Assembly (NCBI GenBank): GCA_017622995.1
Contig: JAGAQA010000041.1
Location: 18,688-82,687 of the forward strand
DNA: 64,000 nucleotides
Reading direction: 5' to 3'
Source of the DNA: Oscillospiraceae bacterium
GTDB lineage: Bacteria; Bacillota; Clostridia; Oscillospirales; Oscillospiraceae
The notes under the pieces are model-generated. The model made no database searches. It was not told where the DNA came from and saw only the letters and a list, made by a program, of their open reading frames with translations. This document shows, piece by piece, positions 1-64,000 of this stretch (its first letter is position 1; each line of letters starts with the position of its first letter). The position numbers were made by a program, and so were the translations under genes.

Positions 1-693
1 GTGGTAATCTCCGTGGTTGCCGTGCTCTGCGGCATTCTGTTCGGCTCCATCCTTGCCATGGTCCGGAACTACTGCACCGGAAAGAAAACCAGGGTGTTTC
101 AGTGGCTTTCCGTTGCCTATATTGAGATTTTCCGCAATACCCCCCTGCTTCTGTGGATCTTCATCTGCCTTGTGTTCTGTCCCTGCCCCAGGGCTCTGGA
201 GCACAAAATGCTGGGCCTTTCCTCCGCGGAAATCAAGCTGCTGTTTAAGACGGCTGTGGCCCTGATTCTGTTCACCTCCTCCGTCATCGCGGAGATTGTC
301 CGGGGCGGCCTCAATTCCGTCGCCCACGGCCAGTTCGAGGCAGGCCATTCCCAGGGCTTTTCCACGGTGCAGATTATGTGCTTCATCGTTCTGCCCCAGG
401 CCTACCGCAACATTGTGCCCACCCTGCTGAGTCAGGTGATCACCACCATCAAGGACTCCTCCTATCTGGCAAACGTTGCCACCATTGAGCTGATGAGCCG
501 GGTGAAGAAGCTCCTGAGCTCCGCCCACCGCTACAACGGGCTCAACACCGTAAACGTATCCGATGTGTTTGTGCTGTTCGGCTTTGCCTGTGCCGTGTAT
601 TTCATCATCAATTTTACCCTTTCCTGCATCGTCCGCAGTTTGCAGAAGCGGAAGAAAGCCGTGCCGGTAAGACGGCAGGAGGTTGCACCATGA
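1..693 (+). CDS. Polar amino-acid ABC transporter permease, probably 5'-truncated
   Basis: Membrane subunit of an ATP-driven importer for a polar amino acid (HisM/GlnP/GltK family). The visible 230 residues contain several hydrophobic segments and the cytoplasmic EAA loop that docks onto the ATPase, read as GQFEAGHSQGFS near residue 112 and followed by the family's LPQAYRNIVPTL stretch. The frame is open from base 1 and no ribosome site is visible for the GTG there, so the true start, and probably the binding-protein and ATPase genes, lie outside the window. The stop overlaps the next start by ATGA (690-693), which suggests translational coupling. The family is clear; the substrate is not. 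Confidence 0.85.
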   Translation: MVISVVAVLCGILFGSILAMVRNYCTGKKTRVFQWLSVAYIEIFRNTPLLLWIFICLVFCPCPRALEHKMLGLSSAEIKLLFKTAVALILFTSSVIAEIVRGGLNSVAHGQFEAGHSQGFSTVQIMCFIVLPQAYRNIVPTLLSQVITTIKDSSYLANVATIELMSRVKKLLSSAHRYNGLNTVNVSDVFVLFGFACAVYFIINFTLSCIVRSLQKRKKAVPVRRQEVAP

Positions 694-1283
694 AGCAGTA
701 TGTTGTCACCATTTCCCGGCAGTTCGGTTCCATGGGCCGTATGATTGCCCAGCAGCTCTCCCGGGAGCTGGGGGTGGAGTTCTACGACCGGGACATTGTG
801 GAGGAAACCGCCAGCCGCATGGGGCTTCCGGTGTCCGTCATCAGCAATGCCGAGGAAAACGCCAAATCTGTCTATTTCAAGCAGCAGTATCCCCTGGGAA
901 TGGGGATGGCCAATATGCGGGACGAAATCTTCCTGATTCAGAAAAACATCATCCGGGATCTTGCCAAGAAGGAATCCTGCATCATTGTGGGCCGCTGCGC
1001 GGACAGCATTCTGATGGATATGGAAAACCATCTGAATGTGTACATCTACGCCCCCATGGACGCCCGGATCCGGAACGCGGAAGAGATCGCCAAGATGGAC
1101 GAAAAAACGGCAAAGAAGATGATCCGGGAAATTGACCGCTCCCGGGAGCTGTACCACCGCAGGTACTGCCCGGAGTATGTGGACGCTTCCACCAACAAGG
1201 ACATCATGCTGGATTCCAGCCGCTTCGGCGCGGATGGGACCGTAAGGCTCCTGGCCGGTCTGGTGCGGGAGCTGTTTGCCTGA
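690..1283 (+). CDS. Cytidylate kinase-like family protein
   Basis: A 197-residue protein of the cytidylate-kinase-like P-loop family. Its opening, ITISRQFGSMGR-type (here TISRQFGSMGRMIAQQLSRE), is the family's nucleotide-binding start, followed by the YDRDIVEE segment and an IIVGRCAD strand near residue 110. It differs from the Cmk housekeeping kinase, which has a GPSGAGKST-type loop. Many clostridial genomes carry such proteins beside transporters; their substrate is generally unknown. The start overlaps the permease stop (ATGA), so the two are one transcription unit. A GC-rich hairpin without a T tail follows directly at 1285-1307. Confidence 0.75.
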   Translation: MKQYVVTISRQFGSMGRMIAQQLSRELGVEFYDRDIVEETASRMGLPVSVISNAEENAKSVYFKQQYPLGMGMANMRDEIFLIQKNIIRDLAKKESCIIVGRCADSILMDMENHLNVYIYAPMDARIRNAEEIAKMDEKTAKKMIREIDRSRELYHRRYCPEYVDASTNKDIMLDSSRFGADGTVRLLAGLVRELFA

Positions 1284-1284
1284 A

Positions 1285-1533
1285 AAGCGGCGCTTCCCGC
1301 GCCGCTTCAGACTATCAAAAAAGCCTCGCAGAGTTCGCTGCGTTAGCAGCGAAAAGGATTCAATCATTTTCTGCCGGGGCGTGTACCTGGCAGAAAATAC
1401 ATCTCAGGCTGCAAGTGTGGAATTTGTTCGCCTACGGCGAACAAATTATGCGCGCGGCAGACTGCAAAAACTGGCGGAAAAGCCCGAAGGGGTTTTCCGC
1501 CAAGCTCAAGCGGCGCTTCCCGCGCCGCTTTTT
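1285..1533 (+). repeat. Cluster of six consecutive hairpins, with a 23-bp hairpin unit present twice
   Basis: This gap between two + strand genes is packed with perfect inverted repeats. Arms of the unit AAGCGGCGC/GCGCCGCTT lie at 1285-1293/1299-1307 and again, identical, at 1508-1516/1522-1530. Between them are TTCGCTGC/GCAGCGAA (1334-1353), TTCTGCC/GGCAGAA (about 1369-1395), AATTTGTTCGCC/GGCGAACAAATT (1421-1447) and GGCGGAAAA/TTTTCCGCC (1473-1501). The last unit is followed by TTTTT and is a plausible terminator. The rest may be a structured leader of the downstream membrane gene or inserted palindromic repeats. Confidence 0.6.
1508..1533 (+). terminator. Rho-independent terminator candidate
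   Basis: The 9-bp stem AAGCGGCGC/GCGCCGCTT with loop TTCCC runs into TTTTT at 1529-1533. It would end the permease/kinase transcript just before the FUSC-HAD gene. Confidence 0.55.
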
Positions 1534-1578
1534 GGAGGTTTTTCGCGTTCAGCGGGAAAAGGAGAGGAAAAGCAAACC

Positions 1579-2877
1579 ATGCATACACCCGGAAAACTGC
1601 CGCCCATCGGCGCGCGCATCATCAAGTCCTCCCTGGGCGCTCTGATTTGCGTGGGAATCTATTTTATTCGGGAGCTGCTGCCCATCGGCAGCGGCATTCC
1701 CTTTTACAGCATTCTGGCGGTGCTCTGGTGCATTCAGCCCTATACCAATTCCACCCTGGCCATGGCAAAGCAGCGCACCATCGGCACCTTTCTGGGCGCG
1801 GCCTTTGGGCTGGTCTTCCTGCTGGTGTTCCGTGCCTTTGGCGGCGGCTCCAAAATGCTGGTCTACAGCACGGCCTGCCTGATGCTGATTCCCATTCTCT
1901 ACACCACCGTGCTTCTGGAAAAACGCAATGCCTCCTATTTCTCCTGCGTGGTATTTCTGACCATATCCATCAACCACGGGCTGGACGGAAATCCATACCT
2001 GTTTGTGTTCAACCGGGTTCTGGACACCCTCATCGGCATCGGCGTGGGGGTGCTGCTGAATTCCTTCCACCGCCCCATCCGGCATAAGGAGAACATTCTC
2101 TACGTCAGCGGCATTGATTCCGTTCTGGTGTCCAGCAAGCAGGTGATGATTCCCTACAACAAGGTAGAGCTGAACCGGCTGATTGAGGAGGGCATCCGCT
2201 TTACCATTTCCACCATACGCACACCGGCCTCCATGCTGGAGCCACTGAGCGGCATCAACCTGAAGCTCCCGGTGATCGCCATGGACGGGGCGGTGCTCTA
2301 TGATATTCGGGAAAACCGTTATCTGGATGTGTTCCCCCTGGAGCCCCAGGCGGCAGCCCGGGCAGAAGCCATCATCGAAGGGGCCGGGGACCATGTCTTT
2401 GTAAACGTCCTGCGGGACAACACCCTGCTGATCTATTATGGAACCTTCCGCAACGATGCCGAAAGGGCAATGTTTTCCCGGCTTCGCCGCTCCCCCTACC
2501 GCAACTATACCGGAAAGCAGTACCGGCGGCAGGACGAAGGGGAGCGGGTCATCTACCTGATGACCCTGACCCAAAGGGACCACGCTCAGGAGCTTGCCCG
2601 GAGGCTGCGGGAGGAACTGGGAGACGCTGTACGGGTTGTGGTGTCGCCTGCGTCGGAATACCAGGGCTACGCCTATCTGAAGGTCTATTCTTCCCAAGCC
2701 TGCAAGGCCAATATGCTGGAAAAGCTGCGCCAACGGGTGGGGGCGGAACGGGTGATTACCTTTGGCAGCATTCCCGGGCAGTATGATGTCTATATCCACG
2801 ATGACGGCGGCAACTCCGCCGTAAAGCTGCTGAAAAAGCTCTCCAAAGGGAATCCTCGACAGCTGCGGAATCCATAA
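1579..2877 (+). CDS. FUSC/aromatic-acid-exporter-like membrane domain fused to a degenerate HAD (Cof-type) domain
   Basis: A 432-residue fusion. Residues 1-165 form a FUSC/DUF939-like membrane domain with about five hydrophobic segments and the motifs QPYTNSTLAMAKQRTIGT and NRVLDTLIGIGVG. Residues from about 175 align with Cof-type HAD phosphatases: VSGIDSVLVSS sits where the catalytic DxDGTLL loop belongs, FTISTIRTPAS matches the second motif, and VIAMDGAVLYD is the usual cap entry. The nucleophile Asp is Gly, the GT after the second Asp is SV, and the C-terminal GDxxND metal motif reads GSIPGQ, so phosphatase activity is unlikely. I chose the ATG at 1579 because it opens the conserved domain and follows GGAGAGG (1561-1567); the frame stays open upstream. 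Confidence 0.7.
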   Translation: MHTPGKLPPIGARIIKSSLGALICVGIYFIRELLPIGSGIPFYSILAVLWCIQPYTNSTLAMAKQRTIGTFLGAAFGLVFLLVFRAFGGGSKMLVYSTACLMLIPILYTTVLLEKRNASYFSCVVFLTISINHGLDGNPYLFVFNRVLDTLIGIGVGVLLNSFHRPIRHKENILYVSGIDSVLVSSKQVMIPYNKVELNRLIEEGIRFTISTIRTPASMLEPLSGINLKLPVIAMDGAVLYDIRENRYLDVFPLEPQAAARAEAIIEGAGDHVFVNVLRDNTLLIYYGTFRNDAERAMFSRLRRSPYRNYTGKQYRRQDEGERVIYLMTLTQRDHAQELARRLREELGDAVRVVVSPASEYQGYAYLKVYSSQACKANMLEKLRQRVGAERVITFGSIPGQYDVYIHDDGGNSAVKLLKKLSKGNPRQLRNP

Positions 2878-2886
2878 CAGGGGCTG

Positions 2887-3066
2887 ATAAAAAAGTTGTG
2901 TCATTCCGAAGAAGTAGAGCACACTGGCGTGGTGACCGAAGGGAATACTCTTGAGTAGAATCCCCCGGTTTTAGGGGAAACCTGTCCATTACCGACCGAA
3001 ATAGTTCAGGGATTGCCACACCAGGCTGCGGCCTGGTTCGCAATGACAGGTTTATCGACACGCTGA
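2887..3066 (-). repeat. Dispersed intergenic repeat, family B, copy 1
   Basis: About 180 bp that match, as reverse complement, the sequence at 8709-8870. Landmarks are GTGTCATTCCGA at 2898, CCACACCAGGCTGCGGCC at 3017 and CAATGACAGGTTTATCGACA ending at 3060. This copy has roughly 30 extra bases (around 2935-2960) that the other lacks. No protein is encoded. The family resembles short palindromic repeats scattered in gut Firmicutes; that link is from memory, not a search. Confidence 0.75.
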
Positions 3067-3095
3067 CCGCGCCCTTTCGCGTGGGGCGCGGTTTT
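3067..3095 (+). terminator. Rho-independent terminator
   Basis: Stem CCGCGCCC (3067-3074) with GGGCGCGG (3084-3091), followed by TTTTCG. It lies after repeat B1 and probably ends the FUSC-HAD transcript. Confidence 0.6.
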
Positions 3096-3314
3096 CGTCT
3101 GCCGGAAATTCCCTTGGCCCAGCCTTCCGGCTTAGCTCCCCCTTTGGGGGAGCTGGCAGGTTGAAGCCGTGACTGAGAGGGTGCCCTCCGAACAAAAGAC
3201 CACCTCTTCCGCCCTCAAAGAGGCATATTTTTGCGCAAAACGCCACTCTACTGCCGGTAGAATTCCCCCTATTCTGGCGGTAGAGCGGTAGAGTTCCAAC
3301 AGTCGATCTGCATT
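3096..3314. other. Intergenic stretch without a gene; one strong hairpin
   Basis: No coding frame here has a plausible start or family match. It holds the hairpin AGCTCCCCC/GGGGGAGCT at about 3134-3153 inside a CTTCCGGCTTAGCTCC context, a second type of intergenic palindrome. The degV promoter follows. Confidence 0.5.
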
Positions 3315-3327
3315 TTGTGGTTTGCAC

Positions 3328-3356
3328 TTGCGCGAATCGGGCAATTCCGGTATAAT
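3328..3356 (+). promoter_or_regulatory. SigA-type promoter of degV
   Basis: TTGCGC (3328-3333), 17-bp spacer, TATAAT (3351-3356). Transcription would start near 3363, 60 bp before the degV ATG. Confidence 0.65.
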
Positions 3357-3422
3357 AGAGCCAGAAAAACAAAAAGGGATCGGACCTTTTGCCCTGTTTT
3401 CCCTGGAAATCCGGAGGTAAGT

Positions 3423-4286
3423 ATGTCATTTGTTGTGTTTGCGGACGGCAGCGCCAACCTGCCCGCGTCCAAGCTGGAAGGGATTACCCTGCTTCCCTGC
3501 ACCTACACCGTGGAGGGGGTTCAGAAGGAGTACCTGGGGGATGTGGACAGCTTCGATGCCCACTCCTATTATGATCAGCTGAAAAACGGCTGCAAGATCA
3601 CCACCAGTCTGCTGAATACCCACCTGTTTCTGACCCATTTCCGCTCCGTACTGGAGCAGGGGCAGGATGCGGTGTATGTCTCCATGTCCTCCGGCATCAG
3701 CGGCACCTATCAGGCAGCCGTGCTGGCCAAGCAGGAGCTGGAAGAGGAATTCCCGGACCGGTTTGTGCACATTGTGGATTCCCGGGGCTGCGGCTTTGGC
3801 AGCGGTTTGCTGGCCATCCGGGCAGCAGAGCTGAGCCGCATGGGCACCCCGGTCCGTGAGGCGGCGGCGCTGCTGGACCAGGAAGTGCCCCATATGTGCC
3901 AGTATTTTACGGTGGATGATCTGAATTTCCTGAAACGCAGCGGCCGGGTCAGCGGCGCCACCGCCATGATCGGCACGGTGCTGAACATCAAGCCCATTCT
4001 CTACGGCACCGCCGACGGCCATATCGTCTCCTGCGGCAAGGTCCGGGGCCGGAAAAAGGCCATCGAGGCCCTGGCCCAGGTGTACGCCGAAAAGCAGGTG
4101 GACGCGGGAAACCGGATTGTGGCCATCTCCCACGGGGACTGCCCGGAGGATGCCAGGGAGTTGGCGGAGCGCGTCAAAGCCATTGCCGCCCCCGGGGAGC
4201 TGATTCTGGTTCCCCACGAGCCCTTCTCCGGCGCCCATGTGGGCCCCGGCATGCTGGCCCTGTTTTTCTACGGAAAAGAACGATAA
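3423..4286 (+). CDS. DegV family fatty-acid-binding protein
   Basis: A 287-residue DegV/FakB-family protein. FakB members bind a fatty acid and present it to the kinase FakA for phospholipid synthesis; whether this paralogue does so cannot be read here. Seen: the N-terminal FADGSANLP strand (family DSxxDLP), TTSLLN near residue 60, SSGISGTYQ near 87 with the lipid carboxylate-binding Ser/Thr, the DSRGCGFGSGLL helix and the C-terminal HxGPGMLALFFYG signature. The ATG at 3423 follows CCGGAGGTAAGT; longer in-frame starts would run through the promoter. It is a single gene between its own promoter and a terminator at 4298. Confidence 0.9.
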   Translation: MSFVVFADGSANLPASKLEGITLLPCTYTVEGVQKEYLGDVDSFDAHSYYDQLKNGCKITTSLLNTHLFLTHFRSVLEQGQDAVYVSMSSGISGTYQAAVLAKQELEEEFPDRFVHIVDSRGCGFGSGLLAIRAAELSRMGTPVREAAALLDQEVPHMCQYFTVDDLNFLKRSGRVSGATAMIGTVLNIKPILYGTADGHIVSCGKVRGRKKAIEALAQVYAEKQVDAGNRIVAISHGDCPEDARELAERVKAIAAPGELILVPHEPFSGAHVGPGMLALFFYGKER

Positions 4287-4297
4287 GCACTTTTTCT

Positions 4298-4329
4298 CCA
4301 CAGGCGGGTTTCCTGCCTGTGGATTTTTT
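4298..4329 (+). terminator. Rho-independent terminator of degV
   Basis: Stem CCACAGGC/GCCTGTGG followed by ATTTTTTG, 12 bp after the degV stop. Confidence 0.8.
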
Positions 4330-4350
4330 GCGGGGAAAGAAGGAGTTATC

Positions 4351-4526
4351 GAATTGACAATTGACAGTTGACAGTTGACAATTTTGGTATCCCTTCGGGA
4401 TGAATTTGAATATTTTGGATTAGAACATAGAAAAAATCCAATAGTTCTTCCGGATTATCGAATTTTTTTATTTATCCCCGAAGGGGATTCCTTCATTGTC
4501 AATTATCAATTATCAATTGTCAATTC
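4351..4526. repeat. Dispersed palindromic repeat, family A, copy 1 (MITE-like)
   Basis: About 175 bp bounded by inverted ends: GAATTGACAATTGACAG at the left and TATCAATTGTCAATTC at the right. Inside are GGTATCCCTTCGGGAT and ATCCCCGAAGGGGATTCC, which are partly complementary to each other, so the whole unit can fold on itself. Related copies lie at 8598-8910, 15177-15344 and 33936-34115. The ends and inner boxes are conserved while the middle differs, as expected for a small non-autonomous element. It encodes no protein. Confidence 0.75.
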
Positions 4527-4573
4527 AGATAAATCCCCCGATTGTTGACGAGAAACAATTCCCTTAAAGCCTA

Positions 4574-4602
4574 TTGACAAAATAGGAATTAAGCGTTATA
4601 AT
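4574..4602 (+). promoter_or_regulatory. Consensus promoter of cysK with an overlapping inverted repeat
   Basis: TTGACA (4574-4579), 17-bp spacer, TATAAT (4597-4602), a perfect SigA promoter. The -35 box lies inside the inverted repeat CCTATT-GACAA-AATAGG (4570-4586), a likely operator for a sulfur-responsive repressor. The repressor is not identified; the Rrf2 gene at 21,710 is only a distant candidate. Confidence 0.8.
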
Positions 4603-4632
4603 CCCATCATCCAATTTCTGGAGGAGATCCAA

Positions 4633-4659
4633 ATGACCCACCCGGTATTTCGATGTTGA
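4633..4659 (+). CDS. Leader peptide ending in Cys, upstream of cysK (candidate)
   Basis: An 8-codon open frame, MTHPVFRC, with a strong ribosome site (GGAGGAG at 4620-4626). It begins about 24 bp after the predicted transcript start and ends TGT-TGA. A short hairpin CTTCCG/CGGAAG follows at 4661-4675, then the cysK ribosome site. A last-codon Cys in the leader of a cysteine-synthase gene fits translational sensing of Cys-tRNA or free cysteine. This is inference from position and codon content; eight codons could be chance. Confidence 0.45.
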   Translation: MTHPVFRC

Positions 4660-4713
4660 CCTTCCGATCCGGAAGACGAAAAACAGGATACATATTTGAA
4701 AGGAAGGAATCTT

Positions 4714-5649
4714 ATGTCTCACATCTACACCTCCGCTGATCAGCTCATTGGCCGTACCCCCCTTCTGGAGCTGACCCATATTGAACAGGAAGAAAAGCTG
4801 GAAGCCAAAATTCTTGCCAAGCTGGAATACTTCAACCCCGCCGGTTCCGTAAAGGACCGGATTGCCAAGTCCATCATTGATGACGCGGAGCGCAGCGGCG
4901 CCCTGAAGCCCGGCGCCACCCTCATCGAGCCCACCTCCGGCAACACCGGCATCGGCCTGGCCTCCGTGGCTGCCGCCCGGGGCTACAAGCTGATCATCGT
5001 CATGCCGGACACCATGAGCGTGGAGCGCCGCCAGCTGATCAAGGCCTACGGTGCCGAGCTGGTGCTCAGCGAGGGCGCCAAGGGTATGAAGGGCGCCATT
5101 GCCAAGGCCAACGAGCTTGCCGCCCAGATTCCCGGCAGCTTTATCCCCGGCCAGTTTGTGAACCCCGCCAACCCCAAGGCCCATTTTGAGACCACCGGCC
5201 CGGAAATTTATCAGGATACCGACGGCCAGGTGGACATCTTCGTGGCAGGCGTGGGCACCGGCGGCACCATCACCGGCACCGGCGAGTACCTGAAGAGCAA
5301 AAAGCCTGATGTAAAGGTGGTTGCGGTGGAACCCGCCACCTCCCCGGTCCTCAGCCAGGGCGTTGCCGGTCCCCACAAGATCCAGGGCATCGGCGCAGGC
5401 TTTGTGCCGGATGTGCTGAACACCAAGGTTTACGACGAAATCATTACCGTAGCCAATGAGGATGCCTTTGCCACCGGCCGGACCGTGGGCAAGAAAGAAG
5501 GCGTTCTCGTGGGCATCTCCTCCGGCGCAGCCGTGTGGGCGGCCATTCAGCTTGCCAAGCGGCCCGAGAACAAGGGCAAGAACATTGTGGTTCTGCTGCC
5601 CGATACCGGCGACCGGTATCTGTCCACGCCCCTGTTTGCGGAAAAGTAA
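4714..5649 (+). CDS. cysK: Cysteine synthase A (O-acetylserine sulfhydrylase)
   Basis: PLP enzyme making cysteine from O-acetylserine and sulfide in the cytoplasm. The 311 residues match the family's usual length. Motifs: GSVKDRIA with the PLP lysine near residue 46, the substrate loop [11 protein letters not shown] near 75, the phosphate-binding glycine loop [12 protein letters not shown] near 180, and GISSGAA near 268. The ATG at 4714 follows AGGAAGGAAT. It has its own consensus promoter and short leader and ends at a terminator whose distal arm doubles as the next gene's ribosome site. Confidence 0.95.
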
Positions 5650-5664
5650 TCGGTTCTAAAGCTT

Positions 5665-5702
5665 CCCCTCCCGCGTATGGTGATTGCGGGAGGGGATTTT
5701 CT
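5665..5702 (+). terminator. cysK terminator whose 3' arm is the ribosome site of the next gene
   Basis: The 10-bp stem CCCCTCCCGC (5665-5674) / GCGGGAGGGG (5686-5695) is followed by ATTTTCT and then directly by the deacetylase ATG at 5703. The GGGAGGGG needed for ribosome binding is therefore buried in the stem of a cysK-derived transcript. Confidence 0.8.
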
Positions 5703-6476
5703 ATGGGCAAACGGGACACTGCCATCTTTCTGACCGCCATCGCCCTGACGGTTCTGGGAGTGGTGCGGGTATTTTATGAGGCGGCGGTGCCGACAGCCAG
5801 CTGGGGCCTGAGCTTCCGGCAGGAGGGCAGCGCGCCGGTGGGAACCGCGGGGATGGAGCAGCTGCGGCAGTACGATGCCGCCTACCTGGGGGATACCCGG
5901 GAAAAGGTGCTGTATCTGACCTTTGACGCGGGCTACGAAAACGGCTGCACGGAACAGGTGCTGGACACACTGAAAAAGCATCAGGTGAACGCCGCCTTTT
6001 TCCTGGTTGGCAACTACATAGAGCGCAACGCGGACCTGGTCCGGCGGATGGTGGAGGAGGGTCACATTGTGGGCAACCACACCATGCACCACTACGATAT
6101 GTCCAAGCTCAGCCAGAAGGAAACCTTTTCCAGGGAGCTGACGGATCTGGAGGAGCTGTTCCGCCAGACCACCGGGAAGGAGCTGCCCAAATTCTACCGG
6201 CCGCCCCAGGGGGTGTACAGTCAGGAAAATCTGAAAATGGCCAAGGAGTTGGGCTATAAAACCGTATTCTGGAGCCTTGCTTATGTGGACTGGCTCAACG
6301 ACAAGCAGCCCACCCGGGAGGAGGCCTTCCGCAAGCTTCTGCCCCGGACCCACAACGGCGCCGTGGTGCTGCTGCACTCCACCTCCAAAACCAACGCGGA
6401 GATTCTGGACGATCTTCTGACCCAGTGGGAAAACCTGGGCTACCGGTTCGGCACCCTTGAGGAGCTGTTTGTATAG
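5703..6476 (+). CDS. PdaA-like polysaccharide deacetylase (delta-lactam biosynthesis type)
   Basis: Carbohydrate esterase family 4 enzyme, 257 residues with an N-terminal signal-anchor (about residues 6-25), so it acts outside the membrane. The NodB fold carries LTFDAGYENG near residue 75, where PdaA proteins have LTFDNGYEN instead of the usual TFDDG. It also has the metal-binding HTMHH near 122, the RPPQGVYS loop near 165 and LLHSTS near 220. Known PdaA enzymes deacetylate N-acetylmuramic acid for the muramic delta-lactam of spore cortex, which suits a spore former. Ala in the first motif is a small departure from the Bacillus form. The ATG at 5703 is set by the GGGAGGGG in the preceding terminator stem. 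Confidence 0.8.
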   Translation: MGKRDTAIFLTAIALTVLGVVRVFYEAAVPTASWGLSFRQEGSAPVGTAGMEQLRQYDAAYLGDTREKVLYLTFDAGYENGCTEQVLDTLKKHQVNAAFFLVGNYIERNADLVRRMVEEGHIVGNHTMHHYDMSKLSQKETFSRELTDLEELFRQTTGKELPKFYRPPQGVYSQENLKMAKELGYKTVFWSLAYVDWLNDKQPTREEAFRKLLPRTHNGAVVLLHSTSKTNAEILDDLLTQWENLGYRFGTLEELFV

Positions 6477-6481
6477 CAGAA

Positions 6482-6507
6482 CCCCCGGCCTTGGCTAGGC
6501 CGGGGGA
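6482..6507. terminator. GC-rich hairpin between convergent genes
   Basis: CCCCCGGCC/GGCCGGGGG at 6482-6506, between the deacetylase stop and the end of the minus-strand small gene. A clear T tail is missing on both strands, so it may be a weak bidirectional terminator. Confidence 0.45.
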
Positions 6508-6511
6508 AAAA

Positions 6512-6682
6512 TTATGTGTTTTCTTCCAGTTTTTCCCGGATGGCGGCGGCGATCATGCACTCGCTTTCGTAGGGGCAGCAGCCGTAATTGCAGTCGGCTT
6601 CAAACCCCGCTTCATCCGTTTCCAGCAGCACCCGGCGGCTGGCATCGATGTTCCGGCAGTAGCCGGAGAGAAAATATTCCAT
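6512..6682 (-). CDS. Small cysteine-rich protein, function unknown
   Basis: A 56-residue protein starting MEYFLSGYCRNI. It has five cysteines, four of them spaced as DCNYGCCPYESEC, a pattern that could bind a metal or an Fe-S cluster. I do not recognise the family. The start is two bases after the GH13 stop (TGAGATGG), with GAGG inside the end of the GH13 gene as ribosome site, so it is translationally coupled to the amylase. A much longer in-frame start would overlap the amylase and is unlikely. Confidence 0.55.
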   Translation of the reverse strand: MEYFLSGYCRNIDASRRVLLETDEAGFEADCNYGCCPYESECMIAAAIREKLEENT

Positions 6683-6683
6683 C

Positions 6684-8525
6684 TCATTCCTCCACAATGC
6701 AGAAGCCTCTGGGGGCCAGCACCAGCCGGTCGTAGGCCACCGTGTCCATGAGCTTGCCCATGAGCACATGGCCGGTTTCCACTTCCCAGGGGTCGCCGCT
6801 GCGGTTTACATAAACTTTGCAGGTCTTTCCCTCAAAGCTCCGGGTAAAGCCAATGTGCTTGTCTCCCGCGGCGAAGAAGCGGATGTCGCCCAGCCGCAGC
6901 TCTTCCCGCTCCTTCCTGAGCCGTCCCAGGTGGCGGAAGAAGGAGAGAATCTCCTGGTCCTCCCTGCCCCAGGGGTAGGTCCGGCGGTTGAAGGGATCCT
7001 TGTAGCCCTCCATCAGCGCCTCGTCGCCGTAGTAGAGGCTGGGGCTTCCCGGCAGGGTGTACTGGAGGAAAGCGGCCATTTGCAGCCGGTCCCGGGCCAC
7101 CTCCCGCTGATTTTTGGTCAGGCGGCGGGCGGCCTTTTCCTCCCGGCTGCCGTCAAAATCATCCACCAGGGCGGTGAGAATCCGGGGGGTATCGTGGGTG
7201 CTCAGCAGGTTCATATTACAGGCCACCACCTGCGGAGGGTAGTTTTCCACAATGGTCATCACCGCGTCCTTGAGCCCCTTACCGCTGTCCCGGCCCCGCA
7301 TGAAGTTGAGGATCGCCGTGCGGAAGGGGTAGTTCATCACGCTGTCCAGCTCCCCGTCCACAAAGTACCGGCGGCGCACGTCATAGGCCACCTTGTTGGA
7401 GGCATCCTCCCACACCTCGCCCATGAGCAGAGCGTCGGGCTTCACCTCCCGGATGCGTTTGCGCAGCAGGGAGATAAAGGCATCCGGCAGCTCGTCGGCC
7501 ACATCCAGCCGGAAGCCGTCGGCCCCCAGCTTCAGCCAGTGGGCCACCACGCTGTCCTCATCCCGGATGATGTAGTCCAGGAAGGATTCATCCATTTTGT
7601 TGACGGTGGGCAGGGTATCAAAGCCCCACCAGGAATTGTAGGAGTTGGGCCAGTTGTAGAAGGTGTACCAGCTGTAGTAGGGGCTGTCCTGCCGGTTGTA
7701 GGCGCCGTTGCCGCCGAAGGTTTTCTCCCGGTCGAAGTACAGGCTGTCGGAGCCGGTGTGGGAGTAAACACCGTCCAGGATTACCCGGATGCCGTGGCTG
7801 TGGGCAGCCCGGCACATGGCCTGGAAGTCGCTTTCCGTACCCAGCATGGGGTCCGGGGTCTTGTAGTCGCCGGTATCGTACCGGTGGGAGGAAAAGCTTT
7901 TGCTGATGGGATTCAGGTAGAGAATGGTGGCGCCCAGGGAGGCGATATAGTCCATTTTCTCGGTGATGCCCTTGAAATTGCCGCCGTAGAAGTCGTTGTT
8001 CAGCACCCGGCCCTGGCTGTCCGGCTGCCAGTGGACCTCCTCGTACCAGTCATCGTGGACAGTATAGGGCCGCAGCTTTCCCCACAGATCCACCTCTCCG
8101 CTTTTGCGGAACCGGTCCGGGAACACCTGGTAGATCACGGCGCCCCTGGCCCACTGGGGGGTATAGAAGTCCTCGGGAATGACGCTCACCTGCCAAAGGT
8201 CCCCCGCTTCCATGTTGGTGTCGTCCCCTTCCTTCAGGAGCCGGAAGGTGCCGTGGGGGTCCGTGATCCGGAAGAAGTAGAAATAGAGGCCCCGCTCCGA
8301 AAGGGTAAAGGAGCCGGTCCAGTATTCGTAGGGACCCACGGTTTGTTCGTAAGCCATGGGAAAGGAGCCGATCTGGTTTCCGTCCTGGGCGCACAGGGCG
8401 ATTTCCACCGCCCGGGTGTTCACCGCAACCGGTATATGAATATGCAGGGTGCAGATTTGCCCCGGGGTCAGGCACCCGAAGGGGATCTTGAACGCTTCCT
8501 GCTTGCTGTCGAAAAGAATTCTCAT
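6684..8525 (-). CDS. Glycoside hydrolase family 13 (neopullulanase/cyclomaltodextrinase-like)
   Basis: A 613-residue alpha-glucan hydrolase. Residues 1-130 form a beta-rich N-terminal domain. The TIM barrel then shows DGVYSHTG (region I) near residue 250, DGFRLDVADE with the nucleophile Asp near 340, GEVWED with the acid/base Glu near 370 and STHDTPR with the stabilising Asp near 445. A C-terminal beta domain follows. There is no signal peptide, so it probably works in the cytoplasm on malto-oligosaccharides or glycogen branches, in line with the nearby glgCDA operon. The start at 8525 follows AAGGAGACAACCACC. The exact specificity cannot be read. Confidence 0.9.
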   Translation of the reverse strand: MRILFDSKQEAFKIPFGCLTPGQICTLHIHIPVAVNTRAVEIALCAQDGNQIGSFPMAYEQTVGPYEYWTGSFTLSERGLYFYFFRITDPHGTFRLLKEGDDTNMEAGDLWQVSVIPEDFYTPQWARGAVIYQVFPDRFRKSGEVDLWGKLRPYTVHDDWYEEVHWQPDSQGRVLNNDFYGGNFKGITEKMDYIASLGATILYLNPISKSFSSHRYDTGDYKTPDPMLGTESDFQAMCRAAHSHGIRVILDGVYSHTGSDSLYFDREKTFGGNGAYNRQDSPYYSWYTFYNWPNSYNSWWGFDTLPTVNKMDESFLDYIIRDEDSVVAHWLKLGADGFRLDVADELPDAFISLLRKRIREVKPDALLMGEVWEDASNKVAYDVRRRYFVDGELDSVMNYPFRTAILNFMRGRDSGKGLKDAVMTIVENYPPQVVACNMNLLSTHDTPRILTALVDDFDGSREEKAARRLTKNQREVARDRLQMAAFLQYTLPGSPSLYYGDEALMEGYKDPFNRRTYPWGREDQEILSFFRHLGRLRKEREELRLGDIRFFAAGDKHIGFTRSFEGKTCKVYVNRSGDPWEVETGHVLMGKLMDTVAYDRLVLAPRGFCIVEE

Positions 8526-8597
8526 GTGGTGGTTGTCTCCTTAATAAACTCTCCTTCCCCTTGGGAAAAGAGATTGCCTGTAGGATTTGGATGAATC

Positions 8598-8910
8598 GAA
8601 TTGACAGTTGACAATTGTGGTATCCCTTCGGGATGAATTTGATTTTCTTTGCGGGAACAGGATGGTATTCATGCTTTATCGCAATGATTCATCATCCCCG
8701 AAGGGGATTCAGAGTGTCGATAAACCTGTCATTGCGAACCAGGCCGCAGCCTGGTGTGGCAATCCCCAAACTATTTCGGGCCGCAATGGATGAGTTTCCC
8801 CTTAAAACCGGGGGATTCCCACGCCAGTGTGATCACTGGCTCGGAATGACACCACTTTTTCGACAGCCTGCATCCCCGAAGGGGATTCCTTCATTGTCAA
8901 TTGTCAATTG
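8598..8910. repeat. Family A repeat, copy 2, carrying a nested family B repeat
   Basis: The outer ends are the family A ends: GAATTGACAGTTGACAATTG at 8598 and CATTGTCAATTGTCAATTG ending at 8910, with GGTATCCCTTCGGGATG at 8621. The inner CCCCGAAGGGGATTC box occurs twice, at about 8696 and 8875, flanking the family B copy (8709-8870). The duplicated box is what insertion of B into A with target duplication, or recombination between boxes, would leave. No gene lies in 8526-8982. Confidence 0.7.
8709..8870 (+). repeat. Dispersed intergenic repeat, family B, copy 2 (nested)
   Basis: Starts GTGTCGATAAACCTGTCATT (8713), contains GGCCGCAGCCTGGTGTGGC (8743) and ends near GGAATGACACCACTTTTTCG. It is the reverse complement of the copy at 2887-3066, with about 30 fewer bases. 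Confidence 0.7.
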
Positions 8911-8929
8911 AAAGAAAGGCTTTCACAAG

Positions 8930-8962
8930 AAATACCGCCCAAGGGGTTGGGCGGTATTTTTA
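8930..8962. terminator. Bidirectional terminator downstream of glgA
   Basis: The stem AAATACCGCCCA/TGGGCGGTATTT (8930-8959) is followed on the + strand by TTATTG and on the - strand by CTTGTG. It lies 23 bp after the glgA stop on the minus strand. Confidence 0.7.
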
Positions 8963-8982
8963 TTGTGTTTTACCGACGGGAT

Positions 8983-10431
8983 TTACCAGGAAAGCATCTT
9001 CCGGAAGGCATCCATATACTTTTCGGCGGGCTTGTCCCAGCCGAAGTCCTGCTCCATGTCCCGCTTGCGAAGGGCCTCGAACCCGGCCCGATCGTTTTCG
9101 TACAGGTTGAGGCAGCGCTTGATGGCGCCGTAGAAATCGTCGGCATTGTAGCTCTGGAAGGTAAAGCCCAGACCCGTGTGACCGGCTTCGTCACAGGGCG
9201 GAACGGTATCCTTCAGGCCGCCGGTGGCATGGACCACAGGCACAGTGCCGTAGCGCATGGCGTTCATCTGGCTCAGGCCGCAGGGCTCGCTCTTGGAGGG
9301 CATCAGGTAGATGTCACCGGCAGCGTAAACTCGGGCAGCCAGACCCACATTGAAGGTGATCTGGGCGGAAACCTGCTCGGGGAACTGCTCCTCCAGCTCC
9401 CGGAAGAAGGTTTCATACTGGGCCTCGCCGGTGCCGATGAGCACCAGTTGGGCATTCTCCTCCCACATCAGCCGCCGGGCGATGTAGCACAAAAGGTCCA
9501 GACCCTTGTGCCCTGCCAGTCGGGTGATCATGATCATCATGGGCGTGTCCGGATTTACGGGCAGGCCCAGCTCCTTTTGCAGAGCGGTCTTGCACTGGGT
9601 TTTGCCGGGGTGGATTTTGGCGGCGCTGTACTTGGCAGGCAGATTGCGGTCGGTCTCCGGATTGAAGACCTTGGTGTCGATGCCGTTGGTGATACCCGTC
9701 AGCTTCCAGGCGTTCCGGGCCAGGATGCCGTCCAGACCGTGGGCGTAGTAGGGATACATCAGCTCCCGGGCGTAGGTCTCGGAAACGGTGGTCACCAGGT
9801 CAGCGGTTTCAATGGCGCCCTTCATCACGTTTACGGAGCCGTTCATATCCAGGCAGCCCCGGTACTCCCAGGGCAGACCCAGCACGTCGTCGAAGAAGCT
9901 GGCGTTGGCCCAGCCCTGATACTCGATGTTGTGGATGGTGTACATACACCGGGTATGCTTCAGGGGGGTGGTGTGGTAGGTGGCTTTCAGGTAAACGGGA
10001 ATCATGGCCGTCTGCCAGTCGTTGCACTGGATCACATCCGGGGTGAATTCCAGGGCCAGGATGGCGTCCAGGCAGGCCTTGGAGAAGTAGGCGAACCGCT
10101 CGCCGTCATCCATGTCGCCGTAGATGGCGCCGGTACGGGTGCCGAAATAGTAGTCGTTGTCGATGAAATAGACCTGGAAGCCCCGGGGACAATCCAGGAG
10201 CTTCCGCAGGCCGGCGTACTGCTGCCGCCAGCCCATCTGCACCCGGAACTGGGCCACCTGCTCTGTCTCATAGGCGGTATTGGTTTTGATCTTGTTGTAG
10301 TAGGGCAGGAACAGAACCACCTGATTGCCCTCGATTCGGCTCAGGGCAGCAGGCAGGGCCTCCATCACGTCCCCAAGTCCGCCGGATTTGGCGTAAGGGG
10401 CCGCTTCCGATGCGCAGATGGCAATTTTCAT
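8983..10431 (-). CDS. glgA: Glycogen synthase (ADP-glucose type)
   Basis: GT5 glycosyltransferase that extends alpha-1,4-glucan chains from ADP-glucose. The 482 residues match GlgA length. The N terminus has the ADP-glucose-binding KSGGLGDV (residues 15-22), HNIEYQG near 165 and TVSETYARE near 210. The C-terminal half has TNGIDTKVFNP, TRLAGHKGLDLL and the PSKSEPCGLSQMNAMRYGT catalytic region near 375. The start overlaps the glgD stop by ATGA (10428-10431). It is the last gene of glgC-glgD-glgA, which ends at the hairpin at 8930. Confidence 0.95.
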   Translation of the reverse strand: MKIAICASEAAPYAKSGGLGDVMEALPAALSRIEGNQVVLFLPYYNKIKTNTAYETEQVAQFRVQMGWRQQYAGLRKLLDCPRGFQVYFIDNDYYFGTRTGAIYGDMDDGERFAYFSKACLDAILALEFTPDVIQCNDWQTAMIPVYLKATYHTTPLKHTRCMYTIHNIEYQGWANASFFDDVLGLPWEYRGCLDMNGSVNVMKGAIETADLVTTVSETYARELMYPYYAHGLDGILARNAWKLTGITNGIDTKVFNPETDRNLPAKYSAAKIHPGKTQCKTALQKELGLPVNPDTPMMIMITRLAGHKGLDLLCYIARRLMWEENAQLVLIGTGEAQYETFFRELEEQFPEQVSAQITFNVGLAARVYAAGDIYLMPSKSEPCGLSQMNAMRYGTVPVVHATGGLKDTVPPCDEAGHTGLGFTFQSYNADDFYGAIKRCLNLYENDRAGFEALRKRDMEQDFGWDKPAEKYMDAFRKMLSW

Positions 10432-11540
10432 ACGGTATCCCCCCGCTTAATGACAATGGGATTGTTGCGGGTGCCGATGAGCTTGGCACCGGGACGGACG
10501 GTGACGTTCTTGTCCAGAATCACGTTCTTCAGCTCCGCGCCCTCGCCGATGTCGGTATCGTTCATCACGACGCAGTCCTCAATATGGGCGCCGGGGGCCA
10601 GGGTCACCTGACGGAACAGGATGGAATCCTTGGCGGAGCCGCCCAGCATGCAGCCGTCGGCCACCATGCAGTTGTCGATGCTGCTGTCCGCGCCGTAGTA
10701 GGAGGGAACGCGGTCCCGAACCTTGGTGTAAACCGGGTGTACCCGCTCGAAAATATCCTTGTGGACCTCGGGCTTCAGCAGAGCCATGGAGTTGTCGAAG
10801 TAGTCCTGCACACTCTCGTTGTACAGCGTGATGCCCTCGAACTCAAAGGCGTTGACGCTGACCTTGCCGCTCTGCCAGCCGCCCAGGATCAGATCCCGGT
10901 CCATGTGGAAGGCGTTGTGGGCCATGCATTCCCGGACCATATTGATCAGCCACTTCTTGGTGGTGACGAACAGATCCAGGGAGGCCAGGTATTCGGGAGA
11001 AGCGGCGTAGTCCACCACGATGTCGCTGACTTCCTTGTTCTCGTTCAGGGTCACCGCCAGATCCAGCATCCGCTTGCTGTTGGCAACGCCACGCTTGACC
11101 ACCACGGTGATGTCCTTGCCGCTCTTGATGTGGTCGGCCAGAACCTTCTTCAGGTCGATGTTGTAGGTAACGGCGGAATCCACCAGGAATACATACTCGT
11201 CTTCCTTGCCGTATTCCAGGAAGGGCAGGGCGTTGTACAGGCTCTCCAGCTTGCCCCGGTAGCTGTGGGTCTGGGAGTTTGCGTAGGGGGTGATATACTG
11301 CAGGCCGCCCTCGCCCAGCTCCAGGCCCCACTCTTCGCCGTCGCCGATGTGGTCCATCAGGGACTGGTAGTTGAACCGGGAGATAATGGCCAGGTGGTGC
11401 ACGCCGGCCCAGCTCAGGTTGGTGAGGCCGAAGTCTACCTGACGGTAGCGGCCGCCAAAGGGAATGGAAGCGATGGACCGCTTGGCGGTCAGATCGCCGA
11501 TATTGGCATCATTGGTGAAGAGAATACCCATTACGTTCAT
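10428..11540 (-). CDS. glgD: Glucose-1-phosphate adenylyltransferase subunit GlgD
   Basis: Non-catalytic partner of GlgC in Firmicutes, 370 residues. The nucleotidyltransferase fold is kept, but the signature GlgC loop GGQGSRL is replaced by LFTNDANIGDLT. A C-terminal left-handed beta-helix follows (for example IGEGAELKNVILDKNVTV). Known GlgD proteins raise the activity of GlgC in a mixed tetramer. The frame also opens at a GTG (11549), but the AAGGAGG at 11550-11556 touches that GTG and sits 9 bases from the ATG at 11540, so the ATG is the better start. That ribosome site overlaps the glgC stop. Confidence 0.93.
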   Translation of the reverse strand: MNVMGILFTNDANIGDLTAKRSIASIPFGGRYRQVDFGLTNLSWAGVHHLAIISRFNYQSLMDHIGDGEEWGLELGEGGLQYITPYANSQTHSYRGKLESLYNALPFLEYGKEDEYVFLVDSAVTYNIDLKKVLADHIKSGKDITVVVKRGVANSKRMLDLAVTLNENKEVSDIVVDYAASPEYLASLDLFVTTKKWLINMVRECMAHNAFHMDRDLILGGWQSGKVSVNAFEFEGITLYNESVQDYFDNSMALLKPEVHKDIFERVHPVYTKVRDRVPSYYGADSSIDNCMVADGCMLGGSAKDSILFRQVTLAPGAHIEDCVVMNDTDIGEGAELKNVILDKNVTVRPGAKLIGTRNNPIVIKRGDTV

Positions 11541-11554
11541 AGCGTTCACCCTCC

Positions 11555-12742
<1,188 letters not shown>

Positions 12743-12877
12743 GGTCACAGCTCCTTATGTGAAGATAAAAATAACCGTTGGAAAACGCCAGGAAGGGCAA
12801 GTGCGAAATCCGGTGCCGATTCCGGGGAAAAAGTTGATTTTGGCACAAAACCGGCGTTCTTCTCCACGCATAACATA

Positions 12878-13474
12878 TCATACTTTTTTCGTTTCCGAAA
12901 GTGACATTTTGCCTAAATAATTCCCGATACTTTGTGCAGATTTTCTAAACTCCGGCCATGGAATCGGGAAATTACTGGGAATTTCGACTGAATCCGTGGT
13001 TTTTTCCAACCAATAGACATCCAGAAGACGGCCAAATTTCAGCCCGCAGCCCCGAAAAAGCCCGCATTGGCGGTAGCCCAGCCTTTCGTGGAAGCGCAGG
13101 CTCCGGGTGTTCTCCCCCGTAATGACGGCGAAAAGCACCCGGTAGCCCATCCGGAAAAGGAGATCTTCCAGAATTCCGTAGAGGATTTTTCCGATTCCCT
13201 TGCCCTGCGCCCGGGGGTCTAAGTAGATGGAGGGTTCGGCGCACCAGCGGTAGGCCGCCCGCTCAAAGGGCAGGCTGGCGTAGGCATAGCCCAGGACCAG
13301 GCCCTCCTCCTCATACACCAGCCAGGGAAATGATTCCGTAATGCCGTAAAATCTTTGGGTAAATTCCGCAAGGGTGGGCACTTCATATTCAAAGGTAACG
13401 GTTGTGGAGCGGATATAGGGCGCATAAATATCCAGCATCCGGGGAATATCCGAAGGATCGGCAAGACGAACCAT
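12878..13474 (-). CDS. GNAT family N-acetyltransferase (phosphinothricin-acetyltransferase-like)
   Basis: A 198-residue acetyl-CoA-dependent N-acetyltransferase. The start MVRLADPSDIPRMLDIY and YIRSTTVTFEYEVPT resemble the Pat/Bar-like branch. The acetyl-CoA loop is RAQGKGIGKILYGILE near residue 95, followed by NTRSLRFHERLGY. The last 40 or so residues are not typical of the family. The ATG at 13474 follows a modest GGGATGG. An earlier in-frame Met (MVQKRKGW) 11 codons upstream is possible. The natural substrate is unknown. Confidence 0.75.
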   Translation of the reverse strand: MVRLADPSDIPRMLDIYAPYIRSTTVTFEYEVPTLAEFTQRFYGITESFPWLVYEEEGLVLGYAYASLPFERAAYRWCAEPSIYLDPRAQGKGIGKILYGILEDLLFRMGYRVLFAVITGENTRSLRFHERLGYRQCGLFRGCGLKFGRLLDVYWLEKTTDSVEIPSNFPIPWPEFRKSAQSIGNYLGKMSLSETKKV

Positions 13475-13533
13475 GTTTATCCATCCCTTTCTTTTTTGTA
13501 CCATTTTATTCCCGGCCAATGGCGCTGTCAAGG

Positions 13534-13562
13534 TTGACTTTTCTCCGGAATGGGGATAGAAT
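13534..13562 (+). promoter_or_regulatory. SigA-type promoter of the mgtE leader and gene
   Basis: TTGACT (13534-13539), 17-bp spacer, TAGAAT (13557-13562). This gives a 5' leader of about 145 nt before mgtE. Confidence 0.7.
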
Positions 13563-13568
13563 AGACAC

Positions 13569-13712
13569 AGTATGTGTAAACAAAGGAGGGATACCCATGG
13601 ATGCCGGAGGAAGCGGCAATATACCCGGCCGAAGTAGACGCCTGCCCGACATCCGTCGGGCAAGCTGATCTGCTTTGCGCCAATATAAAAATTTTATATT
13701 GGAGGTAATCAA
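13569..13712 (+). promoter_or_regulatory. Structured mgtE leader with a sequestered ribosome site
   Basis: The hairpin CCAATATAA (13680-13688) / TTATATTGG (13694-13702) ends in the first two bases of the mgtE ribosome site GGAGG (13701-13705). A second CAATATA at 13617-13623 could pair with the same TATATTG, giving two exclusive folds. Between them is the perfect hairpin TGCCCGAC/GTCGGGCA (about 13642-13661). I do not see the conserved blocks of the M-box Mg2+ riboswitch, so any sensing mechanism would be of another kind. Confidence 0.5.
13597..13668 (+). CDS. Leader ORF upstream of mgtE (candidate regulatory peptide)
   Basis: A 23-codon frame, MDAGGSGNIPGRSRRLP and so on, with an excellent ribosome site (AAGGAGG at 13583-13589, 7-bp spacing), ending at TGA 45 bp before mgtE. 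It is rich in Arg (five) with two Pro and lies over the hairpin at about 13642-13661. Ribosome progress here would decide whether that hairpin and the upstream CAATATA are free. Enterobacterial mgtA is known to be controlled by a short leader peptide; the parallel here is inference. Confidence 0.5.
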   Translation: MDAGGSGNIPGRSRRLPDIRRAS

Positions 13713-15092
13713 ATGGCAGAACGCTTTGAACTGGTCGAAAAGGCCCTTTTGAAGATGCTCTCGGAGAAGAAGTATGCCTCTCTGCGGGACATCCTGGTCA
13801 CCATGAACCCCATCGACGTGGCCGGCCTTTTTGACGATCTGGAAGAAAAACAGATTCCCGTCATGTTCCGTCTGCTTCCCAAGGAGCAGGCGGCGGAAAC
13901 CTTTGTGGAAATGGAACCGGATGCCCAGCAGCTGCTGATCCAGGGCTTTTCAGACAACGAGCTCCGGGAAGTCCTGGATGAGCTGTATGTGGACGACGCG
14001 GCGGACCTGGTAGAGGAAATGCCCGCCAATGTGGTGCGCCGGATTCTTGCCCAGGCGGACCCGGAAATGCGCCGGTCCATCAATCAGATTCTTCGCTACC
14101 CCGAAAACTCCGCCGGCGCCCTGATGACCATGGAGTATGTGTCCCTGCGGCCGGAAATGACCGTGGAGGAGGCCATCCTCCGTATCCGCCGGCAGGGTGT
14201 GGATAAGGAAACCATCTATACCTGCTATGTGCTGGACAGGGACCGGACGCTGCTGGGCATTGTCACCGTCAAGGACCTGCTCCTGGCGGAAAGTGACGAC
14301 ACGGAGATCCGGGAGATCATGACGGAAGCCGTTATCTCCGTCAATACCCAGGACGACCAGGAAGAGGTCGCCAAGATGTTCTCCAAGTACAATTTCCTGG
14401 CTCTGCCGGTGGTGGATACGGAAAGCCGGATGGTGGGCATCGTCACCTTCGACGACGCCATGGACGTTATGGAAGAAGAGGCCACCGAGGATATGGAAAT
14501 CATGGCCGCTATGACCCCTTCCGAAAAGAGCTACCTGAAGAGCACCCCCTTTGATCTGTACAAGCACCGGATCCCCTGGCTGATGCTGCTGATGGTGTCG
14601 GCCACCTTTACGGGCATGATCATCTCCTCCTTCGAAAGCGCTCTGGCGCTGCTCCCCGCCCTGACCGCCTTTATCCCCATGCTGATGGATACCGGCGGCA
14701 ACTGCGGCTCCCAGTCCTCCGTTACCATCATCCGCTCCCTGAGCCTGGACGAGCTGGAGTTTTCCGACCTGCTCACCGTCCTGTGGAAAGAGGTCCGCAC
14801 GGCGCTGCTCTGCGGCCTGACGCTGGCGGCCCTGTGCTTCGGTAAGGTGCTGCTGGTGGACCGGCTTCTTATGGGCAATGCCAGTATTAGCCTATCTGTG
14901 GACCTGGTGATCTGCCTGGCCCTGGGTGTGACCGTGGTCATCGCCAAGATCGTGGGCTGCACCCTTCCCCTGCTGGCCAAGAAGCTGGGCTTTGACCCAG
15001 CGGTGATGGCCTCCCCCTTCATCACCACCATTGTAGACGCCCTTTCCCTGCTGGTCTATTTCCTGTTCGCAAAGACCATTCTGGGACTTTGA
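13713..15092 (+). CDS. mgtE: Magnesium transporter MgtE
   Basis: Mg2+ channel of the inner membrane, 459 residues, the usual length. The MgtE N domain (about 1-130, helical) is followed by two CBS domains (about 135-255) that close the pore when Mg2+ is high. The membrane domain (about 285-459) has five helices and the signature MLMDTGGNCGSQSS near residue 325 that lines the pore, with the acidic FDPAVMASPF near 420. The ATG at 13713 follows GGAGG. The gene has its own promoter, a structured leader with a leader ORF, and a terminator at 15103. Confidence 0.95.
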   Translation: MAERFELVEKALLKMLSEKKYASLRDILVTMNPIDVAGLFDDLEEKQIPVMFRLLPKEQAAETFVEMEPDAQQLLIQGFSDNELREVLDELYVDDAADLVEEMPANVVRRILAQADPEMRRSINQILRYPENSAGALMTMEYVSLRPEMTVEEAILRIRRQGVDKETIYTCYVLDRDRTLLGIVTVKDLLLAESDDTEIREIMTEAVISVNTQDDQEEVAKMFSKYNFLALPVVDTESRMVGIVTFDDAMDVMEEEATEDMEIMAAMTPSEKSYLKSTPFDLYKHRIPWLMLLMVSATFTGMIISSFESALALLPALTAFIPMLMDTGGNCGSQSSVTIIRSLSLDELEFSDLLTVLWKEVRTALLCGLTLAALCFGKVLLVDRLLMGNASISLSVDLVICLALGVTVVIAKIVGCTLPLLAKKLGFDPAVMASPFITTIVDALSLLVYFLFAKTILGL

Positions 15093-15102
15093 CAACAATT
15101 TA

Positions 15103-15136
15103 CCGCCCTTCCCGTTTGGAAAGGGCGGATTTTTGG
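15103..15136 (+). terminator. Rho-independent terminator of mgtE
   Basis: CCGCCCTTCC/GGAAAGGGCGG followed by ATTTTTGG, 10 bp after the stop. Confidence 0.8.
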
Positions 15137-15176
15137 TGGCTGATTTGGAAATTCGGCAGGAATAGGGGACTTTTGT

Positions 15177-15344
15177 GAATTGACAATTGACAATGAACAA
15201 TTGACAATTATGGTATCCCTTCGGGATGATTCAAATGAATTGGTTAGGAAGTCTGCCAAATACTCAGAAAACTTCCAGTTTCACAATCCTATTTTATTCA
15301 TCCCCGAAGGGGATTCCTTCATTGTCAACTGTCAATTGTCAACT
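15177..15344. repeat. Dispersed palindromic repeat, family A, copy 3
   Basis: Left end GAATTGACAATTGACAATG (15177), inner boxes GGTATCCCTTCGGGATG (15212) and CCCCGAAGGGGATTCCTTC (15302), right end TTGTCAATTGTCAACTGAGC. It fills most of the gap between mgtE and thrB, which holds no gene. Confidence 0.75.
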
Positions 15345-15375
15345 GAGCTCAATCCTTCTTTTCCTGATTGCCTGT

Positions 15376-16266
15376 TTATTCCTCCGGGAAGGCCTGGGCG
15401 CCCTGGAACTCCACGTGCAGGGGCAGGATTTCCCAATTGTGCTGGGTGATGGCAGGCAGCTTTCCGGCAAGCTTTTGGGAGAGCCCCTTGTCCCGGGTGA
15501 TGCACAGCAGGGTGGGCCCTGCGCCGCTGAGGCAGAAGGCCGCGCCGTAGGTCCGGGCCAGGGCCTCAATTTTTTCGTAGTCCGGGATCAGCTTTTTCCG
15601 GTACTTCTGGTGGAGCCGGTCCTGCATGGCGTTGCGCAGCAGCTTCTCGTCTCCCAGCTCCAGGGCCTTCAGCACCATGGCGCCGTGGGAAATGTTGTAG
15701 ATGGCATCTGCCCGGCTCACCTGCTCGGGAAGCACGGAACGGGCCAGGGTGGTGGGCAGGTCAAAGTCCGGGATGAGGGCCAGAAATTCCCAGCTGGGAT
15801 GCAGGGGAAAGCTGACGGTAACAGGCAGGCCGTTGTCCACCATGGAGGCGGTAAGGCCGCCGTAAAAGGCGGGAGCCAGGTTGTCCGGGTGGCCTTCCAT
15901 GGCGTTGGTGATGTTGAGCAGACCCTGGGTGCTGAGCTTGCTGCCCCGCAGCACATTGGCGCCCATGGCGCCGGCCACCAGCAGGGCTGCAGAGGAGCCC
16001 AGACCCCGGCAGATGGGGATATGGGCGTCGATGTGGATTTTCACGCCCCGGACCTCCTCGCTGAGGGAGGCCAGCACGGCGCAGTAAGAGGTGTAGGCCA
16101 GATTGTCGGGCCCCTGGTAGGCCTCGTCGCAGCCGGTAATCTCCAGACCGGCGTCCGTTTCTTCAAAGGTCACATCGGTGTACAGTCCCAGGGCGCAGCC
16201 GAAGGCGTCAAAGCCCGGGCCCAGGTTGGCGGTGGTGGCGGGTACACGGACGGTTACACGTTTCAT
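15376..16266 (-). CDS. thrB: Homoserine kinase
   Basis: GHMP kinase that phosphorylates homoserine for threonine synthesis. 296 residues, the normal size. Motifs: PATTANLGPGFDAFG at the N terminus, the ATP-binding PICRGLGSSAALL near residue 88, the substrate segment GHPDNLAPAFYGG near 125 and LSGAGPTLL near 245. It is the last gene of a minus-strand operon ppaC-holB-ricT-thrB, 24 bp after ricT. That partner set is not a threonine pathway; no thrC or hom is nearby. Confidence 0.93.
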   Translation of the reverse strand: MKRVTVRVPATTANLGPGFDAFGCALGLYTDVTFEETDAGLEITGCDEAYQGPDNLAYTSYCAVLASLSEEVRGVKIHIDAHIPICRGLGSSAALLVAGAMGANVLRGSKLSTQGLLNITNAMEGHPDNLAPAFYGGLTASMVDNGLPVTVSFPLHPSWEFLALIPDFDLPTTLARSVLPEQVSRADAIYNISHGAMVLKALELGDEKLLRNAMQDRLHQKYRKKLIPDYEKIEALARTYGAAFCLSGAGPTLLCITRDKGLSQKLAGKLPAITQHNWEILPLHVEFQGAQAFPEE

Positions 16267-16290
16267 TCTCTCTCCTCCGATTTACATAAC

Positions 16291-17655
16291 TTAGGAGTTA
16301 TTGTCGCCTTTGCTCTGGGGCTTGGGACCTCTGCGGTAGCCCCGGTAATTCCGGCGGCGGGGGTGGCCGGTGTTTTCCGGACCTTCTCCGGGAGACTGGT
16401 CCTGCTTCCGGGCGGGGGCGGGTTTCTGGGCCTCAGCGGGCTTGGGGCCGGCGTCCTTTTTGCCGCCGCCCCGGCGGGATCTGCCGGGCTTTCCCTCGGC
16501 CCTGGGCTTCTGGGGCTTGGCTTCGGAGTCGGGGGCGGCATCGGAGCGCTCCTCCGGGGTCTCCCGGCGGGGCCTTTTGCGGCTGTCCCGACGGGGGTTC
16601 TGCTTCCGGGGGCTCCGCTCCTGGGGGGCTTCTTCGGAAGCGGCTTCTTCCTCCGCGGGGGCAGCCTGCCGCTCCTCGGCAATGGTATCGGTGGAATAGC
16701 GGAACCGGATGGATTCCAGCACCGGGCCGTCCGCTTCCTCCACAGGCTTCCTGACGGACTTCTTGCCGCTGCCGGAGATGGGCGCCAGGTCCGCGGGGAT
16801 GGGGGCATCGGTCTTCTTGGCCTTGCCGCTGCGCAGAACGGCCACATCCGCGTTCTCGAAAACACCGATGGTTTCCGGGTTGTTTTCCATCCGGACCTTC
16901 ACCCGCTGGCGCAAAATATCCGCTTCCACAACGGTGCCCCGGCCCTCGGGGGTATCCACAAAGGATTCCAGCTTGGGGCTGGTGCGGATCAATGCCTCAT
17001 AGGTGTCCTGCTCGTACTTGAGGCAGCACATAAGCCTGCCGCAGGTGCCGGAGATTTTGGTGGGGTTCAGGCTCAGGTTCTGGGACTTGGCCATTTTGAT
17101 GGATACGGGCTGGAAATCGTCCAGGAAGCTGGCGCAGCAGAAGGGCCGGCCGCAGATGCCCAGTCCCCCCACCATCTTTGCCTTGTCCCGGACTCCGATC
17201 TGCCGCAGCTCGATCCGGGTGTGGAAAATACCGGCCAGGTCCTTAACCAGATCCCGGAAGTCCACCCGCTCGTCGGCGGTGAAGTAGAAAAGAATTTTGC
17301 TGCCGTCAAAGGCGCACTCGGCGCAGACCAGCTGCATATCCAGTCCGTGGTCCTGGATCTTCTGGGCGCAAACGCTTTCCGCCCTGGCTTCCTTGGCGCG
17401 GTTTTCCGCCACGATTCTTTCGTCCTGGGCCGTGGCAATGCGCAGCACCTTCCGCAGGGGGGCCACCACATCCTTTTCGGGGATCCGGTGGATGCCGGAG
17501 GCGCATACCCCGTATTCGGCGCCCCGGGCGGTGTCAATAATCACATGGTCGCCCTGGACGCAGGGGATGTCCGCGGGGTCGAAGAAGTAGACCTTCTGCC
17601 CGGGGCGGAACTGAATATCCACAACGGATACCAGGGGATTGTTCGTTTCTTCCAT
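16291..17655 (-). CDS. ricT: PSP1-domain regulatory protein RicT/YaaT with a long basic tail
   Basis: Member of the PSP1/YaaT family. In Bacillus RicT acts with RicA and RicF in an Fe-S complex that stimulates Spo0A phosphorylation and RNase Y processing. Residues 1-280 are the family domain, with the cysteines of the CGRPFCCASFL and GTCGRLMCCLKYE motifs. RicT is usually about 275-300 residues; here about 170 extra residues follow, very rich in Pro, Lys, Arg and Glu (RSPRKQNPRRDSRKRPRR, and RRRNYRGYRRG near the end) and predicted to be disordered. Such a tail may bind RNA. holB lies just upstream, as in Bacillus. Confidence 0.88.
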   Translation of the reverse strand: MEETNNPLVSVVDIQFRPGQKVYFFDPADIPCVQGDHVIIDTARGAEYGVCASGIHRIPEKDVVAPLRKVLRIATAQDERIVAENRAKEARAESVCAQKIQDHGLDMQLVCAECAFDGSKILFYFTADERVDFRDLVKDLAGIFHTRIELRQIGVRDKAKMVGGLGICGRPFCCASFLDDFQPVSIKMAKSQNLSLNPTKISGTCGRLMCCLKYEQDTYEALIRTSPKLESFVDTPEGRGTVVEADILRQRVKVRMENNPETIGVFENADVAVLRSGKAKKTDAPIPADLAPISGSGKKSVRKPVEEADGPVLESIRFRYSTDTIAEERQAAPAEEEAASEEAPQERSPRKQNPRRDSRKRPRRETPEERSDAAPDSEAKPQKPRAEGKPGRSRRGGGKKDAGPKPAEAQKPAPARKQDQSPGEGPENTGHPRRRNYRGYRRGPKPQSKGDNNS

Positions 17656-17670
17656 GATTTGCTCCTTACT

Positions 17671-18624
17671 TTATCGGAGTGTCCAGGCCAGAAATCCGCA
17701 TACGGCGGCTGGGGACACGTTGCTCAGGGTGTATTCCCTGGCTTTTTTTACGGTTTCATACATGGCGTACAGGTCCCGGCTCTCCCGGCTGGCAGCCAAT
17801 GCCCTTGCCAGGGGCGATACGGCCTGGGATCCGCAGGCGGTGGCCAGAGCGCTTTCCAGCAGCTCCTGCCAGAGCTTCAGGGTGTCGGCCAGGGCATCCC
17901 GCTTCCATTTCTCCATGGGCACCAGCACCTGGGTCAGCTTCAGGCTGTCCCGGCTGCACAGGGCATCCGCCAAAAGCCGGGTTTCCTCCGGTATCTGACT
18001 GCCCACTGCCAGCAGCGCCTGGGCCTGGCCCAAAAAACCGCCGCTGCGGTTGGCTGCCGCCTGCAGGTCCTCCGGCTCCGCCTGGGGAAACTGCCGGGCA
18101 AGGGCCTCCAGAAGAACATTCCGGGGCAGGGCCTGCATCCGGATTTCCGTACACCGGGAACGGACGGTGGGCAGCAGGGCGTCGGGATTGGTGGTCAGCA
18201 GCAGAAACACGCCGTAGCTGGGCGGCTCCTCCAGCACCTTTAACAGGGCGTTCTGTCCGGGAATGCCCATATCCTGGGCCCGGGGAAAGAGGTAGAGCTT
18301 GTGCTCGGATTCGTTGGGCATGACATACATATCTGCCCGGGCCTGACGGATCAGATCCACCGGCACGGTTTTCTTTTCCGGGTCGTCCACGGTGATAAAA
18401 TCCGGGTGAACCCCCTCCAGAACCTTCCGGCAGGCGGTGCACCGCATACAGGGCCTGTCCGCCCCGGTGCAGAGAATGGCCGCGGCCAGCAGCCGGGCCA
18501 GGGTATGCTTTCCGGAGCCTTCCGGCCCGGAGATCAGATAAAAGTGGGAAATCCGGCCCTTTTTCAGGGCCAGACCCAGATTTTCTTTGGTTTGGTCGTT
18601 GCCCAGCAGCGTATCAAAGCCCAT
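17671..18624 (-). CDS. holB: DNA polymerase III subunit delta'
   Basis: Clamp-loader subunit, 317 residues. It has the Walker-A-like GPEGSGKHTLA near residue 33, the zinc-binding cysteines of CTGADRPCMRCTACRK near 53, ALLKVLEEPPS near 125 and the TNPDALLPTVRSRC sensor region near 145, all typical of the delta'/gamma family. The start at 18624 is 4 bp after the ppaC stop and the stop is 15 bp before ricT, so it is mid-operon. The neighbourhood holB-ricT is conserved in Firmicutes. Confidence 0.92.
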   Translation of the reverse strand: MGFDTLLGNDQTKENLGLALKKGRISHFYLISGPEGSGKHTLARLLAAAILCTGADRPCMRCTACRKVLEGVHPDFITVDDPEKKTVPVDLIRQARADMYVMPNESEHKLYLFPRAQDMGIPGQNALLKVLEEPPSYGVFLLLTTNPDALLPTVRSRCTEIRMQALPRNVLLEALARQFPQAEPEDLQAAANRSGGFLGQAQALLAVGSQIPEETRLLADALCSRDSLKLTQVLVPMEKWKRDALADTLKLWQELLESALATACGSQAVSPLARALAASRESRDLYAMYETVKKAREYTLSNVSPAAVCGFLAWTLR

Positions 18625-18628
18625 GATC

Positions 18629-20242
18629 TTAGCCCCACAGAGCGGACAGCATGGGAATGATCTGCTTCTTCCGGCTCATGACCCGGGGCAGGAACACGGT
18701 GTTCTCCTTGGGGGCCACGCCAAAGGCCTGCTGGATGGTGTCGTCCTCGCCCAGGTAAATGAGCTGGGTTCCCTCCAGCAGCACGTCGGTGAGCATCAGG
18801 ATCACCATGGTCAACTTTTCCTTTTTGGCCTGCTTGCGCATATGGGTCAGGAAGTCTTCCTTCCGTTCCAGCATGGTGGGGCTGTCCACACAGGTGATCT
18901 GGCTGACGGCAAAATCGTGGCCCGCGATGTGGAATTCCTTGTAGTCCGTAAACAGCAGCTCTTCAGCGGTTTTGCCCTCCAGAGAGCCGGAGAAAATGGC
19001 CTTGCCCAGCTCATCCAGGGAGATGTCGGCCATTCTTGCCAGACGCTCGGCCATCTTCCGGTCCCGCTCGGTGCAGGTGGGGGACTTGAACATGACGGTG
19101 TCCGAGAGAATGGCGGCGGCCATCATACCGGCCATGCCCTTGGAGGGCATCAGGCCCCGGTCCTGATACATTCCGGCGAGAATTGTATTGGTGGAACCCA
19201 CGGGCTCATTGCGCACATAGATGGGGTTGGTGGTCTGAATGTCGGCCAGACGGTGGTGGTCGATGATTTCCAGAATTTCGGCTTCCTCCAGACCGGGAAC
19301 GGACTGGGCGGCCTCGTTGTGGTCCACCAATACCACCCGCTTCCGGCGGGGCCGCAGCAGATGATAGCGGCTCAAGAGCCCCGCGATCTTTTCCTCCCCG
19401 TCCAGAATGGGATAGCTGGATTCCCGGTGCTTGAGAACCAGCTCCTTTACGTCGTCCACCCGGTCTTCCAAATGGAAGCAGACCAGGCCCTCCTTGCGGC
19501 AGATCCGGCCGATGGGGGTGGACTGGAAGATCATCCGGGTGGCCCGGTAGGCGGCGTAGGGGGTGGAGATGATGCAGGTGGTGGTGGGGAGCTTCCGCAT
19601 TTCCTCGTCCAGCTCCGCCTGGCAAAGCACCAGGGCGGTGACGTTCATTTCCAGGGCCCGGCGGATCATATCCGGCTGATGGCCGCAGAAAACGATGGAG
19701 TCCTTCCTGCTCCACAGCAGGCTTTCCCGGCTCTGGGGCAGGGCGATGGTCACCTTGCCGGAGATGGTGTCCACCTGGTCCCCGGCATCGTTGAGGACCT
19801 TGCCCTCCAGCACGGACAGAACGTTGAACAGAGGCACGTTTTCCAGCTCCGCTCCGGCGATCAGGTCCATGTTGTAGGTGGCGATGTAGTCCTTGGAGAG
19901 CATTCCGTACAGGGTGCCGTCCTCATTGGCCACCGGCAGGGCGGAAATGGTGGGCTGGCCCTGGAAGGTTTTCCAGGCCTGGGCCACGGTGACGTTGGCA
20001 TCCAGCACCGGGGGCGTATCAAATTCCAGGTCCTGAACCTGGGTGAACATACTGGTAATGCGGGTGGGGGCCTCAAAGCCGAAGCGGTCCAGCACCAGCT
20101 GGGTCTCATCGGATACCCGGCCCAGGCAGGCAGCCTTGTATTCCCGGTCCCCAAGGGCGTTGCGCAGGGCTGCGTAGGCCATGGCGGCCACGATGGAGTC
20201 GGTATCCGGATTCCGGTGTCCGGTGACGTAAATGGGGTCCAT
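18629..20242 (-). CDS. ppaC: Manganese-dependent inorganic pyrophosphatase with CBS and DRTGG regulatory insert
   Basis: Family II (DHH) pyrophosphatase. The 537 residues compare with about 310 for the plain enzyme, because CBS domains and a DRTGG domain are inserted (about 65-300). Metal motifs: GHRNPDTDSIVAA near residue 7, VLVDHNE near 315, IDHHRL near 342 and the DHHA2 substrate domain after 440. In known clostridial relatives the CBS pair binds AMP/ADP (inhibition) or Ap4A (activation). The ATG at 20242 follows AGGAGGATATT; the frame extends upstream but without conserved sequence. It is first in the operon with holB, ricT and thrB. Confidence 0.92.
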   Translation of the reverse strand: MDPIYVTGHRNPDTDSIVAAMAYAALRNALGDREYKAACLGRVSDETQLVLDRFGFEAPTRITSMFTQVQDLEFDTPPVLDANVTVAQAWKTFQGQPTISALPVANEDGTLYGMLSKDYIATYNMDLIAGAELENVPLFNVLSVLEGKVLNDAGDQVDTISGKVTIALPQSRESLLWSRKDSIVFCGHQPDMIRRALEMNVTALVLCQAELDEEMRKLPTTTCIISTPYAAYRATRMIFQSTPIGRICRKEGLVCFHLEDRVDDVKELVLKHRESSYPILDGEEKIAGLLSRYHLLRPRRKRVVLVDHNEAAQSVPGLEEAEILEIIDHHRLADIQTTNPIYVRNEPVGSTNTILAGMYQDRGLMPSKGMAGMMAAAILSDTVMFKSPTCTERDRKMAERLARMADISLDELGKAIFSGSLEGKTAEELLFTDYKEFHIAGHDFAVSQITCVDSPTMLERKEDFLTHMRKQAKKEKLTMVILMLTDVLLEGTQLIYLGEDDTIQQAFGVAPKENTVFLPRVMSRKKQIIPMLSALWG

Positions 20243-20362
20243 AATATCCTCCTGGCAGTTGAAATTGGGAAAATATACTGAAAAAGCCAAATTGCCGGGA
20301 AAGGGTCCCCGGCGGGGCCGAATGGGGCGCTTCCTGCGGATTGGCATAGTCTGCTATTTAAC

Positions 20363-20391
20363 ATTATAGTCCCGAAAGGGGAAAAACGCAA
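20363..20391 (-). promoter_or_regulatory. SigA-type promoter of the ppaC operon
   Basis: On the minus strand TTGCGT (20391-20386), 17-bp spacer, TATAAT (20368-20363), about 120 bp before ppaC. Confidence 0.65.
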
Positions 20392-20422
20392 GAATAAAAC
20401 ATGGGATTTTACAAATCCGTGA

Positions 20423-20451
20423 TTGCAATTTTGGCAGGACTGTACTAGAAT
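20423..20451 (+). promoter_or_regulatory. SigA-type promoter of galE
   Basis: TTGCAA (20423-20428), 17-bp spacer, TAGAAT (20446-20451). It is divergent from the ppaC promoter; the -35 boxes are about 30 bp apart. Confidence 0.65.
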
Positions 20452-20486
20452 AGGGGCAATGAACGGAAGAAAAAGGAGGATGCAAT

Positions 20487-21503
20487 ATGAACGTTCTGGT
20501 TACCGGCGGCGCCGGGTATATCGGCTCTCATACCTGTGTGGAGCTGCTTGACAGCGGCTACGGCGTGGTGGTCATCGATAATCTCTGCAATGCCAATCCC
20601 CTTTCCCTGGAGCGGGTGGAAGCCCTCACCGGCAAAAAGGTCACCTTTTACGAGGGGGATGTTCGGGACGAGGCGCTGCTCCGAAAAATCTTCGCGGAGA
20701 ATGACATCTCCTGTGTGATCCATTTCGCCGGGCTGAAGGCAGTGGGTGAAAGCGTGGCAAAGCCCTGGGAGTATTACGACAACAACCTGAACACCACCCT
20801 GGTTCTTACCAAGGTGATGAAGGAAGTGGGCATGAAGAATATTATCTTCTCCTCCTCCGCAACAGTCTATTCCGCCGACAATGAAATGCCCCTGAAGGAA
20901 GAAAGCCGCACCGGCGGCTGCACCAACCCCTACGGCTGGACCAAGTACATGACCGAGCAGATCCTTTCCGGCATTTCCCATGCGGATCCGGACTGGTCTG
21001 TGGTGCTGCTGCGCTATTTTAATCCCATCGGCGCCCACAAGAGCGGCCTCATGGGCGAGGACCCCAGAGGCATCCCCAACAACCTGATGCCCTATATCAC
21101 CCAGGTGGCCATCGGCCGCCGGGAAAAGCTCAGCATTTACGGCAACGACTACCCCACCCACGACGGCACCGGTGTCCGGGACTACATCCATGTGGTGGAT
21201 CTGGCCAAGGGCCATGTGGCGGCGGTGAAGTACGCCACCGGGAACAAGGGCACGGAGGTCTTCAACCTGGGCACAGGCATCGGCTACAGCGTGCTGGATA
21301 TGGTGAACACCTTTATGGAGGTAAACCATGTGGAGGTGCCCTACCAGATTGTAGGCCGCCGGGCCGGAGACATTGCCGCCTGCTACGCGGACCCCACCAA
21401 GAGTAGGGATGTCCTTGGCTGGACCGCCCAGGAGACCCTGGCGGATATGTGCCGGGATTCCTGGAACTGGCAGAGCAAGAACCCCCAGGGGTACGGAGAA
21501 TAA
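20487..21503 (+). CDS. galE: UDP-glucose 4-epimerase
   Basis: Extended short-chain dehydrogenase interconverting UDP-glucose and UDP-galactose. 338 residues: NAD-binding TGGAGYIGSH at residues 6-15, DNLCNANP, the catalytic Ser/Tyr/Lys in SSSATVYS and YGWTK (Tyr near residue 149), and RYFNPIGAH near 175. The ATG at 20487 follows AAGGAGGATGCAAT. It is a single gene with its own promoter and terminator. It links to the glucan genes only through UDP-sugar supply. Confidence 0.95.
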   Translation: MNVLVTGGAGYIGSHTCVELLDSGYGVVVIDNLCNANPLSLERVEALTGKKVTFYEGDVRDEALLRKIFAENDISCVIHFAGLKAVGESVAKPWEYYDNNLNTTLVLTKVMKEVGMKNIIFSSSATVYSADNEMPLKEESRTGGCTNPYGWTKYMTEQILSGISHADPDWSVVLLRYFNPIGAHKSGLMGEDPRGIPNNLMPYITQVAIGRREKLSIYGNDYPTHDGTGVRDYIHVVDLAKGHVAAVKYATGNKGTEVFNLGTGIGYSVLDMVNTFMEVNHVEVPYQIVGRRAGDIAACYADPTKSRDVLGWTAQETLADMCRDSWNWQSKNPQGYGE

Positions 21504-21509
21504 TATGCA

Positions 21510-21540
21510 AAACCGGAAGGCGGCTGCCTTCCGGTTTTTT
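21510..21540 (+). terminator. Rho-independent terminator of galE
   Basis: AACCGGAAGGC/GCCTTCCGGTT followed by TTTT, 7 bp after the stop. Confidence 0.85.
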
Positions 21541-21544
21541 ATAC

Positions 21545-21706
21545 TGATTCTCTTTTGAAAGTGGACAATCGCTTGCGAGAGGCCACTTTCATTAGAGAAT
21601 CATAATGAGACGGGAATCTGTGATTTTTCTTCCCAAAAATCACAGATTCGGCATCGCGGTCAAGCGATGCCGTTTCAATTGAAAGACTACTTTCAATTGA
21701 AACATA
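21545..21706. repeat. Array of four hairpins between galE and the Rrf2 gene
   Basis: In order: GATTCTC...GAGAATC with inner TGAAAGTGG/CCACTTTCA and a TCGC/GCGA tip (about 21546-21601); ATCTGTGATTTTT/AAAAATCACAGAT (about 21615-21647); GGCATCGC/GCGATGCC (about 21650-21671); and a perfect 14-bp pair GTTTCAATTGAAAG/CTTTCAATTGAAAC (about 21672-21703). Nothing is encoded. It could be a structured RNA, a multi-hairpin 3' end of the minus-strand operon, or a small inserted element. Confidence 0.6.
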
Positions 21707-21709
21707 GTA

Positions 21710-22144
21710 TTAGATGACATAATCATTTCCCACGGAGGATGCTTTCCGGTCCAGAATATCCTGGAGGGTAATGGAATCCAGGTACTCGTTGACCACCCGG
21801 TCCAGCCCCTCCCAAACGGGCTTGGTCAGGCACTCCGGCTCCCGGGGGCAGGTCTGGGCGCCGGGCTCCAGGCAGGCCACGATGGAAAGGTTGGTTTCCG
21901 TGGCCCGGAGAATATCCCCCAGGGTGTATTCCGCAGGCTTCCGGGACAGGCGGTAGCCTCCCTGCACCCCCCGGCTGGTCTGCAAAAGCCCGGCCCGGTT
22001 CAGCACGGGAATGATCTGTTCCAGATATTTTTTGGAAATTTCCTGCCGGGCGGCAATGTCCTTCAGGGAAACGTAGCCTTCCGCGCAGTGCTCGCTCAGA
22101 TCCAGCATCATCCGCAGGGCATAGCGTCCTCTTGTGGAGATCAT
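21710..22144 (-). CDS. Rrf2 family transcriptional regulator with three cysteines
   Basis: A 144-residue winged-helix repressor, MISTRGRYALRMMLDL at the start and the Rrf2 signature LEQIIPVLNRAGLLQTSRG near residue 45. Cysteines at ACLEPGAQTC and REPEC (C-x7-C-x5-C) are close to the C-x5-C-x5-C Fe-S ligands of IscR and unlike CymR, which lacks them, so it may sense Fe-S status. No isc/suf genes are nearby. The start overlaps the dCMP deaminase stop by ATGA; it ends the operon lepA-hemW-deaminase-rrf2. Confidence 0.85.
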   Translation of the reverse strand: MISTRGRYALRMMLDLSEHCAEGYVSLKDIAARQEISKKYLEQIIPVLNRAGLLQTSRGVQGGYRLSRKPAEYTLGDILRATETNLSIVACLEPGAQTCPREPECLTKPVWEGLDRVVNEYLDSITLQDILDRKASSVGNDYVI

Positions 22145-22644
22145 TTGGCGGCAGCCCTCTCTTCCTCCGGAACAAAGTCCAGGGTGATGGAATGCAGCCT
22201 GGGCCGCAGCTGGGTAAACTTCACCCCGGCGGATTGGAGCATCCGCTTGGAGGCCAGGGTTGCCATGGAGTCGGCATACTTATCGGAAAGATACAGCACT
22301 TCCTTCACGCCGCTCTGAATGATGGCCTTGGCGCACTCGTTGCAGGGGAACAGGGCCACAAACAGGCGGCTTCCCTGCAAGGATCTGCCGTGGGCGTTCA
22401 GAATGGCGTTGAGCTCCGCGTGGACAACGTAAGGGTACTTGGTTTCCGCACCCTCCCGCTCCCAGGGGTATTCGTCATCGGAGCAGCCCTTGGGCATGCC
22501 GTTGTAGCCGGTGGAAAGGATGATGTTGTCCTGGGAGACGATGCAGGCCCCCACCTGGGTGTTGGGGTCCTTGGACCGCCTGGCCGCCAGCATGGCAATG
22601 CCCATAAAATATTCGTCCCAGCTGATATAGTCTTCCCGTTTCAT
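22141..22644 (-). CDS. comEB: Deoxycytidylate (dCMP) deaminase, ComEB-like
   Basis: Zinc-dependent deaminase converting dCMP to dUMP for thymidylate synthesis, 167 residues. The zinc site is VVHAELNAI (His and catalytic Glu near residue 75) and PCNECAKAII (two Cys near 100); the N-terminal SKDPNTQVGA and GYNGMPKG segments bind the nucleotide. The start at 22644 is 15 bp after hemW. It is part of a minus-strand operon with hemW and rrf2. Confidence 0.92.
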   Translation of the reverse strand: MKREDYISWDEYFMGIAMLAARRSKDPNTQVGACIVSQDNIILSTGYNGMPKGCSDDEYPWEREGAETKYPYVVHAELNAILNAHGRSLQGSRLFVALFPCNECAKAIIQSGVKEVLYLSDKYADSMATLASKRMLQSAGVKFTQLRPRLHSITLDFVPEEERAAAK

Positions 22645-22659
22645 GGCAATACCTCCTGT

Positions 22660-23853
22660 TTACAGCTTCTTCAGGGGCTCGGACGCGTCCTGTGCAATGA
22701 GCAGGTCCGAAATAATGTCGTTGGATACCAGAAAGCCTCTGGGGGTCAGGGACCACCGGCCGTCTTCAGACTGGGTGGTGCGGTAGTAGGCCCGGTATTT
22801 GAGCAGAATTTCCTCCAGGGGCTTGAAGGGCAGCAGGAAGGTGCGCTCGTATTCCTCGGCATAGATGCCGGCGGTGGTCCGCAGCCGCAGCATCAGGTAT
22901 TCACCGGCCCGCTCCCGCAGGGGGATCTCCTGCACATCCTCCATGATGTTGCCGCCGGTGCGGATGCCCTGAATGTATGCCTGCAGGTCCCGTACCATGG
23001 TAAAGCGCTTCCCCGCGAAATCGGAGCTGGCGCTGGGGCCGAAGCCCAGATACTCGCCGCCGGTCCAGTATTTGGTATTGTGGCGGGAGTACAGGCCCTT
23101 CCGGCAGAAGTTGGAGATTTCATACTGCCGGAAGCCCCGGTTGTTCAGAGCCTCAATGGCTGCCATATACATATCCGCCTGGGTGTCGTCATCGGCAAGC
23201 CCCGCGAAGTCCTTGATTTCGTAAAGCGGGGTGCCCTCTTCCACCTTCAGGCCATAGCAGGAGATGTGCTCCGGGTTCAGCCGCAGTACATTTTCCAGAG
23301 TTTCCTTCCAGTCGTGAAGGCTCTGCCCCGGCAGGCCGTACATCAGGTCCAGAGATACGTTCCGGAAGCCGGCCTTGCGGATGCGCTGGTAGGCGGTCAC
23401 CGCCTGGGCATAGGTGTGGGGACGGCCCAGCTTCTTAAGGATGTCATCGTTGTCGCACTGAACGCCCAGACTGACCCGGTTAAAGCCCTCGGCCTTCAGC
23501 CGGTGCAGCAGCCGGTCGGTGACGGAATCGGGGTTGGCTTCAAAGGTGATCTCCGCGTCGTTGGCCACATCAAAATTCCGCCGCAGGGTGGTCAGAATAA
23601 TGGCCAGGGCATCGGCGCCGTAATAGCTGGGGGTGCCGCCGCCGAAGTAGATGGTGTCCACCCGGTAGCCGGGACACAGGGCCCCCGCCTCCTTGATGTG
23701 GGCGCAGAGGGCGTCCAGATAGGCGTCCATCAGCCGGTCATCCTTACAGGGCTGGGAGTAGAAGTCACAGTACTGGCACTTGCTGCGGCAGAAGGGAATG
23801 TGAATGTAGATTCCCAGGGGAGTCTTGTTGATTCGTTTGGTTAAGATGGGCAT
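22660..23853 (-). CDS. hemW: Radical SAM family heme chaperone HemW
   Basis: Radical SAM protein related to oxygen-independent coproporphyrinogen oxidase but of the HemW type, which carries heme rather than oxidising the porphyrin. 397 residues, with CRSKCQYCDFYS (C-x3-C-x2-C Fe-S ligands, residues 22-29), YFGGGTPS near 90 and a HemN-type C-terminal domain. The start MPILTKRINKTPLGIYIHIPFC follows CCGGAGGTTTCCC. It is downstream of lepA, a pairing seen in many Firmicutes. Confidence 0.9.
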   Translation of the reverse strand: MPILTKRINKTPLGIYIHIPFCRSKCQYCDFYSQPCKDDRLMDAYLDALCAHIKEAGALCPGYRVDTIYFGGGTPSYYGADALAIILTTLRRNFDVANDAEITFEANPDSVTDRLLHRLKAEGFNRVSLGVQCDNDDILKKLGRPHTYAQAVTAYQRIRKAGFRNVSLDLMYGLPGQSLHDWKETLENVLRLNPEHISCYGLKVEEGTPLYEIKDFAGLADDDTQADMYMAAIEALNNRGFRQYEISNFCRKGLYSRHNTKYWTGGEYLGFGPSASSDFAGKRFTMVRDLQAYIQGIRTGGNIMEDVQEIPLRERAGEYLMLRLRTTAGIYAEEYERTFLLPFKPLEEILLKYRAYYRTTQSEDGRWSLTPRGFLVSNDIISDLLIAQDASEPLKKL

Positions 23854-23884
23854 GGGAAACCTCCGGTTTCAATTGACAATTGGT

Positions 23885-25693
<1,809 letters not shown>

Positions 25694-25743
25694 ATTTGGG
25701 CGACCTCTCTTGATGAATTGGGCATACAAATTGCATTTTATCA

Positions 25744-25772
25744 ATTATAACGGGAATTTCCAGAAAAGTAAA
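25744..25772 (-). promoter_or_regulatory. SigA-type promoter of the lepA operon
   Basis: On the minus strand TTTACT (25772-25767), 17-bp spacer, TATAAT (25749-25744), about 50 bp before lepA. Confidence 0.65.
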
Positions 25773-25867
25773 CCGTATGTTTTCACGAAAAAAGGGGAAA
25801 ACTCCAAGCGTCGCCCAGAAAAATCCGACAATTTGCGCAAAAAGGGAATTCATTTTTGAAAAAACCC

Positions 25868-25896
25868 TTGCCGAAAACAAAAAATCGGGGTATAGT
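25868..25896 (+). promoter_or_regulatory. SigA-type promoter of rpoD
   Basis: TTGCCG (25868-25873), 17-bp spacer, TATAGT (25891-25896), about 60 bp before the rpoD start. Confidence 0.65.
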
Positions 25897-25956
25897 CTTA
25901 TGGCGTGAGAAAATGCTGTGACACACATCGCTTTGAGAAGATGAGAGGGATAGAAT

Positions 25957-27114
25957 ATGAGTACTGCCAAAAAGCCGGTGAAGCCCGGGGAAGACCTTCA
26001 GGCATCCATGCAGGCCCTGATCCTGAAGGGCAAAAAAGAGGGCATGATCAAGGACACGGAGCTGAATGCCATCCTTGAAAAAATGCAGCTGTCCCCGGAA
26101 AAGATTGAGGAAATCTATGACCGGTTTGATTCCATGAATATCCAGGTCGTGACCACCGAGCTGGAAATTGACGATACCCTGGACGTGCTGGGCGACGGCC
26201 TGGGTGACGGCCTGGATGACGGCCTGGACCTGCGCAGCATCGAGGAAGAGGAGCTCATCGACCCCGTAGACCTGGCTGCCGAATACAGCCTGGATGATCC
26301 CGTGCGGATGTACCTGAAGGAAATCGGCCAGGTAAAGCTCCTGTCCGCCGAGGAAGAGGTGGAGCTTGCCAAGCGGGTATCCGAGGGAGACCAGGAGGCA
26401 AAGAACAAGCTGACGGAGGCCAACCTCCGGCTGGTTGTCTCCATCGCCAAGAAGTATTCCGGCCGGGGCCTGCACATCCTGGATCTGATTCAGGAGGGCA
26501 ACACGGGCCTCATTCGTGCCGTGGACAAGTTTGACTGGACAAAGGGAAACAAATTCTCTACATATGCCACCTGGTGGATCCGGCAGGCCATCACCCGTGC
26601 CATTGCCGACCAGGCCCGGACCATCCGGGTGCCGGTGCATATGGTTGAGGTCATCAATAAGGCCACCCGCTGCAACCGAAAGCTGGTCCAGGAGCTGGGC
26701 CGGGAGCCCACCATGGAGGAGATTGCCGCGGAGCTGAACCTGCCTGTGGAAAAGATCATCGAGGCCAACCGGACCGCCGCCGATACCCTGAGCCTGGACA
26801 CCCCCGTGGGCGATGAAGAGGATACCTCCATCGGCTCCTTTGTGGAGGACGAGCGGACCCCCGGCCCTGCCGACGCCACCTCCAACGCATTGCTTGCCGA
26901 GGCCCTGAAGGAGATTCTGGGGACGCTGACCGAGCGGGAGGCCGACGTGCTGCGGATGCGCTTCGGTATGTACGACGGCCGGACCCACACCCTGGAAGAG
27001 GTGGGCCAGATCTTCGGCGTGACCCGGGAGCGGATCCGCCAGATCGAAAACAAGGCCATCCGCAAGCTCCGCCACCCCAGCCGCGCCAAGAAAATCCGGG
27101 ATTTCTACTGCTGA
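25957..27114 (+). CDS. rpoD: RNA polymerase primary sigma factor (RpoD/SigA)
   Basis: Housekeeping sigma factor, 385 residues. Region 1.1 (about 1-60) is followed by an acidic linker with a [13 protein letters not shown] repeat. Region 1.2 contains [21 protein letters not shown], region 2 [27 protein letters not shown] and [20 protein letters not shown] (-10 recognition), region 3 the [10 protein letters not shown] segment and region 4 [20 protein letters not shown] (-35 recognition). dnaG, its usual upstream partner, is absent; lepA is divergent instead. The ATG at 25957 follows GAGAGGGATAGAAT. Confidence 0.95.
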
Positions 27115-27120
27115 TGCTTT

Positions 27121-27150
27121 CCCCGCCGCAGTCTGCGGCGGGGATTTTTG
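27121..27150 (+). terminator. Rho-independent terminator of rpoD
   Basis: CCCCGCCGCA-GTC-TGCGGCGGGG followed by ATTTTTG. Confidence 0.85.
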
Positions 27151-27237
27151 CGTGACCGCGGCGGCTGTTTGCCGTTACGCAACAATTGTTTTTGCATTTT
27201 TGACAAATATACATTTCAAATTTTACACGAATAGGGA

Positions 27238-27266
27238 TTGCAAGGCCCCGCCTGGAATGCTATAAT
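27238..27266 (+). promoter_or_regulatory. SigA-type promoter of the symporter gene
   Basis: TTGCAA (27238-27243), 17-bp spacer, TATAAT (27261-27266), 60 bp before the start. Confidence 0.7.
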
Positions 27267-27326
27267 GAATTCATCTCGGCAGGAAACTGCTTTTTGTAAA
27301 AGGAAAAAGAAAAGGAGCGTTTATTC

Positions 27327-28553
27327 ATGCAGGAAAAGAAAAAAATGTCTCTGGCCATGCAGATCTTTATCGCAATGCTGCTTGCGATCTTCGCGGGTCT
27401 GCTGCTGCAGGGACGGGCGGAGTTCGCCACCAATTTCATCAAACCCTTCGGCACCATCTTCCTGAACCTGGTGAAATTCATTGTTGTGCCCATCGTGCTG
27501 TTCTCCATCATGTGCGGCATTATCTCCATGAAGGACATCCGGAAGGTGGGTTCCATCGGCCTGAAGACCGTGGTCTTCTACCTGTGCACCACCGCCTTCG
27601 CGGTCACCATCGGTCTGATCGGAGGCAACCTGTTTAAGGGTCTGTTCCCCGTCATTGCCACCACGGACCTCAGCTACGAGGCCAAAGAGGCTACCTCCTT
27701 TATGGATACCCTGGTAAACATCTTCCCCTCCAACTTCTTTAAGCCCCTGGTGGAGGCCAATATGCTGCAGGTCATCGTCATGGCTGTGCTCATGAGCTTC
27801 TCCATCATCCTGGTGGGCGAAAAGAATGCCCGTGTGGTCTCCGCTTTCAACGACCTGAACGACATCTTCATGAAGTGCATGGAGCTGATTCTGAAGCTGT
27901 CCCCCATCGGTGTGTTCTGCCTGCTGTGCCCCATCATCGCCACCAACGGCACCGCCATCATCGGCTCTCTTGCCATGGTGCTGCTGACCGCCTACATCTG
28001 CTACGTCTTCCACGCGGTTCTGGTGTATTCCCTGTCTGTCAGGGCCATGGGCGGCATGAGCCCCGCCAAGTTCTTTAAGGGTATGATGCCCGCCATCATC
28101 TTCGCCTTCTCCAGCGCCTCCAGCGTGGGCACTCTGCCCATCAACCTGGACTGCACCCAGAAGCTGGGCGCTAAGAAAGAGGTTGCCTCCTTCGTGCTGC
28201 CCCTGGGCGCCACCATCAACATGGACGGCACCGCCATCTATCAGGGCGTGTGCGCCATCTTCATCGCCGCCTGCTACGGCATTCAGCTGACCCTGCCCCA
28301 GATGCTGACCATCGTGCTCACCGCAACCCTGGCCTCCATCGGCACTGCCGGTGTTCCCGGTGCGGGCATGGTCATGCTGGCCATGGTGCTGACCTCCGTA
28401 GGTCTGCCTGTTGACGGCATCGCCCTGGTTGCCGGCGTGGACCGGATCTTCGACATGGGCCGTACCTGCGTCAACATCACCGGCGACGCCGCCTGCGCCA
28501 TCGTAGTCTCCAACCTGGAGGACAAGCGGGAAAAGAAGCTGGCGAACAAGTAA
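27327..28553 (+). CDS. Dicarboxylate/amino acid:cation symporter (DAACS family)
   Basis: Sodium- or proton-coupled uptake of glutamate, aspartate, C4-dicarboxylates or neutral amino acids, GltPh fold, 408 residues with about eight membrane helices. Hallmarks: the serine-rich re-entrant loop FSSASSVGTLP near residue 260, ATINMDGTA near 300 (sodium site), the second loop IGTAGVPGAG near 340 and GVDRIFDMGRTCVNITGD near 370. The conserved Asp and NxxGD are present, so it should be active. The ATG at 27327 follows AAAGGAGCG. Substrate choice cannot be read. Confidence 0.92.
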   Translation: MQEKKKMSLAMQIFIAMLLAIFAGLLLQGRAEFATNFIKPFGTIFLNLVKFIVVPIVLFSIMCGIISMKDIRKVGSIGLKTVVFYLCTTAFAVTIGLIGGNLFKGLFPVIATTDLSYEAKEATSFMDTLVNIFPSNFFKPLVEANMLQVIVMAVLMSFSIILVGEKNARVVSAFNDLNDIFMKCMELILKLSPIGVFCLLCPIIATNGTAIIGSLAMVLLTAYICYVFHAVLVYSLSVRAMGGMSPAKFFKGMMPAIIFAFSSASSVGTLPINLDCTQKLGAKKEVASFVLPLGATINMDGTAIYQGVCAIFIAACYGIQLTLPQMLTIVLTATLASIGTAGVPGAGMVMLAMVLTSVGLPVDGIALVAGVDRIFDMGRTCVNITGDAACAIVVSNLEDKREKKLANK

Positions 28554-28569
28554 AGAAAAACAGCCATAG

Positions 28570-28606
28570 AAATCTGCCATTGCAGCCGCAATGGCAGATT
28601 TTTTCA
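28570..28606 (+). terminator. Rho-independent terminator of the symporter
   Basis: AAATCTGCCATTGC/GCAATGGCAGATTT followed by TTTTC. Confidence 0.85.
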
Positions 28607-28627
28607 TAGGGAAAAGGGGGCTTTTGT

Positions 28628-28650
28628 GAATTGACAATTGACAACTGAGC
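28628..28650. repeat. Remnant of a family A repeat (ends joined)
   Basis: GAATTGACAATTGACA, the family A left end, runs directly into AACTGAGC, the right end as seen in copy 3. The flanks are alike too: CTTTTGT before and AATCCT after. The inner boxes are missing, as if the interior had been lost. Confidence 0.6.
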
Positions 28651-28730
28651 ATAATCCTGCTTTCGCGGCCCTTTTCATCTATTTCCCTTTTTGAACAAAA
28701 ATAACCGGTGTTATTTTGCTCCGGAAGGAA

Positions 28731-28759
28731 TTGACGATTGCATCGCTTCTTGGTATGAT
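28731..28759 (+). promoter_or_regulatory. SigA-type promoter of the nfeD operon
   Basis: TTGACG (28731-28736), 17-bp spacer, TATGAT (28754-28759). Confidence 0.7.
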
Positions 28760-28795
28760 AGTGCCGTAAGCTAGAAACGCAGAGGAGGAAAGGAA

Positions 28796-29245
28796 ATGAA
28801 CGTATATGCTTACCTCTGGCTGGGTCTGCTGATCGTATTTCTGATGATCGAGGGCGCCAGCGTGGCCCTGGTTTCCGTCTGGTTTGCCATTGGGGCTGTC
28901 GCCGCGGCCATTGCCGCGCTGCTGGGCGCGTCGCTGATCCTTCAGATCTTCCTTTTCCTGGCTGTGGCGGTGGTGCTGCTGGCACTGCTCCGGCCCGCGG
29001 TCCGGAAGTATCTGAACCCCAAAATTCAGAAAACCAATGCAGATTCCCTGGTCGGGAAAGAGTGCCCGGTGACGGAAGGCATCTGCAACCTTCGTTCCCA
29101 GGGCCAGGTAAAGGTAAACGGTATGACCTGGAGCGCCCGCAGCGCCGATGATTCGGAGCTCCCGGCAGGCTCCATCGTCCGGATTGAGCGGATCGAGGGC
29201 GTCAAGCTCATTGTAAGCCCCCTGTCCGTTCCCGAAAAAGTGTAA
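28796..29245 (+). CDS. NfeD family membrane protein
   Basis: A 149-residue NfeD (short form, without the ClpP-like protease domain). Two or three membrane helices (about 5-25, 28-45, 48-68) are followed by an OB-fold domain (about 80-145; SLVGKECPVTEGI and GQVKVNGMTWSAR are the usual beta strands). NfeD proteins pair with SPFH/stomatin proteins in membrane microdomains, and the next gene, 20 bp on, is exactly that. The start follows AGGAGGAAAGGAA. Confidence 0.88.
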   Translation: MNVYAYLWLGLLIVFLMIEGASVALVSVWFAIGAVAAAIAALLGASLILQIFLFLAVAVVLLALLRPAVRKYLNPKIQKTNADSLVGKECPVTEGICNLRSQGQVKVNGMTWSARSADDSELPAGSIVRIERIEGVKLIVSPLSVPEKV

Positions 29246-29265
29246 TTTTTTAAGGAGGAAAAATC

Positions 29266-30180
29266 ATGTTTGTTGTCATCATTCTGATCGTTCTGGCGAT
29301 TTTGCTGATCGTCACCAACATCGCCGTTGTCCAGCAGTCCCGGGCTTACGTCATCGAGCGGCTGGGCGCCTTCCATAGCGTCTGGGGTGTGGGTATGCAC
29401 TTCAAGGTTCCCTTCATTGACCGCATTGCCCGGAAGGTCAGCCTGAAAGAGCAGGTTCTCGACTATCCTCCCCAGCCCGTGATTACCAAGGACAACGTTA
29501 CCATGCAGATTGATACCGTTGTCTACTTCCAGATCACCGACCCCAAGCTCTACTGCTACGGTGTGGAGCAGCCCATGATGGCCATGGAAACCCTGACCGC
29601 CACCACCCTGCGTAACATCATCGGCGACCTGGAGCTGGACCAGACCCTGACCTCCCGGGATGTGGTCAACACCAAGATGCGCTCCATTCTGGACGAGGCC
29701 ACCGATCCCTGGGGCATCAAGGTCAACCGTGTGGAGCTGAAGAACATTCTGCCTCCCGCCGACATCCAGAACTCCATGGAAAAGCAGATGAAGGCCGAGC
29801 GTGACCGCCGTCAGTCCATCCTCCAGGCCGAGGGCCAGAAGAAGTCCGCCATTCTGATTGCGGAAGGCGAGCGGGAATCCGCCATCCTGAAGGCCGACGC
29901 GGAAAAGCAGGCCGCCATCCTGCGGGCCGAAGCCGAAAAGCAGGCTGCCATCCTGAAGGCCGACGGCGAAGCCCAGGCCATCCGTTCCGTGCAGCAGGCT
30001 CTGGCCGATTCTCTGGAAATGCTGAACGAAAAGGCCCCCAACGACAGCGTGCTGAGGCTGAAGGCCATCGAGGCCATGCAGAAGGTGGCCGACGGCAAGG
30101 CAACCAAGATCATCATCCCCAGCGAAATGCAGGGTCTGGTGGGTCTTGCCAACGGCATCGTGGAAAGCGCCAAGGAGTAA
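29266..30180 (+). CDS. SPFH/Band 7 (stomatin-like) membrane protein
   Basis: A 304-residue SPFH protein anchored by an N-terminal hydrophobic segment (1-20). The Band 7 domain (about 20-190) includes QSRAYVIERLGAF and PFIDRIARKVSLKEQ. A long coiled coil (about 175-250) follows with an 11-residue repeat ILKADAEKQAA / ILRAEAEKQAA / ILKADGEAQAI. Such proteins (QmcA-like) oligomerise into scaffolds and protect or sort membrane proteins. It forms an operon with nfeD. The start at 29266 follows AAGGAGGAAAAATC. Confidence 0.92.
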   Translation: MFVVIILIVLAILLIVTNIAVVQQSRAYVIERLGAFHSVWGVGMHFKVPFIDRIARKVSLKEQVLDYPPQPVITKDNVTMQIDTVVYFQITDPKLYCYGVEQPMMAMETLTATTLRNIIGDLELDQTLTSRDVVNTKMRSILDEATDPWGIKVNRVELKNILPPADIQNSMEKQMKAERDRRQSILQAEGQKKSAILIAEGERESAILKADAEKQAAILRAEAEKQAAILKADGEAQAIRSVQQALADSLEMLNEKAPNDSVLRLKAIEAMQKVADGKATKIIIPSEMQGLVGLANGIVESAKE

Positions 30181-30188
30181 ACCCAATG

Positions 30189-30216
30189 CCCCGCCGCCCA
30201 CAGGCGGCGGGGTTTT
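30189..30216 (+). terminator. Rho-independent terminator after the SPFH gene
   Basis: CCCCGCCGCC-CACA-GGCGGCGGGG followed by TTTTC. It sits just before the ribosome site of the small downstream gene, so only read-through would express that gene. Confidence 0.75.
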
Positions 30217-30231
30217 CAGAAGGAGAAGAAT

Positions 30232-30417
30232 ATGGAGAAGCGTTTTGTCCGCACCCTGAGTCAGGGTGTGTTTGGTACTACGGAAATCTGGGTGGATACC
30301 CAGACCGGCGTCAATTATCTCTTCCATCAGAGCGGCTATGCCGGCGGCCTGACGGTGCTGCTGGACCGGGAGGGAAAGCCCGTTATCTCCCCCCTGCCGG
30401 TGCAGGAAACCCGATAA
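30232..30417 (+). CDS. Small DUF6440-like protein
   Basis: A 61-residue protein beginning MEKRFVRTLSQGVFG. The centre, VDTQTGVNYLFHQSGYAGGL, followed by TVLLDREGKPVI, matches my memory of the DUF6440 pattern (a short beta-rich domain with xGVxYLFxxSGYxGGLTxLxDxxGKP). Function unknown. Ribosome site AGAAGGAGAAGAAT. It lies between two terminators (30189 and 30426), so it may be expressed by read-through from the nfeD/SPFH operon. Confidence 0.7.
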   Translation: MEKRFVRTLSQGVFGTTEIWVDTQTGVNYLFHQSGYAGGLTVLLDREGKPVISPLPVQETR

Positions 30418-30425
30418 ACAGATTC

Positions 30426-30456
30426 CCCCGCCCTTCAAAAAGGCGGGGGCTTTGCT
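30426..30456 (+). terminator. Rho-independent terminator
   Basis: CCCCCGCC/GGCGGGGG followed by CTTTGCTTT. It faces the convergent mtaB gene. Confidence 0.7.
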
Positions 30457-30500
30457 TTCGGCGGGAAAAGAAGTCAATTAACCCAAGCTTCCGATTCCCG

Positions 30501-31793
30501 TCAGTCTTCCTTCACCACCCCGAACAGGCCGTCTTCGTAAAGGCCGGTGATGGTCACCTGCCGCAGCTGGTTGTGGAGCGCCTCTCCGGCGGCGTATACC
30601 TTCATATAGTTGGGGGTGTGCCCGGCATAGAGGGCCAGGTGCCGGTCTTCAAACAGCACCTCCTGGACAGAGCCGATCATATCCTCCCGGTAGGCCCGGT
30701 TCATCTCCCCGGCAACGGCAATTGCCTCCCTGCTCCGGGCCTCCTTTATGGCGTTTCCCAGTTGGCCGGGCATTTTGTCCGCCGGTGTGCCGGGGCGGCG
30801 GGAATAGGGGAAGATGTGCATATCCGCAAAGCCGCATTTGCGGATGAAGCGAAGGCTCTCCCGGAATTCCTCCTCGGTTTCTCCGGGGAAGGCCACAATC
30901 ATATCCGTGGTCAGGGCGCAGCCGGGGAAGGCCTCCCGCAGCAGCTCTACACTTTCGTAGTACCGGGCAGTGTCATACTTCCGCTTCATTCTGGAAAGAA
31001 CCGTGTCGCAGCCGGACTGCATACTCAGGTGGAACTGGGGGCAGAGATTCGGGCAGTTTTTCAGCCGGTCACAGAATTCCCGGGTGATCACCCGGGGCTC
31101 CAGACTGCCCAGACGGATCCGCTCCTCCGGCACCGCCTGACACAGGCTCTCCACCAGGTCGATGAGGGTGGGCTTTCCCGGCAGATCCACGCCCCAGCTG
31201 GCAATCTCGATGCCGGTGACCACGATTTCCTTGTAGCCCTGGTCGGCGATGGCTCTGGCCTGCTCCAGGGCGGTGTCCAGGGGCGCGGAACGGACGGGTC
31301 CCCTGGTGTAGGGAATGATGCAGTAGGTGCAGAAGTTCACACAGCCGTCCTGGACCTTCAGCATGGCCCGGGTCCGTTCCTCCAGTCCGCCGGGGGGCAG
31401 AATTTCAAATTCCCGGCGGCCCAGGGCGTTGTCCAGGTGGTCGGTGTGGGCCTTCCCTTCCAGGGCGGCCATCAGATCCTCCAGGAACGCCTGCCGTCCG
31501 CCGGAACCGCCCAGCACATCCACCCCCAGCGCCCGGACAGCCTCCGGGTCATGCTGGGTATAGCAGCCGCACACGCCGATGACGGCGCCGGGGTGCTCCC
31601 GGCGGCACCGGCGGATCATGGCCCGGTTCTTTTTGTCCGCGATGGCGGTGACGGAGCAGGTGTTGATGACGTAGGCGTCGTTCTTTTCCTCAAAGGAGCC
31701 GATCTCGCAGCCCGCCTTTTCCAACAGCTGCTCCATGGCCTGGGTCTCGTACTGATTGGTCTTGCAGCCCAGGGTATAAAACGCAATCCGCAT
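30501..31793 (-). CDS. mtaB: tRNA t6A37 methylthiotransferase MtaB
   Basis: Radical SAM methylthiotransferase that converts t6A37 to ms2t6A37 in ANN-decoding tRNAs. 430 residues. The UPF0004 domain starts MRIAFYTLGCKTNQYE, with further Cys in INTCSVT and GCYTQ for the second Fe-S cluster. The radical SAM cluster is QDGCVNFCTYCIIPYTRG near residue 150; a TRAM domain (EVLFEDRHLALYAGHTPNY) ends the protein. The GCKTNQYE form points to MtaB rather than MiaB. The ribosome site is weak. A shared regulatory gap separates it from the divergent HPr-like gene. Confidence 0.92.
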   Translation of the reverse strand: MRIAFYTLGCKTNQYETQAMEQLLEKAGCEIGSFEEKNDAYVINTCSVTAIADKKNRAMIRRCRREHPGAVIGVCGCYTQHDPEAVRALGVDVLGGSGGRQAFLEDLMAALEGKAHTDHLDNALGRREFEILPPGGLEERTRAMLKVQDGCVNFCTYCIIPYTRGPVRSAPLDTALEQARAIADQGYKEIVVTGIEIASWGVDLPGKPTLIDLVESLCQAVPEERIRLGSLEPRVITREFCDRLKNCPNLCPQFHLSMQSGCDTVLSRMKRKYDTARYYESVELLREAFPGCALTTDMIVAFPGETEEEFRESLRFIRKCGFADMHIFPYSRRPGTPADKMPGQLGNAIKEARSREAIAVAGEMNRAYREDMIGSVQEVLFEDRHLALYAGHTPNYMKVYAAGEALHNQLRQVTITGLYEDGLFGVVKED

Positions 31794-31851
31794 ATTGTTA
31801 ATATCGCCAAATATTCAGGCGTCTCCTTGTGATAATCAGCCAAATAGACAA

Positions 31852-31879
31852 TTGAATTTCGCAAAGACTATGGTATAAT
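31852..31879 (+). promoter_or_regulatory. SigA-type promoter of the HPr-like gene
   Basis: TTGAAT (31852-31857), 16-bp spacer, TATAAT (31874-31879). Confidence 0.6.
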
Positions 31880-31959
31880 GAACGCAAATCTTGTTTTTTG
31901 GCCATAGCAGGCATATTATACACGAAAACCAATCGTTTGTACAGTCACTGGAGGTTTTT

Positions 31960-32193
31960 ATGCAGGAATTCGTAATACGCCTACGTTCCGTGCGGGATGT
32001 GAACGATTTCGTTGCCATGGCAGCCCCTCTGTACAAGGTCTCTCTTTCCGACGGTGTCCGCACCGTAGACGGCAAAAGCTTTATGGAAATCTTCTGCCTG
32101 CGGCTGTCCGCCCCTGTAACGGTCTGTGCCGAGTGCACCCAGGAGGAATTTGACCGCTTCTACCAGGAAGCCGAGAAATTCCTGGTACAATAA
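31960..32193 (+). CDS. HPr-like protein lacking the active-site histidine
   Basis: A 77-residue protein with the HPr fold pattern: an initial strand, a helix where VNDFVAMAAP stands in for the HPr GLHARPAA, then DGKSFMEIFCLRL, which matches the KSIMGVMSL helix of HPr. The phospho-acceptor His15 and Arg17 are missing, so it cannot carry phosphate in the PTS. The conserved Ser46-type position is kept (KSF). It may bind sugars or partner regulators. Ribosome site CTGGAGG (31949-31955). It is a single gene with its own promoter and terminator. Confidence 0.65.
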   Translation: MQEFVIRLRSVRDVNDFVAMAAPLYKVSLSDGVRTVDGKSFMEIFCLRLSAPVTVCAECTQEEFDRFYQEAEKFLVQ

Positions 32194-32210
32194 ATACGGC
32201 TCTTAGCAGC

Positions 32211-32243
32211 ACCGCCTTGGGAATACTCGGGGCGGTTTTTTTG
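32211..32243 (+). terminator. Rho-independent terminator of the HPr-like gene
   Basis: ACCGCC (32211-32216) / GGCGGT (32231-32236) with extra G-C pairs inside, followed by TTTTTTG. Confidence 0.7.
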
Positions 32244-32254
32244 TGCCCGATTGT

Positions 32255-32283
32255 TTGACTTTCCTACCGGGCCATGATAAAAT
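32255..32283 (+). promoter_or_regulatory. SigA-type promoter of lspA
   Basis: TTGACT (32255-32260), 17-bp spacer, TAAAAT (32278-32283), 29 bp before the start. Confidence 0.6.
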
Positions 32284-32311
32284 GGTTCTGCTTTTTACGG
32301 AGGAAATACCT

Positions 32312-32788
32312 ATGCAGTTTGTTTTTTATGTGATTTTTGCTGCCGCTGTGGTGCTGGCGGATCAGCTTACCAAGGCGCTGGTGGTGGCCAATATCCCCCT
32401 GGGGGGCCATGCGGCGTTTCTGCCGGGCTTCCTGGATTTTACCTATGTGCGCAATACCGGCGCGGCCTTTTCCTCCTTTGAGGGAATGCAGTGGCTGTTT
32501 GCCCTGATTTTCCTGGTGTTCACCCTGGGGATTATCTATGAATACTTCTGTAAACGGATGCCCTTTACCGGCTTTGAGCGGTGGATGATCGCGGCAATCT
32601 ATGCCGGGGGCCTGGGCAATATGATCGACCGGCTGCGCCTGGGTTATGTGGTGGATATGATTGAGACCCAGTTTATGGAGTTCCCGGTATTCAACGTGGC
32701 GGACTGCTTCATCACCTGCGGCTGCATCGCCCTGTTTGTGAGCCTGGGATTGTTCAACAAGGAATTCTGGAAGGAAGAGAAGAAATGA
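32312..32788 (+). CDS. lspA: Lipoprotein signal peptidase (SPase II)
   Basis: Aspartyl protease in the membrane that removes signal peptides from diacylated prolipoproteins. 158 residues with four membrane helices. Motifs: ADQLTKALV near residue 18, RNTGAAFSSF near 45, GGLGNMIDRL with the first catalytic Asp near 110, and FNVADCFITCG with the second near 133. The ATG at 32312 follows ACGGAGGAAATACCT. Its stop overlaps the rluA-family start by ATGA, a common Firmicute pair. Confidence 0.95.
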   Translation: MQFVFYVIFAAAVVLADQLTKALVVANIPLGGHAAFLPGFLDFTYVRNTGAAFSSFEGMQWLFALIFLVFTLGIIYEYFCKRMPFTGFERWMIAAIYAGGLGNMIDRLRLGYVVDMIETQFMEFPVFNVADCFITCGCIALFVSLGLFNKEFWKEEKK

Positions 32789-33690
32789 TCCTGACCGCCT
32801 CAATGGACGGCGAGCGGCTGGACGCGTTCCTCAGCCGCAGCGCGGAGGGCCTCAGCCGCAGTGCTGCCCAGAAGCTGATTGCCGATGGAAACGTGCTGCT
32901 CAATGGCAGGCCCGCCAGGAAAAACGACCGGCTGAGGGTGGGGGATTCCGTGGAGCTGACCATTCCGGAGCCCAGGGAAGTGGACATCGCGCCAAAGCAA
33001 ATGCCCCTGGACATTGTCTACGAAGACGAGGACGTGGCGGTGATCAACAAGCCCAAGGGGCTGGTGGTCCACCCGGCGGCGGGGCACCAGGACGACACCC
33101 TGGTCAACGGCCTGCTCTACGCCATGGGGGATAGCCTTTCCGGCATCAACGGCGAGCTGCGCCCGGGCATCGTCCACCGCATTGATAAGGATACCTCGGG
33201 CCTTTTGGCCATTGCCAAAAATGACCTTGCCCACACGGTGCTGGCCTCCCAGCTGAAGGACCATTCCATGGCCCGGACCTACGAGGCCATTGTCTGCGGC
33301 TCCTTCAAGGAGGACAGCGGCACCGTGGATGCCCCCATCGGGCGGCACCCCACAGACCGGAAGAAGATGTGCGTCACCCAGCGCAATTCCAAGAGCGCCG
33401 TCACCCATTGGGAGGTGGTGGAGCGCTTCCGGGGCTATACCCACATCCGCTGCCGGCTGGAAACCGGACGCACCCACCAGATCCGGGTACACATGGCCTA
33501 CATCGGCCACCCCATCCTGGGGGATACGGTTTACGGCCACAAGAAACCAGAACTGGGCCAGGACAGCCAGTGCCTCCACGCCGGGGCCCTGTGCTTCCGT
33601 CATCCCCGGGACGGCCGTCCCGTGATGGTCTTCGCCCCCCTGCCGGACTATTTTCAGTCCGTGCTGGAAAAGCTCAGAAAAATGGAGTAA
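32785..33690 (+). CDS. RluA/RluD family pseudouridine synthase
   Basis: Converts uridine to pseudouridine in rRNA or tRNA. 301 residues: N-terminal S4 RNA-binding domain (about 10-60, LSRSAAQKLIADGNVLLNG) and the catalytic domain with IVHRIDKDTSGLL (catalytic Asp near residue 137), RTYEAIV and the RTHQIRVHMAYIGHP loop near 230. The enzyme type is clear; RluD-like rRNA target sites are likely but unproven. It is translationally coupled to lspA. Confidence 0.92.
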   Translation: MILTASMDGERLDAFLSRSAEGLSRSAAQKLIADGNVLLNGRPARKNDRLRVGDSVELTIPEPREVDIAPKQMPLDIVYEDEDVAVINKPKGLVVHPAAGHQDDTLVNGLLYAMGDSLSGINGELRPGIVHRIDKDTSGLLAIAKNDLAHTVLASQLKDHSMARTYEAIVCGSFKEDSGTVDAPIGRHPTDRKKMCVTQRNSKSAVTHWEVVERFRGYTHIRCRLETGRTHQIRVHMAYIGHPILGDTVYGHKKPELGQDSQCLHAGALCFRHPRDGRPVMVFAPLPDYFQSVLEKLRKME

Positions 33691-33691
33691 G

Positions 33692-33851
33692 GCAGCACCG
33701 CATAATGGGGCAAGGAGATTCGGCGAGAGATTTTGGCACAAGCGAAAGCATGAAAAATGCGGGAATACTGGATGTATTTCCCATTTTTCATGCTGCGCGA
33801 TTGGGGCAAAAGATCCGCCGAAGCCCGCAGTTCCCATTGTGCGGTGTTGCC
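33692..33851. repeat. Imperfect palindrome of about 160 bp (family C)
   Basis: The left arm starts GGCAGCACCGCATAATGG and the right arm ends CCATTGTGCGGTGTTGCC. Arms stay partly complementary inward (GATTCGGCGAGAGATTTTGG against its mate) to a tight core GCATGAAAAATGCGGGAATAC/GTATTTCCCATTTTTCATGC around 33748-33792. The whole unit can form one long hairpin. No gene is encoded. Its length and ends suggest a small palindromic insertion (MITE/REP-like). Confidence 0.7.
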
Positions 33852-33856
33852 TAAAA

Positions 33857-33892
33857 GAATCCGCCTCTGGATACAGTCCAGGGGCGGATTTT
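33857..33892 (+). terminator. Rho-independent terminator after the pseudouridine synthase
   Basis: AATCCGCC/GGCGGATT with inner CTGGA/TCCAG, followed by TTG. It is placed beyond the family C palindrome. Confidence 0.65.
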
Positions 33893-33935
33893 GCAGTTTC
33901 GGAAATTCCTTGATCAGGAAAAGGGAGCTTTTGAT

Positions 33936-34115
33936 AATTGACAATTTACAATTGATAATTGACAATTGCGGTATCCCTTCGGGATAGAATGGAATATTTG
34001 GAATGAAAATATTTGGGAATTCGCATTATACCTCGAGTATTTTAAACAAATTATTTAAAATATCCCCGAAGGGGATTCCTTCATTGTCAACTGTCAATTG
34101 TCCATTGTCAATTGA
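33936..34115. repeat. Dispersed palindromic repeat, family A, copy 4
   Basis: Left end AATTGACAATTTACAATTG, inner boxes GGTATCCCTTCGGGATAG (33971) and CCCCGAAGGGGATTCCTTC (34064), right end CATTGTCAATTGAGC. The flanks (AAGGGAGCTTTTG on the left, TTAATCCCTCTTTCC on the right) look like outward extensions of the same inverted ends. The gap 33691-34137 holds only repeats and a terminator. Confidence 0.75.
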
Positions 34116-34137
34116 GCTTAATCCCTCTTTCCCTCAT

Positions 34138-34869
34138 CTACCGTTCTCCCCGGTCAAATTGGGTCAGGTCCTTAATCACCTCTCCTGCCAGCAGCATTCC
34201 GGCGGCGGCCACGGCAAAGGCGCTGGAGCCCGGCAGGCTCCGTCGCTGGGGGTCCGGCTCGCAGCCGGGGATTTCCAGAGGGCGGATGGGGCTTTCCTGG
34301 GAGTAGACCACCTTCAGCTTTTGAATGCCGTTTTCCCGGCAGAGCTTCCGCATGACCCGGGCCAGGGGGCAGCCGCTGGTCTGGTAGATGTCCGCAACCC
34401 GAAAGGCGGAGGCATCCACCTTGTTGCCCGCGCCCATGGCGCTGATTACGGGCACACCGGCCTCCCGGGCGCACAACAGAATTTCCTTTTTCCCGGTGAC
34501 GGTATCAATGGCATCCACCACATAGTCGTACTGGGAAAAGTCAAACAAAGCCCTGGTTTCCGGCAGAAAGAAGGTCTGATAGGTCCGGACCCGGCAGTTT
34601 GGGTGGATGTCCAGCACCCGGTCCCGGGCCACCTCCACCTTGGGCCTGCCCACCGTGGAGTGGGTGGCCAGAATCTGCCGGTTGATGTTGGAAAGAGATA
34701 CGGTGTCGTGGTCGATGAGGTCCAGCGCCCCAAGGCCGCAGCGGGCCAGGGCCTCCACCACATAGCCGCCCACACCGCCTACGCCGAAGACGGCCACCCG
34801 GCAGCGCCCCAGACGTTCCATTGCTTCTTCGCCGAAGATCAGGGCCATTCTCACAAATTGTTCGTCCAT
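34138..34869 (-). CDS. tcdA: tRNA threonylcarbamoyladenosine dehydratase (TcdA/CsdL-like)
   Basis: E1-like ATP-dependent enzyme that cyclises t6A37 to ct6A in tRNA. 243 residues: GVGGVGGYVVEALARCG (nucleotide loop) near residue 30, DHDTVSLSNINRQ near 53, DAIDTVTGK near 118 and MGAGNKVD near 145. The ThiF/MoeB family is certain; TcdA is the best fit from length and the SNINRQ context. ATG at 34869 with AAGGAG from the end of tatD, 2 bp between genes. It is the last gene of the operon DUF308-Sfp-tatD-tcdA. Together with mtaB it gives two modifiers of the same tRNA base in this window. Confidence 0.88.
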   Translation of the reverse strand: MDEQFVRMALIFGEEAMERLGRCRVAVFGVGGVGGYVVEALARCGLGALDLIDHDTVSLSNINRQILATHSTVGRPKVEVARDRVLDIHPNCRVRTYQTFFLPETRALFDFSQYDYVVDAIDTVTGKKEILLCAREAGVPVISAMGAGNKVDASAFRVADIYQTSGCPLARVMRKLCRENGIQKLKVVYSQESPIRPLEIPGCEPDPQRRSLPGSSAFAVAAAGMLLAGEVIKDLTQFDRGER

Positions 34870-34871
34870 GG

Positions 34872-35642
34872 TTACTCCTTGTTCATCCGGTACAGCCGCC
34901 GTCCGTTTTCATAGGTGATGGCCTGGGCCTCCTGGGGGGAGACCTGCCACAGCTGGGCCAGGACCTCCGCCATGCGGTACAGGTTCCGGGGGTCATTCCG
35001 CCTTCCCCGGAAGGGCTCCGGGGACATATAGGGGCAGTCGGTTTCAATGACCACCCGGTCTCTCGGCAGGGCGGCAGCGGCCTCCAGAGCCCGTCTGGCG
35101 TTTTTGAAGGTCAACACCCCGGTAAAGCCCAGGAACCAGCCCCGGGAAACCAGCTGCTTTGCCAGCTCCGCGGAGCCGGAGAAGCAGTGAAATACCCCCG
35201 TTACCTCCGGAAATTCTTTGATCATGGACAGACCGTCCTCGTGGGCCTCCCGCTCATGGACAATGACGGGGAGCTTCAGCTCCCGGGCAAGCTCCAGCTG
35301 CATCCGAAAGGCCCGCTTCTGGATTTCCCGGGGGATGTCCTCATAGTGGTAATCCAGGCCGATTTCCCCGATGGCCACCACCTTAGGGTTCTCCCGGACC
35401 AGCTGCCGGTAGGCGTCCAGAAGATTTTCCGTCACTTCGTCCGCGGCATCCGGGTGGGAACCGACGGCGGCGTAGATAAAGGGATACCGCTCTGCCAGGG
35501 CGCAGGCGGCTTTGGAGGAAAGAAGGCTGCAGCCGGGGTTCACCAGCAGACCGATGCCTGCTTCCGGCAGAGCGGCGATGAGGGCTTCCCGGTCCGTGTC
35601 AAAGGCCCGGTCGTCCAGATGGGCGTGGGTATCAAAAAGCAT
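34872..35642 (-). CDS. tatD: TatD family metal-dependent hydrolase
   Basis: TIM-barrel DNase/hydrolase of the TatD/YcfH family, 256 residues. Metal ligands: MLFDTHAHLDD (HxH, residues 5-7), EIGLDYHYE near 92, HEREAH near 130, FHCFSGS near 155 and ETDCPYMSP near 205. Family members are 3'-5' DNases in quality control; the exact role is unclear. The ATG at 35642 has AAGGAGACAGTCT upstream; the longer frame runs through the end of the transferase gene. Confidence 0.92.
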   Translation of the reverse strand: MLFDTHAHLDDRAFDTDREALIAALPEAGIGLLVNPGCSLLSSKAACALAERYPFIYAAVGSHPDAADEVTENLLDAYRQLVRENPKVVAIGEIGLDYHYEDIPREIQKRAFRMQLELARELKLPVIVHEREAHEDGLSMIKEFPEVTGVFHCFSGSAELAKQLVSRGWFLGFTGVLTFKNARRALEAAAALPRDRVVIETDCPYMSPEPFRGRRNDPRNLYRMAEVLAQLWQVSPQEAQAITYENGRRLYRMNKE

Positions 35643-35656
35643 AGACTGTCTCCTTT

Positions 35657-36127
35657 TTACTCTACAATCATTCCGATGAGGCAGCCGTCCCACTCCCAGA
35701 CCCGGGGATCCTCCAGCCGGAAATGGGTGTGGTTGGGAAAGCCCCGCAGGCCCAGGCCGGTGCGCTTCACGCTGGCCTCCTTCAGAACCCAGAAGGTCAG
35801 CATGGCCCGGTGCTTGTCCGGGGCCTGTTCAAATTGAACCAGCTCCGTATCGGACAGAATCCGCTGGGCAAGGCGCAGATTGACCCGCCGGTCCAGCTCC
35901 TCGGCGTCCAGGCCCACACTGTGCCTGCCCAGCACGCAGAAGGCGTGACGGTGGGTATGGCTGATGGAAAAATGGTAGGGGCTGTCCGGGAAATAGGGGC
36001 GGCCCCCGGGGGAAATATGAATGGGAGGCAGCGCCTCACCGGTTTCTTCCCGGTAGAGCGCTTCCAGCAGGGCCCGTCCGGCCTGATGGCCGGTCTGCCC
36101 GGACAGACGGCAGGCGGCGAATCTCAT
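35657..36127 (-). CDS. 4'-phosphopantetheinyl transferase (Sfp-type, short)
   Basis: Transfers phosphopantetheine from CoA to carrier proteins. 156 residues, shorter than Sfp (about 225) because the N-terminal half is mostly absent. Retained motifs: YHFSISHTHRHAFCVL near residue 55, VGLDAEELDRR (Mg2+ site, Asp and Glu) near 73 and FWVLKEASVKRTG (family WxxKES) near 112. It may be a single-domain AcpS-like enzyme. No NRPS/PKS gene is nearby. Start ATGA overlap with the DUF308 gene; 14 bp before tatD. Confidence 0.8.
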   Translation of the reverse strand: MRFAACRLSGQTGHQAGRALLEALYREETGEALPPIHISPGGRPYFPDSPYHFSISHTHRHAFCVLGRHSVGLDAEELDRRVNLRLAQRILSDTELVQFEQAPDKHRAMLTFWVLKEASVKRTGLGLRGFPNHTHFRLEDPRVWEWDGCLIGMIVE

Positions 36128-36654
36128 TGGGAATCGATGATGCTGCCCCCGTCCGAGAGGGGCATTCCGTTTTTCAGCCGGTCCCAGGCCATCAAAACGC
36201 CCAGCAGGGCCACCAGCAGGCCCAAAAGCACCATCACAATCCGGGAGGTGGTCATGGGCAGCAGAATCAGCACGGCGCCCACAATGGCGCTGATCAGGGC
36301 ATAGCGCATACCGCATTTCCAGCGGGAGGCGTTGATCATGTCCTGAACGCCCCGGATAAGGATCAGCACACCGGCGATCCTTCCGATGGCGGCTGCCAGC
36401 CCCAGGGGGTTGCGCACCAGCCATACACCGGCTGCCAGAGCCGCGGCGGCAAAAAGGATCTTCCCCGTCAGGGCACTGGGGATCAGAAGGCTGTCCAGAA
36501 TCAGGCCGCCGCCCAAAAGAATCAGCGCCCAGCCGCCGATTTTGCCCACCAGGGCAGAGCCGGAGTCCGGCCGGACCATCAGCACCACGCCCAGCAGGAT
36601 CATCAGCAGGGGGGTCAGCAGCAGCTTTGCATACATCGTGAAGTTCTTTTTCAT
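36124..36654 (-). CDS. DUF308/HdeD-like membrane protein
   Basis: A 176-residue protein with about six membrane helices in three pairs, the DUF308/HdeD pattern. It contains TPLLMILLGVVLMVRP, IGGWALILLGGGLIL and IVMVLLGLLVALLGVLMAW. In Escherichia HdeD relates to acid resistance; in clostridia the role is unknown. The start is either the ATG at 36660 or at 36654; I took 36654 (MKKNFTMYAK) because AAAGG is then about 10 bp away. First gene of the four-gene minus-strand operon. Confidence 0.78.
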   Translation of the reverse strand: MKKNFTMYAKLLLTPLLMILLGVVLMVRPDSGSALVGKIGGWALILLGGGLILDSLLIPSALTGKILFAAAALAAGVWLVRNPLGLAAAIGRIAGVLILIRGVQDMINASRWKCGMRYALISAIVGAVLILLPMTTSRIVMVLLGLLVALLGVLMAWDRLKNGMPLSDGGSIIDSQ

Positions 36655-36795
36655 AACCATCGCGCCTTTCCGCAATTGAAAGCAAAGAATGGGCCGCGCC
36701 AGCGGGATACATCTATGATACCCGTTTTTCCCAAAGCTGTCAATCCGCCGGGCCGGGGAGAAAAAGACGAGATTGTGAACATTTTGGAATGCCTC

Positions 36796-36824
36796 TTGGC
36801 GAAATGGGGGAAATATGATAGAAT
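36796..36824 (+). promoter_or_regulatory. SigA-type promoter of the GH25 gene
   Basis: TTGGCG (36796-36801), 17-bp spacer, TAGAAT (36819-36824), about 75 bp before the start. Confidence 0.55.
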
Positions 36825-36899
36825 AGGGCGAAACAGAACGAATACGGTTTGCCGGAAGCGCCAGTGGGCTTTTCGGCGGCGTTGGAATCGAGGTGCTCC

Positions 36900-37835
36900 A
36901 TGGAGCAGGAGAAACAGAAAAAATCCCTCCGGCCGGAAACGGTGATGGCGGTCATTGCCCTCCTATGTCTGGTGGGGCTGATCGTTGTGGTGGCCCTCTG
37001 CGTACCCCATTTCACCCAGGCGGCGGATCCGGAGTCCCTGCTGCAGCATATCCGGGAGGAGGCGCAGAACCGGGAGGAGGTGGATCCGCTGGAGCCCACG
37101 GAGGAGGCCGCGGAGGAAACCACCGAGCCCACCATCCCGCCGGAGGCAAACCCCTACTCCAAGTGGGATTTTCAATATGACCGCAGCAACTACCTCTACT
37201 GCACCCGGCAGGACAGCTTCCCAGGCATCGACGTATCCTCCTTCCAGGGAGAGATCGACTGGAAGCGGGTGAAGGAATCCGGCATCCGCTTTGCCATGGT
37301 GCGTCTGGGCTACCGGGGCTACGGTATGGCCGGCAACATGGTGGAGGATGAATACGCCAGAAGGAATCTGGAAGGCGCCCGGAAGGCGGGGCTGGAGGTG
37401 GGGGCCTATTTCTTCTCCCAGGCCACCAGCATTGACGAGGTGGATGACGAGATCTTCTTCTTTATGAAAACCCTGGGGGACTTTCCCCTGACCATGCCCA
37501 TTGTCCTGGACTGGGAATATATCAGTGACACCGCCCGGACGGCCTATGTGGATGCCCGGACCCTGACGGATATGCAGAAGCACTTCTGCAAGACCATGGT
37601 GGATTTCGGCTATCAGCCCATGGTATATTTCAACTGGTCTCTCAGCAGCAAGCGGCTGTACCTGAACGAGCTGGAGGATTATCCCTTCTGGCTGGCCCTG
37701 TACCAGGACGAGATGGTATATCCCTTCCGGGTGGAAATGTGGCAGTATACCTGCACCGGCCGGGTCCCCGGCATCCAGGGGGATGTGGACATCAACGTGT
37801 TCATGCCGGATTCCAGAAAAACCTGGATCAGTTAA
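36900..37835 (+). CDS. Membrane-anchored GH25 muramidase (lysozyme)
   Basis: Cell-wall hydrolase cutting between N-acetylmuramic acid and N-acetylglucosamine. 311 residues: a short basic N terminus, one membrane anchor (about 16-38), a Glu/Thr/Pro-rich linker (about 45-85) and the GH25 barrel (about 105-310). Catalytic residues sit in FPGIDVSSFQGEIDW (Asp near residue 110) and VLDWEYIS (Asp/Glu near 205); MWQYTCTGRVPGIQGDVDIN is the usual C-terminal signature. The ATG at 36900 follows GAGGTGCTCC. It is a single gene with a terminator just after. Confidence 0.9.
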   Translation: MEQEKQKKSLRPETVMAVIALLCLVGLIVVVALCVPHFTQAADPESLLQHIREEAQNREEVDPLEPTEEAAEETTEPTIPPEANPYSKWDFQYDRSNYLYCTRQDSFPGIDVSSFQGEIDWKRVKESGIRFAMVRLGYRGYGMAGNMVEDEYARRNLEGARKAGLEVGAYFFSQATSIDEVDDEIFFFMKTLGDFPLTMPIVLDWEYISDTARTAYVDARTLTDMQKHFCKTMVDFGYQPMVYFNWSLSSKRLYLNELEDYPFWLALYQDEMVYPFRVEMWQYTCTGRVPGIQGDVDINVFMPDSRKTWIS

Positions 37836-37837
37836 TC

Positions 37838-37870
37838 AAAAGGGGCTGCCCAAGGGCAGCCCCAAATTTT
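37838..37870 (+). terminator. Rho-independent terminator of the GH25 gene
   Basis: GGGGCTGCCC-AA-GGGCAGCCCC followed by AAATTTTG. Confidence 0.75.
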
Positions 37871-37890
37871 GTATTCCGGTCCGGGACCGG

Positions 37891-39147
37891 TCAGATCCAC
37901 CACTGGCGGCGGGTGACTTCCGCGCCGTCTTTTCCGTAGACGATCAGGGTCCAGCCCCCTCCCGCGGGGACGCGAAGAGTTTCCAGCCGGTCGCCCATGG
38001 CGTCCAGCAGCTTCTGTGCCTGGTCATTCATCCGGAAATCCTCCGAAATTTCCACCCGGGCCCGGAAGTCTTCAATTCCCAGAATGGAGAGGATTTCCCA
38101 CAGGTCCTCGGAAGCTGCCAGGGTTTCCGCCAGGTACGCGTCATAGGCCTCGTAATCCTCCGCCCAGCCAGCGTCATCGCTGTGGTCCTCCAGATCGTAA
38201 TTCTCCATCAGATAGTCACCCAAAGCCCGGGTGACTTTTTTCGCGCCCAGGGGATTCAGGTGGCCCACATTGTCATACCAGTCCGTGTCCTGGTCAATGA
38301 GGTCCATATGCTGCAAATTAATGGCGGCAGCCCCCAGCTCCCGGGCAAGGCGCAGGGCGGCATTGGAATAGCGCTGGTATTCCTCGGAGTTGCCATCCTG
38401 AAAGGGAATGTAGGCAACCACCGGAATGACATCCTCCTCCTGGCAGAAGCGGATGAATTTTTCCAGGTATTGCAAAGCGATGGTATTGCTGTCCTGGGGA
38501 TAGTCATCGGCGGGAACCAGGATGGGGTCAGTATTCCGGCAGACCGATGCCCGGATCTCCCCGCCCTTCTGGGTGGTGTCCGGCGTTTCCAGGCCCGCGC
38601 CCCGGCGGAGCATCTGGGTATCCAGGTCCTTCCACCGGTTGTGGAACACGTCCAGGGGGAAGAACATTTCCATCCGGTCCTTGCTGTCCGGGAAAATGTC
38701 CAGGATGGCCTGGGCCTTGGTTTCGGTCATGGGGAAGGGATCCAGCACCGCGTGGGCAAGGGCGGTTTCCATTTCGGTATACTGGGCGTGGGCCAGGAAG
38801 GTGTCCATCACCGCGATTTTGGGCTTGTGGTGGTCAAAGGCATTCCGCGTCATCCAGTAGCTGGCGGCCATGGAGCCCCCGTGAATGCCCAGATTGTAGG
38901 AGGTAATGCCGTATTCCTTCCACAGCTGCATGGGCAGCACCCCGTTGATGATGTGGCTGGTTCCGAAAATCAGAACGTCGTATTCCCGGTCATCCTCCAG
39001 AAAGGGCCGGTTTTTGTAATAGCCGTCATTTACCCGCAGGGCCCGGGAGAAAAAGGCCAGTCCCCCTGCCAGCAGGGCCAGCAGGACCAAAATACTGACC
39101 GCCCTCCGAAATCGCTTAGAACTGAAAATAGATAAAGCTGGACGCAT
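37891..39147 (-). CDS. SGNH/DltD-like partner of the MBOAT O-acyltransferase
   Basis: Extracytoplasmic protein with one N-terminal membrane anchor (about 15-37 of 418 residues). SGNH-type motifs: FGTSHIINGVLP (nucleophile Ser near residue 63), a GIHGGSMAASYWMTR block and HLNPLGAKKVTR with the catalytic His near 325. This is the AlgJ/DltD/PatB-like half of a two-protein O-acetylation system. It overlaps the 3' end of the MBOAT gene by 32 bp from the ATG at 39147, or more from an in-frame ATG at 39171. The polymer modified (peptidoglycan, teichoic acid or exopolysaccharide) is not evident. Confidence 0.8.
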   Translation of the reverse strand: MRPALSIFSSKRFRRAVSILVLLALLAGGLAFFSRALRVNDGYYKNRPFLEDDREYDVLIFGTSHIINGVLPMQLWKEYGITSYNLGIHGGSMAASYWMTRNAFDHHKPKIAVMDTFLAHAQYTEMETALAHAVLDPFPMTETKAQAILDIFPDSKDRMEMFFPLDVFHNRWKDLDTQMLRRGAGLETPDTTQKGGEIRASVCRNTDPILVPADDYPQDSNTIALQYLEKFIRFCQEEDVIPVVAYIPFQDGNSEEYQRYSNAALRLARELGAAAINLQHMDLIDQDTDWYDNVGHLNPLGAKKVTRALGDYLMENYDLEDHSDDAGWAEDYEAYDAYLAETLAASEDLWEILSILGIEDFRARVEISEDFRMNDQAQKLLDAMGDRLETLRVPAGGGWTLIVYGKDGAEVTRRQWWI

Positions 39148-40573
39148 TGAAGCCGTTCCCCCAAATTCCAAAAATAAAGACGATCAGGATGAAGGTGATC
39201 AGCAGCAGCTCCCGGAAGAGCCAGTTCTGTTCCGCAAACCAGGCCTGCAGGTCAACGCCCCGGTTATGCAGAATATCGGCCCCCAGCAGGGACAGTACAG
39301 CCAGCACCAGCACCCGCATTTCGGGGCCGTCCAGACCCATGGTATGGTTTCTCAGGGCATCCATCAGCGGGAAAAGTCCCGGATCGGCAAGGATGCGGCC
39401 AATCACCGCCACAGCGGCGCTGAGGTTCTCCGCCCGGAAGAAAATCCAGGCAAAGTCCACCAGAAGGAAGGTCACCGCCATTCGGAGGACCCGGAAGCAG
39501 TCGGTATCCCTGTTGACACCCAGGGCGTCCAGAGCCTTTTCCCGGCAGGGTCTGGTTGCCCTGCCGATGATCTGGTAAAGACCGTGCAGCAGCCCCCATA
39601 CCACAAAGGACCAGTTGGCCCCGTGCCACAATCCGCTGAGCAGGAAGACAATGAGGATATTGCGGTAGGTTTTCCACCTGCCGCAGCGGCTGCCCCCCAG
39701 AGGGAAGTAGACATAATCCCGGAACCAGGTGCTTAAGGAGATGTGCCACCGCCGCCAGAATTCCTGGATGGACTGGGCAAAATAGGGGGCGTTGAAGTTT
39801 TCCGGCAGGCGGATGCCCAGCATCCGGGCAGCGCCGATGGCCATGGAGGAGCAGCCGGAAAAGTCGCACAGGATCTGCAGGGCGTAGAGCATGGTGGCAA
39901 ACACCAGGCAGATGCCGGGAAAGTCCTGGATATTTCCATAGACGGTATCCACCAGAATGGCAGCCCGGTCGGCAATCACCAGCTTCAGAAAATACCCCCA
40001 GGTCAGGGTCAGAAGACCCGCCCGGAGGTCCTGAAAGCGGGGCTTTTCCGGAGCGGCATATTGGGGCAGCAGCTGATCCCCCCGGCCGATTGGACCGGAA
40101 ACCAGCTGGGGAAAGAAGGAGACAAACAGGGCAAACCGGACAAAGTTCTCCTCCGGGGGATATTTTCCCTTATAAACATCGATCAGATACCCGGCAGCCT
40201 GGAAGGTGAAAAAGGAGATGCCCATGGGCAGAATCAGATTCAGCCGGGGAAGGCTGCGGTCCGATCCCAGCTTACCCAGCAGCTTTTCCAGGGTATAGAG
40301 GGCAAAATCCGTGTATTTGAACAGGGCCAGCACGCCCAGAAGGATGGTCAGGCCGCCCCAAAAGGCCCACTTCCGGTTCCGCAGAAGCCGGGCGGCGAAG
40401 TAGACCACCAGTGTGCAGCCCAGCAGCAGCAGGCAGTAGCGCTTGCTGAAGCAGCTGTAAAAATAGTAGCTTGCCAGCAGCAGCGCCGGGTTCTTCCACC
40501 TGGCGGGGACCAGACCCACGGCAATCAGAACCAGGGGGAAAAACAGCAGAAAAGAATAGGAATTAAACAGCAT
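39116..40573 (-). CDS. MBOAT family O-acyltransferase
   Basis: Polytopic membrane enzyme (485 residues, about ten helices) that passes acyl groups across the membrane for O-acetylation of a surface polymer (AlgI/DltB/PatA family). Signatures: LPMGISFFTFQAAGYLIDVY near residue 115, EFWRRWHISLSTWFRDYVY near 285 and the conserved His in FLLSGLWHGANW near 330. The ATG at 40573 follows CTGGAGGGTCT. With the following SGNH gene it forms a two-gene operon. No dltA/dltC is present, which argues against D-alanylation. Confidence 0.92.
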   Translation of the reverse strand: MLFNSYSFLLFFPLVLIAVGLVPARWKNPALLLASYYFYSCFSKRYCLLLLGCTLVVYFAARLLRNRKWAFWGGLTILLGVLALFKYTDFALYTLEKLLGKLGSDRSLPRLNLILPMGISFFTFQAAGYLIDVYKGKYPPEENFVRFALFVSFFPQLVSGPIGRGDQLLPQYAAPEKPRFQDLRAGLLTLTWGYFLKLVIADRAAILVDTVYGNIQDFPGICLVFATMLYALQILCDFSGCSSMAIGAARMLGIRLPENFNAPYFAQSIQEFWRRWHISLSTWFRDYVYFPLGGSRCGRWKTYRNILIVFLLSGLWHGANWSFVVWGLLHGLYQIIGRATRPCREKALDALGVNRDTDCFRVLRMAVTFLLVDFAWIFFRAENLSAAVAVIGRILADPGLFPLMDALRNHTMGLDGPEMRVLVLAVLSLLGADILHNRGVDLQAWFAEQNWLFRELLLITFILIVFIFGIWGNGFNASSFIYFQF

Positions 40574-40615
40574 AGACCCTCCAGGCATCAAGGGAGTTTT
40601 CGGAATGACGGTGCC

Positions 40616-40644
40616 ATCATACCACATTTTTTTCAGAAAAGCCA
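40616..40644 (-). promoter_or_regulatory. Promoter candidate of the MBOAT operon
   Basis: On the minus strand TGGCTT (40644-40639), 17-bp spacer, TATGAT (40621-40616). The -35 box is poor. Confidence 0.4.
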
Positions 40645-40673
40645 CAGTATTTTTAAAGAAAGCGGTCTTTCTC

Positions 40674-40701
40674 TTGACGAAAGGGGAGAATATGTTATAA
40701 T
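40674..40701 (+). promoter_or_regulatory. SigA-type promoter of the FAD oxidoreductase
   Basis: TTGACG (40674-40679), 16-bp spacer, TATAAT (40696-40701), 62 bp before the start. Confidence 0.7.
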
Positions 40702-40763
40702 CAAAGTGAAAGCGGCATTCATCATCCCCAAATATCGAGTGAACAACAGGAGAATGGAACGTT

Positions 40764-42137
40764 ATGAACTATGATGTGCTTATTATTGGCGCCGGCCCCG
40801 GCGGCATTTTTTCTGCATACGAGCTGGCGCTGCGGGCGCCCGGCCTGAAGATCGGCGTTTTTGAGGCCGGTCATCCGCTGAACAAGCGGGCCTGCCCCAT
40901 CAACGGCACCACCATCAAGAGCTGCATTGGCTGTAAGAGCTGCTCCATCATGTCCGGCTTCGGCGGCGCGGGGGCCTTTTCCGACGGAAAATACAACATC
41001 ACCAATGATTTCGGTGGCACCCTCTACGAGTATATCGGCAAGAAGCGGGCCCTGGACCTGATGAAGTATGTAGATGACATCAACATGGCCTACGGCGGCG
41101 CGGGCACCAAGCTCTATTCCACCGCGGGCACCAAGTTTAAGACCATCTGCATTCAGAATGACCTGCACCTGCTGGACGCCTCCGTGCGCCATCTGGGCAC
41201 CGACATCAACTATGTGGTGCTGGAAAACCTGTACGCGTTCCTTCAGGACAAGGTGGACTTCCACTTTGATACCCCGGTCCGGGGCATCCGCTGCGTAAGC
41301 GGCGGTTACGAGGTCCGGTGTGACAGCGCCTCCTATACCTGCAAACAGTGCATCGTCTCCGTAGGCCGCAGCGGCAGCAAGTGGATGGAAGAGATCTGCC
41401 GGGAGATGGAGATCCCCACCCAGTCCAACCGTGTGGACATCGGCGTCCGTGTGGAGCTGCCGGCGGTGGTGTTCTCCCACCTGACCGACGAGCTCTACGA
41501 GAGCAAAATTGTCTACCGCACCCAGAAGTATGAGGATAAGGTCCGCACCTTCTGCATGAACCCCAAGGGCGCCGTGGTCAACGAGAACACCAACGGCATC
41601 ATCACCGTCAACGGCCACAGCTACGAGGATCCCGCCAAGCAGACGGAGAACACCAACTTTGCCCTGCTGGTTGCCAAGCACTTCTCCGAGCCCTTCAAGG
41701 ATTCCAACGGCTACGGTGAGTCCATCGCAAGGCTCAGCAATATGCTGGGCGGCGGCGTCATTGTTCAGCGCTTCGGGGATCTGATCCGGGGCCAGCGCTC
41801 CACCCCCAAGCGGATGGAGGAGAGCTTCGTCACCCCCACCCTCAACGCCACCCCCGGGGATCTGAGCCTGGTGCTGCCCAAGCGGATTCTGGACGGCATC
41901 ATCGAAATGCTCTATGCCCTGGATAAAATCGCCCCCGGCACCGCCAACGACGACACCCTGCTGTATGGCGTGGAGGTCAAGTTCTACAATATGGAGGTTG
42001 CCGTGGACGAGCATCTGGAAACCAAGTATCCGGGCCTCTATATCATCGGCGACGGCAGCGGCATCACCCATTCCCTGTCCCATGCCTCTGCCAGCGGCGT
42101 CCATGTGGCCCGCCGGATCGCCGGCTTCCAGGAGTAA
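40764..42137 (+). CDS. NAD(P)/FAD-dependent oxidoreductase
   Basis: A 457-residue flavoprotein of the COG2509-like dehydrogenase group. It has the FAD-binding LIIGAGPGGIFSAYELA (residues 6-22) with an acidic strand end VFEAGHP, a second glycine-rich strand IVSVGRSGSKW near 200, and GLYIIGDGSGITHSLSHAS near 425 for the flavin ribityl. An extra cysteine cluster, ACPINGTTIKSCIGCKSC near residue 45-62, is unusual for a simple flavoprotein and could be redox-active. Function unknown. Own promoter and terminator; ATG at 40764 with AGGAGAATGGAACGTT upstream. Confidence 0.82.
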   Translation: MNYDVLIIGAGPGGIFSAYELALRAPGLKIGVFEAGHPLNKRACPINGTTIKSCIGCKSCSIMSGFGGAGAFSDGKYNITNDFGGTLYEYIGKKRALDLMKYVDDINMAYGGAGTKLYSTAGTKFKTICIQNDLHLLDASVRHLGTDINYVVLENLYAFLQDKVDFHFDTPVRGIRCVSGGYEVRCDSASYTCKQCIVSVGRSGSKWMEEICREMEIPTQSNRVDIGVRVELPAVVFSHLTDELYESKIVYRTQKYEDKVRTFCMNPKGAVVNENTNGIITVNGHSYEDPAKQTENTNFALLVAKHFSEPFKDSNGYGESIARLSNMLGGGVIVQRFGDLIRGQRSTPKRMEESFVTPTLNATPGDLSLVLPKRILDGIIEMLYALDKIAPGTANDDTLLYGVEVKFYNMEVAVDEHLETKYPGLYIIGDGSGITHSLSHASASGVHVARRIAGFQE

Positions 42138-42159
42138 GTCTTTCCAATACGACAAGCCA

Positions 42160-42196
42160 GGTCCCCCTTATCGTCGTGATAAGGGGGACCATTTTC
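42160..42196. terminator. Terminator between the FAD gene and the recombinase-SpoVT fusion
   Basis: GGTCCCCCTTATC/GATAAGGGGGACC (42160-42190) followed by ATTTTCG on the + strand. It also lies just beyond the minus-strand stop at 42201. Confidence 0.75.
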
Positions 42197-42200
42197 GTAT

Positions 42201-42647
42201 TCAGCTTTCCATCTGCTTTCCCAGAAAGCCGGCGATGGCTTTGGTCAGACCCTGTTCGCTCTGACCCAGGGGCTTGTCATGTTCTTCCAGCAGGAGCAGG
42301 ACGCTTCCCATCAGGTCCCCCTGAGAAAGGATGGGGGATGCGGCGCCCAGATGGTACTTGCTCTCCCCCTGGGAGGCCTTTATGGGATTGTCGCCCTGCT
42401 GATAGAGATAGTTTTTCCGCTGCTCCATCAGCTTTTCCAGCTCCGGGGAGTTGGGTTTGTCCAACAGCTCCTTCCGGGGTGCCCCATGAAGGGCGATGAT
42501 TCCGTCCCGGTCCGTAATGGCCGTAATGTGCCCCGTGGCGGCGCTGACGGATTCACACATCTGGCTGGCAAATTCCTGCAAATCCCCCATGGGGGAGTAT
42601 TTCCGGAAGATCACGCCCCCGTCCTTTTCCGTGTAAATCTCCAAGGG
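42201..42647 (-). pseudogene. spoVT: spoVT, 3' part (codons 33-180), separated from its start by the element
   Basis: 148 codons matching the C-terminal part of the sporulation regulator SpoVT: EIYTEKDGGVIFRKYSPMGD, then LQEFASQM...GHITAITDRDGIIALHGAPRKE, a GSVLLLL strand and KAIAGFLGKQMES at the end. This is the ligand-sensing domain that in Bacillus modulates late forespore (SigG) genes. It has no start of its own here and is read only as the tail of the recombinase. Joined to codons 1-32 at 63395-63300 it gives 180 residues, against 178 for Bacillus SpoVT. It may be a reversible split rather than a dead gene. Confidence 0.93.
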
Positions 42648-44354
42648 GTCACCGTTACTGATAACATTGACACGGAAAACCTTGTCCTCGTGGTTTTTTG
42701 AGGACTGAATCAGCCGGTTTTCGATATTTTCCGTGCCCGAATTAAAATTTACGGCGTTCTCCTTTTCGCTCACGTGAAGCAGAGCGTCAATGTCCGCCTG
42801 TAAATAGATTTCCAGCCGATCTTCATAGACCTGAATACGCTGGATGATAAGCTCCAAATCGTTTCGGTCAAGGGATTCCTTATTCAGAATGTCTTCAAAC
42901 ACATCCAAGGCAGTCTTTGCCGTTCGGTTAATCTGGATGATGGTGTTACGCTTGTCGGACAGCATGGTGATCTGATGATCCAGCCCCTCAATCTTCTTTT
43001 GCAGGTCGGCTTCCAGTTCGTCGTAGGTTTCCGCCAGCAGTTCCTCCTGTTCCGGGTGCTTCATGATGTCCCGGATGCGCTGCCGCTTGGTGGCTTTCAA
43101 CTCCTCCCGCAGCTGACCCATCACCTGCGCCAGATGGTCGGCGGACTGCTCGGTTTCCAGGACATCCTCGGTTTTCCGTGCCAAATCGGCGTTGAGCTGC
43201 GCCAGCATGGAGCGGGAGTTTTCTTTTACCTTTTTCACATAGAGCTTGAGAAGCTCGTCCAGCTTGTCTACTCTTATATGGTGAGAGGAACAGGCAGCAC
43301 GCCCCCGGCGGTGATAGGTGCCGCAGGTGTAGGCGGGGCTTAAATCCTTGCGGCTCATGGCGAACATGGGACTGCCGCAGTCGCCGCAGAAGAGAAAGCC
43401 GGAGTAAACATTGCCGTATTTCTTCACGCCACGGTAGTTGGCGGTGGAGCGCTTCTCCCGCAACGCCCGGGTGGTGGCGAAGGTGCGGTAATCGATGATG
43501 GGCTGGTGGTGGTTCTCAATGACGATGTGTTCCTCCTCGTCCCGGCGGACATCCTTGCCGTTGATTTTGGCACGGGTATATTTCGCCTGCCGCAGGGTGC
43601 CGATATAGAAATCGTTGTCCAGAATCCCCTGCACCGTCACAATCGCCCAGGCGGCTTTGGTTTTCCGGGTGGTGGTTTCGCCCTCGGCTTCCTTGCGCAT
43701 TTGCTCCGACATCCGGGGGGTGGGAATGCCCTGCTCGGTCAGGTAGTTGGCGATTTTTTTGTAGCCCCAGCCGTGGTTGTTGTAGAGATCAAAAATCTGC
43801 CGCACAACTTCTGCTTCCGTCGGCACGATCTCGAATTCTTTCTGCTTGTTGATGATGTAGCCGTAGGGCGCAGCGCAGAGCCATTTGCCGTCCGCCTGCC
43901 GCCGCCGGATGACATTCTTCACCTTTTTGCTGGTGTCGGTGACAGGCATTTCGTTAATGAGGAACTGGAACTGAATTTTCAGCCAGTCGTCATCGTTGGG
44001 AAAGTCAATGTTGTCGCCGATGGAGATGATCCGCACGCCGGCATCCCGCAAATCCTCCAGCTCCACCAGTCCCCGGCTGTTCCGCCGGGAGAATCGGGAA
44101 AAGTCCTTTACCACCAGAATGTCATACTGATGACGAATCAGACCCTTTCGCATGGCCTGATAGCCTTCCCGCTGTTCAAAGGTATAGCCGGAGCGATCCC
44201 GATCTTCGTAGAATGTCAGGGAGCTTCCCGGGAAGCGGGTATTGACGAAATCCTGAATGATGGCCTTCTGGTTTTCGATGGACACATTGTCCCGATCCAG
44301 TTCCTCATCCACGGAGATACGGCAGTAGCCTGCTATGTCAAAGTGTTCAATCAT
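42201..44354 (-). CDS. Large serine recombinase fused in frame to the C-terminal domain of SpoVT
   Basis: 717 residues. Residues 1-569 are a site-specific serine recombinase: catalytic Ser14 in AGYCRISVDEE, SIENQ, FYEDRDRSGYTFEQREGYQ and VVKDFSRFSRRNS in the catalytic domain. These are followed by the recombinase domain (about 155-260), the zinc ribbon FCGDCGSP...YTCGTYHRRGRAACSSHHI near 340-375 and a coiled-coil region (390-490). From residue 570 (PLEIYTEKDGGVIF) to the end the protein is the GAF-like effector domain of SpoVT. The junction is base 42648. In the excised circle the recombinase would instead end with 25 residues encoded at 63299-63222, giving 594 residues. Start set by AGGAGGTGCAAC before the ATG. 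Confidence 0.92.
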   Translation of the reverse strand: MIEHFDIAGYCRISVDEELDRDNVSIENQKAIIQDFVNTRFPGSSLTFYEDRDRSGYTFEQREGYQAMRKGLIRHQYDILVVKDFSRFSRRNSRGLVELEDLRDAGVRIISIGDNIDFPNDDDWLKIQFQFLINEMPVTDTSKKVKNVIRRRQADGKWLCAAPYGYIINKQKEFEIVPTEAEVVRQIFDLYNNHGWGYKKIANYLTEQGIPTPRMSEQMRKEAEGETTTRKTKAAWAIVTVQGILDNDFYIGTLRQAKYTRAKINGKDVRRDEEEHIVIENHHQPIIDYRTFATTRALREKRSTANYRGVKKYGNVYSGFLFCGDCGSPMFAMSRKDLSPAYTCGTYHRRGRAACSSHHIRVDKLDELLKLYVKKVKENSRSMLAQLNADLARKTEDVLETEQSADHLAQVMGQLREELKATKRQRIRDIMKHPEQEELLAETYDELEADLQKKIEGLDHQITMLSDKRNTIIQINRTAKTALDVFEDILNKESLDRNDLELIIQRIQVYEDRLEIYLQADIDALLHVSEKENAVNFNSGTENIENRLIQSSKNHEDKVFRVNVISNGDPLEIYTEKDGGVIFRKYSPMGDLQEFASQMCESVSAATGHITAITDRDGIIALHGAPRKELLDKPNSPELEKLMEQRKNYLYQQGDNPIKASQGESKYHLGAASPILSQGDLMGSVLLLLEEHDKPLGQSEQGLTKAIAGFLGKQMES
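42632..42668 (-). other. Left attachment junction (spoVT 3' part / element)
   Basis: To the left of 42646 the sequence codes for SpoVT (PLEIY). To the right it codes for the recombinase end (RVNVISNGD). The core GGGTC spans 42646-42650, and the element side reads ACCGTTACTGA (42651-42661), one arm of the attP dyad. Confidence 0.8.
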
Positions 44355-44408
44355 GTTGCACCTCCTGTTCTGATAATATCTATTTGAATATTGATGTTTA
44401 TAGATAAC

Positions 44409-44437
44409 ATTGTATATCATGAATCTACAAATTGCAA
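44409..44437 (-). promoter_or_regulatory. SigA-type promoter of the recombinase
   Basis: On the minus strand TTGCAA (44437-44432), 17-bp spacer, TACAAT (44414-44409), 55 bp before the ATG. The element therefore carries a vegetative-type promoter that reads the recombinase and, while integrated, the SpoVT tail. Confidence 0.65.
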
Positions 44438-44465
44438 GAACTTTTTTCGGGAGTCTGTTGGCAGC

Positions 44466-44506
44466 AAAAGTTACCGCACGCTTTCCCGGCGTGCGGTAAC
44501 TTTTGA
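44466..44506. terminator. Bidirectional terminator between the recombinase and the 87-residue gene
   Basis: Perfect arms AAAAGTTACCGCACGC and GCGTGCGGTAACTTTT around a short loop. T runs are present on both strands. Confidence 0.75.
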
Positions 44507-44519
44507 GACGAGCAGGAAA

Positions 44520-44783
44520 TTACAGCTCCATCTGGGCGGACTTCTGTGCCTTCTCCCGCCGGACTGCCAGCTCTGCACAGCGCTTTTTGTTGTATGCCAA
44601 CAAATCCAGGGTGCTTCGTTGCAAGTCCTCTTTCCCGGAACGGAAGACGGCTACCATATACTTCTGCTTCTTCCATTGGGCATACATGGGTTTCAGGTTC
44701 GCCTGTACAGCAGCATCCTCAGCCTCTTTCCGAGTTAGCCACACCTGAACCAGTTTCTTTGCATCGTCCTGAATAATCTCCAT
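44520..44783 (-). CDS. Small element-borne protein, unknown
   Basis: 87 residues, MEIIQDDAKKLVQVWLTRKEAEDA at the start, mostly helical and basic at the end (VRREKAQKSAQ). The pattern YMVAVFRSGKEDLQRSTLDLLAYNK is reminiscent of small proteins next to serine recombinases in clostridial conjugative elements, but I cannot name the family. The ribosome site AAGGGGG is good. Because excision by serine recombinases normally needs a small directionality factor, this and the next gene are the natural candidates; that is inference. Confidence 0.65.
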   Translation of the reverse strand: MEIIQDDAKKLVQVWLTRKEAEDAAVQANLKPMYAQWKKQKYMVAVFRSGKEDLQRSTLDLLAYNKKRCAELAVRREKAQKSAQMEL

Positions 44784-44900
44784 GTTAATGCCCCCTTTTC
44801 TTCAAATTATTGCCATATCTTTCTCTTTTAATGCGAATAGGCGTGCTCCTTTCTCCGGCAGGCAATCCTGCGCGTGTTGGTTTACGAACCTCGTTTTCGG

Positions 44901-45137
44901 TCAATCGTCTCTTCGCTTCTGCCAGACAATTTCATAGCCCAGTATATCGGCAAGCTCCAGCACCTCCCGATAGCGAAGGGTCTGGTCGCTCAGCTTAGCG
45001 GAAAAGTTGGAATCGCTGTCACTCCAACCGTACTCCGCGGAGCAGGCTTCCACCGCTTCCTTCTGGGTATAGCCCGCCGCGATGATGTGGGACTGGATGT
45101 CACATTTCACTTTGTTGATTTTTCTTCCCTTTTTCAT
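44901..45137 (-). CDS. Small HTH-like protein (DUF6471-like)
   Basis: 78 residues, MKKGRKINKVKCDIQSHIIA. A predicted helix-turn-helix region (AAGYTQKEAVEACSAEYGW) is followed by KLSDQTLRYREVLELADILGYEIVWQ, which resembles the DUF6471 pattern as I remember it. Ribosome site GGAGGGAACGAAC. It probably binds DNA, either to control the left-end genes or as a recombination directionality factor. Confidence 0.65.
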   Translation of the reverse strand: MKKGRKINKVKCDIQSHIIAAGYTQKEAVEACSAEYGWSDSDSNFSAKLSDQTLRYREVLELADILGYEIVWQKRRDD

Positions 45138-45418
45138 GTTCGTTCCCTCCTGTATTTGATGCTGTTTTCTGTGAAGTTGGTTTCCTGTATGGTGCTTTTT
45201 CTACGTAACTGTAAATTCCTTCCATTTTCTGTCAGCCATGTCCGGGTCATGGACAGGTCTGGCAAATGTTGTGTATGGCGAACCAATTGCGCAGCCGGTG
45301 CAGTCCTTTCCCGTACTGCGAATCGGGTTCTCCCTTTGCAGCATTGTCCTATGGCGTATTTCTCACAGGAACGGGAAAACATCTTTGCTGTTTTCCAAAG
45401 CCCTGTATAGCAACTCAT
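45134..45418 (-). CDS. Possible small gene upstream of the HTH-like gene
   Basis: 94 codons, MSCYTGLWKTAKMFSRSCEKY, with a strong ribosome site (AAAGGAGAGGAAC) and a 4-bp ATGA overlap with the next gene, both typical of a real gene. Against it: the sequence matches no family I know, is rich in Arg, Thr and Cys, and has no clear fold. It may be a decayed gene whose start survives. Confidence 0.35.
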   Translation of the reverse strand: MSCYTGLWKTAKMFSRSCEKYAIGQCCKGRTRFAVRERTAPAAQLVRHTQHLPDLSMTRTWLTENGRNLQLRRKSTIQETNFTENSIKYRRERT

Positions 45419-45517
45419 GTTCCTCTCCTTTGTTCAAAGTTTTCACAGGATACCCATTGACCGGATATCCCCGTGTATTCAGTTGTCAAGGTACAGGGGC
45501 AAACGCCCAGAGGACAA

Positions 45518-45562
45518 AAAAAGGGCATGACAACAGCGTGGTAAGCTGTTTGTCATGCCCTA
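45518..45562 (-). terminator. Strong minus-strand terminator without an obvious gene upstream
   Basis: GGGCATGACA(A) arms with inner ACAGC/GCTGT, followed on the minus strand by TTTTTTTG. Its presence implies a minus-strand transcript from 45,560-46,300, possibly a non-coding RNA or a lost gene. Confidence 0.6.
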
Positions 45563-46212
45563 ACTCGATGGTCCTCGTTCTCACCAGCAAAGCTGGTGGA
45601 TGCAGGCTCTTTTCCGGCTTGCTTTACTGGAAAAATCCAGCGTGTCCGGCGGCTGAACTATGTACGAAACGAAATAAGGAAAAATATGAAGTTGTGATCA
45701 CGAACCATTTTAGAAATTTTGTTTGTTTATTGAGAGTATAACAGATAGGAGAAGAAAAGTCAATACGGAATCCGAAAATATTTTCGATTATTTTATGGAG
45801 AGTCCAATTTATAAATGGAAGCGATTGTAAATCGCGCAGCCGCAGACGGACAGACTGCGATCATCGGGGCTTGGGGCGCAGCACCAACAAGAACCAAAAA
45901 CCTGCGGAGTCGCAAAAGGCGAAATCGCAGGTTTTGTGCGTTTGGTTACAAAGACGCATTGCTTGCGGCTAGCAAAAATGTTTAATCGTAAGTGGGTTTC
46001 ACGTTCAGCACAAAAGTCGCAAGCAATGCCTATGGCGCGCCATATGCGAAAAGCGCTCATTTCCGCTCCGACGGATTTGCGCGTTTTCTGCTTATTGAGG
46101 CGCTGCCCCAAACCCCGTGAACAAGAACTTGTTCTATGTAACGCTGCCCTTCGGACAGCGGCTGCGCAATTTTCAAATTGCTGTCGGAAGAATGGTGAAC
46201 TGCATCCCGGAG

Positions 46213-46259
46213 ATTATCTCAGCATTGTATCACGGCGGATGATACAATGCTGAGATAAT
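46213..46259. repeat. Perfect 20-bp inverted repeat
   Basis: Arms ATTATCTCAGCATTGTATCA (46213-46232) and its exact complement (46240-46259) around CGGCGGA. It lies 60 bp upstream of the AlbA_2 promoter. No T tail on either strand, so it is not a standard terminator. Confidence 0.7.
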
Positions 46260-46298
46260 GAGCGAAACAATTTGTGTGCGTAATGCTCCCATTCATTT

Positions 46299-46346
46299 AT
46301 CTAATCATGATTAGATGTTGACTAGGATGATTAGAATGAATATAAT
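46299..46346 (+). promoter_or_regulatory. Promoter of the AlbA_2 gene with an 18-bp palindrome
   Basis: TTGACT (46318-46323), 17-bp spacer, TATAAT (46341-46346), directly preceded by the palindrome ATCTAATCATGATTAGAT (46299-46316). GATTAG recurs inside the spacer. This is a likely operator, perhaps for the gene's own product. Confidence 0.7.
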
Positions 46347-46374
46347 AGATGATAAGATAACTGGGAGGTGCCAT

Positions 46375-47679
46375 ATGGATTTCGTGGAAAGTGAAGTTGT
46401 AGAACTTAAGTCCGAAGTGGTCGGGGACATCTGCAAAGAAGTCATTGCCTTTGCCAACACCAGGGGCGGTACGATGTACATCGGCGTTGCGAATGATGGG
46501 CAGGTGGTTGGCATCGAAAATGCTGATCAGGTTATTTTGCAGCTAAACAACATGATTCGGGATTCCATCAAGCCGGATCTTACCATGTTTGTGGGTTATC
46601 AAACCCAAGCGGTTGACGGAAAGCAGATTGTTGCTGTCACGGTTCAGAAAGGCACGGATCGTCCCTACTATCTGGGCAGCAAGGGTCTGAGACCCAACGG
46701 TGTCTATGTCCGCAACGGAACGTCCACCGATCCTGCAACCGATACAGCAATTCGAAAGATGATTAAGGAAACCGACGGGGATTGCTTTGAGGATATGCGG
46801 TCTCTGGAACAGAATCTGACCTTTGATGCAGCAAGTTCCCAGTTTGCAAAGCAGAAAGTTGCCTTTGATGCGTCCAAAATGCAGACATTAGGGTTGGTTT
46901 CTCCAGAGGGGATTTACACCAATGTGGCACTACTGCTGTCCGATCAGTGCGGCAGCACCATCAAGGCAGCTACCTTCTCCGGCTCAGATAAAAGCGATTT
47001 TCAGGATCGGCGGGAGTTCAGCGGCTCTTTGTTCCGGCAGATGGAGGAAGTCTATGCCTATCTGGACATGAGAAATCAGACCCGTGCCACCTTTGAAGGT
47101 CTGTACCGCTTTGACAAACGGGATTATCCTGAAGAAGCTTTGCGGGAAGCGCTGCTCAATTGCCTGGTGCACAGGGACTATTCCTTCAGCGCCAGCACCC
47201 TGATCAGCGTCTATGATGATCGGATCGAGTTCGTATCCGTAGGCGGGCTGCCCACAGGAATTTCTCTGGATGACATCCTTCTTGGGCTTTCTGTTTGCCG
47301 AAACCCCAAGCTGGCAGGGGTGTTTTATCGGCTCAAACTGATTGAAGCTTACGGCACCGGTATGCCCAAAATCCTGAATGCTTATGCCGGAACCGGTTTG
47401 GTGCCAAAGATCGAGGTGACCAGTAATGCCTTCAAGATCACCCTGCCGAACCGAAACGCGGCTGACAGTGGCATCCACTACGAACCTGATCCCGGTAAGA
47501 GCAAAGAGGAACGGATTCTTAGTTTCCTCGCATCCAGGGGCAGCATTGCCCGCAGCGATGCCCAGAAGCTGCTGGGTGTAAGCCAGGCAACTGCCAATCG
47601 GATTCTGAAGCAGATGGTAGCGGATGGTTTGCTCTGCCAGGAGGGCAGCGCAAGAAATACGCGGTACAAAGCAAAATAG
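46375..47679 (+). CDS. AlbA_2 (Schlafen-type) putative transcriptional regulator
   Basis: 434 residues. The N-terminal AlbA_2/Schlafen domain (about 1-120) has ESEVVELKSEVVGDICKEVIAFANTRGG and YIGVANDGQVVGI. The middle region contains EALREALLNCLVHRDYSF and DRIEFVSVGGLP, the ATP-binding-like C-terminal domain of this COG2865 group. The last 60 residues form a winged helix (SRGSIARSDAQKLLGVSQAT). Such proteins are often annotated as regulators or RNA/DNA-binding helicase-like proteins and occur in mobile elements and near defence genes; the activity is not established. ATG at 46375 with GGGAGGTGCCAT. Confidence 0.8.
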   Translation: MDFVESEVVELKSEVVGDICKEVIAFANTRGGTMYIGVANDGQVVGIENADQVILQLNNMIRDSIKPDLTMFVGYQTQAVDGKQIVAVTVQKGTDRPYYLGSKGLRPNGVYVRNGTSTDPATDTAIRKMIKETDGDCFEDMRSLEQNLTFDAASSQFAKQKVAFDASKMQTLGLVSPEGIYTNVALLLSDQCGSTIKAATFSGSDKSDFQDRREFSGSLFRQMEEVYAYLDMRNQTRATFEGLYRFDKRDYPEEALREALLNCLVHRDYSFSASTLISVYDDRIEFVSVGGLPTGISLDDILLGLSVCRNPKLAGVFYRLKLIEAYGTGMPKILNAYAGTGLVPKIEVTSNAFKITLPNRNAADSGIHYEPDPGKSKEERILSFLASRGSIARSDAQKLLGVSQATANRILKQMVADGLLCQEGSARNTRYKAK

Positions 47680-47712
47680 GTGCTCGGAAATGTGTTATGC
47701 GGAGGGAATACA

Positions 47713-47799
47713 ATGAATGCATATAGAGAAAGTATCCGGATAAATGGCTCGGTTGAAGTAGTAGGGGATTCGTCGTTGAAATTCCTACCATGCAGATAA
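47713..47799 (+). CDS. Possible 28-residue peptide
   Basis: MNAYRESIRINGSVEVVGDS and eight further residues, with ribosome site GGAGGGAATACA at near-ideal spacing, 33 bp after the AlbA_2 stop. It could be a true small gene, or the surviving start of a gene lost to decay. No family recognised. Confidence 0.3.
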   Translation: MNAYRESIRINGSVEVVGDSSLKFLPCR

Positions 47800-48174
47800 T
47801 GAACGCACAGCTGAAAACAGAGAAATATGTCAGGCAGACAGAGCACAGGAAAAAGAAAATAGTTTCGTCCATGCAGGCTTCTAGCTACCCGATCTGCCAG
47901 AAACATCTTCCGATAGCCTTCTATGATGTAAACCCGACGTTTCTGGAGAAAGGAAAGGAAGAGGTTGTGCTTGCTGTGGGAGAGCATGCCCCGTCCGTCG
48001 GCAGATTCCGAGACAGGGCTTTTCACGTTGTTACAGCTCGCTCCGCAAGGAGCGGCAAGAGAACAGCAAGCATTAACCCATACCGCAATCAGTATTTGGA
48101 CAAATGTTACGGAGAAAGTAAAACGTCGCTGGGTGAATGGATGTATTTCTCCACGGATGAAGAGAATTATCAAA

Positions 48175-48211
48175 CCGGCAGGCTCAAACGAGCCTGCCGG
48201 TAGCTTTTTTG
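48175..48211 (+). terminator. Rho-independent terminator
   Basis: CCGGCAGGCTC-AAAC-GAGCCTGCCGG followed by TAGCTTTTTT. It probably ends the AlbA_2 transcript. Confidence 0.8.
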
Positions 48212-48356
48212 AGAGGAGACTTTGACGCTTACATGTAGAAGAAGTTTTGCGTATAGTAATATTGGAGTTGTGATTACCCAGAAGGATCAGCGATTTTGGG
48301 GGGAGTTTTTAAAAAAATTTACGGAGAATCGAAGAATTATGAAGATATTATTCTTA

Positions 48357-50831
48357 TCATAGGTAGTATCCCGTGATGCTCTGGGGACATTTACTGATTG
48401 TCTCCGGAGTACCGCAGGCGACAATCCTCCCGCCTTCTTCCCCGCCGCCGGGTCCCATATCGATGATATAGTCTGCATTTCGGATGACATCCAGGTCATG
48501 TTCAATGACAACGACGGTTGCACCGTTTTGAATCAGAGTCTCAAACACCCTCAGTAGCGTCTGCACATCCAGAGGATGAAGCCCAATGGTTGGCTCGTCA
48601 AAAACGAATACGGAATCCGACTGCTGACGACCCATTTCGCTGGCCAACTTCAGCCGCTGGGCTTCACCACCGGACAGGCTGGGGGTTTCTTCGCCCAGTG
48701 TTAGATATCCCAGGCCCAGGCTTTGCAGCACCTGCAAACGGGATGAGACAACTTTCATATCAGCGCATCTGCATAATGCAGTGTTTATGTCCATATCCAT
48801 CAGACTCGGCAGTGTGAACGTTTCGCCCTTTTTGTTGCGCAGTTTTACGCGGCTTGCTTCCTTCCGGTACCGCGATCCGCCGCAATCCGGGCAAGGAATT
48901 TCCACGTCCGGAAGAAATTGCACATCCAGACTGATTTGACCGGTGCCATCACACACCGGACAGCGAAGATCACCGGTATTGTAGGAAAAATCACCAGCTT
49001 TGTAGCCCAGACGTTTGGCATCTTCGGATTTAGCAAAGAGTTTTCTCAGCTCATCGTGCACATTGGCATAGGTCGCCACAGTAGAACGGACATTGACTCC
49101 GATGGGGGTGGCATCGATCAGCTTTACATGACCGATCCCCTCTGCGTAGAGATGCTTGACGTGTTCCGGCAGTTTTCGGCCTTCCAGCAACGCTTCCAGC
49201 CCAGGAACCAAGCTTTCCAGGACCAAGGTGGTTTTCCCGGAACCGGATACACCGGTCACAACGGTAAGCCTGCCCTTGGGAATGTCTGCTTCCAGAGATT
49301 TTACCGTATGGATAGATCCGGTGGAGAGGTGAATTCTTCCCAGATCGAACAGCGAATCCGCCCCTGCCCGCTGCCGGACAGCCAGCTGCCGCCCTGCCAG
49401 ATAGGGTGCAATCTGAGATGCCGGATGATTCATAATCTCAGCAGTCGTGCCTTGGGCAATAATTCTTCCGCCTTTGGCGCCGGCCTGGGGACCCATTTCG
49501 ATGATATAGTCTGCTTCCGCCAGAATCTGGGTATCGTGATCCACCAGAATCACGGAGTTGCCATCGGCAATCAGATCGTGCATTACGCCGGTGAGTCCTA
49601 CGATGTTGGAAGGATGTAAGCCAATGGAGGGCTCATCCAGTACATACAGCACTCCGGTGGTGCGGTTGCGTACAGAGCGCGCAAGCTGCATCCGCTGTCG
49701 CTCTCCGGTAGACAATGTGGACGCAGCCCGATCCAGCGTCAAATATCCAAGTCCCAGATCCATCAGCCGCTGCGCTGCATTCTGAAAGGACAGGCAGATG
49801 CTCTGCGCCATGGGGCGCATTTCTTCCGGAAGAGATGTCGGAACGCCGTCCACCCATTTTCGCAGCTCTGTTAGTGTCATATGGCAGGCTTCATCCAATG
49901 CGATGCCGCGAATTTTTGGCATTCTGGCGGCAGAGGACAGCCGGGAACCGCGGCATTCCGGACATATATCCTCCTTCAGAAATCTTTCTACCCGCTTCAT
50001 GCCTTTCTCATCCTTTACCTTTGATAGGGCGTTTTCAACGGTATACGTGGCATTGAAATAGGTAAAATCCAGCTCCGTGGCCTGATGGGTATTCTTATTC
50101 ATGTATAGAATGTGCCGTTTTTCAGGGGGGCCGTTGTACACCATTTCTTTTTCCTGATCCGTCAGATTTCGAAAGGGGACGTCGGTCCGTACGCCCATTT
50201 CTCGGCAGATATCTGTCATTAGCGACCACATGAGACTGTTCCATGGAGCTACTGCGCCTTCGTCGATGGTCAGATCCTCATTTGGTACCAGGGTTGTTCG
50301 GTCTACCGTCCGCACAATACCGGTACCATCGCAGCGGCGGCAGGCGCCTCGGCTGTTAAAGGCCAATTCCTCGGCGCTGGGTGCCCAGAAATGCTCGCCG
50401 CACTCCGGGCAAACCAGTTCCTGGCCTGCAGCGACTGCCAGACTGGGCTGCAGTGTGTGCCCATTGGGACAACGATGGTGTGCAAGTCTGGAATACATCA
50501 GCCGGAGGCTGTTCAGCAGTTCCGTTCCGGTGCCAAAAGTGCTCCGAATCCCGGGAACCCCCGGTCGCTGATGCAGGGCAAGCGCTGCCGGTACATACAG
50601 CACCTCGTCAACATCTGCTTTGGCTGCCTGAGTCATCCGACGGCGCGTATAGGCGGACAGAGCTTCCAGATAACGTCGGGAACCTTCTGCGTATAATACG
50701 CCCAGAGCCAGAGAAGATTTCCCAGATCCGGACACACCGGCAATTCCCACAATCTGATTCAGGGGAATGTCAACGTCCACATTTTTTAGATTGTGAACTC
50801 TGGCTCCCCGGATTTTTATTTTATCAATCAT
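48357..50831 (-). CDS. UvrA-like ABC ATPase (UvrA paralogue)
   Basis: 824 residues with the tandem ABC layout of UvrA. ATPase I: GVSGSGKSSLALG near residue 33, signature LSTGERQR near 385, LDEPSIGLHP. ATPase II: GVSGSGKTTLVLE near 540, signature LSGGEAQR near 735, FDEPTIGLHP. Zinc modules are seen at CPECGEHF...CRRCDGTG and CPVCDGTG...CPDCGGSR. It is about 115 residues shorter than housekeeping UvrA and belongs with class II UvrA paralogues, some of which confer resistance to DNA-binding drugs. Being element-borne and alone (no uvrB/uvrC), it may be a resistance or repair cargo. Start MIDKIKIRGARVHNLKNVDV. Confidence 0.88.
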   Translation of the reverse strand: MIDKIKIRGARVHNLKNVDVDIPLNQIVGIAGVSGSGKSSLALGVLYAEGSRRYLEALSAYTRRRMTQAAKADVDEVLYVPAALALHQRPGVPGIRSTFGTGTELLNSLRLMYSRLAHHRCPNGHTLQPSLAVAAGQELVCPECGEHFWAPSAEELAFNSRGACRRCDGTGIVRTVDRTTLVPNEDLTIDEGAVAPWNSLMWSLMTDICREMGVRTDVPFRNLTDQEKEMVYNGPPEKRHILYMNKNTHQATELDFTYFNATYTVENALSKVKDEKGMKRVERFLKEDICPECRGSRLSSAARMPKIRGIALDEACHMTLTELRKWVDGVPTSLPEEMRPMAQSICLSFQNAAQRLMDLGLGYLTLDRAASTLSTGERQRMQLARSVRNRTTGVLYVLDEPSIGLHPSNIVGLTGVMHDLIADGNSVILVDHDTQILAEADYIIEMGPQAGAKGGRIIAQGTTAEIMNHPASQIAPYLAGRQLAVRQRAGADSLFDLGRIHLSTGSIHTVKSLEADIPKGRLTVVTGVSGSGKTTLVLESLVPGLEALLEGRKLPEHVKHLYAEGIGHVKLIDATPIGVNVRSTVATYANVHDELRKLFAKSEDAKRLGYKAGDFSYNTGDLRCPVCDGTGQISLDVQFLPDVEIPCPDCGGSRYRKEASRVKLRNKKGETFTLPSLMDMDINTALCRCADMKVVSSRLQVLQSLGLGYLTLGEETPSLSGGEAQRLKLASEMGRQQSDSVFVFDEPTIGLHPLDVQTLLRVFETLIQNGATVVVIEHDLDVIRNADYIIDMGPGGGEEGGRIVACGTPETISKCPQSITGYYL

Positions 50832-51417
50832 TGATTTCTCCCTCCTGCCTAGTGATACAGGCTACTGCCCCAAAAACAGCTTCCAACGCCTTCCAGAGTG
50901 GGTTGCGACCAGCCTTAATCCGCAAACGCATACTGCCGGAAAAAGGTGGCTACATCTGCCGTTAATAGTATCATCAACAGCAGAAATCTGTCAATATGCG
51001 GTTCTGCCGATATTGTTGAGTCATTTTCTGCCGCAAGACTGTTTTGCACAAACCGCCAGAGATTGCCTAAAAATGAATAATAATGCGGCAGCCACACTTC
51101 CTGCCCACAATATACCTAGCGAGCTAGTACGCATTTCAGAAAATAATAATGAGAATATTGCGGGATAATGCAGGGAACTTTCCTTGAACCGTGCTTAATG
51201 CGGATTTTCGGCTGCTGGAATAACGAAAATCCGGTGCAGCACTGAAAACTATAACACCATTACGAAACAAACCTCAAGAATTTGTTTCGTAGGCTGAATG
51301 AACGAACAAATATGAGTAGTATATTAATGGCAAAATGCACAATTTACGGAACAAATATTATCGTGATGTTGTGTAAATATATAAAGAAAAATAAAATAAT
51401 ATGTGAAAAAAGAGACG
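50832..51417. other. AT-rich divergent intergenic region
   Basis: No gene seen. On the minus strand TTGACA (50993-50988), 18-bp spacer, TACTAT (50969-50964) is a promoter candidate for the UvrA-like gene. Toward lacI the sequence becomes A/T-rich and includes the inverted repeat at 51261-51291. Confidence 0.45.
51261..51291. promoter_or_regulatory. 11-bp inverted repeat upstream of lacI
   Basis: TACGAAACAAA (51261-51271) and TTTGTTTCGTA (51281-51291). The CGAAACAA core recurs in the operator at 51423, so this may be an auxiliary LacI site. Confidence 0.5.
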
Positions 51418-51446
51418 TTTACGAAACAATGTTTCTTATTTAGAAT
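51418..51446 (+). promoter_or_regulatory. lacI promoter with operator between -35 and -10
   Basis: TTTACG (51418-51423), 17-bp spacer, TAGAAT (51441-51446). The palindrome GAAACAATGTTTC (51423-51435) starts on the last base of the -35 box. The same layout recurs at 61927-61955. Confidence 0.7.
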
Positions 51447-51476
51447 AGGGGCTAATAGAAAGGATTGACACTGACG

Positions 51477-52478
51477 ATGAAAATAACTATGGATGAAATC
51501 GCAAGACTGGCCGGTGTTTCAAAAGCTACTGTATCACGGGTGCTGAATAATTCGGCAGATGGCGTCGGAGCGGAAACGCGGCAGCGTGTTCAAAAAATTG
51601 CCAATGAGCTGCACTACTCCATCAACTGTGACAACAGAAAAAACGGTTCGTCACATGCAAAATATCTTGCGTTAATTCTTCCTGATATTACGAATCCGTT
51701 CTTTGCGGATCTTGCGAAAGCTGTAGAAGTATCTGCCAGGCAGAATGGATATTCATTGATTATTACCAATACTGACTTTTCTGAAGAAAGTGAAGCAACA
51801 CAGATACGGGAATTGGTCATTAAAAAACTGGATGGAATTATTCTTGTTCCGTCCGGCGTAAAAGCCAGACCGGAGCACTTCCTTCCGGAAAAATGGGGGA
51901 TACCGCTTGTTCTGCTGGATCGTAAGCTGGAAGGTAACTGCGGTTACCCGGGTGTGTATTCCAATAACGAGTATGCTTCGGTAATCAGCTGCGAATACCT
52001 GATTAACAACGGTTCTAAGGATATCGTTTTTATCTCCGGCCCGCTGAACGTGTCTACTTCAATTGAACGGTTTGAAGGGTATAAGGCTGTGCTTCAGCAG
52101 TATAATATTCCCTTTCGCACGGAGCGGTACAAACATGGTAACTACACGGTTGAGAGTGGCTACAATGCGGTAATGGAACTGGAGAGAAACGGTGTAAAGT
52201 ATTCGGCAATTTTGGCTGCAAACGATATGATGGCGCTAGGAGCATTGAAGGCTGTTCGGGAATTGGGATACAAAGTACCGGACGAGGTTCAGATTATTGG
52301 TTTTGATAACATTGAATTCTCCCAATATTGTGAACCGGCGTTATCCACGGTGCAGCAGCCAACGTTTGAAATGGGGGCAAAGGCAGTCAGACTGCTGGTG
52401 GATTTGATTGACAAGAATGCCGCAGTTCAGCCGGAACGGCTGATACCAAAACTATTGATGCGCAAAACAACAAAGTGA
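51477..52478 (+). CDS. LacI family transcriptional repressor
   Basis: 333 residues: N-terminal helix-turn-helix TMDEIARLAGVSKATVSRVLN (residues 4-24) with the LacI hinge (SINCDNRKNGS), then the sugar-binding periplasmic-protein-like domain (about 60-330; LALILPDITNPFFADL, AANDMMALGALKA, QIIGFDNIEF). It should repress the sugar genes downstream and release on binding the sugar or a derivative. Its own promoter carries the operator GAAACAATGTTTC, so it is probably autoregulated. ATG at 51477 with AAAGGA 12 bp upstream; a TTG at 51465 is less likely. rbsK follows after 7 bp. Confidence 0.9.
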   Translation: MKITMDEIARLAGVSKATVSRVLNNSADGVGAETRQRVQKIANELHYSINCDNRKNGSSHAKYLALILPDITNPFFADLAKAVEVSARQNGYSLIITNTDFSEESEATQIRELVIKKLDGIILVPSGVKARPEHFLPEKWGIPLVLLDRKLEGNCGYPGVYSNNEYASVISCEYLINNGSKDIVFISGPLNVSTSIERFEGYKAVLQQYNIPFRTERYKHGNYTVESGYNAVMELERNGVKYSAILAANDMMALGALKAVRELGYKVPDEVQIIGFDNIEFSQYCEPALSTVQQPTFEMGAKAVRLLVDLIDKNAAVQPERLIPKLLMRKTTK

Positions 52479-52485
52479 GGCGTTT

Positions 52486-53412
52486 ATGAAAAAGATATTA
52501 GTTGTAGGAAGTTCCAATGTTGACTTCGTTCTTGGTGTGAAAGAAATGCCGAAGATCGGCGAAACGATAAGAGGAATATCTTTTGCCAATATACCTGGCG
52601 GTAAAGGCGCCAATCAGGCCTGTGCCTGCGGGAAACTGGGCGGTGACTGTACATTTCTGAGTTGCGTTGGTCTCGACAGCATGGGAGATTTGGTGCTAAA
52701 CAGTCTGAAAAGCGCGAATGTTGATGTTTCCGCAGTACAAAGACTGGATAACACGCCGACCGGCATGGCGTTCATAATGGTTGATCAGACTGGGGACAAT
52801 TCGATAGTTGTGATCCCCGGCGCAAACGGAAAATGTAATTCCCGGTTCTACGAAAGCCACTCGGATCTTGTGGATCAGGCGGACATTGTCCTGACTCAGC
52901 TGGAAACCCCATTGGACGATATTTATGCGCTTTTGAAGCAAGCAAAAGCAGCCGGAAAGGTAACTGTTTTGAATCCGGCTCCTGCACCGGACAACATACC
53001 GGATGATGTTTTGGCAGCGGTTGACTGGATCACCCCCAATGAGACAGAGCTTTCCAGAATTACAGGGATGCCCGCAGATACTCTGGAGGAGATTTCTGCA
53101 GCAGCAGCGATACTTCTAGGCAAGGGCGTTGGTAATGTTTTGGTCACAATTGGATCTCGCGGTGTCTTCCTGTGCAGCAAAACAGAGCAAATCCACTACC
53201 CCACAATTCACACAACAGCTGTAGATACAACAGCAGCAGGAGATACATTTAATGCAGCCTTTACGGTTGCTCTCTCCGAGGGGAAAACGGTAGCGGACGC
53301 CATCCGTTTTGCAAACACGGCAGCGTCCATTTCGGTAACCCGGAAAGGTGCGCAAACCTCCATCCCTTCCCGAGAAGAAGTAGATATTATTGTCAAAGAC
53401 AATGGTATATAG
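52486..53412 (+). CDS. rbsK: Ribokinase (PfkB family)
   Basis: Phosphorylates ribose or a related sugar at O5 with ATP. 308 residues: VVGSSNVDFVL near the N terminus, the substrate motif NIPGGKGANQACACG near residue 38, TPNETE near 185 and the PfkB signature DTTAAGDTFNAAF with the catalytic Asp near 253. The start follows GTGAGGCGTTT, directly after lacI. With RbsD and a ribose-type ABC transporter it forms a ribose-like uptake and kinase module; allose or another sugar is possible given the extra genes. Confidence 0.9.
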   Translation: MKKILVVGSSNVDFVLGVKEMPKIGETIRGISFANIPGGKGANQACACGKLGGDCTFLSCVGLDSMGDLVLNSLKSANVDVSAVQRLDNTPTGMAFIMVDQTGDNSIVVIPGANGKCNSRFYESHSDLVDQADIVLTQLETPLDDIYALLKQAKAAGKVTVLNPAPAPDNIPDDVLAAVDWITPNETELSRITGMPADTLEEISAAAAILLGKGVGNVLVTIGSRGVFLCSKTEQIHYPTIHTTAVDTTAAGDTFNAAFTVALSEGKTVADAIRFANTAASISVTRKGAQTSIPSREEVDIIVKDNGI

Positions 53413-53434
53413 AATCAAAAGTGAGGTGGTTTGA

Positions 53435-53830
53435 ATGAAGAAAGACAGACTGTTGAATCCGGAGATTGTCTCAGCAGTTGCATCGCTTGGTCACACCGAG
53501 TACTTCTGTATTGCAGATTGCGGTCTCCCGATTCCGAAAGGAGTAAAGGTCATAGATGTATCCATTGTAGGAGGCAAGCCGTCGTTTCTGGAACTGGTAG
53601 ATGCCGTAAAAGACGAATTGGTGATTGAATCTACAATCCTTGCTTCTGAAATTGATGAAAAGAATGTTCCTCTTTCCAGAGAAATGGATGCACGTTTCGG
53701 AGACCTGCCCTGCAGGAAAGTTCCACATGAAGAATTCAAAGCGCTGACGAAGGACGCAAAGTGTATAATCCGGACGGGTGAAAATACCTCGTATGCAAAT
53801 GTGATCTTTGTGGGTGGAGTGAATTTCTGA
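53435..53830 (+). CDS. rbsD: D-ribose pyranase
   Basis: Mutarotase converting the pyranose to the furanose form that the kinase uses. 131 residues, MKKDRLLNPEIVSAVASLGHTEYF with the catalytic His near residue 20, CGLPIPKGVKVIDVS near 30, and RTGENTSYANVIFVGGV at the end. The length and all family motifs are intact. It is 22 bp after rbsK. Confidence 0.93.
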   Translation: MKKDRLLNPEIVSAVASLGHTEYFCIADCGLPIPKGVKVIDVSIVGGKPSFLELVDAVKDELVIESTILASEIDEKNVPLSREMDARFGDLPCRKVPHEEFKALTKDAKCIIRTGENTSYANVIFVGGVNF

Positions 53831-53895
53831 TTAACCCGGGCAATAATTTCTGCTGAAAAGCAAAATGTTGTATATTAAAAAAGGAGACGAAAAAA

Positions 53896-54906
53896 ATGAA
53901 GAAACTAGTCAGCATCCTGTTGGTTCTCGCAATGGCATTCTCTCTGGTGGCGTGCGGCGGAAACAGCGCCGCCAAGCCTGCAGCGCCGGTCACGGAAACT
54001 CCTAAGGCAGAAGCAGGTGCAGAAACCAAACACGTAAAGATCGGTCTGAGCATCGCCGGTCTGACCATGCCCTACTATGTTCGTATGTATGAAGGCTTTC
54101 TGGCAGCGGCGGAAAAGGAAGGCTATGAGGTTGTCTTTGCAGATGGCGGTGCCGATGCAGAGTCTACGGTTAAGGCAGTTGAGGACTTGATCTCCAGCGG
54201 TATTGATGCGCTGGCAGTCTCTACTAATTTCTCTGAAGCACTGGCGGACGCATTTGCAACCTGTAAAGAAAAGAACATTCCCATTTTCTACATCGGCAAC
54301 CTGCAGCTGGTCCCCGAAGTACAGAAGAGCATGACCTTCTGGGAAGGCACCAAGAGCGACTCCGCCGGTTATCTGGGCGGCCTTTGGATGGGCGACTACC
54401 TGGATAGCATCGGCTACAAGAAGGAGCTGAATATTGTTCAGGTTTCTCTGATTCATGATACCCTGCAGCAACGCTATGAAGGCTTTGAAAAGGGCCTGAC
54501 CGAAAAGGGCTATACCGTTAATCTGGTCAACACCGTCGGCGACCTGACCCGCGAAAACTCTCTGGCTGGCTGCGAAGATATGCTGACGGCTCATGATGAC
54601 CTGGACATCTTCTACGGGACTGCAGGTACCTCTGCTCTGGGCGCTTATGACGCAACGCAGAACGCTGGCCGTACAGAAGTTATGATTGTCGGCTTCGACG
54701 GCGAAGATGAAGAGCTGAAGCACATCGACGAAGGCGGCAACTACATTGCAACAATTTGCCAGGATCCCGTAGGTGAGTCCGAAGTTACCGTGGAAGCAAT
54801 CAAGACTGTTCTGAACGGTGGCACAGTGGAAGGCGGCCACGAGACTCCTGCTAAGGTTTATGGTGCCAAGGTCGGCTATGTGACTGCAGACGAACTGCTG
54901 AAGTAA
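53896..54906 (+). CDS. rbsB: Ribose-type sugar ABC transporter substrate-binding lipoprotein
   Basis: 336 residues with a lipoprotein signal (MKKLVSILLVLAMAFSLVAC, lipobox LVAC, cysteine at 20), a short Ala/Pro-rich linker and a periplasmic-binding-protein type I domain (about 47-336; KIGLSIAGLTMPYYVRMYEG, DALAVSTNF, IVGFDGEDEE). It captures the sugar outside the cell. The family covers ribose, allose, galactose, inositol and others, and the binding-site residues do not settle which. Ribosome site AAAGGAGACGAAAAAA. A strong hairpin follows before the ATPase gene. Confidence 0.9.
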   Translation: MKKLVSILLVLAMAFSLVACGGNSAAKPAAPVTETPKAEAGAETKHVKIGLSIAGLTMPYYVRMYEGFLAAAEKEGYEVVFADGGADAESTVKAVEDLISSGIDALAVSTNFSEALADAFATCKEKNIPIFYIGNLQLVPEVQKSMTFWEGTKSDSAGYLGGLWMGDYLDSIGYKKELNIVQVSLIHDTLQQRYEGFEKGLTEKGYTVNLVNTVGDLTRENSLAGCEDMLTAHDDLDIFYGTAGTSALGAYDATQNAGRTEVMIVGFDGEDEELKHIDEGGNYIATICQDPVGESEVTVEAIKTVLNGGTVEGGHETPAKVYGAKVGYVTADELLK

Positions 54907-54917
54907 TATTTTAAATA

Positions 54918-54944
54918 GCCAGGTGCGGCAGCGCCGCACCTGGC
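54918..54944 (+). other. Intergenic mRNA hairpin between rbsB and rbsA
   Basis: Perfect GCCAGGTGCGGC-AGC-GCCGCACCTGGC without a T tail. Hairpins here commonly protect the binding-protein mRNA and lower expression of the downstream transporter genes. Confidence 0.65.
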
Positions 54945-54971
54945 CACGGAGAAAAAGGAGGAGGGCTTTAC

Positions 54972-56471
54972 ATGGAGAATATTCTGAAGCTCACACAAAT
55001 CAACAAATCCTTCCCCGGAGTAAAAGCTCTATCCGACGTTAATTTAACTGTTAAAAAAGGGGAGGTTCATGCGCTTGTAGGCGAAAACGGAGCGGGCAAA
55101 TCTACGCTTATGAAGATTATTTCTGGCGCCTACAAGAAAGATAGCGGAACTGTCTGGTTTGATGGAAAAGAAATTGAGAATACGACGCCAAAGCAGTCAG
55201 AGATGATGGGAATCTCTATCATCTATCAGGAATTAAACCTGATTGAACGTATTTCGGTGGCAGAAAACGTATTCATTGGCAGATACCCAATGAAGCACGG
55301 CATGGTACAATGGAAAAAAATGTATCAGGATGCGCAGAAGCTGTTTGATGAATATGAGTTGAAGATGGATGCTCATTCCCTGGTGCGTTCCCTAACAATG
55401 GCGCAGAAGCAGATGGTTGAGATTATCAAGGCCGTCAGCATCAATGCGAAAATCATCATTATGGACGAGCCTACCTCATCCCTGTCAGGTAAGGAGACAG
55501 AGTCCCTGTTCAGAATAATTCGGAAACTAAAATCTCGCGGCGTGGCAGTTGTATTTATTACCCACCGCTTGGATGAGATATTTGAAATATGCGATCATAT
55601 GACAGTCCTGCGTGATGGCCATTATGTCGGAGAGCGCGACATCAAGGATATCACCAAGGACGAGATGATTACCATGATGATCGGACGTGAACTAACGCAG
55701 CAGTATCCGGAGCGGACAAATCCCATTGGCGAGGTCACCCTGGCGGTAAAGAACATTACTGACGGCAGTTCGCGGGTCAAAAACGTAAGCTTTGAAGTGC
55801 ACAAGGGAGAAGTCCTGGGCTTCTATGGCTTGGTTGGCGCAGGCAGAACGGAGACAATGCGCATGATTTTCGGCGTGGATCCGTTAGCAGGTGGAGAAAT
55901 CTTTATCAACGGTGAGAAGCATGTTATCCGTAGCCCACGGGATGCCATTCATTTTGGAATGGGGTTTGTTACTGAGAACCGACGCGATGAGGGTCTGTTC
56001 CTCCGTTCTTCTGTTCGGGTGAATACTGTCATGGTGGCTCTGCGGAAGATCTTGAAAAAAGGCTTTATTAACTACCGGATTGAAGCAGATGTCGCCAAAA
56101 AATATGTTGACATGCTGCATACAGCTACACCTTCCATTGACCAGAAAACCATGTTCCTTTCCGGCGGCAACCAGCAGAAGGTGGTTCTGTCCAAGTGGCT
56201 GTTTTCTGATTCGGACATTATTATCTTCGACGAGCCGACCCGCGGAATCGATGTAGGTGCCAGACGAGAAATCTACGAGATAATCAACGCACTGGTTGCA
56301 GATGGCAAGACCGTTGTGATGATTTCTTCCGATATGGAAGAAATCATGGGTGTCAGCGACCGAATTCTGGTCATGTACGAGGGCACGATTGCGGGAGAGA
56401 TCCAGAAAGAGGACTTCTCTCAGGATCTGATTACAAAATATGCAGTGGGCGAAAGGAGCGTACGTGTATGA
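54972..56471 (+). CDS. rbsA: Ribose-type sugar ABC transporter ATPase (two ABC domains)
   Basis: 499 residues with two fused ATPase domains. Domain 1: Walker A GENGAGKSTLMKII near residue 37, Walker B IIIMDEPTSSLS near 160. Domain 2: the degenerate Walker A GLVGAGRTETM near 285 usual for this family, signature LSGGNQQK near 398 and FDEPTRGIDVGA near 420. It powers the RbsC permease. Ribosome site AAAGGAGGAGGGC. It overlaps the permease gene by ATGA. Confidence 0.93.
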   Translation: MENILKLTQINKSFPGVKALSDVNLTVKKGEVHALVGENGAGKSTLMKIISGAYKKDSGTVWFDGKEIENTTPKQSEMMGISIIYQELNLIERISVAENVFIGRYPMKHGMVQWKKMYQDAQKLFDEYELKMDAHSLVRSLTMAQKQMVEIIKAVSINAKIIIMDEPTSSLSGKETESLFRIIRKLKSRGVAVVFITHRLDEIFEICDHMTVLRDGHYVGERDIKDITKDEMITMMIGRELTQQYPERTNPIGEVTLAVKNITDGSSRVKNVSFEVHKGEVLGFYGLVGAGRTETMRMIFGVDPLAGGEIFINGEKHVIRSPRDAIHFGMGFVTENRRDEGLFLRSSVRVNTVMVALRKILKKGFINYRIEADVAKKYVDMLHTATPSIDQKTMFLSGGNQQKVVLSKWLFSDSDIIIFDEPTRGIDVGARREIYEIINALVADGKTVVMISSDMEEIMGVSDRILVMYEGTIAGEIQKEDFSQDLITKYAVGERSVRV

Positions 56472-57430
56472 AGCTCAAGTCAAATAAAAATATGTTTGCG
56501 CTGATCATGGATAAATTAGGATCCTGGTCCCTTCTGATTCTGATTGGCGTGGTTATGGCTTTTGCAAACAGCAAATTTCTTACTTCCTCTAACATTTTGA
56601 ATGTTTTGCGGCAGATTGCCGTGGTTACCATTGGCGCTGTCGGCGTGTCTTTCGTCATACTGGGCGGTGGTTTCGACTTGAGTACCGGCATGATTGCAAC
56701 GTTTGCCGGGTGTAACTCGGCAGCGCTGATTGTTAATCATGGATGGCCGATCCTGCCCGCAATGCTGTTTGCCATTGCGATTGGCGTCGTGATCGGTTCT
56801 ATCAACGGCGTGCTGATTACTCACATGAAAATTGCTCCGTTCATCTGTACATTGGGCATGCAGTATGTTGTAAACGGCCTGATTCTGGTGACCACAAAGA
56901 GTGTGCCGATTACCGGGCTTCCTGAGGCATACCTGTATCTTGGACGCGGCTTTATCTTCGACGTATTCCCTGTCCCAGTCGCGATTATGCTTCTGTTTGT
57001 TCTGGTAGGACATATTCTGCTGAAATATACCATTTTTGGCAGATCCATTATTGCTATCGGCGAGAATGAAGTAGCAGCTAAGCTTTCCGGTTTGAATGTG
57101 AACCTGGTGAAGGTTGCCATGTATGCATTCTGCGGCTTCTGCGTCTCCTGTGCCGGCATCGTCCTAGCGGCACGTCTTTCCTCCGGTCAGCCCACCTCCG
57201 GTGCGGACCTCTCCCTGCAAGCAATCGCAGCCGTGTATATCGGCGGTACGTTCCAAGGCAGCGTGGTCAATACCATGGCAGGCGCTCTGGTGTGGGGCTT
57301 TATGAACAATGCACTGAATTTGATGAATGTGAACGCTTACTGGCAGAAGGTTGCGCTGGGCATCATCATTATTATTGCAGTTCTGTTTGACGCATTCCGC
57401 GCAAAGCTGGCCATGCAGAAGAAAAGCTAA
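56468..57430 (+). CDS. rbsC: Ribose-type sugar ABC transporter permease
   Basis: 320 residues, about eight to ten membrane helices. Family motifs: GGGFDLSTGMIATFAG near residue 62 and GENEVAAKLSGLNVNLVKVAMYAFCG near 198 (ATPase contact). LSSGQPTSGADLSLQAIAAVYIGG is found near 238. It forms the sugar channel with RbsA. The start is coupled to the rbsA stop. Confidence 0.92.
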   Translation: MKLKSNKNMFALIMDKLGSWSLLILIGVVMAFANSKFLTSSNILNVLRQIAVVTIGAVGVSFVILGGGFDLSTGMIATFAGCNSAALIVNHGWPILPAMLFAIAIGVVIGSINGVLITHMKIAPFICTLGMQYVVNGLILVTTKSVPITGLPEAYLYLGRGFIFDVFPVPVAIMLLFVLVGHILLKYTIFGRSIIAIGENEVAAKLSGLNVNLVKVAMYAFCGFCVSCAGIVLAARLSSGQPTSGADLSLQAIAAVYIGGTFQGSVVNTMAGALVWGFMNNALNLMNVNAYWQKVALGIIIIIAVLFDAFRAKLAMQKKS

Positions 57431-57449
57431 TTTTGTTTGAGGAAGTAGT

Positions 57450-58190
57450 ATGAAAAAGGCATTTATTTTCTATGGCGGTTGGGAAGGTCACGAGCCGGAT
57501 AAAGAGAGTGCCCGCTTCCAGAGATGGTTGGAAGAGGAAAACTTTGAGGTAACGCGTGTTGATTCGCTGGACCGCTTGGCTGATGGGGAATACATGAAAT
57601 CGTTTGACTTGATTATTCCCTGCTGGACACAGGGTGAACTGCCAGATCCGTGCTGTTTCGGTGTGTCCGACGCAGTGGCGGCAGGAACCGGCTTGGCAGG
57701 TGTACACGGCGGCATGTGCGATGCGTTCCGCTGGAGCGTAGAATGGCAGTATATGACCGGCAGCCAGTGGGTATCTCATCCCGGGGACAAATATCTGCAC
57801 CATATGTCCAGGCTTTCTGAGGAAAATATTCGGTACATGGCGGAGAACTACCCGGAAAACTCTGTTCCTGGTGCGTTTTGGAGAGAATATACTGTGGAAT
57901 TTAAGAAAAATTCCACCTCACCGATTATCGCCGGTATCCCGGATTTTAAAGTGAGAACAGAGCAGTATTACCTGCATTTGGACCCCTGCTGCGAAGTGCT
58001 TGCCACAACCCGTGTTGATTCCGTTGGCCCCCACCGTGCAAACGGTATTGTGGATATGCCTGTGGTTTATACGAAACATTGGGGTGAAGGACGTGTGTTC
58101 TACAGCTCTTTGGGGCATCTGGACAACATCCTTGAAATCCCTGAAGTAGAGACGCTGACAAAAAGAGGATTCCTCTGGGCCAGTCGATAA
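57450..58190 (+). CDS. ThuA-like domain protein
   Basis: 246 residues of the ThuA family (glutamine-amidotransferase-like fold), with FYGGWEGHEPDKESARFQRW at the start, GTGLAGVHGGMCDAFR near residue 75 and VYTKHWGEGRVFYSSLGHLD near the end. ThuA proteins accompany dehydrogenases that oxidise sugars to 3-keto forms (trehalose, sucrose), and the next gene is an MDR dehydrogenase. The reaction itself is not established. It begins 19 bp after the permease gene in the same operon. Confidence 0.82.
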   Translation: MKKAFIFYGGWEGHEPDKESARFQRWLEEENFEVTRVDSLDRLADGEYMKSFDLIIPCWTQGELPDPCCFGVSDAVAAGTGLAGVHGGMCDAFRWSVEWQYMTGSQWVSHPGDKYLHHMSRLSEENIRYMAENYPENSVPGAFWREYTVEFKKNSTSPIIAGIPDFKVRTEQYYLHLDPCCEVLATTRVDSVGPHRANGIVDMPVVYTKHWGEGRVFYSSLGHLDNILEIPEVETLTKRGFLWASR

Positions 58191-58211
58191 ATAAAATAGG
58201 AGGTTATGATT

Positions 58212-59189
58212 ATGTTGGCAAAAGGTGTTTTCGTTGAAGATTATATGAAACTTGGCATCCGGGAATATGACGTACCCGAACCCAAGGGGAATGAGGTCAT
58301 GATCAAGACCATGGCTTGTGGTCTGTGCTGCTGGGATTCCTGGCTGATCCGCGGCGTGAATGCGCCCGGTCCCTACCCCTTCATTATTGGCCATGAGGGC
58401 GTAGGCATTGTCGAGAAAGTCGGTGCGGATGTTACCTCTCTGAAGCCGGGTGACAAGGTGTTCTGCGGCAGCGGCAACAACGAGATGATGTGCGAGTACG
58501 CCACCGTCCCGGAAGCAGGCCTGTGCAAGCTGCCCGATGATACCACGGATTGGGCCAGCGTCGTGTTTGAACCCACCTGCTGTGTCACCAACCTTCTGAA
58601 CATTACAGATATCCATATGGGCGATCACGTCGTTCTGGTCGGTGCCGGATACATGGGCCAGCTGACGCTGCAGGCCTTAACCCGCGCTTCTCAGGCAGGC
58701 AGAATCACCGTGTTCGAGCTGCGCGAGGACAGGCGGAAGATGGCTGAGGCTTACGGTCCCACCGAGGTTCTGGATCCTGAGAGCGAGGCAGGCAAGGCGG
58801 TTATTGCGGAAATCATCGCAAAGGGCGGCGCGGATGTGTGCATCGACTTCGGCGCTTCTGATTCCGGTTTCCATCTGGCAGACTCCATGACGAAGCAGGC
58901 GGGCAAGCTGGTGATTGGTTCCTTCCACCGCAGCGACGTGACCTTTAACGGCACTAAGTGGCATCTGGGTGGCCTGTATGTGTACAACCTGGCGCCCATG
59001 AGCAATCCGCACTTCAAGGAGATCGTACCGAGAACCTATGAAATGATCAAGCGGGGCGTTTTTGAACCGGGCAAGCTTGTTACCCACACGGCCTATTACG
59101 AGGATCTGGATGCCATGCAGGAGATTTTTGCCAAGTCTATTGATAAGACGGACAGCTATATCAAAGGCGTCATCATGTTTACCAGGTAA
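58212..59189 (+). CDS. Zinc-dependent MDR dehydrogenase lacking the structural zinc loop
   Basis: 325 residues of the medium-chain dehydrogenase family. GroES-like part: ACGLCCWDSWLIRG (catalytic zinc Cys) near residue 35 and GHEGVGIVEKVG (His-Glu) near 60; Rossmann part: VLVGAGYMGQLTLQAL near 140. The four-Cys structural zinc loop after residue 85 is absent; the sequence there is GSGNNEMMCEYATVP. It probably oxidises a sugar or polyol. I start it at 58212 since AGGAGG is 8 bp upstream, rather than at the ATG two codons earlier. Confidence 0.82.
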   Translation: MLAKGVFVEDYMKLGIREYDVPEPKGNEVMIKTMACGLCCWDSWLIRGVNAPGPYPFIIGHEGVGIVEKVGADVTSLKPGDKVFCGSGNNEMMCEYATVPEAGLCKLPDDTTDWASVVFEPTCCVTNLLNITDIHMGDHVVLVGAGYMGQLTLQALTRASQAGRITVFELREDRRKMAEAYGPTEVLDPESEAGKAVIAEIIAKGGADVCIDFGASDSGFHLADSMTKQAGKLVIGSFHRSDVTFNGTKWHLGGLYVYNLAPMSNPHFKEIVPRTYEMIKRGVFEPGKLVTHTAYYEDLDAMQEIFAKSIDKTDSYIKGVIMFTR

Positions 59190-59199
59190 ATTTAGAAAC

Positions 59200-59241
59200 A
59201 AGATTCAGCGGTGCATTGTTATGTACTGCTGAATCTTGATG
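59200..59241 (+). other. Intergenic hairpin in the sugar operon
   Basis: AAGATTCAGCGGT...ACTGCTGAATCTT (about 59200-59239), one mismatch and no T run. It may stabilise or process the mRNA between the dehydrogenase and the next gene. Confidence 0.5.
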
Positions 59242-59258
59242 ATTAAAGGAGATTTAAG

Positions 59259-60119
59259 ATGGATTTTCCGAGAACAATGGTCGGCGGTGTATCAATGCCT
59301 CGAATGATTATCGGCTGCAACTGGATTTCCGGATTCAGCCACACCGGCGCAGCAGGAGATTCCATGATCCGAAAAGCCCACGCGGATCCTGCTTCCACGG
59401 CAGCGATTTTTGAGACATTTCTGAATCAGGGAATTGATGCAGTACTGGGTCTTTTTAATGTGGATCCCAATCTGAGAAAAGCGGTGGACATGGCGCAGGA
59501 GCGAACCGGCCGCAAAATGATTATTATTGACGAACCGGTGCTGAATATGGATGATAACGCCATGGCGCGGCATGAGGCGGAACTGGAGATTAAAAAATGC
59601 GCAGCCAACGGCGCAACCTTCTGCCTGCCGCTGCATTCCTGTGTAGAGCAGCTGATGAACAAAAACAAAAGGACCATGGATCGTCTGCCGGATTATCTCG
59701 CCATGATCCGTGATAACGGGATGATTCCTGGCCTGTCTGCGCACATGCCGGAAGTAATTCAATATGCGGATTTGAATGGATACGATGTAGAAACCTATAT
59801 TCAGATCTATAACTGTATGGGCTTCCTGATGCAGGTAGAAATCGAATCGGTAATTAAGATTATCCATAACGCAAAAAAACCCGTCATCACCATCAAGCCC
59901 TGCGCCGCAGGACGGACTACGCCGTTTGTGGGTTTGAATTTCAGCTACAATACGATCCGGGAGCAAGATATGGTCTGCATTGGCTGCTTTAACGAGGAGG
60001 AGGCTGCAGAAGACATCGAGTTTGCCCGCGCTGCCATTGAAAGAAGACTACCTATCAACGCAGGGCGGAACAGCCCCTTGAAGACAGATGTAATCAGTGG
60101 TACAGCAAGCGAAAAATAA
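59259..60119 (+). CDS. Uncharacterised protein of the sugar operon
   Basis: 286 residues, cytoplasmic. The start RTMVGGVSMPRMIIGCNWIS and the alternating pattern (LNQGIDAVLGLF, KMIIIDEPV, GMIPGLSAHMPE, KPVITIKPCAAG) suggest a TIM barrel like aldo-keto reductases or sugar epimerases. I do not recognise the family, and no Tyr-Lys-His tetrad is evident. Conserved-looking acidic and His residues (DEPVLNMDD, LPLHSC) could bind a metal. Its place between the dehydrogenase and the MFS gene suggests a step in the same pathway. Confidence 0.7.
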   Translation: MDFPRTMVGGVSMPRMIIGCNWISGFSHTGAAGDSMIRKAHADPASTAAIFETFLNQGIDAVLGLFNVDPNLRKAVDMAQERTGRKMIIIDEPVLNMDDNAMARHEAELEIKKCAANGATFCLPLHSCVEQLMNKNKRTMDRLPDYLAMIRDNGMIPGLSAHMPEVIQYADLNGYDVETYIQIYNCMGFLMQVEIESVIKIIHNAKKPVITIKPCAAGRTTPFVGLNFSYNTIREQDMVCIGCFNEEEAAEDIEFARAAIERRLPINAGRNSPLKTDVISGTASEK

Positions 60120-60143
60120 ACAGAAAGCGTGTCGGTAAATCAT

Positions 60144-61397
60144 ATGAAAGAGAAAAGAAAACTGAATTATGCCTGGGTCGTTTTTATCAGTTGCATTCTT
60201 TTGAAAATTGGTCTGGGCGGAGTAGTCATGTGCATCGCTGGCAACTTTGTTACCCCTGTTGTTCAGGAATTCGGCTGCACAGTCAGTGCGTTCACGATGC
60301 TCGTCAGCGTGGAAGCCGCAGCTATGGCATTTATGTATACTACAGCTGCAAGAATCATCGCCCGGAGTAAGGTGGGAAAGGTCATGGGCATTGCCGCACT
60401 GGCACAGGTGATCGGTATTGCGCTGATGGCTGCTTATCGTTCTGTGTATCTGTTTTACCTATCTGGCGCAATCATTGGTATCGGTGTGGCATTTACCGGA
60501 TATGTGGCAATTCCTGTCGTGATCAATATGTGGTTTAAGAAAAAGGCGGGAACAGTTCTGGGTATAATTATCGCAGCAGAAAATATTGCCATGATCTTGT
60601 ATACGAAGCTGTCTGCCGTTCTGATCAACGGTTTTGGCTGGCGCGGCGCATATCTGATTCTGGCGGCAATCTGCATGGTCGTCTCGGTTCCCTGCCTGTT
60701 CTTTTTTGTGAAGAGCCCGGAGGAAGCAGGCTGCAAGCCCTACGGCAGCGAGGATCAGATTGACCAGACGCACAGTGAGACGGCAACTCAGGAATGGGGC
60801 GTGGCGAAGAAGCAGGCGGTCCGAATGCCTCTTTTCTATATTGCCTGGTTCACCTGTATGCTGTTCAGCGTCGGCTGCGGTGTGCAGCAGTACATTGCCA
60901 ATTTTGCAACCATGGAATTGAATTGCTCTATTGATTTCGGCGCGAATGCAGCTATGTTTATGAGCTGCGGCTGTGTCATTTGCAGCGTATGCCTGGGATA
61001 TGTTAATGACCGATTCGGTGTTAAAGCGGGATTGGCATGGGGATTTGTGTTTATCGCCTTGGGCTATGGCCTGATGATCACTAGTATTGGAAGCCCCATT
61101 CTCTGCCTGCCGGCATCGTTCTTGGTAGGTCTTGGCGGAAGCATGTATACGGTGCAGTGCCCGCTGCTGGCAAAATCAGTTCTGGGAGAAAAGGACTATT
61201 CCTCCATCTGGTCGCTGATGATGATGGGCAATAGTTTGATTGGTGCGCTGTCTTTCTCGTCCATCGGCCTGTTTTATGATCTGGGCGGCAGCTATATGGG
61301 TGCTTTCCTAATGGCAATCATCCTTTATGGATTGGCACTGGTTATCGGGTCTGTTGCTTTGAATATGAGCAGCAAGCTTCGCAGCGCGAATGCCTGA
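60144..61397 (+). CDS. MFS transporter
   Basis: About 417 residues, twelve predicted helices in two halves with a hydrophilic loop near residues 195-220 (KPYGSEDQIDQTHSETATQE). The loop between helices 2 and 3 has RIIARSKVGKVMG, and the second half repeats it as VNDRFGVKAG, as in the oxalate/monocarboxylate branch of MFS. Since an ABC importer is already present, it may export a product or import a second substrate. The start is uncertain: ATG 60144 (MKEKRKLNYAW) or GTG 60129; neither has a good ribosome site. Confidence 0.83.
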   Translation: MKEKRKLNYAWVVFISCILLKIGLGGVVMCIAGNFVTPVVQEFGCTVSAFTMLVSVEAAAMAFMYTTAARIIARSKVGKVMGIAALAQVIGIALMAAYRSVYLFYLSGAIIGIGVAFTGYVAIPVVINMWFKKKAGTVLGIIIAAENIAMILYTKLSAVLINGFGWRGAYLILAAICMVVSVPCLFFFVKSPEEAGCKPYGSEDQIDQTHSETATQEWGVAKKQAVRMPLFYIAWFTCMLFSVGCGVQQYIANFATMELNCSIDFGANAAMFMSCGCVICSVCLGYVNDRFGVKAGLAWGFVFIALGYGLMITSIGSPILCLPASFLVGLGGSMYTVQCPLLAKSVLGEKDYSSIWSLMMMGNSLIGALSFSSIGLFYDLGGSYMGAFLMAIILYGLALVIGSVALNMSSKLRSANA

Positions 61398-61412
61398 CAG
61401 TGGGAGCAGCTT

Positions 61413-61841
61413 ATGAGTTTACTTAGATCGTTGTTCAAGAGCAGAGAAGAAGTGGAACGCGAGAGAAAAGAGATGGAAAGCACATCCTATCCTTTTGGGG
61501 ACAGGCAGCGCCAAACCATTCTGAATTTGCTAAAGGATATCCTGCCGGAGGAACCGGAAGCTCTTGCGCTAACGATTTTTCTGATTGGGAAAAAGGCTTA
61601 TCAGCAGGACAAGAGTTGTGATACTTTTGATTCTGATCTGCCGCTGAAGGAGCGCCTGCCGAAAACTTTCCGTGCGCTGGGGAAACAGCTCTTCGGCCGG
61701 CACAGAGAGAAGATGGCAAGATATCTGGCGCTGATCATGGCGGACAGCGGGGTGGACGAACAGCTTTGCTATCCGTCAAAGATGGCTTTGCTGCGCACAG
61801 CGGCAGAGCTGGAACCTCTCTGCGGAAAAAAGGGAAAATAA
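61413..61841 (+). CDS. Unknown helical protein at the end of the sugar operon
   Basis: 142 residues, mostly charged helices: LFKSREEVERERKEMESTSY, then RQTILNLLKDILPEEPEALALTIFLIGKKAY and FGRHREKMARYLALIMADSG. No signal peptide or membrane segment, and no family recognised. It follows the MFS gene by 15 bp with GGGAGCAGCTT, so it is co-transcribed. Confidence 0.65.
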   Translation: MSLLRSLFKSREEVERERKEMESTSYPFGDRQRQTILNLLKDILPEEPEALALTIFLIGKKAYQQDKSCDTFDSDLPLKERLPKTFRALGKQLFGRHREKMARYLALIMADSGVDEQLCYPSKMALLRTAAELEPLCGKKGK

Positions 61842-61859
61842 TATGCGCACTGGTGTAAC

Positions 61860-61872
61860 GAAAAAATGTTTC
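61860..61872 (+). promoter_or_regulatory. Degenerate copy of the LacI operator
   Basis: GAAAAAATGTTTC, one mismatch from GAAACRATGTTTC, 60 bp upstream of the exact copy at 61932. It may allow DNA looping between two bound repressors. Confidence 0.5.
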
Positions 61873-61926
61873 GCATATCTTCTATTTACACAAAATATTT
61901 CCCTGATTTAAGTGAATCTTTCTCTC

Positions 61927-61955
61927 TTGATGAAACGATGTTTCTCAAATACTCT
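61927..61955 (+). promoter_or_regulatory. Promoter of the isomerase gene with LacI operator
   Basis: TTGATG (61927-61932), 17-bp spacer, TACTCT (61950-61955). The palindrome GAAACGATGTTTC (61932-61944) sits exactly as in the lacI promoter. Confidence 0.65.
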
Positions 61956-62010
61956 TGTGTTAAGGGTGGCAGAAACCTGTATCAAATACGCTAAGAAAGG
62001 ATGGAACAAT

Positions 62011-62850
62011 ATGAAAATCGGATATACCGGATGGACTTGGATATCCAATGAGTTTGACAACTGGGAGCCTATCAATGACCGGCATAAAGAGAATTTTGAA
62101 CGCTTTCTTCGGGATGTCTCTGATCTGGGCTACGAAACTGTAGAAAACTTCAACTGGATTGCAGACTACTACGCAGACGACATTGAGGGTTTCAAAGCGG
62201 TGGTTGCCAAGTACGGTCTGAAGTTTGAAAACCTGTATTTCTACTTCAGTAACGACCCCGAAAAGGACTATCAGGATGCGCTGCATTATCTGGAGTTCAT
62301 GAAGGCGGTGGACGCACATTATATGAATATGCAAGGCGTTATGTGGAAGGATCAGCCGTTTGATCGGCCCCTGGACGAAAAGACAATCCTTTCCTATGCA
62401 GAGCTGTCCAATAAGATCGGCAAAGCCTGTAAGGAAGCGGGGGTTAAGGCTTGTATGCATCCCCACGCCAATACGGCTTTGTTCCACCAGGATGCCATTG
62501 ACCTGTATATGGCCAATACGGATCCTGAATATGTGTATCTTTGCATTGACACAGCACATACTACCCTTGCGGGCATGGACGCTCCCACATTAGTTCGCCA
62601 GTACGGCAAGCGTGTCGGATATATGCACCTGAAGGATATAGATCCAGATGCGAGCCTGAATCCAGAGTGGCCCATGAAACGGTTCCGCCCCTTGGGTTAT
62701 GGCTGCGTGGACTTCAAGGGGGTGGTGAACGAGTTGAGAAATGCCGGTTATAATGGTATCCTGTGTGTAGAACTGGACTATCAGCCAGTTTGCAACTACC
62801 GTTCTGCCCAGATCAGTAGGGATTACCTGCACAATGTACTGGGATTTTAG
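62011..62850 (+). CDS. Sugar phosphate isomerase/epimerase-like TIM barrel protein
   Basis: 279 residues of the xylose-isomerase-like TIM barrel superfamily (IolE/inosose dehydratase-type). Metal site residues: ETVENFNWI (Glu near 37), ACMHPHANTA (His near 150), CIDTAHTTLAG (Asp/His near 182), GYMHLKDID (His near 208) and VELDY (Glu near 260). It is likely to epimerise, isomerise or dehydrate a keto-sugar. Ribosome site AAAGGATGGAACAAT. It has its own LacI-type promoter yet belongs with the operon before it. Confidence 0.85.
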   Translation: MKIGYTGWTWISNEFDNWEPINDRHKENFERFLRDVSDLGYETVENFNWIADYYADDIEGFKAVVAKYGLKFENLYFYFSNDPEKDYQDALHYLEFMKAVDAHYMNMQGVMWKDQPFDRPLDEKTILSYAELSNKIGKACKEAGVKACMHPHANTALFHQDAIDLYMANTDPEYVYLCIDTAHTTLAGMDAPTLVRQYGKRVGYMHLKDIDPDASLNPEWPMKRFRPLGYGCVDFKGVVNELRNAGYNGILCVELDYQPVCNYRSAQISRDYLHNVLGF

Positions 62851-62863
62851 TTTATGTTTTGAC

Positions 62864-62905
62864 GCAACACAGCCCACCGGTCGAAAGATCGGTGGGCTGT
62901 GTTGC
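62864..62905. terminator. Strong hairpin ending the sugar region
   Basis: Perfect 16-bp arms GCAACACAGCCCACCG (62864-62879) and CGGTGGGCTGTGTTGC (62890-62905). T runs are short, but it sits between convergent genes and probably ends both transcripts. Confidence 0.65.
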
Positions 62906-62915
62906 GCCTATTCCG

Positions 62916-63161
62916 TTAATCCATCAGTCGGTGTTCCGGTGTGCCCTGTAGGTACTTCTCAATCTCACCACTCAGCACCAGCTGGGCATACTCCAATGGC
63001 TTATTGTAGATCAGCCAATCCAGCTCTGGCCGCTGAAACATGGTGTCGGCAGCTTCATTTTCCACGGCAATGGTATCAATGGCGACCATGCTGCCGTCGG
63101 AAAAGCACAGCTCTACGCAGGCTGTGTCCATGTTAAATTCGCAAGAAATGATTTCTTTCAC
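62916..63161 (-). CDS. DUF6061-like small protein
   Basis: 81 residues, MKEIISCEFNMDTACVELCFSDGSMVAID then VENEAADTMFQRPELDWLIY and LEYAQLVLSGEIEKYL. This closely matches my memory of the DUF6061 family, common in clostridial conjugative elements; function unknown. The right-end position inside the element supports that. A plausible ribosome site GGGGTGAAAGAA precedes it. Confidence 0.7.
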   Translation of the reverse strand: MKEIISCEFNMDTACVELCFSDGSMVAIDTIAVENEAADTMFQRPELDWLIYNKPLEYAQLVLSGEIEKYLQGTPEHRLMD

Positions 63162-63221
63162 CCCGTTTTACCCCTTTCGTATTTGCACGGTTTTGGCGTC
63201 CTAGGTTGTCACTATGTACAA

Positions 63222-63395
63222 CTACCACCCTCTGCGTTTGGCTAAATCCAACATGCTAAAACAGTATTTTTCCCACTGTGTCAATGATGTCAGTGACGGG
63301 TCGCCCTCCCGGATTCGAAGGGTTCTCCGGATCTCCTTCGGAATGACAATTCTCCCCAAATCATCCACCCGGCGGACAATGCCTGTAGCTTTCAT
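63222..63395 (-). pseudogene. spoVT: spoVT, 5' part (codons 1-33) plus 24 element-encoded codons
   Basis: Starts MKATGIVRRVDDLGRIVIPK, continues EIRRTLRIREGDP and is the start of the SpoVT DNA-binding (AbrB-like) domain. After codon 33 the frame enters the element and adds 24 residues (SLTSLTQWEKYCF...) before the stop at 63222; those are the native tail of the recombinase in the excised circle. The AbrB-type domain needs about 50 residues, so the 57-residue product is probably inactive. Ribosome site AGGAGAGGAAAAGAT. The other 148 codons are at 42647-42201. Confidence 0.93.
63284..63316 (-). other. Right attachment junction (element / spoVT 5' part)
   Basis: Core GGGTC at 63298-63302. The element side to the left reads TCAGTGAC (63290-63297), the second arm of the attP dyad; the spoVT side to the right reads GCCCTCCCGGATTCG. 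Confidence 0.8.
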
Positions 63396-63505
63396 ATCTT
63401 TTCCTCTCCTTGTGGTAAATTCCAGTGGTAGTGTTTGTAGGTTTTGGGGAATTATGCGGGAACCTGTTTCCAAAGTGAAACGGCAAAGGTTGTCCCGCAT
63501 ACATC
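63396..63505 (-). promoter_or_regulatory. Short spoVT upstream region next to the CRISPR array
   Basis: Only 110 bp separate the spoVT start from the first CRISPR repeat, so the promoter must lie here or within the array. No SigA consensus is seen. On the minus strand CGCATAATT (about 63458-63450) is loosely like a SigG -10 box, as expected for spoVT, but the -35 is poor. Confidence 0.3.
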
Positions 63506-64000
63506 ATTTCAATTCACGCTCCCCGTGGGGGGAGCGACAGTTCTGCGACGGGTATCCTGCAGATATCGACATATTTCAATCCACGCTCCCCGTGGGGGGA
63601 GCGACTTTGGCGGTATTCCATTTCTCGCCGCTGACGGAGGATTTCAATCCACGCTCCCCGTGGGGGGAGCGACATGACGGCAGAAAATGCGCTAGTTGAC
63701 CCTTCTGTTATTTCAATCCACGCTCCCCGTGGGGGGAGCGACTGCCGAGGAAATCATGGGCAATACCGGAGGAATCGATTTCAATCCACGCTCCCCGTGG
63801 GGGGAGCGACTTGTTTGTATTGATATTTTGGTATGCTCTGGAAAATTTCAATCCACGCTCCCCGTGGGGGGAGCGACCGGGCAGTTGTCAACGTCCTCGC
63901 CATAATCCGAAATTTCAATCCATGCTCCCCGTGGGGGGAGCGACGTGTTCTTCTCATAAGGCTTCAACGCCTTAATCGGTATTTCAATCCACGCTCCCCG
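63506..64000 (-). CRISPR. Type I-C-like CRISPR array, trailer end (7 full repeats and 1 cut by the window)
   Basis: 33-bp repeats starting ATTTCAATCCACG and ending GGGGGGAGCGAC on the + strand, at 63506, 63573, 63641, 63710, 63778, 63845, 63912 and 63981 (cut). Spacers are 34, 35, 36, 35, 34, 34 and 36 bp. As reverse complement (GTCGCTCCCC...GGATTGAAAT) the repeat is the type I-C kind, so crRNA is read on the minus strand and the leader lies beyond 64,000. Repeat 1 (TTCAATTCACG) and repeat 7 (TTCAATCCATG) each carry one change; a degenerate outer repeat is usual at the trailer. cas genes are not in the window. Confidence 0.95.

What the first reader, a model, noticed from the sequence alone, without database searches (positions are those of the whole stretch)
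42201..63395. A 20.65-kb serine-recombinase element splits spoVT and could rebuild it on excision
Seen: codons 1-33 of spoVT at 63395-63297 and codons 33-180 at 42647-42201, same strand, same frame, separated by the element. The joined product is 180 residues (Bacillus SpoVT is 178). Known: developmental intervening elements such as skin in sigK are removed by serine recombinases during sporulation. Inference: this is either a reversible developmental switch on a late-sporulation regulator or a simple disruption. Unlike skin, it carries a full sugar-utilisation region.
Basis: partly seen in the sequence, partly recalled or inferred. Interest (0 to 1): 0.95.

Follow-up and report, generated by a model that had tools for sequence, protein, structure and literature searches.

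The report
Mobile element splitting sporulation gene spoVT
A mobile DNA element sits inside a gut bacterium's spore-control gene spoVT in such a way that its own recombinase gene is fused to half of spoVT, and exact removal of the element would rebuild the gene; related bacteria use the same insertion point again and again.

Summary
Confirmed: spoVT is split at codon 33 by a 20,652-bp element, both halves open and in frame, with no second copy found in the genome. The element belongs to a large-serine-recombinase family found in 62 of 400 genomes (29 of 106 genera) sampled from the window's family. The attachment site lies inside the recombinase's reading frame, so integration swaps C-termini: the recombinase loses a 24-residue tail and is fused to SpoVT 34-180, and SpoVT 1-33 receives the tail. 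The 38 distinct fusions read are open to SpoVT's stop. In three species that seem to have inherited the insertion vertically, the SpoVT half shows no amino-acid change at dS about 0.1, which argues for a gene that is rebuilt by excision. Excision itself was not observed. Two related assemblies break exactly at the core, as expected if alternative junctions coexist. At least 15 relatives carry 22 recombinase-less cassettes at the same core; in two of them the incoming unit replaced spoVT's promoter and 5' end. SpoVT is a forespore, hence germ-line, regulator, unlike sigK and gerE.

The parts
63297..63395 (-). spoVT codons 1-33 (N33)
42201..42644 (-). spoVT codons 34-180 plus stop, SpoVT_C domain (PF15714)
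42201..44354 (-). single 717-aa frame: large serine recombinase (Resolvase, Recombinase, Zn_ribbon_recom) fused in frame to SpoVT 34-180; the listed ORF starts at 44420
63225..63395 (-). 57-aa frame N33::tail (SpoVT 1-33 plus a 24-residue tail that would be the recombinase's own C-terminus in the circle); stop at 63224-63222
63297..63305 (-). attL core GGCGACCCG, central dinucleotide GA at 63302-63301
42645..42653 (-). attR core GGTGACCCC, central dinucleotide GA at 42650-42649
42654..42686 (-). P arm of the attachment site, inside the recombinase coding sequence
   Evidence: inverted-repeat match to the P' arm: mean 0.59 at the symmetric register against 0.16-0.35 at 12 other offsets, 16 elements
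63262..63296 (-). P' arm of the attachment site, inside the tail coding sequence
63427..63457 (-). spoVT promoter resembling sigmaF/sigmaG sites (GCATAAT / CAAACACTA); similarity among upstream copies starts about here
   Evidence: the consensus is recalled
44409..44437 (-). sigmaA-like recombinase promoter TTGCAA-17-TACAAT; TACAAT lies within 110 nt upstream in 14 of 21 relatives compared, absent in 7
   Evidence: the consensus is recalled
44520..44783 (-). 87-aa ORF with a homologue upstream of the recombinase in 20 of 21 relatives compared; candidate accessory or directionality factor (inference)
62916..63161 (-). DUF6061 ORF just inside attL; found in 2 of 22 inner ends compared (window and G089)
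46372..47679 (+). cargo: SLFN_AlbA_2 protein
48357..50831 (-). cargo: UvrA-like ATPase
51465..62850 (+). cargo: sugar-utilisation region (LacI regulator, PfkB kinase, RbsD/FucU, binding protein, ABC ATPase and permease, ThuA, Zn-dehydrogenase, MFS, AP_endonuc_2 TIM barrel, two ORFs without a Pfam family)

Best explanation
It is one copy of a family of integrative elements whose large serine recombinase uses codon 33 of spoVT as its chromosomal site. attP lies inside the recombinase gene. In the free circle the recombinase would read on into its own 24-residue tail (594 aa); in the chromosome it reads on into SpoVT 34-180 (717 aa), while the spoVT promoter lies before a 57-aa SpoVT(1-33)::tail frame. 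Recombination across the GA core would excise the element and restore a normal 180-aa SpoVT. Shown: the split, the core, the inverted-repeat attP arms, the conservation of the fusion, horizontal spread, and purifying selection on the SpoVT half in one insertion that seems vertically inherited. Inferred: that the element leaves in the lineage that makes spores, so that both halves stay selected, and then re-integrates or is re-acquired. Whether excision is programmed in the forespore or sporadic is open; I lean slightly to programmed.
For: No second spoVT. 38 distinct fusions open to SpoVT's stop. G127/G130/G131: SpoVT C-half dN 0 in 3 of 3 pairs at dS 0.10-0.12, recombinase dS 0.10-0.15; neighbouring host frames dS 0.13-0.19 (four, G130-G127) and 0.16-0.21 (two, G130-G131); shared outer flanks at attR for G130-G127 and at attL for G130-G131. 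N33 intact in 17 of 17 genomes where both N33 and the fusion were found. Window and G096 recombinases are 97% identical while their SpoVT halves are 78%, so elements move between species to this base. Contigs of G101 and G094 end at the last core base, with exact overlaps of 55 and 141 nt to the next contig. The lineage keeps spore genes: SpoIVA in 127 of 136 genomes, SASP in 115 of 136; among the 21 with the recombinase, 21 and 19. SpoVT is required for heat-resistant spores in C. difficile (PMC3789822, passages).
Against: No excised or circular junction was seen for the window, and no complete circle anywhere; no recombinase was matched in viral contigs (six short patterns) or plasmids. In 4 of the 21 genus genomes with the fusion (G011, G033, G127, G128) no N33 was found, so there the gene may be incomplete or the assembly has a gap. 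The recombinase promoter is not sporulation-like. Only one clade of the eight groups compared shows vertical inheritance; in 27 of 36 pairs recombinase dS is lower than SpoVT dS, so many insertions are recent. In G101 the attR contig is not broken, so its alternative junction could be another tail. Excision in the forespore would remove the element from the germ line.
Confidence: 0.6

Rival explanations
1. Plain disruption: a mobile element uses a conserved codon as target, spoVT is lost, and intact halves only reflect recent insertion.
For: Recombinase dS is below SpoVT dS in 27 of 36 pairs, so many insertions are young. In 4 of 21 genomes with the fusion no N33 was found. No excision was observed. 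The recombinase promoter looks vegetative.
Against: No amino-acid change in the SpoVT C-half across three species that share the insertion. No broken SpoVT half in 38 fusions or in the 17 type-1 N33 copies found.
Confidence: 0.17
2. The fusion itself is the selected product: the SpoVT sensor domain regulates or stabilises the recombinase, or the fusion still acts as a regulator, and spoVT need not be rebuilt.
For: The frame runs open through attP in the 38 fusions, and the C-half is under strong constraint.
Against: It does not explain constraint on the displaced N33, although that evidence is weak (0 of 17 broken against 6 of 28 displaced copies in genomes with intact spoVT; Fisher 0.046 one-sided, 0.069 two-sided). 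The AbrB domain spans residues 8-49 of SpoVT, so the fusion lacks most of the DNA-binding domain.
Confidence: 0.15
3. Sporadic excision (a variant of the best explanation): an equilibrium of integrated and free cells exists in growth and only element-free cells complete sporulation, with no developmental control.
For: sigmaA-like recombinase promoter; assembly breaks at the core in two samples.
Against: No frequency data; the breaks could reflect strain mixtures.
Confidence: 0.35

Closest known systems
skin (sigK), skinCd, gin (gerE), vfbin, SPbeta (spsM), yin (yabG): sporulation-gene intervening elements
   Same: A large serine recombinase lies in the element; a sporulation gene is split in frame; a short common core would allow precise rebuilding. 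As in gin (PMC5595907, passages), no phage gene was recognised. As in skinCd (PMC5025042, passages), the recombinase promoter looks sigmaA-type.
   Different: The target spoVT is a forespore gene (PMC3789822, passages), whereas sigK and gerE act in the mother cell. attP lies inside the recombinase frame, so integration fuses recombinase to host protein. Excision is untested. The yin and SPbeta papers were seen in the listing with the start of the abstract only; vfbin only as named in a passage.
Mycobacteriophage BPs integration-dependent immunity (attP inside the repressor gene)
   Same: Integration changes the C-terminus of an element protein because attP lies in its coding sequence (PMC4557955, abstract).
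   Different: There the repressor is shortened and stabilised; here the recombinase itself exchanges a tail for a host domain.
Integron gene cassettes (recalled comparison)
   Same: Relatives carry small, mostly one-gene units in tandem, bounded by a recombination core, without a local recombinase.
   Different: The core is a serine-recombinase site; each cassette ends in a copy of promoter plus 5' end of spoVT; a recombinase acting in trans has not been found.
TnpX and SPbeta YokA large serine recombinases
   Same: Solved relatives by sequence over the recombinase part.
   Different: Neither is known to me to be fused to a host protein by its own integration.

Membership tests
Large serine recombinase | Resolvase N-terminal, Recombinase and zinc-ribbon domains | tested here: met
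   PF00239, PF07508, PF13408 over their cut-offs
Large serine recombinase | attP made of inverted arms around a non-palindromic dinucleotide, core shared with attB | tested here: met
   16 elements (not all independent), match 0.59 at the symmetric register, centre GA; core in intact genes
Sporulation-gene intervening element | splits a sporulation gene in frame so that exact excision restores it | tested here: met
Sporulation-gene intervening element | excises during sporulation and the gene is then needed | not testable with these tools
   no reads or cultures; only selection and assembly breaks
Sporulation-gene intervening element | target gene acts in the terminal mother cell (true of the examples read; perhaps not defining) | tested here: inconclusive
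   spoVT is sigmaF/sigmaG forespore-expressed in C. difficile (PMC3789822, passages) and the promoter here resembles such sites; expression in this species is unknown
Prophage | phage structural or replication genes, or phage relatives | tested here: not met
   no phage family among 18 element ORFs scanned with Pfam (PHROGs not run); no viral contig matched; against this, two unverified faecal virome contigs carry relatives
Integron (for cassette arrays in relatives) | tyrosine integrase IntI with attI | tested here: inconclusive
   the site is of serine-recombinase type; the element's recombinase was not found in the array genomes; IntI itself was not searched
Integron (for cassette arrays in relatives) | tandem small cassettes sharing a recombination site | tested here: met
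   22 cassettes in 15 genomes; P' motif with at most 2 mismatches at the same place in 19 of 22

The most novel reading that the evidence does not exclude
The recombinase sets its own direction by swapping its C-terminus: the circle form with the conserved tail integrates, the chromosomal form fused to SpoVT 34-180 holds or excises, and in the forespore the spoVT promoter makes the 57-aa SpoVT(1-33)::tail peptide, which supplies the missing tail and triggers excision just when SpoVT is needed, with re-integration after germination. spoVT would also be a cassette platform in which arriving units replace the promoter and first 33 codons.
Probability: 0.2. Interest if true: 0.95.

Novelty: new variant of a known kind. 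Interest (0 to 1): 0.85.

Why it matters
A mobile element inside a forespore regulator raises a testable question: can a germ-line gene be rebuilt by excision and re-split after germination? A recombinase whose C-terminus is exchanged by its own reaction would be a new way to make recombination depend on its state, of use for directional recombinase tools. The same codon also receives small cassettes that bring a promoter and 5' end for spoVT, a possible serine-recombinase counterpart of integrons in common gut bacteria.

Tried and rejected
Second spoVT copy: none. Viral origin: no viral contig matched six short patterns, no plasmid at 1e-60; two short unverified faecal virome contigs carry relatives: L250 stops inside the recombinase just before the core (565 residues, ending KVFR), L251 carries the fusion. 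Cognate recombinase for the recombinase-less arrays: the family search at 1e-100 found none in those genomes; PF07508 gave 61 matches in 14 array genomes, of which 30 loci were looked at by their longest frame, and none of the frames shown ends in core and tail (in at least one locus the longest frame was not the recombinase). G069 had no PF07508 match at 1e-6. REC-side P arm at the right end of cassettes: none in 22, only weak scattered hits, so how cassettes acquired promoter plus N33 stays unexplained; homologous recombination and duplication were considered and none is favoured. DUF6061 as a universal directionality factor rejected (2 of 22). Sporulation promoter for the recombinase: not seen. 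Recombinases without SpoVT half: L104 (decayed), L073 (279-aa piece), L074 and L075 (pieces with stops). L129 is a different three-recombinase element at about codon 10.

Dropped rows and caveats: the 38 fusions were chosen by an upstream frame of over 300 codons or by the recombinase end motif, and copies with an identical SpoVT half were counted once; four are cut by a contig or locus end upstream. One search used only tails joined to a full codon 33 and left out two spurious starts (47 tails; the G082 locus counted twice as L034 and L150); frameshifted N copies such as L154 and one of L141 are not among them. Its type labels put G084 with type 1 although that genome has an intact spoVT, and G087, G123, G129, G132 by tail only; the counts taken here are relabelled (17 type-1 with the fusion in the same genome, 28 displaced in genomes with intact spoVT; G071, the four tail-only genomes and extra degenerate copies in G082, G101 and G130 left out). 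G128 was left out of the vertical clade after its values were seen (SpoVT dS 0.32-0.44, dN/dS 0.02-0.05, recombinase dS 0.14-0.16). Pairs are not independent. One search printed another frame for 4 of 29 loci, so the fusion was read in 25 of 29. Minus-strand coordinates printed are not converted and were not used.
Full report
OBSERVATION. spoVT codons 1-33 are at 63395-63297 and codons 34-180 at 42644-42201, both on the minus strand. The own genome gave no other match. The halves share the core GG(C/T)GACCC; joined they give 180 residues, which match the SpoVT family about as well as an intact relative does (211.5 and 215.7 bits, both under the curated cut-off of 235.9). The element is 20,652 bp from core centre to core centre.

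THE FUSION. The frame 42201-44354 is one protein: Resolvase, Recombinase and zinc-ribbon domains followed by SpoVT_C. Its solved relatives are SpoVT over the C-terminal part and the SPbeta recombinase YokA and TnpX over the rest. In relatives the switch from recombinase to SpoVT occurs at the same base. Reading through the circle junction gives a 594-aa recombinase ending NVISNGDPSLTSLTQWEKYCFSMLDLAKRRGW. So attP is inside the recombinase gene. Its two arms form an inverted repeat: mean match 0.59 at the symmetric register against 0.16-0.35 at twelve other offsets, over 16 elements, with GA at the centre.

THE TAIL IS CODING. The 47 tails taken (those joined to a complete codon 33) are open and stop after 23-29 codons. 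In codons 1-10, which overlap the attP arm, pN/pS is 0.86 in the set labelled type 1; in codons 11-22 it is 0.17 (0.69 and 0.31 in the set labelled type 2). I read this as DNA constraint next to the core and protein constraint beyond it. Pairs are not independent.

FAMILY. In the window's genus 21 of 136 genomes have this recombinase at E 1e-100 or better, and in a sample of the family 62 of 400 genomes, 29 of 106 genera, at 1e-90. A scan of named genomes gave 55 loci, some matched by the SpoVT part alone, including Pseudoflavonifractor isolates and Candidatus Faecousia records. Of all loci held at that point, 38 distinct fusions, counted once per SpoVT half, were open to SpoVT's stop; of 29 further loci from the family search, 25 could be read and those 25 are fused, one cut off just after the core. 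Recombinases without a SpoVT half exist but are pieces or decayed: L104, L073, L074, L075. Several recombinases have shorter open frames and were not read.

MOBILITY. Window and G096 recombinases are 97% identical while their SpoVT C-halves are 78%; in 27 of 36 pairs dS is lower in the recombinase than in the SpoVT half. The cargo next to attL differs among most of 22 inner ends. Here the cargo is a sugar-utilisation region with an SLFN_AlbA_2 protein and a UvrA-like ATPase.

IS spoVT DEAD? In G127, G130 and G131 the insertion appears inherited vertically. Outer flanks are shared at attR for G130-G127 and at attL for G130-G131. Recombinase dS is 0.10-0.15 and SpoVT-half dS 0.10-0.12; neighbouring host frames have dS 0.13-0.19 (four, G130-G127) and 0.16-0.21 (two, G130-G131). 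The SpoVT half has no nonsynonymous difference in 3 of 3 pairs. G128, also close in the recombinase, was left out because its SpoVT half is more diverged (dS 0.32-0.44, dN/dS 0.02-0.05). N33 is intact in 17 of 17 genomes where it was found together with the fusion; in the other 4 of 21 genomes with the fusion (G011, G033, G127, G128) no N33 was found. Of displaced copies in genomes with an intact spoVT, 22 of 28 are intact (Fisher 0.046 one-sided, 0.069 two-sided), so this contrast is weak. SpoIVA is found in 127 of 136 genus genomes and SASP in 115 of 136; of the 21 with the recombinase, in 21 and 19.

ASSEMBLY BREAKS. G101 contig C25 ends at the last core base and C79 begins with the same 55 nt and continues into a tail. 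G094 contig C125 ends at the last core base and C11 begins with the same 141 nt and continues into SpoVT codon 34. Overlaps of this kind arise where an assembly graph branches (recalled), so in these samples N33 probably has more than one continuation. A strain mixture would do the same, and the attR contig of G101 is not broken.

CASSETTES IN RELATIVES. At least 15 genomes of the genus carry, upstream of an intact spoVT, one to five further copies of promoter plus codons 1-33 joined to a tail: 22 cassettes of 0.57-12 kb. Most small ones have one main gene; of ten genes scanned four matched a family over its cut-off: an acyltransferase, an Abi_2 protein, a DUF6273 protein and an S15 peptidase. 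G044 and G038 share a gene 79% identical over 170 residues. The P' motif sits at the same place in 19 of 22; one of the three misses has its core shifted by a deletion. The element's recombinase was not found in these genomes, nor a frame ending in core and tail among the 30 of 61 PF07508 matches looked at in 14 of them. In G121 and G118 the displaced copy has a promoter like those of the other type-A genomes, whereas the intact gene has a promoter 0.95 and 0.97 identical to that of G025, whose own SpoVT half is not among the six closest to either; G121's SpoVT half is closest to genomes with type-A promoters (0.90 and 0.89). For G118 the closest SpoVT halves are of mixed promoter type. Hence, most clearly in G121, promoter plus N33 arrived with the cassette and was joined to the resident C-half at the core. 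In G117 the left end resembles the window's element but the right end is a second copy of promoter plus N33, 98.8% identical to the first.

HOW IT LIKELY WORKS. The recombinase has a sigmaA-like promoter here; TACAAT lies close upstream in 14 of 21 relatives compared and is absent in 7. For skinCd a sigmaA promoter is reported, with a separate directionality factor that sets the time (PMC5025042, passages). The spoVT promoter resembles sigmaF/sigmaG sites (consensus recalled), and C. difficile spoVT depends on both and is needed for heat-resistant spores (PMC3789822, passages). In the integrated state that promoter would drive the 57-aa N33::tail frame in the forespore. This peptide or the 87-aa protein could be the directionality factor; both are inferences. 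Because the forespore is the germ line, the element must re-integrate or be lost after each spore.

COMPARISON WITH PRINT. Five searches of the held open-access library matched 33, 36, 83, 91 and 220 papers, of which 20, 20, 12, 12 and 12 were listed; none of those listed is, by title and start of abstract, about an interrupted spoVT or such cassettes. Most subscription papers and preprints are not held. The nearest are the intervening elements (gin, PMC5595907, passages) and mycobacteriophage BPs, where attP lies in the repressor gene (PMC4557955, abstract).

VERDICT. The structure is certain, rebuilding by excision is likely but unobserved, and its developmental timing is open.

Noticed in passing
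63505-63947 and on to the window end: CRISPR-like array, 7 repeats of 37 nt at 67-69 nt spacing found in 63400-64000, directly upstream of the spoVT promoter.
   Followed up: partly
L129 6626-12375: In another Oscillospiraceae contig three large serine recombinases lie beside spoVT interrupted at about codon 10, a second kind of element at the same gene.
   Followed up: partly
L044-L050, L134, L141, L154, L155, L160: Small cassettes upstream of intact spoVT, several with the gene on the opposite strand next to the spoVT promoter.
   Followed up: partly
L250 (MT839487.1), L251 (MT836658.1): Two unverified human faecal virome contigs carry relatives of the recombinase; one stops inside the recombinase just before the core, the other carries a recombinase::SpoVT fusion.
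   Followed up: partly
L109, L110 (G103, G089): Truncated recombinase pieces (about 180 codons, with stops) outside spoVT next to copies of the 87-aa ORF, apparently relics.
   Followed up: no
L292 1151-1249: G130 has a second, more diverged N33::tail frame (N33 91% identical) on another contig with a different upstream sequence.
   Followed up: no
L045: Palindromic repeats lie between spoVT promoter and ribosome site in the N33 copies of G070.
   Followed up: no
L034 623-706; L284 1395-1463: Degenerate extra copies of the SpoVT 5' piece in G082 and G101, perhaps scars of older insertions.
   Followed up: no
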